Source of the DNA: Owenia fusiformis
Taxonomy: Eukaryota; Annelida; Polychaeta; Sabellida; Oweniidae
Assembly: GCA_903813345.2 (NCBI GenBank)
Contig: CAIIXF020000012.1
Span: 2,461,318-2,525,317, forward strand
Direction of reading: 5' to 3'
DNA: 64,000 bases
A program made the position numbers and the translations under genes. Positions 1 to 64,000 of this stretch are shown piece after piece. The notes beneath the pieces were generated by a model. The model searched no databases and was not told the origin of the DNA. It was given only the letters and a program-made list of their open reading frames with translations. How positions within the stretch are numbered: the first letter of the stretch is position 1; each line of letters starts with the position of its first letter.

Positions 1-1546
1 TAAATAAAAATCATACAATTATTGATTGCTTGTGAAATGACTGTAGTTAAGCCGCTTAACACACATAAGATCCTGGAACTTCAGTAGAACGTATACATTG
101 TCTTATTTGAAGAAAAGGTTATAATCCATTGTTTTTTAACCCATCAATTTATATTTATTGATCTCAAAAGAATGATTTTTTGAAAGAGAAGTTATGTGAA
201 GAAATATATGAGGGTTTATTCATAACATTGTGGGTGGTACCTCAGTTAATGACGGGATTAAAACGTAGAGGTTGGAGTGATCTTTTCGAATTCAGAGGTT
301 CTGATATTGAAATTCCAATTAATGTTTCTACTGAATAGTCCATGAAATAAATAACAGTTCTTGACTTGTAAATGTATCTTAAGAATTTGTGAAGAAAAAC
401 AGGGACAAAAAGCATTTATTTTTGTCATCAGGGTATGATTTGGAACTCAGGTCAAAATGTGTTCTAAACATACATAACTAAGGCATGAGATTAACTTACG
501 GCTGTGGTACTGGTAAAAAAAGGTTGAAATCAACATGTACCTCCAATTTCCGTATCTCTGATAATGCAGAAATATTCTTATGTTTCCCTTAACATCACTG
601 TTAGCTCAACCCTACACTTTTTCGATCTCTATTTGTGACGTCATCTCTAATACATCAAAGAAAAACATGAGTACGATCGTTTCCACATACTTTATACATG
701 GACTGCCTCTCTGTTTAAAAACTTTGGGAATTATCAAGAATGGGGTAGAATTGTTGAATGGATTAGTAAGGGACACTTTAACCTAAAAATAGTTCCAAAC
801 GCCATATTCCAAACATCTCCACATGTTGGTTGCTCGGATTACAAGTGATCTGTTCAAGGGTTTTAACCAGTGCTGACTTATCAGAATGTTGTTTTTTGTC
901 CAAATTGGATCAATGAAAAAGCTATCTTTTTTATCGTTGATTGAAACTTCCTGTGTGATGTTGGATCTGCATAGTCTCAGCAACTTAATTTATATCATTC
1001 TTTGATAATTTTTATGTGATATACTGTTTTGTTTTTAATGGTAATGACAGTCTAATCAAGTTAGCGTTTATTTGACAGTATTTTATCTCTTCCCCAATTT
1101 GCCATCTTGTCTTTGACATATGTTGCAGGTACCTTTGTCTGAGAGTTGTACATTTTGGTAACATGATACCATCTTGTCTGCGGAATGGCATCGTATGGTA
1201 CACAATACACATGTTGTGGTGAAAGTTGAAATCATTTTCAACAATTGCTAATTGGAAAAATACTAATAATGAATTGAATGAATTATGACAAATAACAGCT
1301 TTGGCTTATCAGATTTGATATCAAATTAATAACAAAACTCCCAACCTCAAACTGGATGTATATTGATAAACCGCATTGATTTTATATTAAACTTTACGAT
1401 TTGTTTTAGTTGACTGTGAAAGAGATATACAGTGATTATAAATATAAGTGTGAAACAGGTTACTACGATACTCCATGATATTTGTACAGCCCAGGGTTTA
1501 GCTCAGATATTAGGCGGCATTTTTGATTATGCATACATATTTCAAC

Positions 1547-1685
1547 GCATTTCTCTCAAAAATTTGAATAAACCACCCAGTTTTCTGGCATTTCGTTACA
1601 ATTTAGAGTATAATCTACACGTCTGTTACCTCCGTTCCTTTGAAGTTCTCCTCTTTCGTGGTTAATTCTGCATTTCAAAAAGCCC
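1547..1685 (+). repeat. Family A interspersed repeat
   Basis: Family A reads roughly: CGTCTGCTCATGCTTATTTC; then ATTTCTCTCTAAAATTTGAA; TGAAGTGTCTGATTTTCTTG; CATTTCTATACAATTTAGAG; TATG; then about 15 bases; TTTATTCCTTGCTAATTCCA; ending near TTTTGCATTTTAAAATGTGA. This copy matches from the second block to near the end and lacks the first block. Confidence 0.75.
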
Positions 1686-2591
1686 ACTTCTGATATTTTA
1701 TCTATGAGGAGGTAGAACATGTAATTGATGAACATAAGGTAATTAGACCCATCATTAATAAGGATTATGGAGTAAACCCTGATTTTAGACTGGCATGGGG
1801 TGCTATGGTGCAATTACCTTACGGATAATAGACGTTATTCCAAATCTCTCGCATGCCTAGCAATCTGTCTTCTTCAAGGTTTAGATGAACTAAATTACGC
1901 TACGATTCATACATCATGCCAAAGAATCTATGGTTTACATACCATGATATTTAGAATTAGTGAATCGAACTAAAATTTCGTGTTCTTTATTTGATCCAAA
2001 TGCAAGGTATTTATTATATGTCTGTACCATAATTTTTCACCACCTGGTGGAAACTTAGGATATAGAAGGAATTGTTTTGCTAGGCTTAGAGTTAACCCCT
2101 ATAATTGTAGATAAGCTTTCATTTAGGGGCTTATCATTAGTTTTAACTCTTTCATGACTTGATGGGATCTCATGACAGAATCACAATTAGTTTTCGAACT
2201 GGAATTTCAGGTTAATTGCTAAATTTGCCACAAGAGGTGTTTTTGCATTTTGATTTACCAAAGGGTATTTCCAAAGAAAAACGAGGAGAGACCATTTCTA
2301 CTAAGTACATATATTCACATATTCTATGACTGATCCCAGAAAATACATCTATTGCGTAAATATTTGACTATTTCTAGATCATTGACTCTATGACTATTTC
2401 CTAGAATGTATATATAAGTGAATTACCCCCACAGCTATAACTTGACTGGTTACAAGAGTGCATACGTATAGGTTATTGCCTCCGTTTCTCTAAGAGGGGA
2501 CTTTTGTATTTACTAGAGCTATTAATCTAAACTGTTACTGTGGGGAAGTAAATTAACTTGGATGTGAAGACACTAGAGTCTGCCTAGATAT

Positions 2592-2822
2592 TTACTACCC
2601 TTAGGTCATCAGTATGTGTATTATACTCTGATTATGACCAATCATTTGAAGTGTATCTGTTGTATTAAGAGGGTGGGATGAATTCGATCACTTTTACAAA
2701 GGTGAGTTACTACCCTTTGGTCATCAATATGTATACAGTACTCTGAGAATGACCAGTCATGTTTCTGTCTAGTTTATCTGTTATTTTAAGAGGGTGGGAT
2801 GAATCAGTTACTTTTATTAAGG
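2592..2822 (+). repeat. Tandem duplication, ~115-bp period, two copies
   Basis: TTACTACCCTTAGGTCATCA (2592) and TTACTACCCTTTGGTCATCA (2707) start two copies that both run through TACTCTGA-, TATCTGTT- and AAGAGGGTGGGATGAAT, ending near CTTTTA. Confidence 0.9.
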
Positions 2823-3551
2823 GAATCAGTGCTATAATATATACCTATCCTATCGGAGTTAATATTTTCATTTTAAGCTCAGCTGTTTTTGTGTATATTT
2901 AACTTTATCATTGGAGAATTCGTATCATTTGACCTGATTCTGATTATCATATGGCGTATTGTTGCTATGGGGATCATTACATCATAATGAGCTGTATCCC
3001 TGTTTAATTCTCAAATGGAAAATATTTTGGTCCCCAAACTCCTGAGTACAAGAATAATCTCCATTTTATACTTTTAAATAAACATGCCAGAGCCCAGAAA
3101 TGGCATAAAATGAACAGTATCGAAATCACGAAATCATATTCGCAGTTCAAATCTCTGTTAACGCTTCAGTGAAGAAAGTGAAATATTACGGGACATCTTG
3201 CTTCCCATAAAGGTCTTTATTTTCAGTCGAAAAGATTCTGCATACAGATCTTCGTAATTCGTTCAATTACCCTCTTAAATATGTTGTTGTGCTGTATATA
3301 TAATTTAGTATGTTGATAAATTGGCGCTTGTTTATTTTTTAGCATTTTCTTATCTCTAAGGGAGAGAAAAATGGGTCTATTGAACCATATATTTTCTCAG
3401 ATATACCAATTACAGCTTTTAACATGGAATCAGTCTGAATATATGCACGCTATATACTTGTATACTTCTGATATGATCCTTTCTTGCAAACAAATATAAT
3501 TTCAGTTGTATATATTTTATACAATTCACTATTCATTATACTCTACCACAC

Positions 3552-3683
3552 CTCTTAAAAATTTCAATGAATTGCTTATGTTTTTACATTTCTCCATAAT
3601 TCAGAATGTTAGGCACATATGATCATGTTTATTCCTCGCTAATTCCCCTCTTTTGTCACGTTTTGCCATTTTAGAACATGACC
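3552..3683 (+). repeat. Family A interspersed repeat, diverged
   Basis: Matches through AAAAATTTCAATGAATT, TTTACATTTCT, TTTATTCCTCGCTAATTCC and TTTTGCCATTTTAGAACATG; the middle is diverged. Confidence 0.65.
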
Positions 3684-4449
3684 AATCAGATGTCCTTGTG
3701 TGGGTAGTCGTAGGTGAAGAAACTTGATTGATTTTCGTCATCTGTGATCAGAAATCTTCGCTATAGTATAGTCCGAGACATTGTTTTTACATATCGATCA
3801 GAGATAGTATAAGGACCCTTCACCTGACATAAGTGACTGTCTGTATTGATTGGTTTGCAAAATGTGATTGAATTATGCAAGATAGGGTCTCGCCTGATGT
3901 GTTTATGCATTTCAAATGTGGATTCAGGAGATGCCGTGTACTGAGTGATTTCAATTATTTCTAGACTTTTTCCATGCTGTATCGAAAGGCAATAAATTAT
4001 GTAGTAGAAAGTACTGGCGAAATATATATTTCTTAAACATAGCATGTCCAATCAGGCAATCAAATAACCCACTGGGGTTGTTCATCAAGAATATTGCATT
4101 ATGGGAAATCTAGTGACCATGATGACGGGTATATAAGATGTTGATTCGTCATGGCAGAACTCTATTGAAATGTGAAATCTATCACTTTACCCGTACATCT
4201 ATTCAATTACATATACCATAGACAATTATTCTCCAATATACACATTTGGGGCCACATTGATTCTCAAATTAAACCAATCATGCATATTCTCCCAATTCGT
4301 TATTTTTTATTGAATTATATGAATCTAGACTGATCTGCTTATAAGATGCATTGGTAACCCGTTATACATGTAACAAAATTAGCGGCAGGCCATCTGGTAT
4401 TATTGTTCAATATGGACTTCAATACAGAGAATAATATTCAATGTTTAAC

Positions 4450-4754
4450 CAAGGAGGATTGGCTCCCAGGATCGAAACTCGATATTTTCCAACAATGAAA
4501 ACGTCGAAATGTCGTTATTTTCTGAAATTAAAACCGACTATAAATTCAAAATAAACAGTTCAAAAGATTCGAACCAATATCTCGATCATTTCTTGTGAGT
4601 TTTGGAATTTTTCGTTTGGAAATAAGACCAAAATTCACGATTTAAATGTTGAAGTGAACAAAATGGCGGCTGTTTGAATTCGAATTTTGTATTACGACAT
4701 ACCCATATATGGGACAGAATATCGGTGGTGCACTCTGGGAGCCAATCCTCCTTG
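4450..4754. mobile_element. 305-bp TIR element with 9-bp target-site duplications (non-autonomous DNA transposon)
   Basis: Perfect 20-bp terminal inverted repeats, CAAGGAGGATTGGCTCCCAG at 4450-4469 and its reverse complement at 4735-4754. They are flanked by identical 9-bp direct repeats ATGTTTAAC (4441-4449 and 4755-4763). The interior has no meaningful ORF. A 9-bp duplication is typical of Mutator-like elements, and Merlin elements give 8-9 bp; the superfamily stays open. Perfect TIRs and duplications suggest a rather recent insertion. Confidence 0.88.
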
Positions 4755-6748
4755 ATGTTTAACAATCTTCTCCTATTGTTTGCTCCCCAGATGTACCTCT
4801 TGTGCATATTGGCAAATGACAGCTGATTCTGTACCCTTGTTTTCACTTTGATAATTCAAACCCAAGGTTATGAAATTGATCTCATTGGGATTTCTTCCTC
4901 AGGGCTGGGTGTAACATATGACAGGGGTTGGTTGTCAAACTTCATGGTTTTCTATGTAATCAAAGCAACTGTGTCATTCACTATGTTCCTCAATTGTTTG
5001 GTTGGATTCCTCAAATCTGATTGGTTGAATGGTTATTGAAAGAATTCTGGGTAGGGTCCTCCTTTGCTACATAATCATGACAGTGCTTAGATCTTTAACC
5101 CTATTAGCATCCTCCAAGAATTGTCCTGTCACCAGTAACTACCCTCTGGCAAATATTCTCCCCCTGGGGTGTCAGAAGTGACTAGCCTCCCCCTTAATGC
5201 AAATACCCTCTGGGGTAGCGTAATTAGTAACTATGTTCATCACTTTATATCCAAAGATTTCACTTGAAGAAAAGATTAAACAGTCTCTAAGTGATTGCTG
5301 ACCGCCATTCCTTCAAGTTTTAGAAAAATAATGAATTATGTTTTTGAGTATAGACTCACATACTTAAGCATTTGCGAGCATGCATCTTATTCATATTCAC
5401 TGTTTCAAATGAGAATCATTTCATGAAGTTCTTCGATATCATTTTTTGTGAACACTGGAAATATTTTGTAAAGAATAGCTTGACCAGTAAGATACATACA
5501 TGAATCAGAGAGTTCGATATTAGAGTCTCCAACTTCTTCATCAAGCCTTCTTGATCCTTTAGGGAAATAGGGATTCATACATAAAACATTGTGTTGTCTT
5601 TGTGTATTCTTACATTGTCTTAAGAAAAATGGAGATTTATCGAGGAATGGATGGGTCTGTATGAAGATGATATTTTGAATTTCAGAGTAAAGTTAGAAAA
5701 TTTGACAATTTGTATCAATTATATGAGGTTTTAGCAGAATAATGCAGATTTAGGGAATTATTTTGAGCTGGTTGAAATCGGGAATGAGCACTGCTCGTGT
5801 ATGTGTTACATTTATTCCTGATATAAGTTTTGTTTTTACAGAGATTTCCAACATCTCCGATGACTTGTAATGTGTTGTTGCACAAAATTCCCTCTTCGGC
5901 CAAAGTTAGGCTTCTTCTAAGGTCAATTTTTCAAGTCAGAGTTTGGTGAGAATGCAAAAATGCAATGTTTTGTCTTTGAACTGACGTCACTGGTCATTTA
6001 GGAAAACATGACGAGTTTTCCTTTATAGATTAGCTCAAGAATTATTGCCTAAAGCCTCTTGTTAAAAACTGTTCTGATTTAGGCATTATTCCCGCAATAA
6101 TTTAGTCTGGACTGTTTGAGTATTTATCACTATATTGCCTCCATGCCCTTTAGAAATTTTCCCCAAAAATCTAACTTTATCAAATTTCGCGAATTATTTT
6201 GAAAGCGGTGTCTGATTTTTTGGCAGTTTTGTGTAATAAAGAACATTCGCTTTTCATTTCTGGTTATTTCACCATGGTTCAAGCGATTTTATTAGTTGTC
6301 ACTATGGAAACTATGATCCTTTTGTACGCAGGATGGTTCCAGGATGAATGGTAACACCGCTCATGTGTTACATTAGAGTTCAATGAAAACACCGAGTCAA
6401 TTTTTCAAACATGAAATCCACCATTCTAAATTCAAGTCAGCATCCCAAATCATACGAAATGCAATTAATCTTACGTGTGTATCCATTTTCCATGGCCATG
6501 CTGTCATTTACATGGCCAGAGGGAAGCATATTTAGTTGTATTCTCGGACATCTTGCTACCCAGGGTACCGGTTACATGTGCTGAGAATAGTAATCTAGAT
6601 CTTCTCTATGCACTACCAATTAAAACCCCAATTTGTCGTACCACTGAAAATACAAATGACATAAAATCAGATTAAAGACACATGGCTTTGTTAGTGATGA
6701 TATAAATAAGCAATGTGGTTGGAATTTAATTTACTGATCTAATTTTGA

Positions 6749-6761
6749 AGGTCAAAGGTCA
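6749..6761 (+). promoter_or_regulatory. DR1 nuclear-receptor-type element AGGTCAAAGGTCA
   Basis: Perfect direct repeat of AGGTCA with 1-bp spacing, the classic DR1 site bound by RXR/HNF4/COUP-type receptors. It is 9.8 kb upstream of the first recognised exon. Function is inferred from the motif alone; AGGTCA runs are also common by chance in AT-rich DNA. Confidence 0.35.
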
Positions 6762-6921
6762 TATCTGGTAAATATCAACAGGGCTATAAGGTCACTACAC
6801 CAAGGGAGGCTTGTGGTATTATGTTACCAAAATGTGTGTTATGTTACCGAAATTGTACTTCTCTAAGGTATATTGCTGGAAGTTGTCATCCAAGATCTCA
6901 AAGAGCTTGGCTAAGAGGAGA

Positions 6922-7014
6922 AAATACCCAGAATTCATAGATGGACTCATAAAGATGAACCTCTAGAGGTTCTTAAATGGAGAGAGGTTTATGTATTGAA
7001 TATTGGGATATTCC
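6922..7014. repeat. Hairpin-type short repeat, copy 1
   Basis: AAATACCCAGAATTCATAG at the left, TATTGGGATATTCCC at the right, and a perfect 16-bp palindrome GAACCTCTAGAGGTTC at 6957-6972 in the middle. Related to 50008-50087; a possible weak relative is at 63728-63750 (TGCCTAAGAATTCATATAGG). Confidence 0.6.
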
Positions 7015-10000
7015 CCCCTGTTAGCTTGGCTGAATCCAGCAGTTCACTAAACAACTAGGATTGGTGTATAAGAGTATCTTGCTCATTTACAGAACCCCCC
7101 CCCCCTCCTACATCAACCATATGTTTGCCTCTCAGAGTATAATATGCTTACTTCAACTATTAACCCTTTTGTTCCCAAAGTTCCAAATTATATTCCAAGA
7201 TCACAGCTTTTTAATATATATCAATATTAAAATTGTAGTTGATAATTTTGTAATGATTTCACAATGTTTGATATCAGAGGCAATATCCATGTTAAATTCA
7301 ATTTAACCATGGTGAAATCGTATATTCAATTGAACCGTGAAATTGTATCATACCATCTTATAAATAGTTAAATACTGGAGAAACTGGTCAATACACTGTT
7401 TATTATTTGCATGTATTTAGTTCCAATCCCATCTTATATAAATAATGTAGTCTCCCATCATTGATCTAATGAACAACCCTCACAATATTTCTCGATTAAT
7501 TACTTCCCCTTTCGGATGGTATATTGAATTTTAGAGGAATTAAGTGACCAATCATCATTTAAGACCTGTTTTTTATCTCATAAGTATGGAGATTATAGAA
7601 CATTAACAATTTTGAAAAACGTACTTGTGGTCAAAAGATAAGAAAATTGTAATGTGTTTTGTCTTGGAAGGTCAAAGGGATGGAATTGGCTAAACTTCTT
7701 ACACAGCCACTAAATTCTGTTAGCGACTGATTTGTAGGTTTTCAAGAAATGCTGAAATATTTATGGTTGATCTTCCAGCTCCGTTCCAATGATTATATAA
7801 GCAGACGTCAATATTTCGTATGATAATAAAAGCGCATCGGGCAACATAAGAAAAAACACCTTAAGGGAATGTTAAGTTTAAAAGTCATCATGGACTCAAT
7901 TATGGCGAAAAATAGACTTTTGTAAGTTTTTAATAAATCTTGAGATGGGGTTATTACGAATATGGATTTATCACTCAAGTTTCTCTGCGGCTCGCAAACA
8001 AACAATACAACGTTACACATTTCCCAATCAATTTTTGTGTTATATCCACATGGCGTAAAGATTTCCTATAAAATTCTGTTGGGCACTTTACCTGTACTCA
8101 ACATCACGCATTTGGGTTTATACTGATTCCGAAACGCTATCACCAGGGATGGGACTTTATAATGTAACGAAATGTTGCGGGCAGTAAAGATATAAAGTTA
8201 CCGAGGGACCAATTGAGTAAATATTTATAGACATTTTTTAAAAGTACTTTGTTTTTAAAATTATCCAGGAAATTGCTAGAGGGGTTGTTTGTTGAGGAAA
8301 ATTACATCATTGTTAAGTATACCTACCTCTACTTTGCATATATCCTTCAATCAATCTTTCACCTTACTTTAAAATCTATGTACCTTTGCTATACATGTAT
8401 TTTTGTTTTTGTTTTTCTCTTGAAAATTAAAGTTAAAAATTGCTATCTTAAGTTTTATATAAAATTTTCTGATTACCAGGGATCAGTCACAAAAGACCCT
8501 TAAACTCGAGTATACATGTACGCTTTGTTTAAAATGGGGATACAAATACAAATTTTAGAATGTGTATCGTTAAATTTCAAGAAATCTGCATTTTTGGGAT
8601 TTTTGTACCAACCTGATTTGGTTGTCGGGGTAAAATATTATTGAGGACACGATGTAGAAGTATGAGAATATTGCTTACTTTTTAATGAATGATCAATAAA
8701 TCCCATTAACTGATCGATTTTTACGAACATTGTACTGCTCTTAATATTTACACAACATGCGGTTAAATATTGAAAAATAGGTCCACTGAAGTGCTCGAAA
8801 GGTCTTGTAAGTTGGAGCATTGTTTCCTTAAGAAAGACATATTCGGGTTAAGAAATATAAAATGGGCGGTAATTGTAAACGTACCAACAACTTTTTCTGT
8901 ATTGACTATGTGGATAGTCAATATGATTTGAAAAACTATACGCATGTTTGAAAAATGTGTATTGGTATTTGGAGGTCGGTAAACTTTTATTCTTTGTTTG
9001 AAGATCTTGTGTTTGCTATAGGAAGGTCAGTAAACATGGTAGCCATTTTGGTATTTACGAAATTGAATAAAAATCATATTATTTTGACCAATCTTTTTAT
9101 AACCTGAGGATGCTTATTTACCGCGTCTTGGTTGAATAAATACATTCAGATTAAGCATCAATTATCCTTTTAGGATTTGTTGATTTTAACCGAATGGAAA
9201 GTTTCGATGAATGCTTTTTTACTGTAATTTGTACTTTAGATGAAGATGGGGTTTCATCTTAAAGTGGGTTGATAAACCCAGAAGGTGCTATTTCTAACAT
9301 CTCGAGGGGCTCACTGCAGTCATTTTAGAACTAATATATTTTTCTGCTGAGATAAAGAGATCTCATGATGTAGTCCCATGTTATCATGCGGGTTATACCA
9401 CATCTGTATGTTTCCAATGGTCTATCAGTTTCAAGCAAACGTTATGGTGTTCTTTGACCTAGTTTTAACAATGTCAAGTAAACTTCATACTGAATGAAGT
9501 TTGATGTTAACCTTAATTGCAATTATGTATACATTCAATATTTGGAAATTTTGAGAAGATATGATTGACTCGAAAAGAGGTGATATGGTTGATGTCTGAA
9601 AGAACCTCTCATTTACAGGTCGGGACACTTCAGTTCTTGTATATTAAGCAGTGTATCTGATTCGAGGTTAAAATTGCTAATCATCAGTCTCTAGTACAAT
9701 TTACTTGTGCATTGGAGCATGACCTTATGCATTGGATTCCTATAAGATAAAATCACTTGACAGATCTATACATGCTCTACAGCACTAGTTCTATCATGGT
9801 TTCAGAACCCTATGGAATTGAGCGACAGTGTTGTCCTGAAATTCCAAAATGGCATGCAGTGATTATCCACGTTTGATAGAAATTTATGTGCTGATTGGAT
9901 AAAGTTGACGGTTTTGAATTCTCATGGTACCCTTCCTATTGATCTCCGAGTGATATGTACAAATCGCGTTTATTTTTCACTAATCGAAATTGAGAAGTAT

Positions 10001-10740
10001 AATCTGCCCGCCTGTCACATTGGGTACTGTAACCGAAGGCAGAAAATTAAACCTGATAATCTGAAATTGAATTGGGGTCCGTATATTAATCACATAACTT
10101 GGAATGTTCGGTTTGGTTTAACTCATTTAGTGTGATTTAGTGATTTTCTATTGCTTAAATGAAATTATAGAAAAAGCAGGCCAGTTTTATGGAGGATAAT
10201 GAAATCTTTGAGAAAACAGACCCGATTTGTCATTGAAAGTAGAGTACAGAATGTATCCATTCGACTTCGCTTCTTAATAGAGAACCTCGTCTTTGTTTAT
10301 AACTAGACTTTGCATGCAGGGTACGCACAGGATACACTATTGACTATTCGACCGTAGCACACAGGTCGATGAAATGCCTCGAAAATAAGGTGACAATCTA
10401 TTCGTTCATATGAGGACCGATACATGTTTCCTAGAGTCTGTGATTGGACTGTATATGCCATGTGGCTTATCCTCCGGGTCATCCTTTATAGAGGAGAGAT
10501 GTAACTGAGCAAAAGATACTTCATCTAAAAATCACCATAAACACGCTAAATTATGATTCAACTCAATTTTCAAGTATTTTGGAACAAATTTATGTTTCAC
10601 AGTCAGATGTATGTAATTCACGTTCATGTTTTTATTGGACACCCATCAAAGCTGCGTGCTATTAATTTGTTGAAACAACACTACATAAAGATACTATACA
10701 ATTTGATAAATGTCCAACTATTTTACAAAATCAATCCTGG

Positions 10741-10882
10741 TGGGCATGTTGTAAAATGCAAAATACATGTAAATTGAGAGAAATTAGCAAGAAATAAAGT
10801 GAACAGACATGAAGGGGAACCTTTGAATTGTATGGAAGTGAAAGAAAATCGGACAATTTATTCAAATTTTAGAGAGAAATCA
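10741..10882 (-). repeat. Family A interspersed repeat, reverse orientation
   Basis: Reverse-complement copy: GTAAAATGCAAAA, AATTAGCAAGAAATAAAGTG, TTGAATTGTATGGAAGTG, AGAAAATCGGACAATTTATT and CAAATTTTAGAGAGAAAT, in the expected order. One of the fuller minus copies. Confidence 0.8.
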
Positions 10883-13800
10883 AGGGAAATATGCAGGACT
10901 ATAAGGTTAAGTTTTACTTATTTGGTAGTGCTAAACCTGTGACATTGCACCTAATAACCTTGGCAACCACTGAATGAATCCTTAAAGCTGGTAAATAACC
11001 TCTAATTTTTTCGTTGATATTTGGGGGCCTTTTTATTATATTATATATATGAAATTCCAATATAAAATGTCACGTCATATCTAAAAGTGCTCACAGTCTT
11101 CAGACGGAGGTATTGTTTGTTTATATTTAGCGCACATGTGGTTTATTTGAAATGGTGGGAAAAATGTATTAAAATTTTATGCAAGGACCTAACAGTTGCC
11201 AAAAATCTTTGTTTTTATAAGCACAGTGATAGCTACTGTGAAAATTAATACATTGTTCATATTCCGAACAAAGACTCGGCAGGGGGAATTATGGGAAATA
11301 ACCATACCAGGGAAGTTATAGTAAAATTGTAAAAAGTGAATGGATGTTCGATATTGTTCCGGTTTATGGGCATAATTATGAATTTGTATAATCACATGGG
11401 GTATACATTTTCAATTTTTCTATCTCATGTTTTGTTTTACTATGGGTTTTTGGGTATGAAGAGGATTTATATGGTATATGGGGAAATGAGGATGAAAGGG
11501 GATGGGGAGGGGGAATGCGTGAAACAGTAATTGGATTTTGCTTGTAAACCTAAAAGTTATAATTCAGACTGTATTATTAAAGCAATTGCTTTCCCAAATA
11601 TATACATTTGATTAACACTTGGTTATTTAAAGAAACACATCTGTGAAATGTCCAAGATAAATACGAAACATTTCATAAAAGGTCGGTCATTGACGCTTTA
11701 CCGATAGCCAAAATCCAAATCTAAACTGGTATTATAGTAAGATTTGTAGATATAACACCTGTATTGAGTAACTTCTGTTCTTGAAACTTTTAAAGATTTT
11801 TACCTTTTGTGAGAACCTCTTGCCAAATATGGTATTGTTGCCCTTGTAAGAAAGTTTTAGCAACTTTTTGACATTATTTTTATGATGAATTTCATGGTTT
11901 TTGACTTTTGTGCTTTTGGTTTGGTTGTTGATCATTTGTTTGTTTGTTTCTTGATATCATTTTATGTAATCTTATGTAAGGTAATTTGATACACTGCACT
12001 TTAACATTCTATAATTTGACCTTACCAGAAATAATTCTTTCAACCCTTACAAAAATTCACATTGGTGCCACACATTTCCTCCCCTACAAAACAGTTATAC
12101 GATATAGAATAACGAATAGATATGGAAAATATTGTAGGAACTTATTAGGTAGAATTTTTATCTCAAATTGTTGAACAATTTGATGAATTACAAATATTAA
12201 TTTACAATATTAACATCATATTCATAAAGGTAGAACTTCAAAGATATTAGCCAAATGGATTAAACCAAAAATATGGTATTATACTTTGGTTATACTAGAT
12301 TTACATAACATCGGGGCAAACTTATGCAGTGAGCATTATACCCATACCTGAGACTGAAATCCAATATTTTAATACAATTGTTTAACGAAAACATTTCATT
12401 CCAATCTCATTTAATTTGAACTAATTGAACAAAGTTATGAATTTGGGTGTAAACAGAGTTGTATATTCTTATGGCACAAAAGAGTCATATTGGGTAATGT
12501 TATAGTTGTATGTACAAACTTTTGCTTCACTTATAACCATTTATCAAAAATCAAAATGCAGAGTTATGACTAGTTTGGTTACAAGCCTTTGTGACCCCCC
12601 ACTTCAACAAGTCCTGTGTGAGAAGGTGTGTTGTCAAGTAGGGGGGGGGAGGGGTGGGGGGGTCACAGGGTCTTGTAGCTGAGTTCAATCAGAGCCGGGG
12701 TAGGAGCAATCAAAATTTGCAGACTGAGAAAAGGAAATTTGAATTTATGCACCTAAAAATCAGGGTGTGAGAGGTCCCAGGCTTTATTAGAGTCTACCTT
12801 CTTATATTGTATTGTCATTATGTTCTTATGTATTGCTCTTGAACTATTCTTGTATGTAACTTTATTGGCAAAATCAATTGTGGTATCGTACCAACGACCA
12901 TACAACAAGCCACAAAACTTACATTCAATATATATATTCCATTTGTTATATATATTGTATTGTTATATGCTCCTATTAATAGTTCTATATAACCCATTTC
13001 CTTTTTATAAAGACTTGTACCTAAAGCCACAAATCATTGAGACATTTTCTCACATGGAAAACTAGCGCACGGTAAACAAGTTCTAAGTTTGAGTAAATGT
13101 TCCGCAGATCCTTTATTGATCAACAGAGAATAAAATACACATTAGAAAATACTTCAATCTCATGTTTATTACAATTGCATGGTGCAATACAAAAGTTTCA
13201 TGGTGATAAAAGAAAAATAAAACAATATTTACCAGTGAATTTTCCCTTTTGACAATGACTGAAATTCAAGTCAAGATTCTTGCTATATACCCTTTCAAAA
13301 GCTCCATTTGGCTTTTTTGCACTCTCATTATATTACCCTTTTCAAAAATTTGACTTAGTATCTCAAAAACAGTGTATATCTACATCGTTGCCCCGGGGCT
13401 TCAAATTGTTAATATGTTAGAGTACATGTGAGTGTACTAGATTAAAAGTTAGGATGTGTGTGGGGGTATCGAGGTCCCATTGACCCTATTTATCTCATAA
13501 TTGGAGAGGGGGAGGGTATAGTTCAAGCAAGAGTCAATGGTCAGACTCGGGTAATTTTTAAACTCTATGTATGAGGCTCTCTATAAGAGTTGTGAAGACA
13601 AGCTGTTTACAAAGGGTAGCTTTATACATGGCATCTCAAAATAAAATACATTATACACTACATGAATGTATATCCTTAATGGGTTCCGGCCTACTGGAGA
13701 TGTCCATTCTTAAACAACATATACAGCTAGTATTTTCCCACATAACTCACAAGTAGTTATTTTTGGTAGTTAAGGTGTACGCATAGAACTGTTCACATGT

Positions 13801-14073
13801 GTGACCTCCAACTTTCAGCACTATGTTTAGTCTTCAGGAGCTTCTGCTATATGTTATATATAAATACAGAAAAGCATCTACTGACTTCAGCCTATTCGGA
13901 TCTCTCAGATTCTCTCATATATGAAAGAATAAGAGTTTCACAATAGACACCAGTTTGGAATTTAAAGGCATGGGACGAGACATCATTCTTTGAGGGTCTT
14001 AGATCGAGAATTTTTTGATGAGTTATGAGGGGTTGGGAGGGGGAGGTGGGTCTAAAATTGAAATGATTATGAT

Positions 14074-14091
14074 GGGGGGGGGGGGGGGGGG
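14074..14091 (+). repeat. 18-nt G-run within a G-rich purine region
   Basis: Longest homopolymer in the window. Surrounding DNA (14035-14115) is also purine-rich (GGTTGGGAGGGGGAGGTGGG upstream). Candidate quadruplex-forming sequence on the + strand. Confidence 0.9.
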
Positions 14092-15109
14092 CGGCTGTAT
14101 GGAGGAGAGGGAGGGATCATATGGTAGATGCCCTTTTTTGAAATCCATATAATTTGTTATGCTAACATTGCATGTGTAATGTTGCATTACATATGTATAA
14201 TTTTAAGGAGTTTTATCGCTTGATCTGACATGTGACTAGAGTTCATTGAACTTGTATTCTGACAAGTTCAGAATATAAAAAATACCAATTACCCCCTGCT
14301 AAAAGCTACATGTATCGCAAGATCGTTTTTTTAAAATCTATTTTGCACATAGTCAAAGTAACCATCAATCAGGCCCCTGTACCTTACCCCTTCCTACCCT
14401 GAAGTGAAGTAGATGGGGGTGGGGTGGAGTGGGGTTGGGGTAGAGACCAGATGCAATTCAACACTACCCGAAATAAATATGTAGTATTATACACCAAAGC
14501 TCAACTCAGAAAGTCATAAAAATATTGATGGACCCTGTAGGTGTTTTTGAAGACTCCCAAAAAGTTCTATTTAAGCCTCTAAATCATTGCTGTACCCATG
14601 TTATCTATTTTTTACCCCAAACTCACATCCTTCTAATTTTAATAAGACCAGCTTTTATTTGATGTTTAAAAATATGATTATGAAGACTTGGGTGGTACCA
14701 ATCATAACAAACCTCTAACTCAAAGATCCATATATAATATTTTCTTTATTCTGTGTTCCTTTTATGCCAAAAAGGTCTAGCATACATCCTAAAACTGTAT
14801 ATAGAAAGCTTGAAATAATTAAATCAAAGCAACTCTTCAATTGTTATCTATATATTTTCATCAGCATAGATAATCAAACATCAGAGAGTTGTAAATTAGT
14901 TTTGAGTGGCCTTTCAAAATACTCGGGTGGGACAACTACCTTTGGACGATGCATTTATAAAAATGACTCAAACACTAGGATCTCTGAAGACTATTATTTG
15001 TTATAAATTATTTATATTTATAACAGTTTTACAAATGTCAAAATAAAAGCACCCAGTAAAATTAATGGCTTTCGGCTTCCTGAATTAAAGAGTTTCCAAT
15101 TTATGAGAG

Positions 15110-15123
15110 GTTGCTATGGTAAC
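15110..15123. promoter_or_regulatory. RFX X-box-like palindrome GTTGCTATGGTAAC
   Basis: Near-perfect 14-bp imperfect palindrome matching the RFX transcription-factor X-box form GTTRCC-NN-GGYAAC. It lies 1.4 kb upstream of the first recognised exon. Related matches are nearby at 15189-15202 (GTTGCCATAGTGAT, weaker) and 15419-15432 (GTTGCTATAGTAAC). Binding is inferred from the motif only. Confidence 0.45.
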
Positions 15124-15418
15124 CACTTTGATTTATCATGCCTTGATAAATCAGGGTAGTGTATGATTTATGTATATATACTTTTTCAGTTGCCATAGTG
15201 ATTTAAAGTACTACACTAGAAAAAATTCTGAGGTCATTTTAACATTAATGTTTTACTTTTGAAATAATAACTAAAGGAAAAGCTCTAAATACTTTCAACC
15301 CCAAAGTAAACAAATTATGTTAAGATAAACACACTCTTTTTGTGCAAACATTACATAATGTGAATTAATGTTTTTTTATGGCTGACTTAAATTACGTTAA
15401 AAGTGACACATGAAAATT

Positions 15419-15432
15419 GTTGCTATAGTAAC
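15419..15432. promoter_or_regulatory. RFX X-box-like palindrome GTTGCTATAGTAAC
   Basis: Perfectly palindromic 14-mer (GTTGCTA / TAGTAAC half-sites), 309 bp after the site at 15110. Part of the group of X-box-like sites around the Musashi-like exons. Confidence 0.4.
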
Positions 15433-16519
15433 ACATGACCCGAAGATCCATGACTGACCCCATGAAATTTGGTAGCAGGTTGGTGTATGGGCCATAGCAG
15501 ATTGTGGGCTTATCTACTGCTATTACCTCAAGAGCAGCGTTATAAATCACAGAGCTAAAAGGGCCTTTATCAAGTCCCAATCACTCGTAAGTGCGCCAAT
15601 ACACTCCAATATCTACAAACTTTCCCCGTTTGATCAGGCCATAAAGCCAGTACAAAAACAATGTTATAAACTGTGTTTTCAGGATAAATCATGTTTGTTT
15701 ATCTTTAGCAGGTGTGCTTGATATTTTGATTTTAATTAAAGTCGATGTGATTTGTACGGTTTATAGGGCTTAATACGGGTTCATGGATCTAAAGGAGGTG
15801 GGAGGGGGGGAGGTTGTTTGTCCAAAATTTTTTTAAGAGCCAATTTGAACTAGTGATAGAGTATCTTAAATGCTATAGTGGGCTGTGATAAGAATGTGAT
15901 TAATTCATTGTGATGTAGACTCGGATTTAATTACTATGGTTTCAATTTCACTCCCAGTGATTTCATTTTAGTCACATATGACCCGCATAGTCTAGGTGAA
16001 CACCAGATTTCGACAGTTGAGCACATAAAATCGAGTGAGAAAAAACAGAAAAGACGATTTATATAAAACTGGTTGAGGATCTTAGTGAGATTGGCCAGAA
16101 CTACTGTGGAGATAAGACAAGATAGTGACAACAGACGAATAGGGCATTCTGGCTTGAAAACAGGGCGTTTAGATCAAATTCCACACCTCTAAGACAAAAT
16201 CTATCACTAACTACGTTTGTTCAGCTACCAAGGGAATCAAACTAAGAATTTCTTTTGTTTTAAACAATTTGGATGTCAGATTTGTAACCTCAAAAAGTTT
16301 TAACCACATAAGTGAATCATCGAGATAGTGTATACACAGCAGTTTATATTGAAGTGAAGTAAGCAAAGGCTTGAGGATATCATTTTGTCAAAAGGGGAAG
16401 CTATTCACCATAAAGGAAGTCATTCATTGTCTTAGTTAGTGTAAGAAATCCTATCACAGTAGTACATCAAGTTATATTAGAGGATATAGCATTCATTTCA
16501 TTAGTTAGTGGATATTTAG
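15433..16519. other. 1.1 kb immediately upstream of the first Musashi-like exon
   Basis: If the exon at 16535 is a first exon, the promoter would be here. I see a TATA-like GGATATAGCATT at 16481-16492 about 45 bp before the ATG, but nothing decisive. A 7-nt G-run and GGTGGGAGGGGGGG lie near 15800. No ORF of note. Confidence 0.4.
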
Positions 16520-16534
16520 CGAATTTCTTTCAAA

Positions 16535-16615
16535 ATGGCACATCAGATACCTATACATGGACTACCGCAGTTGCCTCTCGTCTATGATCAGCCAAAATAT
16601 CCCAAAAGGGCCCCG
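16535..16615 (+). CDS. Musashi-like gene, exon upstream of RRM2 (27 codons; first exon or linker exon)
   Basis: Open segment of 27 codons from ATG (16535) to CCG (16615), followed by a perfect GTAAGT donor at 16616-16621. It begins MAHQIPIH and ends PKYPKRAP, rich in proline. The exon ends in phase 0 and joins in frame to the RRM2 exon at 18603, giving ...YPKRAP-VTRTKK.... In known Musashi proteins RRM2 is preceded by a basic linker of the type F-P-R-R-A-x-P-K, which Y-P-K-R-A-P resembles; that similarity is the main support. Two readings are possible. (1) First coding exon: the ATG context CAAAATGG has A at -3 and G at +4, and an in-frame TAG lies 15 nt upstream. (2) Internal linker exon: that TAG (16517-16519) would be the 3' splice site, adding RISFK, though the pyrimidine tract before it is poor. 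No RRM1-coding exon is visible upstream. Confidence 0.6.
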
Positions 16616-16705
16616 GTAAGTACAAATGCATTCTGGGAAATAAGCATCAGATCTACCTTTTCAATTTGAATATATTTCAAAATCAAATTATGAAAACAAT
16701 GAAGC

Positions 16706-16779
16706 AGAAGTACAACGTTGCATTATGGGAAATAAGCACAGATTTTGAGTAAGCACAGCTTTTGGGTAAAATAATAGAT
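16706..16779 (+). repeat. Intronic direct repeat, copy 1 (GCATTATGGGAA core)
   Basis: Shares with 17445-17503 the order AGAAGTRCARYGTTGCATTA, then TGGGAARTAAGCA, then TTGGGTARAATAATRGA, about 740 bp apart. The core GCATTATGGGAA resembles half of the ZNF143/Staf binding site (TTCCCAGAATGC read on the other strand). Confidence 0.6.
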
Positions 16780-17444
16780 AGTATGGGTGCATCAATTAAT
16801 ATGTTTTTTTTGAGTAAAATAGAATGGGAAAATAATGGGTCTATTAGTTAAGTCTGAATTATGAGAATATTAAGTTGAAAATTAACTTGAAAATACTATA
16901 TCTTATTCTGATAGCTTAGTTGATGATGAAGCATTAGAAAGATCATATTCTTACACTGAGTGAGATGAAGATTTGAGATGGCACTCAAAAAGGCGTGATA
17001 CTTCTCAATCTTAGTAAGTACACGTCTTGAAGTAGTTAACGCAGATTTGCCGTCAGTACTACGGGAATGTGTTGCATTATGGGTGATGATGAAGCATCTC
17101 TAACCTCTAAATTGCCTATTAATATCATCTATTTTTCACCAATGTAAGAATATTAGCCTATATCGAGCTATTAACAAATGAAAAATGAAGAAATTAATTC
17201 ATTCTATATGGTGATTTCTAAATATCCAAGGTAACCGAAGTAACAATTAATTCGCTACAGTCGTGTGTCGAGTTATTTTATATCAATTGGCCTAATTACC
17301 CTTACTGCGCTGTACTGTACTTATTTTCTCTCTAAAATGAACATGAAAATGCCTTCCTAACTTAAACCGGTAGCAAAATTGTTGATTCATTTTCAACATG
17401 TGGAGAGAAAGCCTTGTGTCAGTCTTCTGTTTCTCCCTTCTCAG

Positions 17445-17503
17445 AGAAGTGCAGTGTTGCATTATGGGAAGTAAGCAGACGGATGTTGGGTAGAATAATG
17501 GAG
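17445..17503 (+). repeat. Intronic direct repeat, copy 2 (GCATTATGGGAA core)
   Basis: Second copy of the segment at 16706-16779, shortened by loss of the AGCACAGATTTTGAGTAAGC part. Related shorter matches in the same intron lie at 16628-16639 (GCATTCTGGGAA, also followed by ATAAGCA) and 17074-17085 (GCATTATGGGTG); one more lies at 4096-4107. Confidence 0.6.
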
Positions 17504-17587
17504 ATGTCAAGCTTATGTCAATCTGCTATATCTCCCTTTCTCTCTATCACAAAATGAGTCAGGTTGGGGTCGAAATATAGTAGGGGT

Positions 17588-17602
17588 GGGGGGGGGGGGG
17601 GG
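17588..17602 (+). repeat. 15-nt G-run in the short Musashi intron
   Basis: TAGGGGT followed by 15 G and TGACC. Lies on the sense strand of the gene, so it would be present in the pre-mRNA. Confidence 0.9.
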
Positions 17603-18253
17603 TGACCAGCGACTTTATGGAGATATAGACCTATCCTTAAACTCATCAGACTCTTTGTTTTACAAATAGCAATATCCTTTGAGAAAGGAAACTGATAGAA
17701 TGTAGTGGTCTCTCACAACGAGAGATTTCTGTATGATGTTATTTTCAAATAAGTTCCAACCCTTGGTGTAACGAGTACAAGATCTAATAGCGTCTTGAGA
17801 TGCTGTATAAAAAATCTATATGGTATAATAATTACGGGTTAATCGTTGCTAGTTACTTCATTGTTGCGATAGATTCTGGAGTTCCTACTATGTGTTTTGT
17901 GTTCGGATAGATTATAATGTTCTATTGATCTGCGTTTCTTCTATCAATGCTGAAGAATGTAGTATCGTAGAATTTATATAGAAGTTCTATATCAGCATTT
18001 TATCTTTTGTTTGGTTGATGTCTTTTGATGGAATAAAGAATTTGCATTTGTGATGTGGCGGCTTGTCAAGGTCTATGTTAGGGATATTATTCCTGATTTA
18101 TTGGAAACTGATGTGATTGGTTGATTTTGCTATTAAAAGGGTTGCCTAGATTACGGGATTGTTATCAAATATATTCACACATCCATGAGCCATTAGAGTT
18201 GCATGTCTATCTGTGCAGCTACAGACATTAGAATAAAGATACTAGTATCTACT

Positions 18254-18267
18254 GTTGTCATGGTAAC
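18254..18267. promoter_or_regulatory. RFX X-box-like site GTTGTCATGGTAAC
   Basis: One-mismatch X-box inside the short Musashi intron, 336 bp before the RRM2 exon; a weaker version GTTACCGTAGAAAC follows at 18407-18420. Confidence 0.35.
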
Positions 18268-18567
18268 AGCTGGACAAGGAAGATAGTTTCATTAAATAGA
18301 GATGATGAATTGTTGTTCTGTAATGATATGCATCAGTCTCTATTTTCCATACATTACCTGTCTTAACAGAAATTCTGTTTTGCTATAATGCTCAATAAAT
18401 ACTGTGGTTACCGTAGAAACTGATATCAGAACATTTCTTGAAGTCTGTTTTAATTCACAAATCTCCATGCACATTCATATGTTCAATATATGAAACTAAC
18501 ATTATATAATTGTATAACAAAGATATTTATATTATATTATTGAATATTATTTTTCTATTATTATTTC

Positions 18568-18581
18568 GTTGCTATAGTAAT
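18568..18581. promoter_or_regulatory. RFX X-box-like site GTTGCTATAGTAAT
   Basis: Sits 21 bp before the RRM2 exon acceptor, so it overlaps the region expected to hold the branch point. It may be a transcription-factor site or coincidental. Confidence 0.3.
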
Positions 18582-18602
18582 CAAATGATTTTCTGTTTCT
18601 AG

Positions 18603-18692
18603 GTAACGAGAACCAAGAAGATATTTATTGGAGGACTCTCTGCCTCAACCACCATTGAAGATGTCAAAGCATACTTCGGCCAGTTTGGAAAG
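18603..18692 (+). CDS. Musashi-like RNA-binding protein, exon encoding start of RRM2
   Basis: A 90-nt, 30-codon phase-0 exon bounded by a good acceptor (TTTTCTGTTTCTAG, ending 18602) and a GTCAGT donor (18693-18698). The peptide starts [12 protein letters not shown], continues [10 protein letters not shown] and ends YFGQFGK. IFIGGL is the RNP-2 hexamer (beta-1 strand) and the following residues are the alpha-1 helix of an RNA-recognition motif. The combination TRTKKIF(I/V)GGLS...T(T)xEDVKxYFxQFGK is the known signature of Musashi RRM2. Musashi proteins bind mRNA 3'UTRs through UAG-containing motifs and control translation, notably in neural progenitors. The rest of RRM2 (including RNP-1, GFGFVTF) would lie on the next exon, which is not found in the following 45 kb. 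Identification as a Musashi RRM2 is strong; orthology to a particular paralogue cannot be decided from 30 residues. Confidence 0.93.
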
Positions 18693-18707
18693 GTCAGTAC
18701 CTTTTTT

Positions 18708-18744
18708 GTTACCAAGGCAACCATAAGCCTGTTGCCATAGCAAT
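18708..18744. promoter_or_regulatory. Two adjacent X-box-like sites just after the RRM2 exon
   Basis: GTTACCAAGGCAAC (18708-18721) and GTTGCCATAGCAAT (18731-18744) lie 23 bp apart start to start, beginning 15 bp after the exon's donor site. Their pairing and closeness to the exon are the notable points. Confidence 0.4.
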
Positions 18745-19446
18745 ACTATCATCATCACCACATATTAAATCATGTGTTTCATAAATCAAAGTTGAACATT
18801 ATAGCTGCAATAACGAGGTCTAGAATGGGCTATTGGTGTTGTGGTTAACTAAACAAGGGTTATATTTTACAAACTTTAAGTGTTTTTATTTACTAGAGAT
18901 AACCGTGTAAGAGCAATATAGCCGATTTCAAGTCTCTTTGTCATGTTTTATATACAAGAGGGTCAGAAAGGTTCAGGCATTCACGTGTGCTGATAAGTTA
19001 TTAAACAAAATTGGAATGTCATTTTCACATCCAGCAAGAGGTCAAGTAGATGGCATATATTTATTTTGACATTATTGATATGAATTTTTCCAACTTTTTG
19101 AGATCATCATGCTATGTACACATGGTAACACACCCAATATAGTTATTTATAATTGAGTGTCTAGAAGTTTAGAGGAGCTATGTGCCTAAATACTCCAAAT
19201 AATCATCAGATATCAATTTTAAATTTTCAGTCAAAATATAGTTCATCAAATCTGTGGTGTCCTCATATGCATTTGGTGTACATTGTATATGTCAATATGT
19301 ATATGCATCCAATAAAATCTTGCAATGATCAAGCACCCTTTGATTAGTTAATATACTATATAGATAATTAGTTAAGCTTTTTCATTTTTTTTCTGTTTAA
19401 GCTGTACACTTTGCCCAAATGTGGGATACAAGTATAATAAAGCTCA

Positions 19447-19463
19447 TAATAATAATAATAATA
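19447..19463 (+). repeat. (AAT)n microsatellite
   Basis: Five to six AAT units, short and simple. A (TA)n run of comparable size is at 58319-58332. Confidence 0.8.
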
Positions 19464-20111
19464 TGTCAGGGGAGGGGGTTATAAATGGTTTTGAGACTAT
19501 AGAAAAAATATTGATGATTTTCATTTTATAGTTATTCATGAAAAGTATATGTTGAGTGTACTACAAAATTCAATATCTCTTTGCAATCATGCACATGTCT
19601 TATCTTGAATCCAATCTTCAATTGATTTTGAACTATAATCTAAAAAGTACATGTTATGTCTAATCTCATGCAGACATTCAAAATGTACATATTTAAGATT
19701 ATTTACAGCTGTTCTTTGAGCTCCATGTGTTTTTTCGCACTGAGGGGTTAGTAAGGTATAGGGGTTTGCAGAATATTAGATGGGGGGGGGGGGCATACAT
19801 GGTCAGGACAAATAGCTAGATTCTGGCATATTTATTTTTTACTTTCTTTGATGGAGTTTGACCAGCCCTGTAAACTATTTTATAAGCATTTTATAAGGTT
19901 TGGTTATCTGAACCACTAGTGTTTTTATAAAGTCCCATTTATGTTTGTTTTGAACTGGACAGTAGATTAAGATACTTTATCATTCTCTCATATACTCATA
20001 CTATCAAAGTCTGAGTCTATCAAACAAAATTAAAAAGTTAATATTGACTTATTTATAAAGTGATAAATTTTGAGAGACTCCAAACACTATTATGAATATC
20101 ATCTTGAATAT

Positions 20112-20166
20112 AGTGAACACTTTTGATGAGCAGTAAAGTGTTCACTTTTACTAAAAGTGTTCACTT
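20112..20166. repeat. Short imperfect inverted/direct repeat of GTGTTCAC
   Basis: GTGAACACTTTTGATGAGCA, then AAGTGTTCACTTTTACTAAA and AGTGTTCAC: the word occurs three times in both senses within 55 bp. May be the remnant of a small foldback element. Confidence 0.5.
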
Positions 20167-22684
20167 GAAGATGAGTAGTCGTGTGTTATATATCTATTTT
20201 ATAGAGATTATACGCAGACAGGTTTTTCTGTATTCTGTCATAGCATACTAAATCAATGCCAGAAATCTTCAAAAGATTTTTTAAAAAGCTGTCAAAATCT
20301 ATTATGTATTTTGACATATGACTTGAAGAAATCATGAAAACCTTTTTGTATTCAGTGCTCTGATACTATGGAATACAGGTTCATATATAAAACGGTAGAG
20401 TGTAATTATAGAATGTTGTATGGTATTGACTTCAATGTAAAATTGTAAATTGAAGCGAAGCAAATATTTGTAACTGTTTGTCTGTTTGCTTGTGTCTTCT
20501 ATAATGTTTTCACTACTGTTTTAATCTGTCAGAAGCTACCAGACGATCCAGTAGCGTTTTAGAATTTCACGTTGTTTGTTGAAGTCGAGGCGTGTACGTG
20601 GCATTCATATTGGGTTATATTTTGCATTTTATATGTTCAATCAAGTTAAGGTCGTTTATAAGACATTTGACAGCTAATTAGGTTTGGTTGACGTACACAT
20701 GTATTCGTGTTTAGCTATCATATTTACATTGGTTGTAAGTTCTCTATTCCCTTTAATCAGTTTATAAGTCTACAGACATAATAGGAATATCTGGTTTATG
20801 TTATTTTAGGGATTTTCAGTGTTTGAGTCTTTGATCACACTCTGAGGTACATATGTACATACCTCTGTATTCTTGATTACAAATTCTGTGTATTTGAAAT
20901 CGACCCCTGTAAAACTTCTGAATTATCAAAATGGTCATGATTTTTATCTCAAGATTTCTCAGAACTGGGAGAAATTACCAAGGATTAGTATACTCTGGTA
21001 TGAAGTAGATACCCAAAATGGTACAAAAGTGCCAAAAAGTCTGGCACTTCTTTCAAATATTTTAGAGAATTTTAGGTTATTTCGGTTGGTCTTTTGGTAA
21101 ATTTGGAAGAGCAAGGTTGTTCCTTGTATGTATTTATGTACTGTTGTCTTGGATTGCCTTCACATGAAACCTGAATAAATATTCACACTCCCCTGAGTGT
21201 ATTGAACCAACGTGTGTATCTTCAATACAAAAACCACTAGCATTTTGACGTCCAAAAGTACCTCAAGGTCTATTAGATCAAAGAGATTTTCGATCGAGGT
21301 GCAGTATGTCATTATTGCCACCATTGATAAATATTGTGCGTAGAATATAGAATAAAAGGCGGGAAGTTATAACTACGGAGGGGATGTGTAAATAATGGGG
21401 CAACATGTTTACCCATTCTTAGAGGTTTATGTATACGGTATTCTCCTTTGTGGTTAACATATAACTTATGCTCCATTCTGATAGTTGTGTTTTCTTCAAA
21501 TTGTCTTCAGATTCTTCAATGTTATATTGTTTGATATGAATGATAATAAGTGGGTCGTATAAGACAGAGTTGTATTCTGTACATATAATATGCTGTAGTA
21601 AGAAGGAGCAATCAGTGAGAGAGCATGTTAGGGGAATTTGATAATCTCTAATCCTGTTTGCGAATATTGGACAAATGTTCCCTATTCAGTAAGAAGAACA
21701 ATTTACGCGCTTTAACGTCATTCCCTCCTCCTCAGCCTGATATCTTAAATCTAAAGATCGCAATTCCTGCAGTCATGGCAGTGGTCATACATCACCTAAA
21801 GGTCAGCGTGGTCTATTATCGAAGTATGATCTAAATTGGGGACATTTTCTTCACAACCAATCTTCAGAGATTTCTAAATCAACCTTGGATGTAATGATGT
21901 TGAAAATACCAACTTGACTTGTGTTAAGTCATTTTAAAGAAAGTGATATATTTGAAGGATTACACCAGGAAAAGTCATTTTGATGGTTTCTATTTAGAAC
22001 CCCATGGGCTATAATATAGATACATCAGTTTATATATGCCAGAGCTCCATTTTGGACCAAATATAACCTTTCATTGAGCCTTCAGTAGGCAGAGAAGGTC
22101 ACAAGGGCTCAAGTCAATGCACAGCAAAATAGATTCAATATGTACCAAATGACATATTTGAAAATATAGAATATATAAGATAAAAAGGTTCACACGATTT
22201 TTTGAATGCTTTCTATATTGATTCATATGGTCTACATTGAAAACACATAAAAAGGGATTTTGTTTATTGAACACTGAAGTATATTCGAAGTAGGTTTCTA
22301 AAGAATTCTATGGTTCATTTAGAGATGAATAAACTTGGGATACTTTTTTATGAATTTTCCCTTTCGTGAAAATTGCAATCACATGATGTTTATAGGAAAG
22401 GTTTGGATTCTATTTCAATTTTAGGGTCATTAATGTAGATTTCTATTTGGGATTTTGTTTGACTGTTTTAGTGTTATTTTAGAAATGATATAGTGTAAGT
22501 CTGATATCCTATGTCAGTGGTAGACTTATATAGCAGGGTAACCAATTCTGCTAAAGAAATATTGACACGTGGATTAGGCCTCTAGTTTTATACCAGTCCC
22601 CCAATAATGGTACAATGGGTCATGGTTTGAAATCCAAAATTATGGGGAAAGCATGGATTTTTCCAAGAAGGAATTATATGGTGA

Positions 22685-22762
22685 TGTAGTTAATATTCTA
22701 AATTGTATAGAAATGTTAAAAAATCAGGGTGTTCAGTCAAATTTTTGAGAGAAATTGTGCGA
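22685..22762 (-). repeat. Family A interspersed repeat, partial, reverse
   Basis: Contains ATTCTAAATTGTATAGAAAT, AAAAAATCAGGGTGTTCAGT and CAAATTTTTGAGAGAAATTG; the 3' section of the consensus is missing. Confidence 0.75.
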
Positions 22763-23209
22763 TTTTGAAATGATCTCTGGAAGTTTTGCGTCAGGGTGCT
22801 CATAGAGGCAATCACTCTTACCTTTCTCTTTGGCTTATAACCCCAAATATTTTCACAAAATAAGAATTTGAATACGATTTAATTCAACGATTTCACCCAT
22901 ATGTAAGTTTTATATATAAGTAGAGAATTGTATGATAGGTTGTTTTCTTTTTGAGGTTTAATAATGGTTTGATAATGTGCTGTAACTTATGAGCTGAGTA
23001 CAGTTAAACAATATTTTTGAACACCTTTTCAGTTTCAAATAATACATGTCAGACTTTCAACACAAGTACTTTCTTTCTAAAAATATGTTCAATCTTGCAG
23101 GTTTTACTATGTTTTGATAATTTGAAATCTAAATCCCAGATTTTCTTAATTTATTGTTGTTGCAGGCTGGGTCTCTCATTAACCTGTAGTTCATCAGGTT
23201 GAAATTCAG

Positions 23210-23223
23210 GTTACCATAGCAAC
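23210..23223. promoter_or_regulatory. RFX X-box-like site GTTACCATAGCAAC
   Basis: Good match to the X-box palindrome in the large intron. Other scattered matches: GCTGCCATGGCAAC (26697-26710), GTTACTATGGCAAT (40995-41008) and ATTACCATGGCAAC (56293-56306). Confidence 0.35.
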
Positions 23224-24139
23224 CGTATCTTGATTGATAAAAGTTGACCTCTCTTGGACATAAGACCTGAATGATGAGGTGCAAAATTTCAAATTCTTGT
23301 TTCTTCATTTTCCAAGCCATAAGGTTTCTAGTTGTGCTGTTAATACTATACTGACATGTGTACCATAACATTGCTCCCTGGCATGAAAATAACAATCAAG
23401 GCACTGTCTTTCTTGAAATATATAAGATGTATATGTTTTTTATTTGTCAGTTAATCCTCATGAGGCTTTCCTGTTTCAGTCTCATATATTGTTGTTTTCT
23501 TCTGATATCACTCCCTCTGTTTGTTTGACACTTATATCCATGGTAACTGTTACATTTCATTCCCAGGTGTATTCCTCTAAACCTCTCCCAGGATCCTTTG
23601 CTTGTTTCCTAGGTGATATTCCAATTTGTTGTGAACACTGAAAATGAACTTTTTCAGGGAAGTTGGCTCAAAATGACATTATAATGGTATCATTACACTA
23701 ATTAAAACTCAAGCAACATGAATGTCATTGATATCTTATTAACCCTTTTATTCCAAACCATAAATACACTCTCAGTCTTGACATTTCATTAGGGTTTTAT
23801 TCTAAACTCTTTTCAAGCATTTTCTAATAAAAACTTAAAAAAATTAATTAAATCACAGGGTATTTGTGTGAGGTGCTCAAATTATTTATACTTTGCTATA
23901 AATGAAGAAAACAACATAATTTTTCATAAATCACACTAAAAGTAGATTGCATAAAAAGTTCTCCACAGTTCAGTGGCTTTGTCCTTTTATTGAATGAAGA
24001 TAACGGAGTGAGAAACTGGGAACTTTTCAATATATTTCAAGAGCTCCTTTGATGAGACTTCTGTAGAATATAATAATATCAGAACTATTCATTCAACAAT
24101 GTATTGAATCCCTTGATGAAAATTACATAAGTGTCACTC

Positions 24140-24222
24140 CTTTTTTACTCCATTCTCTCTAAAATTTGTACAAAATCATGAATTTCTAACTTTTTGGTGC
24201 AATTTAGAATATCCACTCTTTG
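24140..24222 (+). repeat. Family A interspersed repeat, weak partial copy
   Basis: TTCTCTCTAAAATTTGTA and GTGCAATTTAGAATATCCAC match the family at the right spacing; the interior is poorly preserved. Confidence 0.4.
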
Positions 24223-25253
24223 ACCGTGATCCTGTATTTTTGAAAATACATCTCGTTTGAATACTATTTTGATTTGAAAATGTGACCTTGTGGTTTTGAT
24301 ATTTACAGGAATGAATTCATCTGTGATAGATTGTACAGAGACTGTGATTTTCATAAAACCCCAAAGGCTAAGTTGTTATGTAATCCTCCAATATAAGAGA
24401 AAGGAAATCCTCTAGGGGTGTGAATTCATTGTATATTCGTGTATGCATCTTATTGTCCATCCTTCAGGAAATTTCTGCAATATTTTCTGTCCATTCAAGC
24501 TTTCTATAAAAGGCTGATGATAGCTTTGTTAATTCAGGGTTGAAATTCTCTGTTTCAACGTCTTCACAGGTTCAGGGGTTGAGTTCATTTTAGTATTTGA
24601 GACAATATTTTTCGTTGGTTAGATTTTGCTTTTTTAAGACTCTACTTCATCTATAATAGTAAGCATCTATAATATGAGCTTTTGGGCCTCGGGTAATATT
24701 CAGGATTGCACTATTGCTCAAATCTATAAAATTGATAAATCATATAATTTTGAGTAATAGTCATATAACAAATATTACTCATTCTTACCCAGGGGAACAT
24801 TTTACTCCACTAGCTTCAAACCCTTCAGGTTCACTTGCTTTATTAGTATCTTTAAAGATCTTGGGTGTATGTACAAAAAGGTGGGAAGGGGCTACTGCAG
24901 GGGGGGGGGGGGTTATAATGAGTGGGGTATATTCTCATCTATTGTTTTCTGGTTTATCTCCTTTAGAGAGAGAAGCTCCTACGAATTTGCCTTCTGCAAC
25001 AAAAGCTAGGCACATTCACTGTATACTGTATGTACATAATCCTACACTGACCAAGTTCTGCAATCGATTTAACTAATGATTCAAATGAATTAATAGAACA
25101 GAGCGGATTAGTTTGTGAATTAATCCCCTTCACATCCCAATGAACATGTTCTGTATGCTACTGTGTGTGGGAAGGTTACACAACCTTTGTTCTTGGAGAT
25201 TCTTAATCTCTGAGCATTTTATTCAGAGAGATCATGCGTCTTTATACTCTTTA

Positions 25254-25452
25254 TTCCCCCTCTCTCCTTGCCTCCCTCCCCCTCTCTGTCGCTCCTTCCC
25301 TCCCTTCCCCCTCCCTCTCTGTTGCTCCTTCCCTCCCTTCCCCTCTCTGTCGCTCCTTGCCTCCCTTCCCCTCTCTGTCACTCCTTGCCTCCCTTCCCCT
25401 TGCTTCTTCCCTCCCTTCCCCCTCTCTCTCTCTGTCCCTCCTTCCCTCCCTC
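25254..25452 (+). repeat. 199-bp polypyrimidine tract with a ~28-32-bp tandem unit
   Basis: Almost pure C/T, built from GCTCCTTCCCTCCCTTCCCC and TCTCTGTC units. Sparse G bases (GTCGCTCC, TTGCC) mark the periodicity. Long stop-free frames here on both strands give low-complexity ORFs of Ser/Pro/Leu or Arg/Glu/Gly, which are not genes. Such tracts can form triplex (H-DNA). Confidence 0.92.
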
Positions 25453-26036
25453 ACTATATCCTCATGTAGGTGGAAGTCACCATTATATTTGTTTTAAGCT
25501 TGCAGTATACTGAACTAGTCAGAGCCTAGTATACATACATGAAGCAAAATTGAACTATTTAAAAGGGTAACCATACTGTACCAACAATATTCTTGAAGAT
25601 ATTTATAGGTCTCTGGACAGCCCAGCCAGTAACTAGACAAATGTACCATATCAACTTGTATTCGACAGAGTAATGTTCAGTTGTAAACACCTTGACTAGG
25701 ACAATGTGGCTAATGCACCTTTATTTCCTTATCATGCATATTTGTACAAATTTAAGTTTGGGTTTGGTGGTTATGAAATGAATTTGGAATTGTTATTGTG
25801 TTTTCTTGTTTGCTTCAAATAGGTTTTGTTTGTTTCAGATGTATTATGAACTTGAATTATAAAGGAAGGGTCAGTCTGTGGCCCATTATATAACTTTTCC
25901 CATTTCTCATCTATATAATGGCCATGTGGTCACCAGCGTATGACAGCTATATTAGATGAAATAAAAGGAGGCCATATTTTAAGATGCAAAATTGAGACTA
26001 ATAAAGTGGACTTATGAAGAAATGAAATATATTAGA

Positions 26037-26113
26037 ATATAGTCAACACTCTAAATTATGTAGAAATGCCCAAAAATGAGACATTTCACTCAAATTTTCG
26101 AGAGAAATTGTTT
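26037..26113 (-). repeat. Family A repeat, reverse arm of an inverted pair
   Basis: ACTCTAAATTATGTAGAAAT, ACATTTCACTCAAATTTTCG and AGAGAAATTG in order. A plus-orientation copy starts about 145 bp downstream (26256), giving a head-to-head pair. Confidence 0.75.
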
Positions 26114-26255
26114 GAATTAGCATGATCACAGTGAAATTATAAATATAGGCAACCCAGTCACTTTCAGTGATGTATCTGCTGTGCTTCACTACCTTCTTTC
26201 ACAGATCTAGGTTGAAACGTCCAAACCAAAAGATATGTCACTTTCTTGCTTTTTT

Positions 26256-26395
26256 GCGAATTTCTCCAGAAAATTTGAATGAAGTTACCTATTTTCTTGC
26301 ATATTCATACAATTTGGGGTATTATCCTAATACATTGCTACTTTGTTTCTTGATAATTTCTCTACTTTTCTCTGTATTTTACATAAAAACATGAC
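26256..26395 (+). repeat. Family A repeat, forward arm of an inverted pair
   Basis: GCGAATTTCTCCAGAAAATT, TGAATGAAGTTACCTATTTT, CATACAATTTGGGGTATTAT and ACATAAAAACATGACC. The last block matches the family's 3' end. Confidence 0.75.
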
Positions 26396-27131
26396 CTATT
26401 GAACAGATTCGTGACCTGGTGACCCTTAGTTGTTGAATGAGAATGTCAATTTGTTTTTGTAGTATTGTGAATGTGAGAAAAAGTTGAAAGGTCATTTATA
26501 AAAGGGTGTTATAATATGTAAATGTTTATTTGGTATAAAACTGTGAAAAATAAGATTAACATTTGATGCCTCCCTTTCGCTGTTGTTACAAAAGGTTGGT
26601 GAGGGGGGGGGGCTTAAATGATCAGATGTTTTGTATATAAATGTAACCTTTGCTTTTTTCAATGTGTAATATATTGAGATGTTTTCATCCCTAAGTGCTG
26701 CCATGGCAACCCATCTCCTTGGTAACCCTTCATCTTACTCATCAGTCTACCTCTTCTTTCAAAAATACATCTTGTGCTAGTAACAAATCTTCATTGTTTG
26801 AAAAAATCTCTGCATTTTTCAATTTTGAAAAATCTGAAAATATGGGAACAGATGTTTAACCTATATCAGTAAGATACCCATATCTAGCGTTTTAGTGTTT
26901 GTGATAATATTCTGGCGAAAAAAGACTTGCTTGATGCATAAATTGGTTCGCAATTACCCATATATTGTAGAAGTTATCTTCAAATATGTCTGTGTTGGTA
27001 TGATAAATTTTTACCAAATCTGGTATTATCTCGTGCCAGGTGCTTAATCCATTTAGGCAGGTCAATAATTTCTTGAAAGAAAATAAAAGTATATGGAGCT
27101 TTGCATGTCTTCCAATATTTAGGAGAGCTGT

Positions 27132-27452
27132 GATCCAAATCCATATCACATGCGATCCAGATCCATATCACATGGGATCCAGATCCATATCACATGCAAT
27201 CCAGATCCATATCACATGCAATCCAGATCCATATCACATGGGATCCAGATCCATGTCACATGGGATCCAGATCCATGTCACATGCGATCCGGATCCATAT
27301 CACATGCGATCCAGATCCATGTCACGTGGGATCCAGGATCTACCTCACATCTGATCCAGATCCATGTCACATGGGATCCAGGATCTACCTCACATGTGAT
27401 CCAGATCCATCTCAACACTGATCCAGATCCATATCACATGTGATCCAGATCT
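27132..27452 (+). repeat. Minisatellite, 22-bp unit, about 14 copies
   Basis: Tandem GATCCAGATCCATATCACAT plus GC/GG, with later copies changed to GATCCAGGATCTACCTCACA and one CATCTCAACACT variant. The unit is free of stop codons in several frames on both strands (22 x 3 = 66 bp), which creates several overlapping 60-120-codon ORFs with repeated DPDPYHM / RSISH / QIHIT words. These are artefacts of the repeat, not genes. Confidence 0.95.
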
Positions 27453-28808
27453 CGATAAATTCATTCTTGCTATGCCTCGCTCTATCCTTGCTTCTCCCCA
27501 GAAAGAAAACCCAGAAGAAAGTGAGAATTGTCGAGAGGTGTCTATGTAAGATACAACAGCGCTAGCTATGATCAAATGAAATACTATAACACGACAGCTA
27601 CTTTGCGACGACTTAATTAATTTATCTGATGTTCGTTTAGCGTGGTCCAAAATAAGGCACTGGGAAGTATAAGGATGCTGGTAATATATTATTGTACGAA
27701 GCTGCAAATGAAAAAGTCCTTTGTTCAGATTGGATTTTCTCGCCTGATTGAGTACTCCTATATATTCTCTCATGTGATATGATTGTATAGATTGTGTATA
27801 GGCTCAGGATGTACTTTCCCGCTCTCTCCTCTAATATACCCCTTGGATAAGCCTTACCCTAGGGATATAGTCTCTTCAGTCACATATTTCATATTTTACA
27901 TACATCTTTTGTTATACTCCAATATAACCCCTTCGTGATCTACAATAAACATGTGTTTTCATTAACATTCTAGTAACAAATTACATCCCCAAATATACAC
28001 CTTCTTTGCATAATAACCCTGATACACCCCTTCATAACACCCCTCAAAATACATGGGGTTAAATCAGGTAAAGTGAAGGGCATAATCATACAGTCCAACC
28101 CATGTTGTCGATAATAAACTATCACTTGAAAATTCTCTTCCATAAACACAGCTTAAAACCAGTCAATCCTGGAGACTGTACTATATATACAGTCCAGCAT
28201 ACAGTACCAAAAAACTGTAAGCAAATAATTAAATGATTATCTAATTATGAGCAAATTTTTGGTGCTCTCCAACAGACTGTATCTCAACTGAGATAATCCA
28301 AGGGACTCTAATAGATACTGGATTAACCTGAGAGATTAATAGAGAGAACTAAAATTGGGTACATGTTCTAGGTGTTTGTTCTAGTGTGTTATCTGTAATG
28401 AGAAATTGATGTAGAACACATGTAAATATAACGTTACATATGTGTTGGTAACATTACATATGTTTCTGGGTATAAAATAATTGGAGATACATATAGCAAC
28501 TCATTTTAGTTCTGAGCCAATATTCCGGCCTTTCCCCTTCTTTATTTCCCCAGGGATGTGCGATATTTGGACATCATCGCATTATAGTCCCGAGCCAAGA
28601 CTATGACTTTTCCCGTTCTTTAGTTCCTCAGGGGTGGGCCGTGGGGGTATACAAGGAGGAGAGAGAGGATAGTGTTGGCTCAGGTCTGTTGACCCTGTCT
28701 ATCTATGTAAGATGGGGGAGGGGTCACAATCACCTGGGAAGTTTCTCCTTTCGGAGTCACTGGGATTTACTCCTTATTGATAAAGCATTATATAATGAGA
28801 CAACATAG

Positions 28809-29016
28809 CAGGCCCGTAGCCATGATTTGCCAAGGGGGGTTCAGTTTTCAAAAATTTCCAGGGGGGTTCACATTTGACAATTTTGGCCCAAATATGGCTA
28901 AAATCACTTGAAAAGTGCTCAAAATGGTGAAAAACTGCATGATTTTGAAAGAATTTTTGGCCAGGGGGGGGGGGGGTTCGTCCGAACCCTGCGAACCCCC
29001 CCTGGCTACGGGCCTG
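28809..29016. mobile_element. 208-bp TIR element with CAGGCCCGTAGCCA ends
   Basis: CAGGCCCGTAGCCA at the left and TGGCTACGGGCCTG at the right are perfect 14-bp inverted repeats. The 5-bp flanks CATAG (28804-28808 and 29017-29021) are identical and read as a target duplication. Internal GGGGGGTTCA repeats and a 13-nt G-run (28964-28976) are included. No coding capacity. I cannot place it in a superfamily with confidence. Confidence 0.8.
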
Positions 29017-30626
29017 CATAGGCCATGTTGTTTTGACTATTATGGTAATAGACACCTCTGTTCATGTAATGGTTCCTATATTTTATGAGATATATGCCTA
29101 ACTGTGATTTATCAGGGATGCACATCTGAGCTTGGCAAGAGATAAGTTGTAAAAGTTCATTGAGTGCTTAAAGGTCACAGGCTCACTCTATCAACATTAA
29201 CTTACTGCATAACAAGAATTCTTCATCATCACGATTTCAAAATATCAAACCTTTATCTATGGTTTTGGTAAGAATGCGATCAACTTGCAAGAATAAACAA
29301 AACAGATGCAAGATGCTTGCACCGAGCTCCTCTACTCCTCCCCCTGTTGTTATATACATAGTTTGTGTTCGATAGATATCCAGGGGGTAGAGGTGTTAGA
29401 TAATCAGGGGGTAGAGGTATGTGAGTTTTACAGTAAAGATGATATATATAGTGAGGAGGCTGTAGTATGTTATTTGCTTGTAATTTGAATTCTATGCATA
29501 TCACTGCTAAGGAATATGTATCCAAAGAATGTTGAATGGTAACCTCAACAATCTTATATTATATATGCATATCATGTCATGGGAGGTCACATTTTATATA
29601 TGTGTTGAAAATGAGTTGTTTTATTGACCGCGCTTGGGTTAGTTGGATCAATTAGTCAGGACTTATATTATGTTAACTTGGGTTGTATTATGGCTGTATA
29701 TATTCAAGAATGTGTTATTTTTGCATAGATATGTTGATTTATTTAGAACATGTTATTTCAGTAAATATGAGATAAGTTTGACGTTATTTTGACGTCATGG
29801 AGGTTTTGATAGTATGGGATGGAAAAATAAGAATACATGTACATTTCTTGGAAATAATTCACCATTTAAAATCACCATCTAATGCCCCCTCCCTCCCTGC
29901 GCCCCCTCCATCTAATACTTCACCCCAGTACCTAGCTGATCTTTATCGCCACTTATTTCGCAATAAGCCAATTTTACTTTTACTCATCTATGAAAAAATC
30001 AAGTACAGAACACAAGTTTTGATTTTTCAAAGGTCATCACACCATACATTGAAAGTTTGTGTTTGTATGACATGCTAATAAATCTTCCAAGCCAGATGTT
30101 GTGTGGGGATGTTGAAGGGTTACAAACCGAAGCAGACGGATTCTGAATTTCCAAATTGCTGTCTTATTTAGGGATTTTCTCAATAAAAATTGGATGAAAT
30201 ATGTAAGATATTGATGTATCTTGGTAACAAAGATGTACCTAGCTATTCTGGGTGGTTCCTTAGTTGTTTATGAGTATTCCCAATGTCTGACTTCCATATG
30301 TTGTTTTACAGCCCATGGGCCCTTACAATAACTCAAATAACTAAATCTGAGGGAGAATGGGGGAGCAAGAAAAAACATAAATACTACATAAGAAATGAAA
30401 TAAATTGAAAGGGTTGACTAACTGTGATATGTTTTCTGTTAGATTTTTTGGCACTGAGTTTTATCTCTAAGGGACTAGTGTTAACTTGTGTATTCTGTGC
30501 ACATGAATGTTCAAATGTGATATATGGTCCCAGTGATAGCATTGAAAGAAAGTAGGGTGCACTGCTATATGCTACATGTCTGTAGTAAAACAAGAAATAC
30601 TATACACGCTCACAACTTCACAATCT

Positions 30627-30772
30627 CCGTCTGCTCATGGCGATTTCACACCATTTATCTCAAAGATTTGAATGAAGTATCTGATTTTTTGGGATTTCTC
30701 TACAATTTTGAGTGTTGACTACATGACTGTATAATTTATTTGTGAGGAATTCCACTCCTTTCCTCTAAATTT
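30627..30772 (+). repeat. Family A interspersed repeat
   Basis: CCGTCTGCTCATGG, ATTTGAATGAAGTATCTGAT, TTTCTCTACAATTTTGAGTG and GAATTCCACTCCTTTCCTCT; includes the 5' CGTCTGCTC block. Confidence 0.8.
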
Positions 30773-32644
30773 CTCAATTAAAGAAGTTCTCAGAAGTTAC
30801 TTTGATGTATTTTATGAATCTTTTCTAATTGTACAGTGCCGAAGTGAAGAAGTTATATTCTTTTGATTGGATGGATTAATACAAAATAAGATGCGATTTA
30901 TTTTCTAAGTTAATTCTACGTTCTAAAGATTATTAAATTATGTGCCTGATCAGTTTAAAAGGCTATTAATTGATACGGAGCTGTTCAGGAAACAGTGTAG
31001 CGGACAGATTTCGTGACATTTTCCAGAGCCGAGTTTTGTGCATAATCGTATTAACTTCAAAGTCGTAAGCGCAGTGCACAACTGGAAAATATAGTGAAAT
31101 AATTTGATCAGATAAACTAATAATATAATATTCTCCATCTTATTTTCGTATTTATGTCTCATTCCGTATTCTCCTAATTCTGTGGTTATTTCTTTGATGT
31201 TGTAAGGAGTTGTGGACGATACAGAGGTTGATTGCCTTTTTGGCTTTTATACATCATTTGTATGGTTTATTGTGGTTTATTGGTATCAGCTAATATTGCA
31301 TAAATCCTCTGTTATTAATACCTATCCTGATACTTGATTTGAATTAGTTTTTGGAAAGGGGTAGATCTAAAACATAACTTTGGATCTGGATGGACTTTAA
31401 TATAGGCAGCTTCGTACTTAAAATACAAGCTATGGAAAGGGGGATTTCTAAAAGTAGAACCTATCTAATAAATACCGCAAAGGGGAAAGGTTGGATTGTT
31501 CAGATACATGTGTATGCTAAACTTGTGAGTTACCCTACTGGGATTTTCACAATTTTTAAGCTTAATTTGAAACTTATTTGAGGAAATAACAAAATCTAAC
31601 CCCAGGATTCTTGGGCTCACGTCGACCTAGGAATATGAACGTTTGTTTAAGATTTTTTTAGTGAGAAAAATGGATAACTTGTAACAAAAAGGCCTTGTAA
31701 GAATTCAAGTGTGCTATGTAAGATTTGGCTTCTGGATAAACCCCCATGCAGAAAATTATATTCAATCGTGTTTTTTGGCAAAACGGATGAATCAACAAAT
31801 CAGAATATGAACGGGAATAAAGTAAACATTGTCAAACATAAATAGAAAATCAGAAATTCATGTTGTTTATTTAAAACTTACAATATTTATTTAAAAGCTC
31901 AGCTGGGTGGTTGAAATTTCATTTATGGGTAAACCATAAAAAACATCTGATATCTCCTTCTAAAAATTCATGGAATAAGAAAATTTTCTCCAGCATATAT
32001 AACTGTTGATGGATGTAATTTCTCAGATTATATAACGGACCACTGCAGTAATTAATTATGATCCACTTATTCATGCAATTCAGCCAGAGAGGTAAAAAAT
32101 GATATTAACATCTTCAAAGAACGTGTAGTGCCTAAGGTAGCTATACATTATGCTATAAAAGATCGAAACTCTTTGAAGAAAGTTTCACCTTGGGCCCAAT
32201 CTGACCTCTGCTTAGTAAACAGTTATTTATAATGTGATGATTTCTTGTACAAATCAGTTGAAATACTATTTATGTTTTTCTCATTTTGAGGCTCTTTGAT
32301 TGAATCATTCAATTCTGAGTGGAGTGAACCCTACATATGTGAAGATGTTTTGGCATGTTTATGAAAAATGACGATCTCTTTGTTCTTGTAAGTGTCTCAG
32401 GCCAAAGCTCCCGCCAGTAAGTAGTAATTGAAATGACGCTCTCGATTTAAAGAAATGAACTCATACCATTGAAACATAGATCTGAGGCAGATGTAAGTTT
32501 TTGTGTAACATGTTCATCTCATTCTTACAAAATAGTGTTTCATCTGAACCATAGTTTGATATCAAAAACTTGTGAAACATTTACATTATCATTGCTGTTA
32601 CCCACAAGTAGCTTGAAAAAGAGGTGGATTTTAGATAAAAATAT

Positions 32645-32690
32645 GGCTAAGATCTGAAATTATACAGAAATGTAAAGAAATCAAGTTATC
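32645..32690 (-). repeat. Family A interspersed repeat, short weak remnant
   Basis: CTGAAATTATACAGAAATGT and AAAGAAATCA resemble the reverse consensus; short enough to be chance. Confidence 0.3.
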
Positions 32691-33002
32691 TCTGAATGGA
32701 CAGTCAAGGAGAAATGGGATTATTATGATGTTATTTTTCTCTGGGAATGGCAATTCCTGTTGCAACTTTCAACATAAAAGATTTGCTTTCGACTGCAATC
32801 ACACGCAAGAGAAAATAACTGCATTTGATTTCCTTTCGCAAGACTGATTATGCGCCATTAAATAAATGCTTTATTAATGCTCATGGAGTCATCAATATCG
32901 GAATATAACAATTTATAATGGCCTCCCGCCATTATGTTTCTTTGGGGAAATACTTCAAGATATTGTACATTTAGTTCATTATCTTAAGTATCTTGAGGGT
33001 CA

Positions 33003-33021
33003 AGGTCAAAGTTCAAGGTCA
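33003..33021 (+). promoter_or_regulatory. DR1-like site AGGTCAAAGTTCA followed by a further AGGTCA
   Basis: AGGTCA-A-AGTTCA (33003-33015) runs directly into AGGTCA (33016-33021), and a second AAAGTTCAAGGTT follows at 33028-33040. This is a small cluster of nuclear-receptor half-sites within the large intron. It may instead be a degenerate tandem repeat of a ~20-bp unit. Confidence 0.3.
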
Positions 33022-34863
33022 CAGGACAAAGTTCAAGGTTAGTTGAACGCATCATCTTAAACAGAATATCAAATTCGGTAAATCCTGTATAGGATATTGT
33101 ATTTCATGAAAAATGAAGTCTTATAGTGTACAGTTATTCAATCTTGTATTAACTAACCTATATATTGCCGTGCACTGTTTTGCAGATTGATAAATCAGCG
33201 TAAATATATCAATGACAGTGTCATGCTATCTTGCTTACACAGTGCGATACATATCATGATTATTCTCGGAGAGTAATGAATACGGAATCCCGCCTCCGTA
33301 GCCCCATCATCTCTGATGGAAACAGAGTCATTTGGTTGATGTGTATACTATTCTTCATATGTGACACTTGCTTCAAAGCCAGTATTGTTTGTGGTGTATC
33401 TGTCTGTTTGTTGCTTTGCAATTGTGATGTCATAATAAAGGAGCTGAATAAACTCACATGCAATTGTCTCCTGAAGGAGAGAAGAGAAGATAGATGACTT
33501 TGTGGGAAGCCCACTGATTGATGTGATTTCTAAGTACTGGAATTAGCTCTCCTTTCTATACAACATCCAAGAAGAACTTTGGGTTTAATAGAAGACCTAT
33601 GCCCTTTTTCCAGGGGATGAATTCATTTTTCTGACAGCCTTCTATTCTTCTATTACATCACATTAAGTTACGTTTATAGTGGCAAGTTATTGCTAAGCCT
33701 CTAATCCTGAATCACCCATTGTGGTTCGTTCTAATGAGAATGTGATTGCCTACCTGCGACTATTGATAGTCTTTGATGAATTTGAAGTACCCTGCGCTAG
33801 AACTCAACTGTGTTGATACTCTTAGAATTATAGAGGATTCTTTGATCTGTGTAGTATATGTCCAATCAGAATATTTACTCAGATATGCTTTTCTGCATTT
33901 ATTTTGCTGATCATTTCTCATTCAAACTTGATAACCATAGAGCATTCATTTGTGCCCATTAAGATCTCATAGTATCAAAACTGCAAACTCATTCGTACAA
34001 GTCAGAGGGTTGAGTGGATAGGAGTTCCTAGCCTGATTCTCGATGAACCTGGAACTCAACTCATTCATCTTCATTCCGATTTCTGATTTAATGTTTTATT
34101 CTTAAATCATACTTCTCGTCACTTCATTTCTTACGATTCCTCCCTGTAGGTTTCTACAACTTCAAAAAATTGCTTTTATTCTTTAAAAGAGAACTTCTTC
34201 TACATGTGCTAGGGTCCGACACTTGGAATAGTAGAATTCTATGAAGAATCCATGATGTCTTGTTGTAAGAATTTATTCAGGGGTCACGATCTCACATCAC
34301 ATTCCACGAGGCATAGTTGCTGAGGATTATCTGGTAATTCCAACATTTTATGCATTGAGAGATAGGGTCCCAAGCTATGTTGTATATTTCTGTATAGTAG
34401 ACATACTCCCTCACACAGTATACATCAAGAATGGACTAACTATAACATCAATCAATTACATTTACTGGAAATCACATTCTGATACTCATAGCATCTTTCT
34501 GTTTCACCTCAGAGCTGATAGGAGTGAGATGTCATGGTTATCATGATGTGGAAATCAAAATATTTTAGAATCAAGAATCAAAAGTCAATTAATACCGATA
34601 ATGCACTTCGTGTCTTTTGCACATGTATTGTGTAATAGATATTATACATGTATAATGCACATTGAGTATGCAATAATAAGTTATGTATATTGAACATATT
34701 ATGTGTATTATGCATAGTTATGTGTACTGTATATCATAGACTTATATCATTTGTTTTGCCCCCATACTCATTAAACTTGAAACTGGGTGAAGTGATGTTA
34801 AAGTGCTCATCTAATGGATGTTTTTGAAAGAGATAACAGAGAACTTCACCCAATCATTAAAAT

Positions 34864-35028
34864 GACGTCTGCTCTTGCCGATTTCACTTAATTTCTCGTT
34901 AAAATTTGAATAAAGTGTTGGATTTTCTTGTAATTCTATATAATTTAGAGTATGAACTACATTCCTGTTCACTTTATTTTTTCTGATTTTCACATTTTTT
35001 ACTTTAATTTGTATTTTAAAATGTGACA
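34864..35028 (+). repeat. Family A interspersed repeat, near full length
   Basis: ACGTCTGCTC, AAAATTTGAATAAAGTGTTG, TCTATATAATTTAGAGTATG, CTGTTCACTTTATT and GTATTTTAAAATGTGACA: all blocks present over about 165 bp. Confidence 0.85.
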
Positions 35029-35688
35029 GCTTGCTACGTTCTCCAAGGTTTTGGCGATACTATAACTACACCCAAGTTGGAGAACTTCTTTGTTGTTTGA
35101 CACATGAATATTCAAGTTATTGAAAATGGCGATATCTTGAGGCATGAAACAGTCATTAAAATCTGCAATTTCAAATTTTCTGTATAATTAGGGAACCGGA
35201 GTATAAAAATCTTGCTGTGTCTTTCAATGAATGAAATCAAGGCTCCAAAAGTAAGCACTATATGAGAGTGAATGTATAATGTATATGTGCACTTTCAATC
35301 ATGATAGTTCGTGACAAATCTACTATTCGTATGGTCTAAGTCTTAATTAATGAATTATTACTAGGTTCATGTATTTAGCCCCTTGAATTAATTACTGATA
35401 ATCATTTATTCCTGTAATAAAAATCACGATGGTTACGCTAATTATATGCTTTTACTCACAAAAGTTAGATCAAAATCGTCATTTTTTCTCATTTTTGCAA
35501 TAATGGGAGATTAATCTTCATGTCTATGTTTTTATTCCATGGTAATTCCTTTGTTTTTCTCTAATTATCAATAAAATATGAGTGATTGTTTTGTATTTTT
35601 GTCATGGGTAATCACCTATTTGTCATTACATGTTTGCCTACCAATCAGATATAATCTTATATAATGCAGCTCATTCTTTGTAAAATCC

Positions 35689-35847
35689 CCGTCTGCTCAA
35701 GCTTATATTACTAAATTTCTCTCAAAAATTTGAATGAACGTCCTGATTTTCTTACATTTCTATACAATTTAGAGAATGTAGTTCATGCCCTTTTATTTTA
35801 TTCCTTGCTAATTCCACTCAAAGTCTTTATATTTCATGCTTAAAAAC
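35689..35847 (+). repeat. Family A interspersed repeat, near full length
   Basis: CCGTCTGCTCAAGCTTAT, ATTTCTCTCAAAAATTTGAA, TTTCTATACAATTTAGAGAA and TTTATTCCTTGCTAATTCCA. Among the best-preserved copies; 661 bp after the previous one, in the same orientation. Confidence 0.87.
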
Positions 35848-36280
35848 ATCAACCCTCGAAACATCTTCTGCTGATCAGTACAGCCCTATACCAACCATTG
35901 GATGTAACATTCCTTAGAAAAAGCACAGATTTTTTCATTCCAAGACTAAATAATATTCAACAATGAATTGAACAGATAAATGTATTGTTATACATTACCA
36001 AATAACATCAAATGGGAATGCAATAAAAGTACAATAAATAGAACAATTGTGTGAATATTGTTAGGTGTTGTATCATTTGGTTGTTTCTATGTATAATTTA
36101 TAGGCACTCGGGCTCATCTCATGTAGCCTAGGATGATGATTGATTATAAAACTCGTTAATTGTGATGTAATGTTATTGTCATTTCAGTAAGTGCAGTTTT
36201 TCCGCTTAAAATAACTGAGCAATATGTTATACAATATCGTGTAGTACAATATAGTACTTTGTAATAAAATATGATATTTT

Positions 36281-36575
36281 GACCATGATATATACCATAC
36301 TTTACTGTTCTATACCATACCTATATACCATACCTATTTAAACTATAGTGTATAACTTAATCATACCATACAAACATACCATACCATAACATTATACCAT
36401 ATCATAACATGTCATACTACCATGTCATACCATATCATATAATACCACCCAGTATTATACCATATCATACCATACCATACCATATGTACCATACCACTGG
36501 ATTTTACCACATTACATATTGCCATGAAATACCATTTTGTACCATACTACATACTTATTCTACTGTACCATTACA
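36281..36575 (+). repeat. Degenerate (ACCAT)n-type microsatellite region
   Basis: Many irregular repeats of TACCATA / CCATACCATA / ATCATACC over nearly 300 bp; it also gives a meaningless His/Tyr/Ile-rich ORF. Confidence 0.85.
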
Positions 36576-37070
36576 TACCATAGAGAACTCTATTATTGAA
36601 TATAAAACAACAGAATCAAGTTATCAATAGAGAACAATCATGATCTAAAAGTGGTGAAAGTCTAAACTGGACAATGTGTGTTTCCCAATAAACCAGGTGG
36701 GGAAGGTCTGCTATAATGTACAACTAGCACAATACAACTCAATAAATCACTCGATATGAGCATTTAATAAGGGTAGGAGAGAAAATCTGTCGCATTTGCA
36801 TATTACCCATATCGAATCGCATATACAGTGAAATCTCTATATCCCATCATGATAAACCATGACATCTCATTTCTTCTCAGCCCTGAGATGTTTCAGGTGA
36901 AATAGAAAGATGCTGGGAGTATCAGAATGGTATATCCAAACACTGCTCTGATCTGAGCTGCTATCAATGTGAACACTGTTTTTCATTTGGCAATCTAAAC
37001 ACTTGGCCAGTACAATTAGAGTTGAAGTTAGACAGGTTTTGCTGTAGGTAAATAAATATTAATCTCAATG

Positions 37071-37240
37071 TGATATGGTACTATGGTTCACTGAAAAATC
37101 GTATAGTTCTTTGGGACAGAACGAACCTTCAAAAACTAGTTAGGACGATTCTTTACTATGATACTATGGTTCAGTGAAAAATTGTATACTTCTTAGGGAC
37201 AGTACGAACCTTCAAAAACTAGTTAGGACGATTCTGTACT
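37071..37240 (+). repeat. Tandem duplication, 83-bp period, two copies
   Basis: CTATGGTTCACTGAAAAATC at 37081 recurs as CTATGGTTCAGTGAAAAATT at 37164. Both continue to GAACCTTCAAAAACTAGTTA and GGACGATTCT with few changes. Confidence 0.92.
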
Positions 37241-40165
37241 TTGAAGGCATAATCATGTAAATTGTTAACGTACTCTGACGACTTAAATTTCCCAAGGTGG
37301 ATTGAATCAGACATTGTGCATCTCCGGGGCGAGTTTACGTTATCATTTCTGCATATTGGGATCATTTTCACTTCAGGACTCCAGTTATTGCATTAGAGTA
37401 ACTCTAGATATCGTAAGGTAATCTATTGGCTAATTACCTTCACCCATGAGATCAAAACATTTCATAACAAGCAAGAAGGTTTCAATATGGTTACTTATGC
37501 TACATATCGCCCCTGTATATTTTTCAATGAGTACGTTGCCTTATTTGGGTTACGAAATGCCTCTGATTATCTTTTGATGATTATTTGTTGACTGGTTCAA
37601 AACAATTAATACGATTTAAGTGGTAGTATGAAAATGATGCAACCATCGACCTTGATTTCTTAAATTGGTGGTGAAGTCTTGGGAAAATGAGAACGGTATT
37701 ATGGAATACCAAATAAGGACATTATTATCACCGCTAATGAGCTAGACTCTTGACATATTAGTTAAACGGCATTAAAAAGCATATTAGGTCTTCACTATGT
37801 GTGTAATGTAGCGCCCCTATATCACAGAGAGCTGTATAGAATACAACGTAATGATATCCCAAGCACCCTTCAGTCACATGACCTCAATATGAACCAATCA
37901 GAATTAGGGATTTTGTATCTGAGCTGAGTAGAGCTGTGTTAATGGTGTAGCCAAGTTATGTCTGTAGATTTGAGGCCTTTCTTTAATTATATTGTGTTTT
38001 GTCGAGAAGTCTGAAAAATCGTCCCATTATCACACGAGGTTTTCTAGGAAGGATGCTGCTTAATTATTTTGGGGAAAAGAACATTGATTAACCTCAACTT
38101 AAGGCTGGTAAATAAGATAAATTAACCTAGTCCATTTAACGATGCATTTTGGGTATATTCTCCTTTATAGCCTTTGATTATGCCTTATGTGACAAAAAGG
38201 AGGTCATTCCCATGAACCCTTAATAACCTCATCTCAAGATTTTGGATGAGTCAAGCAAAAAACAAGCTATATGTAGTAAGAGGAAAGATCATAATGAAAT
38301 ACAATCAAAACTCTTTGTTAAAATGTATAGACAGTCCCAAAGTCCCAATAGCAAATACAATTCAACACTCGTAGTGAGCTATATTGCCGAAGGGCCCATT
38401 GTCGTAGCATCTTTGGCCAACTTGCAATCAAATTATTTTCCAACGCATTTATCTCAATTGGTTGAGGCTTGAAACTTTGCCAGTCGTAGACTTCAGTAGG
38501 GACAGATTCAGTGTTACGTAAGATTTTTGAGGTTGATGGATTGGTATATGTGCACATGATATTACCTCATGAACATTGTTGGTTCCTCTAGAAGATCTCT
38601 TATAAGCATTTGATAGAGGGGACATCTGATGAATCCCAATGATTTGTGAATTTAATCTTCATATTCGTTGGTATATTTTGGAGTCAGTGTCTTTTAAATC
38701 TTCTATGGTAAAACCAAATTTTAAACATGTCTTTTGATGCATACAGTATTTTTCCCCAGGTCTTTCCTAAATGGGCGCAAAATCTTCATTTTCCATGTAC
38801 TTCTCAAAACATCCAAAACTGGACGTTTAATAGTTCTTCTTTTACCAAAATTTCATCCGTTTGCAGCACTCAGTTATTTCTTTGCTCATTGCTAATAAGA
38901 AAAATGAGTTCAGTAATTTTCTGTTCTGGAATTGTTCCATGTGGCATCAATTTTATGAAGTTGTCTGATCAGATTCTCCCAAGGGCAGTAGAATATTATC
39001 ATTAGAATTATTTCTCTCTATTGTTTCCAGTGGCAAGTCAATGCAACATAATTGATTGTTGAAATGATATGTAAATACAGCGCAAGACTCCCTTTTGACG
39101 TGAAATTGTTTTTTATCGTAGATTTCAGGAATTCCTGGGGAAATCTTCATTTGAATCATTCACATTTTGTTCCATTAAATAAGTCGTCTTTCTACTATTT
39201 GTATCAAATGACAGATGAGTCAAAGCTTATGGGAGGAAAAGTGTGATTTGTGAGTGAGGTATATTTCAAGAGTATTTTCTCTTATTCCTTGTTTCTTAAT
39301 TTCATGAAATGAGCAATACCATTTAATCTCCTAGTTTGACAATTATATTAGAGATTCGCTGGAGCAGAATAGATAGAGAGGGGTTTCTATTCTCCTGGAC
39401 TGGAGATAAGATACTGTCAATTTTATCCCCTCCTTTATTGAAAAGCTCCACTCAAGCATGAATTAATAGGTTTTGTAAGAACCATTGTGTCATGGCGTTG
39501 ATAGATTTAAGATCATCAGACTGTTTCCTTAAAGACATAAAGGAAATTACTTGAGAAGGGAAACTTGTTTCTTGCCATTAAGCAGAACAAAACAAACTAA
39601 GATTTTGATGAAGTAATTGGTTTATAGACTGTGCACTAAGAACCTCAGATTTGAGTGCCCATTTCAGAATTCTGGCATTTATGATGTTTCGTTCATGGTA
39701 TAAGGAGCACATTAGAGGCATCACAGCTATCATGGGCCCCTCGGGTCTTTAACAAATCACCAGAGTAGTGAACCGCTCGGCTATGAAAATATATTGCTTA
39801 TTGGAGCCCCTTTCTCACAGTAACTAACAAGGTTGCCACATCTCTTTACGCTTGAATACTCAGACAATTCAAGAACTTACCATGTGAGGCATATTGTTTC
39901 ATACAGACACATGGAAGTCTCTGTCTTACATGATGAAAACTGTATTTGTTAACTTTCAAATATGATGGAACACTTTAACAATGTCAAAAGGTCTGGCAGA
40001 GCTCTTTTGGAATTAATGACACCCTAAAGTAATAAGACTGGACTTTTGTTAGTGTCTAGTGGAGTCTTTCAATTTCCCAGCAGTTGTCATGTTTTTGCGC
40101 TTATTACCATTTTAATTCTTGTCATGAATAGGTCAAGGGTTACCAAGAGTTCTTCTGCCAATGGT

Positions 40166-40248
40166 AAGTGCATTATGGTTAGTGGCAAGTGCATTATGGG
40201 TAGTGGCAAGTGCAATATGGGTAGTGGCAAGTGCATTATGGGTAGTAT
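40166..40248 (+). repeat. Minisatellite, 21-bp unit, 4 copies
   Basis: AAGTGCATTATGGGTAGTGG plus C, repeated at 40166, 40187, 40208 and 40229. As 21 is a multiple of 3, an ORF across it reads a seven-residue repeat (GKCIMGS), but nothing else supports coding. It carries the same GCATTATGGG core as the duplicated segment in the short intron. Confidence 0.95.
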
Positions 40249-41049
40249 ATTAAATGCCTTTTGTGATCTCATTGTTATTTCAATTTTTTAATTAAATCTC
40301 TATTTCTTCACATAGGAAAATAGTGCTTTCAAGTATCTACTTTATCAAAGGGATATTTTATATACATGTATGTCATATAAACATAAATTTGTTTGAGTTT
40401 CACGTCCAGGACAATGAAAAAAGCAAACACAAGACAAAGGATCAAACAAAAGGCTGAAAACTATTTTGAACAACTGCCAATTATGATTTAAACACATTTG
40501 AAGTTGACTTTAACAATAGAGTGTATTGATGTGTATGTTCTAGTTCAGTATCATCTTTTTGAAAACATCATTGATGTGAGTATTTTTGCCATTTTAACCT
40601 CCTCTTTATGAACATTTGCAAAGGTTTTCATTAAAAGATATGATAAAACAATCCTACACTGGTTTTGTAATAGGCAAAGGGCGAGTGGGATGACAGACCT
40701 CATACAAGACAAGCGCATATATCTAATCCCCTGCCTGCTATATTTGCATTGGTTTCCTTTGACTTGATGTAGAATTGGCAAACAGATACTAACAAAGGTC
40801 ACGCTGACCTCTAATTCGATGATCCTCATTGAGGAGGCTTTCTGAAACATAAAAACCTTCCCTGTCATTTCAATCTGTGCCGCAGTAAAGATATTACTAC
40901 GTATTTCATCCTACAATAGCCTGATCACTGCACTATAGTATTATGGGATGGAACCCTGTACGAATAAGACAGATGATGTTGTTTTCTTTGATCCGTTACT
41001 ATGGCAATAAGATGAATTTGTAAGAAATTGAATAAGCAGGTATACAGTT

Positions 41050-41136
41050 GATGGTTTGAATTGTATAGAAGTGTTAAAAAATTGAACACTTCTTCCAAAT
41101 TTTACTCAGTAAATTGATCTGTTTCGTGACGTCTGC
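41050..41136 (-). repeat. Family A interspersed repeat, partial, reverse, with a forward 5' block beyond it
   Basis: GTTTGAATTGTATAGAAGTG, AAAAAATTGAACACTTCTTC and CAAATTTTACTCAGTAAATT in reverse orientation. A forward-orientation GACGTCTGCTC (41128-41138) follows at once, as expected for the centre of an inverted pair. Confidence 0.65.
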
Positions 41137-41957
41137 TCTATATCAAAAAGGGGCCCTGGCATTATGTAGCAGCAATGAACCTAATAAACCAGTGATTGTG
41201 TTGTTATTGTATAAATGGAAAGGCAATCATAGCATTAACGAGTTGATCAGGCGGGGACAATTATCTTCGCCCTCAAAATTATATTCCCTGCAATTTCTTC
41301 CTAATTTCACAAAAAGAGAGGAATATATACATCGTCTAATGAACATACACAAATAGGACCCCTTGTACAGTTTATGCTCAATAGAATATTGGTTTCTTCA
41401 TTAAGTGCTGTTTAAGAATTGAGAATGTTTCTTCCTATGATGGGTAATGGAATTTAAGGGTCCCTGCTTCTTCATAAATAATATATTCCATTCTAGTATT
41501 ATCCCACACACGCTTTTTATCTTCAAACGGTACAGGTATATATTCTGTAATAATGACCTTAATGAAGAGATAAATATATCATGACATCCATCCGATTCAT
41601 GCAATTTATACAATGTGATTTCAAAAATGTTGTATTTTTGTATACTTTGATTATTTTATAACAGAATTTATTGAAATAAACATGCTGTGTATCATTACAC
41701 GATTTCATTAGCAAAACGATTATTTTACGATTTATCATTCCTGAATTGCTTATTTGACGAAATAATGGTAAATATTGTATTGCAAACACATGCAATAATT
41801 AAATGGATGAAATCTCGGATTTGCAAGCTGTGTTGTCTGTCATATCACTGAGATCTTCATTTCGTCATAAAATATCGAATCAGTCACGTTTTAAAGCATG
41901 AAATACTGCGTTAAACAGGGGTCCTAGCATGGAATAAAATATACACACATAAAGTAT

Positions 41958-42020
41958 GCGCTGTTAATTGTATCAAAGCAAGAGAAAATGTAAAACTTTA
42001 TTTAAATTTTTTAGAGAAAA
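41958..42020 (-). repeat. Family A interspersed repeat, weak partial copy
   Basis: GTTAATTGTATCAAAGCAAG, AGAAAATGTAAAACTTTATT and AAATTTTTTAGAGAAAAAGA follow the reverse consensus at right spacing. Confidence 0.5.
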
Positions 42021-42526
42021 AGAGGAAAATAGGGATGAATGGAGAATGATTTCAAGTATGGGTGTTTCAACAAGCATGGTGATATAAACGATGATTCAAT
42101 ATGTAAAAAAGTTTTTTTTATTTGTTTTATATGTGTTTCATCACCAGCTGTTTTCTGTTTTGAGGTTTTAATGAATGAAGGTTTATTTTTACACACAGTT
42201 TATTGTGTTTGGTTGATTATGGCTGTTCATTACAGGGAGAAACTTTGTAGTGGCACGATAACCTGAAATGTGTTTTGTCTGACAAAGGGGTATATGTATG
42301 CTTTTAATAAATTGTAAGGTTAATGTGTCCGCTATTCGGGATGGGAGGGGGTGGAGGGTCTACCTGCTGTATTTCATCATGAATGGTGTTTGAAAATATG
42401 AATGAAAATTGATTTTATGAATTTTTAGTACTTATGGGAACTGATGCGAGATTGTTCACTTGTTTAAGATTTTATTAGTTCATTAGTGATGAAAAATCGT
42501 CTTGACGTACTTCCATAGCTAATAAT

Positions 42527-42690
42527 GTTTCAAACCACAACCTTTCTATTTTATACATCAATGTTACTCAATTATGTTCCATCTTGAAAAATCAGGATTA
42601 AAAAAAATTTGGTTTCAAACCACGACCTTGCTATCCTTTATAACAAGGTCACTCAACTCTGTTCAACTTAAAAAATCAGCATAAAAAAGG
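42527..42690 (+). repeat. Tandem duplication, ~85-bp period, two diverged copies
   Basis: TTTCAAACCACAACCTT (42529) and TTTCAAACCACGACCTT (42614). Both continue to GTTACTCAA / GGTCACTCAA, TTGTTC-type sequence and AAAAATCAG. Confidence 0.8.
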
Positions 42691-43168
42691 CAAACTTTAT
42701 CTGAGTAGATAATCTCTGTACATCTGGCCTGTCCATTAGGAGCTAACATATCATCCTTGGATCCACATCAGTCTTCCAGTTTCTTGCAGACTTTCAAATA
42801 GTCTCAAACCCATTTTTGATTTTTTCAATTTTTTCAATATAATTTGGAAGATCTTTGTGAACAATTGATGATTTTAGACGGTTGATGTTACACTTAGTTG
42901 ATTTAATTGTTTTTTAGAGTGTTATATTGCTTTGAAAATTAATAAATTGTAAAAAATGAAAAAGATAATGATGTATTTTTTTGGGTGAAACAGTTGATGT
43001 ACATCAGATCCACATATGTGTGCTTGTTGATGTCAGTATGTATGTATTTTTAGATTGATTGTCTATTAGTGATGTATTTGGAAAGAACAAAAGTTCTCTG
43101 AGGTTACCATAAAACATTTGCTCCTGATATCCAGAATAGCCCTTCGAGGATTGCTCACTTTGATGTTA

Positions 43169-43336
43169 CAGTAGAACCTATCTAATCTGAGCACCAATGG
43201 GACTAACGAAAAATGTTTCAGATTGGCAGGTGTTCACATTTCAAGGTTTTCCCACATGGAAGTCTATATTAAAAAACGATCAGACCAAAAAGTGGTCATA
43301 CACATTTAGAGGTGTTCAGATAAAATGGTTTTACTG
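43169..43336. mobile_element. 168-bp pogo-like MITE, diverged copy
   Basis: Left end TA-CAGTAGAACCTATCTAATC, right end ATGGTTTTACTG; the interior shares CAGATTRGCAGGTGTTCACA with the copy at 54610. The right TA duplication has decayed to TG. Confidence 0.75.
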
Positions 43337-43561
43337 TGCTAGATAAGTTTCTACTGAGGGTCTGGAAGATTCAATTATGTAGTTGTTTGCAATGTTATAT
43401 GTTTTATTGTACATAGTTGGGAGAAATCAGGACAGGTTGAAATGGCAAATATTTCCGTCTTGCATTTTGTTATGAATTCCATAAACCCCTCTCAAGCACC
43501 CTTGCTGGATTTCTCATGCAGCATTGCCAGGGATTAGATATTGATATGACCAAGGCAGTAG

Positions 43562-43818
43562 TGCATTGCTTTACAATTATGGTATTCATGCATTGCCATT
43601 GTGGTATTCAATGTATTGCTATTATGGTATTGTTGCATTGCCATTAAGGTATTGATATATTGCAATTATGGTATTGATGTATTGCAATTATGGCATTGGT
43701 GCATTGCCATTAAGATATTGATATATTGCCATTATGGTATTGATGCATTGCCATTATGGTATTGATGCATTGTCATTACAGCAATGGTGCATTGCTATTA
43801 TAGTTATGACACATTGCA
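43562..43818 (+). repeat. Minisatellite, 22-bp unit, about 11-12 copies
   Basis: Degenerate tandem of GCATTGCCATTATGGTATTG plus AT. Variants include TATTGCAATTATGG and GCATTGCCATTAAGG. It lies 22 bp before the 122-bp palindromic element at 43841. Confidence 0.93.
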
Positions 43819-43840
43819 TGATGCATTATAAATTAGGACT

Positions 43841-43962
43841 CAGGGGTTCGTTTTTCGTACGATCGTAACTTACGATTCCGAGAAAACCATTTGTCTCTGT
43901 TTTGATGAACAATGACTTGCGACCAAATTGTAAGTTACGATGGTTTCAAAAACGGACCCCTG
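43841..43962. mobile_element. 122-bp foldback/MITE-like palindrome with CAGGGG ends
   Basis: Left end CAGGGGTTCGTTTTTCGTAC continuing to ATCGTAACTTACGAT; the right end is its imperfect reverse complement (TTACGATGG ... CGGACCCCTG). About 36 bp of each arm pair, so nearly two thirds of the element is inverted repeat. CAGGG termini fit hAT-type ends, but I see no 8-bp duplication. It lies 20 bp after the 22-bp minisatellite. Confidence 0.65.
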
Positions 43963-44899
43963 TATACTAAATGTCAATATATGTTGGTAAACAGTCTCTA
44001 TATCGTTCTTGCAGCCGATAAAAGTCATCTCTGTCTAATCATACTATGGCTTTGTTTTAAATCACTGGCTAATTACAGCATCTAATTTATATGCACAAGT
44101 TAACCTTTATTAATGAACTAATATCAAGCATTTTATCAGGGGGTTTGAGAGATTGATGGAGTAGTTTTGCCTGGCTGTTTGCAATACTGCTTCAGAAATA
44201 CAAGACTAATCAATCAATGGGTTAGGGCTACTATCTATTTAATCTGGTCACTCCTATGGCAATATTACATGCCGGTCATGCATGAGGTGGTGATATGATT
44301 GGTCAGTATGACCATTTATGGGTTGGCAAGCCATACTTCGAAGATTGACAGGTCTCATATTTTCATATTGAAATTGAAGATGCTTGATTATTGCCACATT
44401 GGTCAAAAATGCAAAATATCTGAAAGTGTGATTCACATTTTCATGCAAATCAACCCAAAACATATTAAAAAGTGAAAGTAAATGAGAGAAATCTTTAACT
44501 GCTCGGAATCAATTCAGCGATCAGTGTGTTACTTTTACTCTATCAATATCTAATGTAGAGTAGAGTTGTTTAGGCTTATAGTGTCATGAGGTATTAATAA
44601 AGGCCGTGTTCTTGCATTAATCGCAAAACTTATTCATTGAAACATGGCAACTTTTAGAATGTATCTGAATGCTTTATTTATATGAAATACCCATCATTTG
44701 TTTATGTTTGATTCATCTTGATATTTATTAATTTTTTATATTTGGGATATTACCATATTAAGTGATTTTTATTCAAATGGGGAATATCAAGCACTGGTTT
44801 TAGTTTGGTTTGAGATTAATGGGTAGCCAAAAACCTTTAGTGTGTTAACCCATATTTCGATGTGCTACAGTTGATTTCTTACAGTAAGGGAGTAAATAC

Positions 44900-45547
44900 T
44901 AGGGGTGGGACGGATAACCGAAATACCGAAAAACCGCGGTTCATAGCCTTCGGATCGGTTTTCGGATCACGGCCCTACTTTCGGATCAGCTTTTCGGATC
45001 GTTTTCGGATTAATATTTCATTGGTCAAGTATCAATAAAACAGTTAAAAACACTGTTTTACAGCAACATTTTTGATATTCCTAGTCCCTACCTTGTCTGT
45101 CTTGTCTGTTGCTAGCTCACTCGTTTACTAGATTCGTTTCGTATCCGCGTATTCGTATCCCTCGGTAATCAATCATGTGGTCCCTGGTACTATATTCTTT
45201 AGTCGTGTATTCTAAATAATATGTATTGTTGATGAAATACTATAACATAAAATTCCATCTATAAAATATTGTTATAACGTGGCATAATTGATACAAAGAT
45301 TTGTGCAAATTTATATTTGCGCAGGTTCGATATAGGGTATTATTTTGTGCGCACCCACAATACATTCAAATATGGCGTCTTATTAAAAGAAAGTGACAGT
45401 CAGCAGTGAAGTCAGAGACAAAGCAGCTAATCATGTCAATCAATACAAATCCTTAAAATGAATGAACCGAACCGAAAAAACCGAACCGACGGCTGATGAT
45501 CCGAAAAACCGAACCGAACCGAACCGAAACGAACCGTCCCATCCCTA
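44900..45547. mobile_element. 648-bp hAT-like MITE with 8-bp target-site duplication
   Basis: Ends TAGGGGTGGGACGG (44900-44913) and CCGTCCCATCCCTA (45534-45547) are inverted repeats with one mismatch, and the outermost TAGGG fits the hAT end consensus. Identical 8-bp flanks GTAAATAC (44892-44899 and 45548-45555) match the hAT target-duplication length. Subterminal regions are built from repeated CCGAAC / TTCGGATC motifs (44920-45010 and 45465-45535), as often seen at hAT transposase-binding ends. The interior has no transposase ORF. Confidence 0.9.
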
Positions 45548-45904
45548 GTAAATACAGTAAGAAATAAATATGTTCAGGAGTAAATTGGCGTTTACTTAGC
45601 AGAGTAGAAGAACGTGAGGGTCAATAGATACAACTCTTGTGCAAATCTACATCTTGTTGATAGTGGGAAATTAGCTAAACCTAGAATGTGATAAAATGGA
45701 GAAAAATATGATAACTTTCAAGAAACTTGACCCAATATTGACGATTTCTGCACACTTAGTACAAAAGTCAAAAATGAAATTAGCGAATCCGACATATGGT
45801 TAGAGATCACTCGTGACTTGAGAACCTTTGAGAATCCTGAAGCTTATCTTGAAATAGATTATGTATATAGGAACCAACAAAAAATAGAGTTATCAGGAAT
45901 GTAG

Positions 45905-45973
45905 TTCGTACTCTTATTGTAAAGAAATGCTAAGAAATTCATATATAGTTCTTTCAAATTTTAGTGAGAAATT
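45905..45973 (-). repeat. Family A interspersed repeat, partial, reverse
   Basis: ACTCTTATTGTAAAGAAATG, CTAAGAAATTCATATATAGT and TCTTTCAAATTTTAGTGAGA correspond to the central part. Confidence 0.65.
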
Positions 45974-46692
45974 TGGCCAGAAAACCTGGGCATCAATTTC
46001 CCTGTGTTAATTCCCATTGGTCTGAAATAAGCATGAACGGCTGTTGAGATTCCGGAGAAATATTTTTAGTGAGATAACTGGATATCTTAATCAAATTATG
46101 AAATACATCCGAACTATCAGGATATCCACGCCTTTATGTTTACTTAACATTGTTCAGCTCTTACGATAATTGCTTAATAAGCTTGTGACATCACAGCGCA
46201 TACACGCAAGTTCTTCATTTAGATTAAGAATTTCTGATTATTTCATATCGATATCTTAGAAATAGGTCACATGATATTTTTTCTGATTGTTGGATCATGA
46301 ATGTTTTATGTATTTGTGATTAGAATATATATTTATTTTACTTTGATGTAATAGTCTTTGGAGGTAGGGGGAGGGGGCTTGGGAGAGGGGAGAGGAGGGG
46401 GTCACACAAGTTATATCGACAACCACCAAAACTAAACAAAACAAAGATAACAGTGCCCCATTGACACATCATACCCGAGAATAAATTGGTGTTAGAATGA
46501 CTTATCATTATCCCATTATTGTATATATTCGAGAAATATATATAACCCATCCAGACTTGAATAAGTACTATTTCCATATCAGTTTATGGGCAAATTTTGT
46601 ATAAGCCAGTTAACACATCAATGATAACTTTTCTAATAGGATCTCAGATAAGCGTGGCATCTCTGGCATGGACTACTCCAAAAGATTTCACA

Positions 46693-46852
46693 GACGTCAC
46701 ATTTATTTTGTGTTATTTCTCTCTAAATTTTGAATGAAGTATCTGATTTTCTTGCATTTATATACCATTTAGAGTACGATCTTCACCTCTGTTAATTTTA
46801 TTCCTCGTGAATTGATCTCTTTTTGCCTATATTTTGGATTTAAAATGTGTCT
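46693..46852 (+). repeat. Family A interspersed repeat, near full length
   Basis: GACGTCACATTTATTTTGTG, ATTTCTCTCTAAATTTTGAA, TGAAGTATCTGATTTTCTTG, CATTTATATACCATTTAGAG and GGATTTAAAATGTG. Well preserved. Confidence 0.85.
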
Positions 46853-47124
46853 ATCTTTTTCCCGTTGATCGTGATCGGTGATTTAAGTATTGGTGTCAAG
46901 ATAACCCACATTGATATCATTCAGGTGGTGATTAAGATTGTTTGATTTGTTTCTACAGTGACTTGAGTATATTACATGTTTGAGTTTGTTTATTGTATTG
47001 ATATTTTATTAATGACTTTCTGGGGTATATGGGTATATACGGTGTATATCATTCTCATAAGGGATAATTGGGAATCATGTGGTCCTTAGTTTTGTTCTTG
47101 TTAGGTCTCCTGAGTACCTTTTCA

Positions 47125-47185
47125 GGTTCCCTTGGTCCTTTCAAGATCATTTTGGTCCTTACTGGTCCTTTTGGTACTTACTGGA
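47125..47185 (+). repeat. Short tandem TTGGTCCTT-type repeat
   Basis: CCCTTGGTCCTTTCAAGATC, TTTTGGTCCTTACTGGTCCT and TTTGGTACTTACTGG. Degenerate units of about 12-20 bp. Confidence 0.6.
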
Positions 47186-48286
47186 TTTCTTGTTTCATTT
47201 TCGGGCTACTGGACCCCTTAATAAAGGAAAACAGGGGCACAGTATTTGAAATGACCAAACCAGACAAGCATGATGTCAGATGTCAAGTTCTTTTTACTTC
47301 AGTTTATATTAAAAAAATCTGACAGATCGTTTAGAATCATTTGAGAATACCTGTCACCAGAAGACTTATATCTTGTCGAATAATTACTGGCTTAGATTGC
47401 CTAAATAAATATCGTTCAGTATGTAGTACTATTTATTTAGAAGGGATAAGATAAAAGCTAAATCAATACAGGTGAACGTCTTCACAACCATCAGCGTTGC
47501 TGTAACTAGCCTTTTTGTAGCCGAGTAATTTACCCATTCTTAAATTTTCATTTGATTGTGAGATCTTACAAGAAGAAATGGTCTGCGAAGCTACATGATG
47601 AAGGAAAGGATTATGGGAAACTGGGAAATCTGAGTGTAAAAAATAAGGCTGGTTTATATCTAAGATTTTAGGGCGAATTTGCAATCAGATTAGAATCTTT
47701 AAAATGGGTTGATTTTATCATATTTAGATAAAAGAAGGTTTTTTGATTGTTTACACTTATATGTTGTTAAGCATTGTTTATGGTGTTTATTTTGTATTTC
47801 TTGGTTTCCTTTGTTTCACGGATTCTATCTCATGTACTTCAATAAATCTCTCAATTTTCTTCATTAACGATTTACATTTTTCGGAATACCCCATCGTCTT
47901 ATTGCTGGATAATGAAAGTTAACGTGGTCATATCCTGATCATTGGGCATTGACTTTTCTCATTGTGGGATTCCCAAGGGGAGGATGTAAGTCCGCTCTCA
48001 CATGAAAGATTCAAATTAACTGAAAAATGGTCGTGTTTCTATGTAATAGGCATTGTTTCTCTTAACAAATGAACGCAATTCAATCAGCTGAATTAAATGA
48101 AATCATAGTTGTTAATTCATCATTGACAATAGCGGGTGAAGTTATTTGGAGTTGAAACCTTAATTGAAGCTCAATAAATAATTGTCTTGTTATCGCTACT
48201 TGTTGTATTGTTTCTATTATTCTTCTCGTCCTGCAAATAAATGCTCGCGACGAGGATGTTTGTCTCGAATATTTCAGAGAAAATGG

Positions 48287-48400
48287 GAGAATTAGCAAGG
48301 AATAAATAAGGTAGATGTGATGTCTATAGTCTAAGCTATCTGAAAAAGCAAGAAAATTAAACACTTCAGTCAAATATTTTAGAGATATTCGTGAAATTAG
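48287..48400 (-). repeat. Family A repeat, reverse arm of a second inverted pair
   Basis: GAGAATTAGCAAGGAATAAA, AGATGTGATGTCTATAGTCT, AAGCAAGAAAATTAAACACT and TCAAATATTTTAGAGATATT. A forward copy starts 160 bp further on at 48561. Confidence 0.75.
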
Positions 48401-48560
48401 GATGGTTGCACGGGAATATTTTGTCATGATTTTATAGTCTAAAGTTTCCTGGAGACTACGTTCATTATTGCAATGTTTTTCTTTTTATTACATGGAAAAT
48501 ATAAAGATACAATTGTACTACATTGTTTTGTGTGTACGAGGAAAAGTGACTATGAAAATG

Positions 48561-48725
48561 TCCGTCTGCTCATGCTTATTTTATGTGATATTTATGGTAA
48601 ACATGAATGAAACACATGATTTTATTGCATTTCTCTACACTTTAGAGTATCGACTCCATTATGTATAATTCATTCCTTGCCATTTTCTCTCTATTCATTA
48701 TATTTTGCATTTTGTAACATGATGC
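48561..48725 (+). repeat. Family A repeat, forward arm of a second inverted pair
   Basis: TCCGTCTGCTCATGCTTATT, ACATGAATGAAACACATGAT, TTGCATTTCTCTACACTTTA and TATTTTGCATTTTGTAACAT; full span about 165 bp. Confidence 0.8.
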
Positions 48726-49019
48726 ATGTTTATATTTTTTGTACCGTGATTATATTCAATATAAACCAGTGCACGACCTCAGTGAAGAAAATATCAGAGC
48801 ATTTTATCAAAGTTCTATGCAATAATCTAAAAAGAACATATTACTAAAGCTTTACATTGCATAATTCTGGCCTTAACATCTAGATCGCATGCAAGTGTTA
48901 ATGCATGGATCAAACTCACCATGTACATCATCATTATATTTCATCATACTTATGTGTTTTTCCTCTTGTGTGTTTCATATGCTGTTGCTGCTGTTTGCCA
49001 TTGATTGCTGCTGTGATTC

Positions 49020-49047
49020 AAATTCACATCTGCTAATACAGGTAAGA
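49020..49047 (+). promoter_or_regulatory. Candidate recursive splice site (abutting 3'/5' splice sites) in the large intron
   Basis: The sequence CTGCTAATACAG|GTAAGA has an acceptor-like AG ending at 49041 directly joined to a near-perfect donor GTAAGA at 49042. A T-rich stretch with repeated TTGCTGCTG lies upstream (48960-49010). Such zero-length exons are known in very long introns of flies and vertebrates. Only the motif is visible, and the pyrimidine tract is interrupted by purines, so confidence is low. Confidence 0.25.
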
Positions 49048-50007
49048 GAAAATATTTGAGTCACAGAAAAGGGAAATTCAGAAAGGGGTGGGGGGTAAAA
49101 AAATAGCCCAAAATACCAGTCTATTACATCAGTTACCCTGAGATATAAAAACAAGTTTGAAAGTCTATATTAAACAAAGGTCTCCTCAGAGAGTCAAAGT
49201 CAAACCTGTTTCCAAGGGTCCTCATTGTCTACTTGATATAAAACTGAGAATACCTCCATGTTCAAAGGCTAGTGCTAATCTGAAGATGAAGCTCTCTTTT
49301 AAGAAACAAAATAAATTAGTCTATTGAAAGAGCAAACTCATGGAAGATGTCATGATAGAATGAAATCAATTTTCAGAAGAATTGTGAGATTTCAAGGTCA
49401 CTTGGCTCCAGCTATTACATAAGCCAAACACTCTTGTTGTGTCTCTAAAGGGACACAAAATATTATTCCTTAGAAACACAAGATATAACGAAAATCCTCA
49501 CGCAATCTCATGTTTTCTATATTGGCCAATCGCAGCTATGATTAAATCATAAACAGAAATAAAGAAGCTATAGATTTGAATTATAATCTTGTATTTTCAC
49601 AGAGCATACATCGTTCATAAACGATCACCTATAATATTCCATACTAAAGCATTTTATGAATATTATTTTTGAATCGATAAATCAATTTTCAGTGCTCTCA
49701 GTTCACCGTTATGTTATTTTAACATTATCACTTAGCGTGTTGGATTTACAAATAACCTGAGCAGGATGACCTATAAAGTAGTTCATATCACCTTAATAAG
49801 GTACTTATCGCTATAAGCTCATTAAAATCCATATTTAATTAACTTGAAATGAACTTATCAACGATTAGAGTTAAGCATTAAGGTTTGTTAAGTTGAACAC
49901 TGAGACCCGAGTCTAGTAATAATTCCTACCCTTTGATTTGGATACAGTAAAATAAATTTTATTCTTGAAAAAGGTAATCTAATCAATATGTAAAATCAAG
50001 AGAGGCA

Positions 50008-50087
50008 ATATCCCAGAATTCATAGGTGAACCTCTAGAGGATCATCTTTACATGGAGATAAGTTCATCTCTATGAATTCTGGAGTAT
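50008..50087. repeat. Hairpin-type short repeat, copy 2
   Basis: ATATCCCAGAATTCATAGGT at the left and CTATGAATTCTGGAGTAT at the right form an inverted repeat. The centre GAACCTCTAGAGGATC matches the palindrome of the copy at 6922. Confidence 0.65.
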
Positions 50088-51072
50088 CAGTCCAGTTATG
50101 CCTGTTCCATGTTTTCTCTGGATTTGAATAAATTGTTTAAAATTCTTGTTTTCTTAGTATTTCAAGTAAAAACCATGTAAAATTTTCTGAAATTCATTTT
50201 GAAATCTGAACTTTTTATTCTGGTTTCACACTTATGAAATTTAACTCCATTGTTTTGTTCGTGTTCACGGTCAAGTTGTTTATTGTTCAATTAATTTGAA
50301 ACCTATTAATAATAGAATTTTGCAATTACTAATTGAATGTGTCAGTTGATTATCTGCATATGATTTTAGTTTAAAAACAACAAATCTACAGTATGTTATA
50401 ACTCCATAAAAAATCATTGTTTTATAGTTCATAAGATACCATTTTGATTCAATAGTATCAAATATGATTATCATCAATTTCTTGAAATGCATCTCAAAAG
50501 TCTTATTATAAAAATGAATATTGAATTTGATAATCGTATATTGGATTAATATGAAGAGGATGGATCAATTTGTTTGTTCTATGAGGTCAGATTAAGGATG
50601 AGACAGTGTAAGACTAAATAAATACAAAATGACAGGTGAAAATTAATTGACAGGTCCCATCAATGATTAATTTATCTTTCAGTCACAAAAATTCAAAATG
50701 TGTCCATCTATCTTTTTTTCAATATTTTTAAATATTTATTGGCAAATTATTGGAAAGATACATTTTCTTTGTCATTGTAGCAATGGGGGTCTTTTGTTCC
50801 CCCAAGAATTGATGTTCCAATCTGTGTTTAAAAAAATTTGCCCCGTAAAGTCAAAATCCTTCTTTGCACTAAAATATAAAAATGGAATTAGCGATCATCA
50901 ATAAAATCTTGCGTAAAATAAAAGTGCAAATCATATGCTTCCTTCTCGTACAAATCTGCGGAATAAATGCATATTTAAACATATCAAAAGTAGAAAATAT
51001 CTCTTTGTTTATCATCGTCAACTCCAAGGCCATTCAAATGATGAATATATCTTCTTATTTTTTTGCAAGTTA

Positions 51073-51279
51073 CACTCCCATCCATAAGTTTGGCAACTGG
51101 AACTTTTTATTGGATAGCAGGTCAGATCCTGTCAATGTTTCAACCTTAATTTTGTTCTCTAATTATAAAAGCTGGAACAAATGACAAATTTGATGACTTT
51201 TTTAAATCACCAAACACCAATCAAGGTTGAATAAGTGCACCAAAAGGAGACTAAGTTGCCAAACTTATGGAGGGGAGTG
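51073..51279. mobile_element. 207-bp Tc1/mariner-type MITE
   Basis: Inverted ends of about 26 bp: CACTCCCATCCATAAGTTTG then GCAACT at the left, and the reverse complement at the right (51253-51279) with a single mismatch in the first 26 bases. TA dinucleotides flank both ends (51071-51072, 51280-51281), the Tc1/mariner target duplication. Too small to encode a transposase. It overlaps the 3' part of a meaningless 100-codon ORF. Confidence 0.87.
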
Positions 51280-52355
51280 TATATCTGTTATAAAATATCT
51301 CAGTCTTAAGATGTCACAAATCATTCAGTATTTAATAAATCTCGAGACTTCTGTTCTAGAACTACCAATTATCCTTCCCTGTCAAGGTTGACAATTGATT
51401 TTTTAATGAATAATTATTTTCTTTTATTAATTTTTCTCATTTAGAAAAGGCTTTTGGGTGCAGTTGGTTTCTAACAATTAATTCAATAGGGATTAACTAT
51501 AGCTATGAGTCTGTTTTTAGGATTAAATATCATAATAAATAAACAGTTTAATACTCAGAAAAGAGCAATACAAGCTCGTAGTTTCAGCAAACAGACCATG
51601 GTCTTATAGATGGAAAATATAGATCCTGGGGTATAATCGCTTGCTCCATTGCTATCTTAGAAATTTCTTCATTTATAAGACCATGTTCTTATATGAGGAA
51701 TCACTCCTCTGTATCTTTTACCTTTACCATCGAAATCCAAGATACAAGCGAGAAAAACTGAAGTATTGTCGAATATGATTTAAAAGTAACAGAGATTTTT
51801 CAAACAGATATATTGATGCATTTTTAAGCCATACTACTTCATCAAATACACCTTGCATTTAGTGAAAGCTTTTAAAGCATTCCATTATGGCGATATTTTC
51901 TCACCCTTTTGTAGCTGATATCGACAATAAATCTCAGAGCTTTTATTGTTTCACGTAAAAATAGGATGATACATCTCGTTTTGAACTATAGAAATGTTTT
52001 TACATTATCGTTATACTATAGAGGTGTGTCCTTTTATCACCCTGATGCCTGGAGGATATTAGTAATAATTACATACTCTTAAAAAATGTTTGATCTTATT
52101 TGATGAGCTAAAGGTATATGAATGTTACTCAAGTTTATTTAATTGTGGTTCTCTGCCCCATTTTCATTCATAAAGATACCTCTTTGCAATGGACATATGC
52201 ATTTTACCTCAGTGTACTGTTTGAGCTTTATACTTTACTTATTTATACTCATTGTATTATACTCGCTCTATTACTCAATGTATTTGTTTTACTCAAGCTA
52301 ATTCTTGGTATACAAAGGGTGGGGAGCTTCTACGTTTATGATAGGTCTAAAGGGA

Positions 52356-52396
52356 GGGGGGGGGTCTATAAAGAGGGGGAGGTAGGGGGGGGGGGG
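52356..52396 (+). repeat. Pair of G-runs (9 and 12 nt)
   Basis: G-runs at 52356-52364 and 52385-52396, separated by TCTATAAAGAGGGGGAGGTA. Other + strand runs of nine or more: 12641-12649, 19782-19793, 24900-24912, 26603-26612, 28964-28976, 57605-57614, 57965-57974. The sole long C-run is 7095-7105. Confidence 0.9.
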
Positions 52397-52958
52397 TCAG
52401 GCTTTGATAGAAAGAGACAATATCAATTCTATTGGACTGGACTACAATACAGTACTCTATAATACGAGGCCAGCTTGCACTGTCAAAACCTGTTCTTTAT
52501 GTGTTTTTTGAATGATATCTCTCTTCAACAACTTCAATTGAGATCTAAAGGTTTATGATAGCAATTCACCCTTGTTATGATTTCACAAGTTGTCCATATA
52601 CTTTCACCTCTCAATTTATGAAGATTTTGTTAAGTTTTGTTTTTATATACAGTTTTGGTTGTTTCTTTCAAATAGTTCTTGCATTTTTTGGTGAGTCCTG
52701 AGATTTTAATGAGTTACAGGAAAAATGGATGATCGCTAAGATTTTTTGTAAGGTTGGGACAGCAGATTTGAAGAGGATTAATGGTTTATGGGGCTATTGT
52801 TATAGCAGAGCATTCATAAATCCATCAATTTTTAATTCTCCTAATTTATATATGTTTTACGTTGCCCGGAATAAATTGTGCGCCTTTTACGTTTGACCGT
52901 TAGCTTTGTTCCTGTTTTGTTTGTAATTCCTGAGATGAAACCTAGAAAAGATAAATTA

Positions 52959-53127
52959 CAGTAAAACCTCTATATTCGAACACCTCTCTTATTTGAACAC
53001 ATCTCTATATGAACACTTTTTATCTGTCACAATTGTATTATCTCCCATTGACTCTCATATAAAAAATCTTGAAATATGAACACCACCAAATAAGAACACT
53101 TTTGTTCAGATAAGACAGATTTTACTG
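52959..53127. mobile_element. 169-bp pogo-like MITE, intact copy
   Basis: Begins CAGTAAAACCTC, ends GATTTTACTG, flanked by TA on both sides (52957-52958 and 53128-53129), as for Tc1/mariner-pogo elements. The interior repeats TTCGAACACC / GAACACTTTT motifs. Related copies are at 43169-43336 and 54610-54792. Confidence 0.8.
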
Positions 53128-53740
53128 TACCTGGATTTACCTGAATAATTGTTTATACCTTACAAACAAAAGAGACTATAAATAACACCAATAATATATA
53201 TTTTATATCAAATGTCTAAGACTTGTAATACAAAGTCATCTGTAAATAACAAATAGATCCTATTCTGCTAAAGAATAGATCACTTTATTGAACAGACTCG
53301 GAAAATCGAAGTTGGCAACCTGTTTCCCTGCTTCATTAACTCGGCAAACAGTCATCTTTTGTTTGAAAAATGTTCTTTTTATTTGAAGAGCTCTCATATG
53401 GTGTATTCTTAGATCGACATACTAGCCTTCTGAGAAAATATAGCGTGACTTTACGATGATGATAGCATCTGTTGGAACCAACAGCAGAAATAAGTCCTGC
53501 ATTGAGGTCACTTACCTTTTTTTGAAAACTCAATCAAACAATGAAATCAGGTGCAAGACTGAATAAAGATAAACCCTTTTCTGGAAAGACGTCATATTTT
53601 TCTTGAGACGTAATTGCATATTTGAATAGTGAACAGATTTTAATAGTACATGCAAGATGTTTAATTTGATCTATAAAAATGTACTGAAAATACAGAATTG
53701 GATGAACTGTTGACATCTCAGGGCATTGTCTGTCTTTAGG

Positions 53741-53844
53741 GCAGTGAATTTCAAAAGGTTTTTCATTGGTCAGTAAAGCAGTGAATTTCAAAAGGTTTTT
53801 CATTGGTCAGTAAGGCAGTGAATTTCAAAAGGTTTTTCATTGGA
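53741..53844 (+). repeat. Minisatellite, 37-bp unit, 2.8 copies
   Basis: GCAGTGAATTTCAAAAGGTT then TTTCATTGGTCAGTAAG, starting at 53741, 53778 and 53815; copies are nearly identical, so amplification is recent. Confidence 0.95.
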
Positions 53845-54177
53845 CACATCAGCTAACTGCCTCTTGTATGACCACCTACATTTAGTCTGTCTTCAATCCC
53901 CCAACAAGTAATAAGCATTACAAAAGTTATATTGAAATTAATAGTCATAATCCAAATAAGGAGAAACAACTACAGTAGTTTGATATGAAGTCTTCTAGAA
54001 TGAGATGCATCATGTCTCATGTTCTACATCACAAGTTTTACTGTACTTTATTTTGCATTATTTTCTTGTGATATTAAAAGAAAACATCAATACACTGTAT
54101 GGGCTCTTGACTATACAGTATATTGATCCCATGGCTGGGGCACTTAAAATGGAAACAAAGGAAAGGACACAAAGTCA

Positions 54178-54240
54178 ACACTAACATCCGCTAACATCAA
54201 CTAGCCAACGTCAACGCTAACCTCTGCTAGCCTCAGATCA
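54178..54240 (+). repeat. Degenerate short tandem CTAACATC/CTAGCC repeat
   Basis: CACTAACATCCGCTAACATC, AACTAGCCAACGTCAACGCT and AACCTCTGCTAGCCTCAG: irregular units of about 11-14 bp. Confidence 0.6.
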
Positions 54241-54609
54241 ACATGTATGCTCAAAATAACTTGTTTTTTAGTGGTTACATCACTTCAATTTCTTTGGAAT
54301 TCAATGCTTGAATTTTGGTGTTTTTAACTACATGTACTATTATTATGGTTCAGGAATGTTTTTTATTTCATGTTCATATCTTATAAATAAAGTCATGGGA
54401 TGCATCATGTTTACCAACTCAATACTAAACAGAATGGCAATAGAGATACTATGTCAACAAATGGTCAATTTCGTAACACTTACCCCCCTTCTTCAAAGTG
54501 TAATCGTTCTTGAACAATAGCTTACCCTGGGAAGTTGAATAACATAATGATTTTTTAAGTGCCTTCTACTTTTCTTGATACTTGTACATTTATTTTGTTT
54601 TTATATGAA

Positions 54610-54792
54610 CAGTAAAACCTGCCAAATCCAAACACCATTGGGACCAGCCAAAAGTGTTCAGATTAGCAGGTGTTCACATTTCTCTTGTGTCTTAATGTGA
54701 GTCAAAGGGAAATCACATTTGGGCCTTGAAAAAGTTCTCACAATGAGAATGGTCAGATTAGAGAGTTGTCCAGATACCGTATATTGTAACTG
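54610..54792. mobile_element. Pogo-like MITE, degraded copy
   Basis: Left end CAGTAAAACCTGCC is clear, and the interior has AAGTGTTCAGATTAGCAGGT. The right end (TTGTAACTG followed by TA) is degraded. Third member of the family at 43169 and 52959. Confidence 0.65.
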
Positions 54793-55920
54793 TATTTTGC
54801 TTGGCCTTAGAGATTGACCATAATTTATTGAAATAATTCATAGAGCAAGAAGACAGAATCATTTCACATAAAAGATTAAAATAATAATAACCAAATGAAA
54901 GAAATATCACTTTATTTGTTGTTCCTTTGGTTTCCGTGCACAACAGAGTGCATGTTGAACCGAATTAAATGAGACAGCTCTTGTGTTATCCAACTTTACC
55001 TGAGCAAGTAAAAATTAATGAACTTCCGTGATACAAGGAGAGAAAACCACATTTTCTTGTAGAGAATTAAACCCTGATAAAGATTTTCTGTCACGGTTTA
55101 TATAGAATTCGTTATTCAGATATTTTGAAATATCGAATTCTTGTTAAATACAATCCAATATTTTCCTCTAGTTTTTTCATGTGTCTTACTTTTTTGGCAA
55201 AATAGTTCACTTTTGTCCAATTTCTTTTGCAAGATTAACTAAATAAGAATTTTACGTGAAGTCTGTGTAATATTTATCAATATGTCCACGAAGCATTAAT
55301 TTCAAGCCAATCAATTAGGCACACATCCTTTGAGAAAATATTGGTGTTGCATCGATAAAATTTTGACAACTTGTTAACAGATAAGATCCACAATACTTCT
55401 TATGTATCTTGAAGGGCCATGGCTTGCTCTAGTGATCCCAAATTCTTAAATAGCTACTTTTAATGTGTTTTTTATCAAGAAAAGTCAGTAAACTCTATTG
55501 GAAGGGAGGGATAGTTAATAAAGCAAAAGAAAAATATATCGCAAGAAAATAGAAAGCATTCGTTTTAGTTCTTAGTCAGCCAATAAAAAGATACACTTAT
55601 AATTATTACAATTTGGAGTGCTTCGTACATTTGTATCGACTATATTTAAGTGGTTTGCATATTCCTAATATTCATGTGTCAATATTCACCAACCAAACCT
55701 TTATCGCTATTATTTTATCCATTAATCTACCATTGTCTTCAAAAATAAAAGAAATCCAACAATGTAAAACAGCAATTTGAGAATCACTCAAAGCTGTAGA
55801 AAGTGTGTACAGGTTTATAAGGTTTTTCTTGAATGAAAATGAAAATTTAATATGTTCAACTAAAAGTAAGACATACTTGAATAGTATATACTCCAATCTC
55901 TCCTTGTTTTTCCATTCCTT

Positions 55921-55968
55921 ATTCCTTGCTTATTCCTTTCTATTTTATTCCTTGCTTATTCCTTTCCT
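55921..55968 (+). repeat. Tandem repeat, 26-bp period, about two copies
   Basis: ATTCCTTGCTTATTCCTTTC at 55921 and 55947. The unit equals the TTTATTCCTTGCTWATTCC block of family A, so it may be derived from a family A 3' end. Confidence 0.65.
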
Positions 55969-58584
55969 GTTTATTCTATGGAATGAATCTATTCTTAGAT
56001 CAATGACTTCTGAAATATCGGCAGCCAATCAATATCATCCCGTAAAGTCACATTGAATTTAAACCTAAATAAACGGAAACACAACTTCATTGGTGTAACT
56101 TTACACATACATTGATATATTCTATGGATTCATTCTAGAAATGATGGGTTTTCCAAGAAATTTGCACCATATTTGGTCGATGATACAACCTCGAGTCGTG
56201 GCATAAATTTTGGTTGAATGATCATATCTGAGGGAGGTTTCAAGTGAGATATCCCTTAGGAGAAACTAGGAGATATAGTGAAGCAATGTGGCATTACCAT
56301 GGCAACAAAATAACAAATATACAGCATAATCAACCATATTTGAATTAAGTTCCAGATTGATTCATAACAAAACAAATTGCAAGAAATTTATACCTCTTTT
56401 ATGCCCGGACATATTATCTTTTAGATTTAATTAGACCTTTCCTGGTATTTTACGAGCATACTGGTATATAAAATTAAGTAACTTGAATAACATTTCTTCT
56501 GTACTAATATCAAACCATTCGATTCATTATCATGATTACAGATAAATTTGTTTATTTACTGAGTGATAAAACATGCATAAGGAATCTCAGTTAAATTTTC
56601 TCTTTTTTTGTTGATCCCGTTTTTCGGGAAATCAGGAAATAGGTTTCATGATAGTACCTGTTATATGCAATCATTGATGGTAATAATTTATGATCTTAGA
56701 CAAAATTCTAGTAAAATGCATTGTGTCATTTTAAACTGTTCACCAGAATAGGTTTGACTGTTGTTAATACCATGGTATTCATTATGTTTTGATGTTTTGA
56801 TGGTACGTAAACCATAGTGATGACCTATACACATTCACACACATTTAGTCTGGTCTTTTCATATTTGTTTACAAACCAGTGATTTATCTGTTAAGACCTT
56901 CTCTAATGGCTCCTTATCAGCTGATTAAAGATGCACAAACACCTACTATTTATATTTTGTCATGAAAAATGAAGTAAAAAATATTATATATAATGCTGGG
57001 GGAACTTGTAGAGCTTAACGGATGCTGTATTCTAAAGTTTCACCATAAAAACATACCCCATATCAGTGTATGAATGAATAACATTTTCATTTTCTTTCAT
57101 GAATTCAGGTTTTCAATTTCACAGATCGATGGGTTGTCTCATATATGCGATACAAGTGTTCATGTCGGCTTAAATGCATTGAAAAATTTATGGGTTTTTA
57201 CTTATTTTTTTATGGTACAGTTCTATAACGTTAAGAAGTTTAAATGTGTTATATCTTATCCATGGCCTTACATATATGTGAAGATATGATTAAAAGTGTT
57301 ATGCTGATTAATCTGAACAATTTATGAATGTATGAGCACAGGTCGTGTTGACCTTCATTGTCTTTATGTTTTCAAATCGGCACCAGATGTCTCTGATAAG
57401 GTAATGATGACTTGTAAAGTTGAAATAATTTAAAATGACATATTGAGTTCCTTACTTTGAAAGATGTGTCATCATATATGAAGTAAGTGCTATATCCACT
57501 TTGTAAAGGACTTTTGGGCAGGTGGGGTAGAAGTCTTGCACTGAGTCTGTGGACACCCCATATTTACCACTACTAAAGGGTGAGGTTTCAAGGATAGGGT
57601 AGGTGGGGGGGGGGTGTTAGGAGGTCAATCAAAACTAGTGGGTTAGGACATCATGTATAAATCTCAAATAGAAAAATTGTAATACGATGAGTATCAGAAT
57701 GGGTTAGGGAGATAGTATACATATACATGTTTCGATTACTATTGAGTTGTCTCTTAGCATGAGGCTATTAAAATAATAACTTCAAGATTGGACATCTGGT
57801 GTGATTTGACTCCTGATCTTCATTCTACAGAATCACTTTGGACTATGATTAGCTCTACCTTGTGGTTACCTTTGACCCTAAAGTTTGACCCCTTTCATTT
57901 TCACTTCCTCTGTTGTCAAGTAATACCATATGCTGATACTGTACTGGTTGGGAAGAGTGGGAGAGGGGGGGGGGTGGTATCAGAAGAGGCAGGTTCAAAA
58001 GGGGAGGAGCTAAGGTGAGGCGGAGCTTCTAAAGGGAACACCCCACCCATCAATTTTACTTATCTTTTTCACATGTACTCATATCAAAGCCTAGATATTG
58101 CATGTTTAGCTTTTAATTGCCATTATTTGACCTTATTTTATATACCAGACTTATCCTATGGTTTATTATACATGCGTTGAACTCTCTTTGATGTTTATGG
58201 TATTTGATAGACTGATATGGATATAAATGTATATAGTGAATACATGATAATCATATACAAAGCTAGAGATCTGAATTTAAAACTAGCTCCTCAGAATATA
58301 CCTGTATACCTATACATGTATATATATATATACCACACAAAGGGAAGGAAATGAATACCAACAATTCTTTTTTAAGATTTGGAAAATCATTTCAGTATGT
58401 TACATTACCAGTTTATATTATCAGTTCTATGCCTTTTTACAATGTTATTTCTCCATAAAATTACTTAAGATTTTCTTAATTTATTGATCAGTATGTTTAA
58501 GAAAGATGCACTGACATGAACTTACTCGATGTACAATGTACATACAGCTGATCCTTTTAATATTTGATCAATCCGTTTCAAAAT

Positions 58585-58750
58585 GTCCGTCTGCTCATGC
58601 TTATTTCACATCATTTCTCTCTAAAATTTGAATAATGTGTCTGATTTTCTTGCATTTTTATATAATTTAGAATATGCACTTCATATCTGTTTACTTTATT
58701 CCTTGCTTATTCCACTCTTTTCCACATTATTTCAAGTTATAAATGTGACC
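58585..58750 (+). repeat. Family A interspersed repeat, best-preserved full-length copy
   Basis: GTCCGTCTGCTCATGCTTAT, TTCTCTCTAAAATTTGAATA, TGTGTCTGATTTTCTTGCAT, TATATAATTTAGAATATGCA, TTTATTCCTTGCTTATTCCA and TATAAATGTGACC. This copy is closest to my consensus and sets its approximate ends. Confidence 0.88.
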
Positions 58751-59832
58751 CCATGGTGTTTTCCCCATTGGTGCTATCCACGTAATTTTGACATGTGACA
58801 AAATGTAAAGTTTTTACATTTCTTTTTTATTTTATCAAATCAGCAAATCAATATTAATTGAAAGTAGATTAAACTATAAAATAAATCAATCATTGTTAAT
58901 GTCATTATAGAAGTGTCGAAGCTCTAAAATCTGAAATATCATCTGATTTTCGTGTTTTTAGGCATTAATAATGCACCGATGCACCTTTTATCTAATGAAT
59001 TGGCCCAAGATGTTAAAGTTAGCATGAGAGATGGTTTTGCAGTTGATCAAGTTTCTCCATATATTTTCAATTATCGGATGACTGACTAAATCTTCAAAAA
59101 TAGACTGCTCTCCTTCCAAAATGTTTATCACCTTATATTACTCCACGCTACACTCTTATATAACTACATGTACATTAAGTAGTTCAAATTATGTTTTCAA
59201 AAACAGTGGAAATGGATACCATGTCAATTTTAGAGAGATTTCTCACTTATAAGAACGATGATCAAAGTATCAGGACGTGGAAACTATCATGTCTCGAATA
59301 TGAGAAACAAAGTGTCCTTCCTTTAACGAAGAACTTACAAATCATCGGTATCACTCAGGCGTGTAAACTCTTAAGGTTTCTTTGATATCATGATCATATT
59401 GGTTTAGTCTCTCAGGAAGCACCAAACCGTAAATTCGCAATTATTTTCAATCTCCAGAATGATCAAGTTTTACTCTCAACTGTCTCGGAATAAGCAAGAT
59501 TATGTATGGACTATTATACTTTGATGTGGAATATTGTGAAAGCATAGGATAATATTTAAAAAACACAAAACAACCAAAATCTGTTACCCGGGTAACCCCT
59601 CCCATTAAATGTTTATCGAACGGGAACCATGAATTCATTTCTGAAATCAAAATAACTGTTTTTGTAACCAAATGAATAAATCTCTTTTGTTTACCTGGAA
59701 TTTTCTTTCTATGGCCTTTACCAACACCTACGTGTCCATGAATGGAATGCCAATGTAAATAATAATAATGCCTTTCCTTGTCAAATCGAGAAAAATAGGA
59801 GAAATGGAGGGGAGTTAAGTCTGTTGTCATAT

Positions 59833-59900
59833 AAACCATGCTCTAATTCATACAAAAACGCAAAGAAATCAGGCACTTTATTCAAAATCTTGAGAGCAAA
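59833..59900 (-). repeat. Family A interspersed repeat, partial, reverse
   Basis: GCTCTAATTCATACAAAAAC, GCAAAGAAATCAGGCACTTT and ATTCAAAATCTTGAGAGCAA in order. Confidence 0.65.
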
Positions 59901-60346
59901 CAACTCAAATAACCGTAGGGTGAGTGATATCGTCTGCTTTATTTTACTATGAATCAGACGTGAAGTGTAGATATTTGATGTAATGTAGACGTACAACACA
60001 GTTTCTCCATTATGGCAAAAATCTAGTAGAATATATGTCAATATAATGGTCATTAGAATTAGACTGTTTTATATCACACACAAAAGCTTCTCGTTTATAT
60101 TAATTTCAGGTGGATAATCACCTTATAACGATCATAAAAATTACTATTGTATATTTTCTTGCCTGGAGATGCTGCTCAATATAGTGAAAGGATCTCTGCT
60201 TTTTGTCTTGCATGATGTCTTTGGATCATTTCCTTCCCCCAAATATATCCTGGGGTAGGACAGTATATTACTTATGATGGGAGAAATTGAAAAGATAAAG
60301 GGAGAAATATTTTCATAATATAGAGAGTAATGTTTTCTTACACTCC

Positions 60347-60531
60347 AGGCGCGTAACCAGGCATATGCGAGAATACGCAGTGTGTACTCTTATTGATGGA
60401 GCGGTACCCCATTACACAGTCTGATATCGCTCAGAACGCACCATTTAAGGTCTAAAATCAAAATTTGTAGGACCCCCCTGGTTTTGCTCAGCCTCGCGTA
60501 CCTGCTGTCAAAATCCTGGTTACGCCACTGT
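60347..60531. mobile_element. ~185-bp TIR element with GCGTAACCAGG ends
   Basis: Left CAGGCGCGTAACCAGG and right CCTGGTTACGCCACTG are inverted repeats matching at 14 of 16 positions. The base composition (CG-rich, AGGACCCCCCTGG) stands out from the AT-rich surroundings. A target duplication is not clear. Probably a decayed DNA transposon of the same general kind as the element at 28809. Confidence 0.6.
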
Positions 60532-61371
60532 ACTCGTAGGCAGGGCAAGGGGTGGGGTCATTGACTTATATCTGATAGTTTGTTAGGAGATGAAGAGTCA
60601 TTGAATATTAGACCTAAAATCCGTCGCTAGTGTTGCATCGCTATACAAAGTCAGCTTAGAGTTGATACGCTCGAGCATGGCCTCCTATAGTGTATATTAG
60701 CACAGATATGTAGGCACTCTCCTTTGATAACAGACAATAGCTGGAACATCCGCATACGTAAATAATTGTATGTATCTTGGAAGTCATATTGTAATAAACA
60801 TTAACTCTCTCGCTCAATTTACGATCCATCATAACGATCTCATTGAATCTCTGTGATTTTGCTTTGATTAATAAGACCTGATATTCAATTTACACAGAGA
60901 GCGGAGTTCAAATTAACGGAATTATGGCATTATTATGTTTTTCTGTATTGAATAATGAAACCGATTACTGTACTGTATCGAGTTTCATTTTTATGACGTT
61001 TTCTGATACATGACTACCTTAGTGGGTGATGATAGAGTATTGTGCAGAGATGGAAAGAAATGATATCGGAGATTTTTATTGAGGAGAAAAAAATATGAGA
61101 TGATTGTTTAGCTACTCATCATGTTACAGATAGTAATTCTTGAATTGGCTTCCATAATTAATACATTGATATTCGAGATGCTATGTTCTCTTCATTCAAT
61201 CTGATCATTTACTCTACGTATATTAAATCTAGTGTCATTGATACCGCAAGTTTTTACTCTATTTTTTTCAGAGATGTCCTTTTTAGATATTTCAGTCAGA
61301 TTACTTGCTTGTTTTTTTACTTTATTTGCTCAAAATTGAAGGACATTTATTGATTCTAAATTTATTCTAAC

Positions 61372-61431
61372 GATTGCGAGCCTCTTGTAAAGATTGCAAA
61401 TCTCTTGCAAAGATTGCAAACTTATATGAAA
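61372..61431 (+). repeat. Tandem repeat, 20-bp unit, 3 copies
   Basis: GATTGCGAGCCTCTTGTAAA, GATTGCAAATCTCTTGCAAA and GATTGCAAACTTATATGAAA at 61372, 61392 and 61412. Confidence 0.85.
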
Positions 61432-62341
61432 TGCTAACTCTTTGTAAGGAATTGGAAACACGTGAGGTTCTACAAATCAATTCCCAGAGGGTTTGTAGCA
61501 ATCAATGGGACAATGAGTATTGATGACAGTTTCATTTGATTGACATGATAGACTCGAGATGAATAATAGTATCGCAGTGAAGGCAACGGAAGAAGGTGAT
61601 TGGCATAATCTGTTAAATGAACAGGTTAAGATGAGTTCTCTTGGTGTTATTTTGTAGTAGTTTCTAAAGATCAGAAGAAAGTGCAGAGTAGGCAAGGCTC
61701 ACAATTTCCTGCCATTATCCCTATATAAATTAGCGTAGGTTTGAACTGTATTAAACAGTACTTGAACAATTTTCTAAGATCCCTGTGATCTTCTCTGCTT
61801 TGAATTTAGTCCATAATTGAGAAAAAATCTGGATGCTTTGAATATCATGACAGTTTTCCTCTAGCTCGAGAAATAATGTGATGGACAGTTTCAAAGGTAA
61901 CGAGTTTAGGGAGACAAGAGTTTAAATATTTTGAAGGTCAATGGTGAGGGACCTCAAGTATGAGGGGGAGGGGGTGTAATCGATGACTTAATCAAAGACT
62001 ATACATAGAAAGTTAATCATTAAGGTTGCATCCGCAGCAACCATGAAAATATTCATCTTCACATTTTGTAGGTCGAGTCCAACCAGACTTTGATTTTCCG
62101 AGAATCATCTTCATCATTTCACCTAGAATCTTTCGACAACTTAAATCTTAAAATATACCTACAAAACCCATGTGCAGTAATTATGTTTGAAGTTTGCCGC
62201 AACAGCAGAGATAAAAGCCGTCTGCTATCACAATTGCTTTGTACCTTCTTAAACAGGAATCAGACTTACATATAAAGTGTATATACCGAAGCACAAAATG
62301 TGAATTCGGTCATGTTTTATTTCACCGATTTCATTAAAAAA

Positions 62342-62450
62342 GAGGAATAATCAAGAAAAAAAATTATACACACATGAAGTGAACATTCTAAATTGTATGT
62401 AAATGCAAAAATTTCAAACAGTTTATTCAAATTTTGAAGAGAAATTATTG
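62342..62450 (-). repeat. Family A interspersed repeat, reverse
   Basis: GAGGAATAATCAAG, ACACATGAAGTGAACATTCT, AAATTGTATGTAAATGCAAA, CAGTTTATTCAAATTTTGAA and GAGAAATTATTG. Confidence 0.75.
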
Positions 62451-64000
62451 ATATAAGATTGATCAAATCGCAAAAGGGCTGTTATCAAATGGAATAGGAA
62501 ATGTAAAATAAATATATAATCTGGTACTACACTATTGGTACCCTTGGAAGAATTGATAGCGATTTGTACATCGACCAGGTATCATAGGTTTTTGGTAGTA
62601 TAAGGGTATTAGTTGTATAGAGTGTGTATTCATAGCCCTTATATTAAGCCTATTAGACACGTCCAAGAAATCCAATTTGGTAAATGAACAAATTAAGAAT
62701 TTATGTCGAGTAAGCAAATTCTAAATACAATATTCTGAAAATTGTATGCAACTCTGATTGTGCTTGTGCTTGAAATAGTAGAAATGAAGCAATATATTAC
62801 CAAACAAATATCGAAAAGGTCATTCAAATATTTAGGGATGCCCTTGTGTTAAAAAATAATTGACAAGATATCAAGAGAATCTGTGTATTCTTGGTATGTT
62901 TATGATATCTTGCTTTGCTTAACTCCAGCTGTGGAAAAGTCAATTAATGGATAAAAACATAAGCACTCTTCATGTTTATATTTAACATTACCCCTATTTG
63001 GCGTTGTTTATTTATAGTTCTTGATATTAACTTCTGTGCCAATTTCTTGCTTCGCTAATCAGCAGCATACAAGATGGAATTGTACAGATGATTAAAAATC
63101 AGCTTTTGCGTTGTATTACCAAATTGTACTTAGTGTACCAAAAAATACAACTCTGAGTTGAAACTTGATTAAACAAGATCAAATATATTTAATTACGCTG
63201 GGGTATAAATGACATCTCTGCGGAAAAGATGAATATTTTCTGCCAGAAGAGAATTGATTTTGATAGAATCAGACATTTATTTTTCCCTGCGTGCTTTTTA
63301 CTACTCTAAGAAATCCTTTTTTACGAAAAGGTGCTGATGACCTGAACGGCTAGATCAAGTAATGGTCTCTTGAGAGGGAGGATGAATAATTAACAGAATG
63401 TCCTTGCAGATATTCCAGTTATTCCTCTAAAATTCATTGTTCTCAAAGAATTAGTGTTACATATTGGTGATGTTATATTCTTCAGAACATAGACTTGATT
63501 TTGTTCCGTGTTTCTGACTCGGTGCAAGAAAAAATTAATATTTAATTGGCAGGTGCCCAAATGAAGGCGCCATCAGAAAATCTTCCCGTTTGGCAGATAA
63601 ATAGACTGTTTCCCTGAGACATGAAATATTAATTCAAAGCAAGAAAATAATATTATTAATCGAGTAGATTACACATTGAAAAAAATAGATAATTATCTTA
63701 TTGGATGGTCCTTCAGCATTAGGCGGAAATGCCTAAGAATTCATATAGGTCCATCTTCACATGGTTCTTTCTGAGGTTTTCACCCCTTTTCCCTTCAGCA
63801 GTGCCCTTTACATAGGGATGAATCCTGTATTTACTATAAATATACCCCATGGTATAAATCTAAAGGTAGACAAGTGTATGTCATAAAGTAGGCTATGTGT
63901 GTAGACCAAAATGTCTCAAGATAGAGCACATATACTTTAAGTGGACGAAGTATGTTTAAGATGGACCAAATTGAATAAATAATTTACTAATTTACCTTAA

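Follow-up and report, generated by a model that had tools for sequence, protein, structure and literature searches.

The window analysed here, a 64-kb stretch of Owenia fusiformis DNA, contains a short sequence, family A, that recurs on both strands, raising the question of what kind of repeat it is and whether it is specific to this locus. Our analysis confirms it as a genuine dispersed repeat family, of interest above all for its confinement to parts of chromosomes. Family A, ~185 bp long, is probably a non-autonomous TIR-bearing MITE that depends on a DDE transposase acting in trans, for which the Spy group (PHIS superfamily) is the best candidate.

Family A copies in the window

Twelve of the 17 places listed in an initial annotation were used as seeds for a first profile, which gave 21 window matches at E<1e-3. 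Nine matches lay outside the seed set (1532+, 21069-, 42068-, 3552+, 41104-, 45977-, 59942- and 24111+ at E 2.6e-25 to 1.6e-7, and 35507+ at E 2e-4), so the result is more than seeds recovering themselves. A refined nhmmer profile found 22 copies in the window, whereas the controls, the window read in reverse and five order-1 Markov sequences, gave none. Gapped consensus identity is uninformative, its median being as high as 0.60 for random segments, and significance therefore rests on the nhmmer E-values and these controls. All 17 annotated places were recovered, showing that the repeat is real, and five copies were added (6176+, 21072-, 24134+, 35423+ and 42039-), the weakest being those at 6176 and 35423. 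Local duplication does not account for the family, because one 20-mer has 259 exact copies genome-wide (backward-pattern control, 0). Pfam gave no match in the 10 scanned of 76 window ORFs of ≥75 aa. A literature search by words found no mention of the repeat; by sequence, the 12-mer CGTCTGCTCATG occurred only in three papers titled on human or cattle subjects, and longer terms nowhere.

The best window copy, at 58580..58754 (+, 143 bits), has an exact left end and a right end recognisable to ~58762. An exact 27-bp left end is also present at 48555..48722 (+, 94 bits), which stands head to head with 48275..48415 (-, 70 bits), and the CGTCTGC left end is kept at 30622..30783 (+, 120 bits), 34862..35030 (+, 109 bits) and 35683..35851 (+, 118 bits). 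A second head-to-head pair is formed by 25967..26137 (-, 106 bits) and 26248..26397 (+, 77 bits). Further plus-strand copies lie at 1532..1681 (87 bits, left end eroded), 3552..3687 (65 bits) and 46696..46850 (95 bits), and further minus-strand copies at 10735..10906 (117 bits), 22617..22763 (84 bits), 45868..45991 (55 bits) and 62306..62467 (81 bits). The five additions span 6176..6271 (+, 28 bits, a weak fragment), 20926..21072 (-, 78 bits), 24134..24289 (+, 52 bits), 35423..35570 (+, 39 bits, weak) and 41877..42039 (-, 74 bits). At 41001..41112 (-, 49 bits) an inverted CGTCTGC adjoins the left end of a partial copy, and at 59780..59927 (-, 59 bits) it lies at the left end.

The window copies are old, and the short inverted ends are eroded in most of them. 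Divergence from the majority sequence averaged 27% over 20 C12 rows, among which L107 may stand alongside the window copies. The density of 22 copies in 64 kb is not typical of the genome, because 25 kb sampled in eight stretches ≤0.18 Mb from the window holds no copies. One exact left end does lie 11.6 kb beyond the window.

Ends, insertion sites and candidate transposases

Copies fetched genome-wide share ends on both sides. The left end reads ATGTC-N7-TCATG..., preceded by AAA, and the right end ...CATGA-N7-GACAT, followed by TTT, so that ATGTC-N7-TCATG is present at both ends as an imperfect TIR of 17 bp. The initial annotation had given a length of ~165 bp and no simple TIR; the full element is ~185 bp, and its inverted ends lie mostly outside the first and last blocks described there. 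Family A is short and non-coding, with TIRs and many copies sharing ends, as is typical of a MITE.

Across 28 flank pairs, which represent 27 insertions because L044 was read on both strands, target-site duplication was absent at all 25 offsets; direct repeats of ≥4 bp never occurred in more than 1/28 pairs at any offset. Several of the right ends in this set are decayed, and their positions are approximate. A SINE or other RNA-copied repeat, as might be considered for a short, non-coding and dispersed sequence, is extremely unlikely. SINEs are marked by a polymerase III promoter derived from a small RNA, a 3' tail and a target duplication; besides lacking the duplication, family A has inverted ends and no visible 3' tail, and the window gave no Rfam match at the gathering threshold. 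As far as tested, the annotation was right to set SINEs aside.

AAA flanks the left end and TTT the right end. In 20 copies chosen by AATGTCCGTCTGCTCATG and absent from the earlier left-end listing, a choice that works against A, the base preceding AATGTCCGTCTGCTCATG was A in 18, and the next base out was A in 12. An outermost A in only 12/20 is as expected for target rather than element. Beyond these bases the target shows a weak, symmetric bias, with C at -9 to -7 and G at +7 to +9, which the 33 left flanks and the 31 right flanks each show on their own (of 25 positions tested, 8 and 9 reach a pooled p of ~1e-4). The flanks of different copies are unrelated. When the two flanks of a copy were joined (n = 16), 32 of 33 matches were the copies' own loci and the remaining one was a partial match of 46 bp; no empty site was found within the genome by this search, so AAA/TTT is not formally separable from a TIR beginning AAAATGTC.

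In published descriptions (PMC4482050, PMC11304231), Spy transposons are recognised by AAA/TTT flanks combined with a lack of target duplication; the latter trait distinguishes them as a eukaryotic cut-and-paste group, which is under development for gene transfer. Family A resembles them in lacking a target duplication, in its TIR and animal host and, provided that its AAA/TTT flanks are target, in its insertion site. Published intact Spy elements measure 1,165-5,910 bp and carry a transposase, whereas family A is ~185 bp, non-coding and has ATGTC ends; the range of Spy TIR lengths given in a 2024 Spy paper is 5-691 bp. The same genome contains a pair of DDE_Tnp_4 elements, 99.9% identical, with ends AAAGG...CCTTT, differing flanks and no duplication. 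The TIR of this Spy-like pair begins GG and differs from that of family A. The shared lack of duplication and AAA/TTT flanks of family A and the DDE pair support the Spy-like reading. A Spy-group transposase would join family A between AAA and TTT without duplicating the target, and movement would be by cut-and-paste through a DDE enzyme.

PF13359 matches are common in the genome (at least 150). Among 16 PF13359 stretches, several being copies of one element and together representing ~10 different elements of the at least 150 matches, none was convincing as an autonomous element with family A TIRs; the stretches were of 4-5 kb, and both element ends need not fall inside. The coding sequence of L133/L143/L146 contains one match to the right-end TIR with 3 mismatches, which we attribute to chance. 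As these searches found neither a transposase gene bearing the family A TIR nor an empty site, family A is a probable rather than a proven member of the Spy group. Family A might instead be a MITE of another TIR superfamily, for example Harbinger/ISL2EU, with a hidden or absent duplication and with AAAATGTC as true element sequence. Such an origin, which an empty site could have excluded, would suit the abundance of PF13359 and the THAP domain found in 3/6 scanned proteins, a domain carried by ISL2EU transposases (PMC4482050). We consider it unlikely, because the TWA or AT duplication characteristic of PIF/Harbinger and ISL2EU was absent from the 28 flank pairs at all 25 offsets, and because of the target-like 12/20 count for the outermost A.

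If the Spy-like reading is correct, family A, being naturally non-autonomous and clearly delimited, would reveal how short a stretch of DNA is enough for such a transposase, along with a weakly palindromic target that extends beyond AAATTT.

Abundance and chromosomal distribution

Genome-wide, 543 core units were found at ≤3 mismatches in 50 bp. The closest distinct pair among 130 copies differed by 5.7%; all copies are thus well separated, the pattern expected of independent insertions in a star-like burst.

The 96 exact left ends are unevenly distributed. On C10 there are 51 of them, all confined to its final 9.4 Mb, beyond 28.1 Mb in the distal quarter, and the largest chromosome, from which the family is almost absent, has none. 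The small chromosome C4 is dense in family A, and isolated 100-kb clusters occur on other chromosomes. Within 100 kb of another exact left end lie 71/96, compared with a uniform mean of 3.8 and maximum of 17 (2000 runs); excluding C4, C8 and C10, 11/26 are clustered, compared with a mean of 0.46 and maximum of 6 (5000 runs). PF13359 transposase matches, in contrast, are scattered in the same genome.

Short-range reinsertion is the best candidate explanation for the clusters, perhaps together with a tendency to favour certain chromosomal domains. Local hopping predicts related neighbours, and against it, the nearest relative of a copy lies on the same chromosome in 48/130 cases, only a modest excess over chance (mean 30.7 and maximum 52 in 2000 shuffles). 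Chromosome-specific subfamilies gave only a weak signal. It is possible, though somewhat less likely than not, that this no-duplication MITE is confined to chromosome domains by very short-range transposition or by a domain targeting that other DDE transposons of the genome ignore. Set against the scattered transposase matches, the confinement provides a test case for asking what governs where a transposon accumulates, local hopping or chromatin domains.

Core arrays and left-end variants

The core is sometimes tandem, in steps of 105 bp, with 1 to 6 units between the fixed ends. The pearl elements of bivalves and DINE-1/Helentrons likewise combine fixed ends with core repeats that vary in number. 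These elements are not known to carry a TIR of the family A kind, a distinction drawn by description rather than sequence. The likeness would favour a Helitron-associated or pearl-like element moving by rolling circle, which we regard as highly improbable: family A has inverted repeats on both sides, whereas Helitrons and Helentrons lack a TIR, end in a 3' hairpin and insert in AT or TT, and arrays occur in only 2/56 loci of a set that over-represents single units. Tetris / TIR-220 of Drosophila virilis, as described in PMC4079207, is likewise an apparently non-autonomous DNA transposon with tandem repeats growing into longer arrays; it differs in being foldback-like, with ~220-bp repeats inside its TIRs, whereas the 105-bp core of family A lies between short ends.

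The arrays may have arisen by slippage between two similar ~20-bp stretches that lie ~105 bp apart within the monomer. Counting against this, the repeat at the tandem spacing (16/22 matching) does not exceed the 99th percentile of shuffles when every spacing is considered. Loci with a left end and no core were sought as possible autonomous copies, and the core was retained at 20/20 further loci checked from the 96 exact left ends. In sets selected by one end, the opposite end was always more eroded. The GTCTGCTCATG left end was present in 1/20 stretches picked by the right end (L080), at least 4 of which lie inside arrays, where a left end is unexpected.

Five window copies have a good left end, and their bodies too are better than those of most other copies. 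Selection preserving the left end in old copies was considered, and subfamily age would explain the better bodies. A younger subfamily with CGTCTGC would be the simpler explanation for the contrast in left ends. This bears on whether family A is not mobile, being instead a sequence of regional distribution maintained by its function, for example as a domain marker recruited on certain chromosomes. The strong confinement to domains and the perfect left end of some diverged window copies would fit such a role, which is nevertheless very improbable, given the unrelated flanks, the copies in both orientations, the decay of the window copies and the simpler subfamily explanation.

In L077 and similar single copies the left end resembles the right TIR; a left end matching the right TIR as a 30-mer with ≤3 mismatches occurs nowhere in the genome. 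An in-place inversion of the left CGTCTGC, hinted at by window copies near 41130 and 59931, likewise had no occurrence genome-wide at the same setting, and we do not regard it as a general feature. Four copies, of which two are window copies and the others L076 and L089, do have an inverted CGTCTGC at their left end or next to it.

Detection and genome copy number

A seed profile for family A was built from 12 of the 17 places named in the initial annotation, and gave 21 matches in the window (E<1e-3), or 22 after refinement. All 17 places were recovered as profile matches. No match was observed in the reversed window or in five Markov sequences used as controls.

The assembly is 498 Mb, with 12 large contigs (C1-C12) of 31.9-62.2 Mb each, and the window occupies C12:2,461,318-2,525,317; the Owenia fusiformis genome is 505.8 Mb in 12 chromosome-scale scaffolds (PMC9977687). 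A 20-mer of the family A core occurred 259 times exactly and a core 50-mer 543 times at ≤3 mismatches; for a second core block there were 752 occurrences at ≤2 mismatches. The backward pattern occurred 0 times in each case. These counts tally core units, not elements, and arrays are therefore counted more than once. Family A is a true dispersed family, present genome-wide. A literature search by words and by sequence found no mention of it.

Ends, core arrays and insertion site

When genome copies are aligned, the left end is sharp and reads AAAATGTCCGTCTGCTCATGCTTATTTCAC, the right end reads ...AAAACATGACCACCATGACATTTT, and the flanks outside them are unrelated between copies. Common ends, which would support a transposon family, are present on both sides. 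Read inward, both are ATGTC-N7-TCATG, the left N7 being CGTCTGC and the right one ATGGTGG.

The ends vary. Copies picked by the left end often have an eroded right end, and the GTCTGCTCATG left end was visible in only one of 20 stretches picked by the right end (L080). In at least four of these (L075, L082, L083, L084) a preceding core unit replaces the left end, and in several others N7 differs but is still followed by TCATG and the AT-rich block. The likeliest explanation for the missing usual left ends is a putative older subfamily with another left N7; a 30-mer placing the right-end N7 into the left end had no match anywhere in the genome. An inverted CGTCTGCT(CATG) lies at or beside the left end in copies lacking the usual one (window 41130 and 59931; L076, L089). 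In the window, eight CGTCTGCT motifs lie within 100 bp of a copy, and all of them are on the + strand, whichever way the copy points.

The core is repeated at 105-bp steps in some loci (five units in L021, six in L013), and 54 of 56 loci were single-unit in a set biased toward single units. The monomer contains two similar stretches of ~20 bp, ~105 bp apart (16/22 identical at lag 106, within the shuffled 99th percentile), and slippage between them would be a plausible source of the arrays. At C3:5451692-5452068, four right ends with one shared orientation fall inside 380 bp; they may form a small array made of right ends instead of core units.

The target duplication sought for family A did not emerge: no direct repeat of ≥4 bp occurred in more than one of 28 flank pairs (27 insertions, 25 offsets), the positions of some decayed right ends being approximate. 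Copies are bordered by AAA on their left side and TTT on their right side. A set of 20 copies was selected by AATGTCCGTCTGCTCATG and chosen for absence from another left-end list; A directly preceded this sequence in 18 of them, and the next base out was A in 12, as would be the case with outer As that are part of the target. Farther out there is a weak symmetric bias, with C at -9, -8 and -7 in 16, 15 and 10 of 33 left flanks, and G at +7, +8 and +9 in 12, 12 and 11 of 31 right flanks. Over the 25 positions tested, pooled p was 1.3e-4 at 8 and 9, 3e-3 at 7 and 1e-3 at position 2. Searching with 16 joined flanks, by a method that skips very common words, gave 33 matches; there was no readable empty site, because 32 were the loci themselves and the other was a partial 46-bp match.

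Comparison with Spy transposons

Insertion within AAATTT without target duplication is the published Spy signature (PMC4482050 and PMC11304231). The genome contains at least 150 matches to the transposase domain PF13359 (DDE_Tnp_4). One DDE_Tnp_4 element of 3.5 kb is present in two copies with 99.9% identity (L134, C1:59.30 Mb; L140, C4:4.26 Mb), and is a probable recently active Spy transposon. Its ends are AAAGG...CCTTT, the flanks differ and there is no target duplication, so insertion of the Spy type does take place in this genome. The terminal inverted repeats (TIRs) of this element differ from those of family A, and the family A TIR was found at the ends of none of 16 transposase stretches examined. 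Family A is best read as a non-autonomous, Spy-like MITE whose core can expand and whose copies are strongly clustered in the genome. Its kind is already known; the family itself is unmentioned in the literature searched.

Two side observations concern these transposases. A family A copy (739-869) adjoins the element in L140. A THAP + DDE_Tnp_4 element is present in two places with 99.9% identity (L133, C9:14.33 Mb; L146, C4:5.85 Mb), with a 21-bp TIR, TATTCACCTTTCCCCAAAGTC, seen in L133.

Chromosomal distribution and the window cluster

In the complete list of 96 exact left ends, 51 are on C10, every one at 28.1-37.4 Mb of 37.5, 15 are on C4, and none is on C1, the largest contig, versus ~12 expected. 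Other complete end lists agree in part. Of 72 left ends at ≤1 mismatch, C10 has 42 and C4 has 14; of 68 right ends at ≤3 mismatches, C4 has 26 and C10 only 6. In both lists every C10 end lies beyond 28 Mb, and C1 has none. C1 is not quite empty of family A, since it holds one place at 2 mismatches. The C10 boundary near 28 Mb is abrupt (0/51 exact left ends before 28.1 Mb), and could reflect a domain border or an old fusion between chromosomes.

At 100 kb, 71 of the 96 exact left ends were clustered, versus a uniform mean of 3.8; the corresponding values were 48/51 versus 33.3 (maximum 45) in the C10 tail, 12/15 versus 1.2 on C4, and 11/26 versus 0.46 on the chromosomes that remain when C4, C8 and C10 are set aside. 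The PF13359 matches served as a control: the 150 that were scored, out of 269 candidates, were spread out, C1 having 13 and the C10 tail 5 (family A versus PF13359 in the tail, Fisher p = 2.6e-20). Among 33 sampled stretches (115 kb), unselected or chosen by position, two contained family A at E<1e-3: a 5-kb C4 stretch with three copies and a distal C10 stretch with a single copy. Another stretch, from C11, gave a weak match (E = 0.004), and nothing reached E<1e-3 in five more stretches from C4, distal C10 and distal C8.

The window is itself a local cluster, as it holds 22 copies in 64 kb versus none in eight stretches (25 kb total) within 0.18 Mb of it; a single exact left end was located 11.6 kb outside the window. 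Its copies are old: mean divergence from the majority sequence was 27% for C12 rows, versus 11% for C10 and 14% for C4 rows, the latter two mostly chosen by similarity. The two most similar distinct copies in a set of 130 were 5.7% apart, a pair at 0 divergence being a single place represented twice. The nearest relative was on the same chromosome for 48 of the 130 (mean 30.7, maximum 52 in 2000 shuffles). Most copies are independent insertions that stem from one source, and any regional structure is weak. The window also contains unrelated short tandem repeats with 21-22 bp units (27132-27451, 43576-43801 and 40162-40246).
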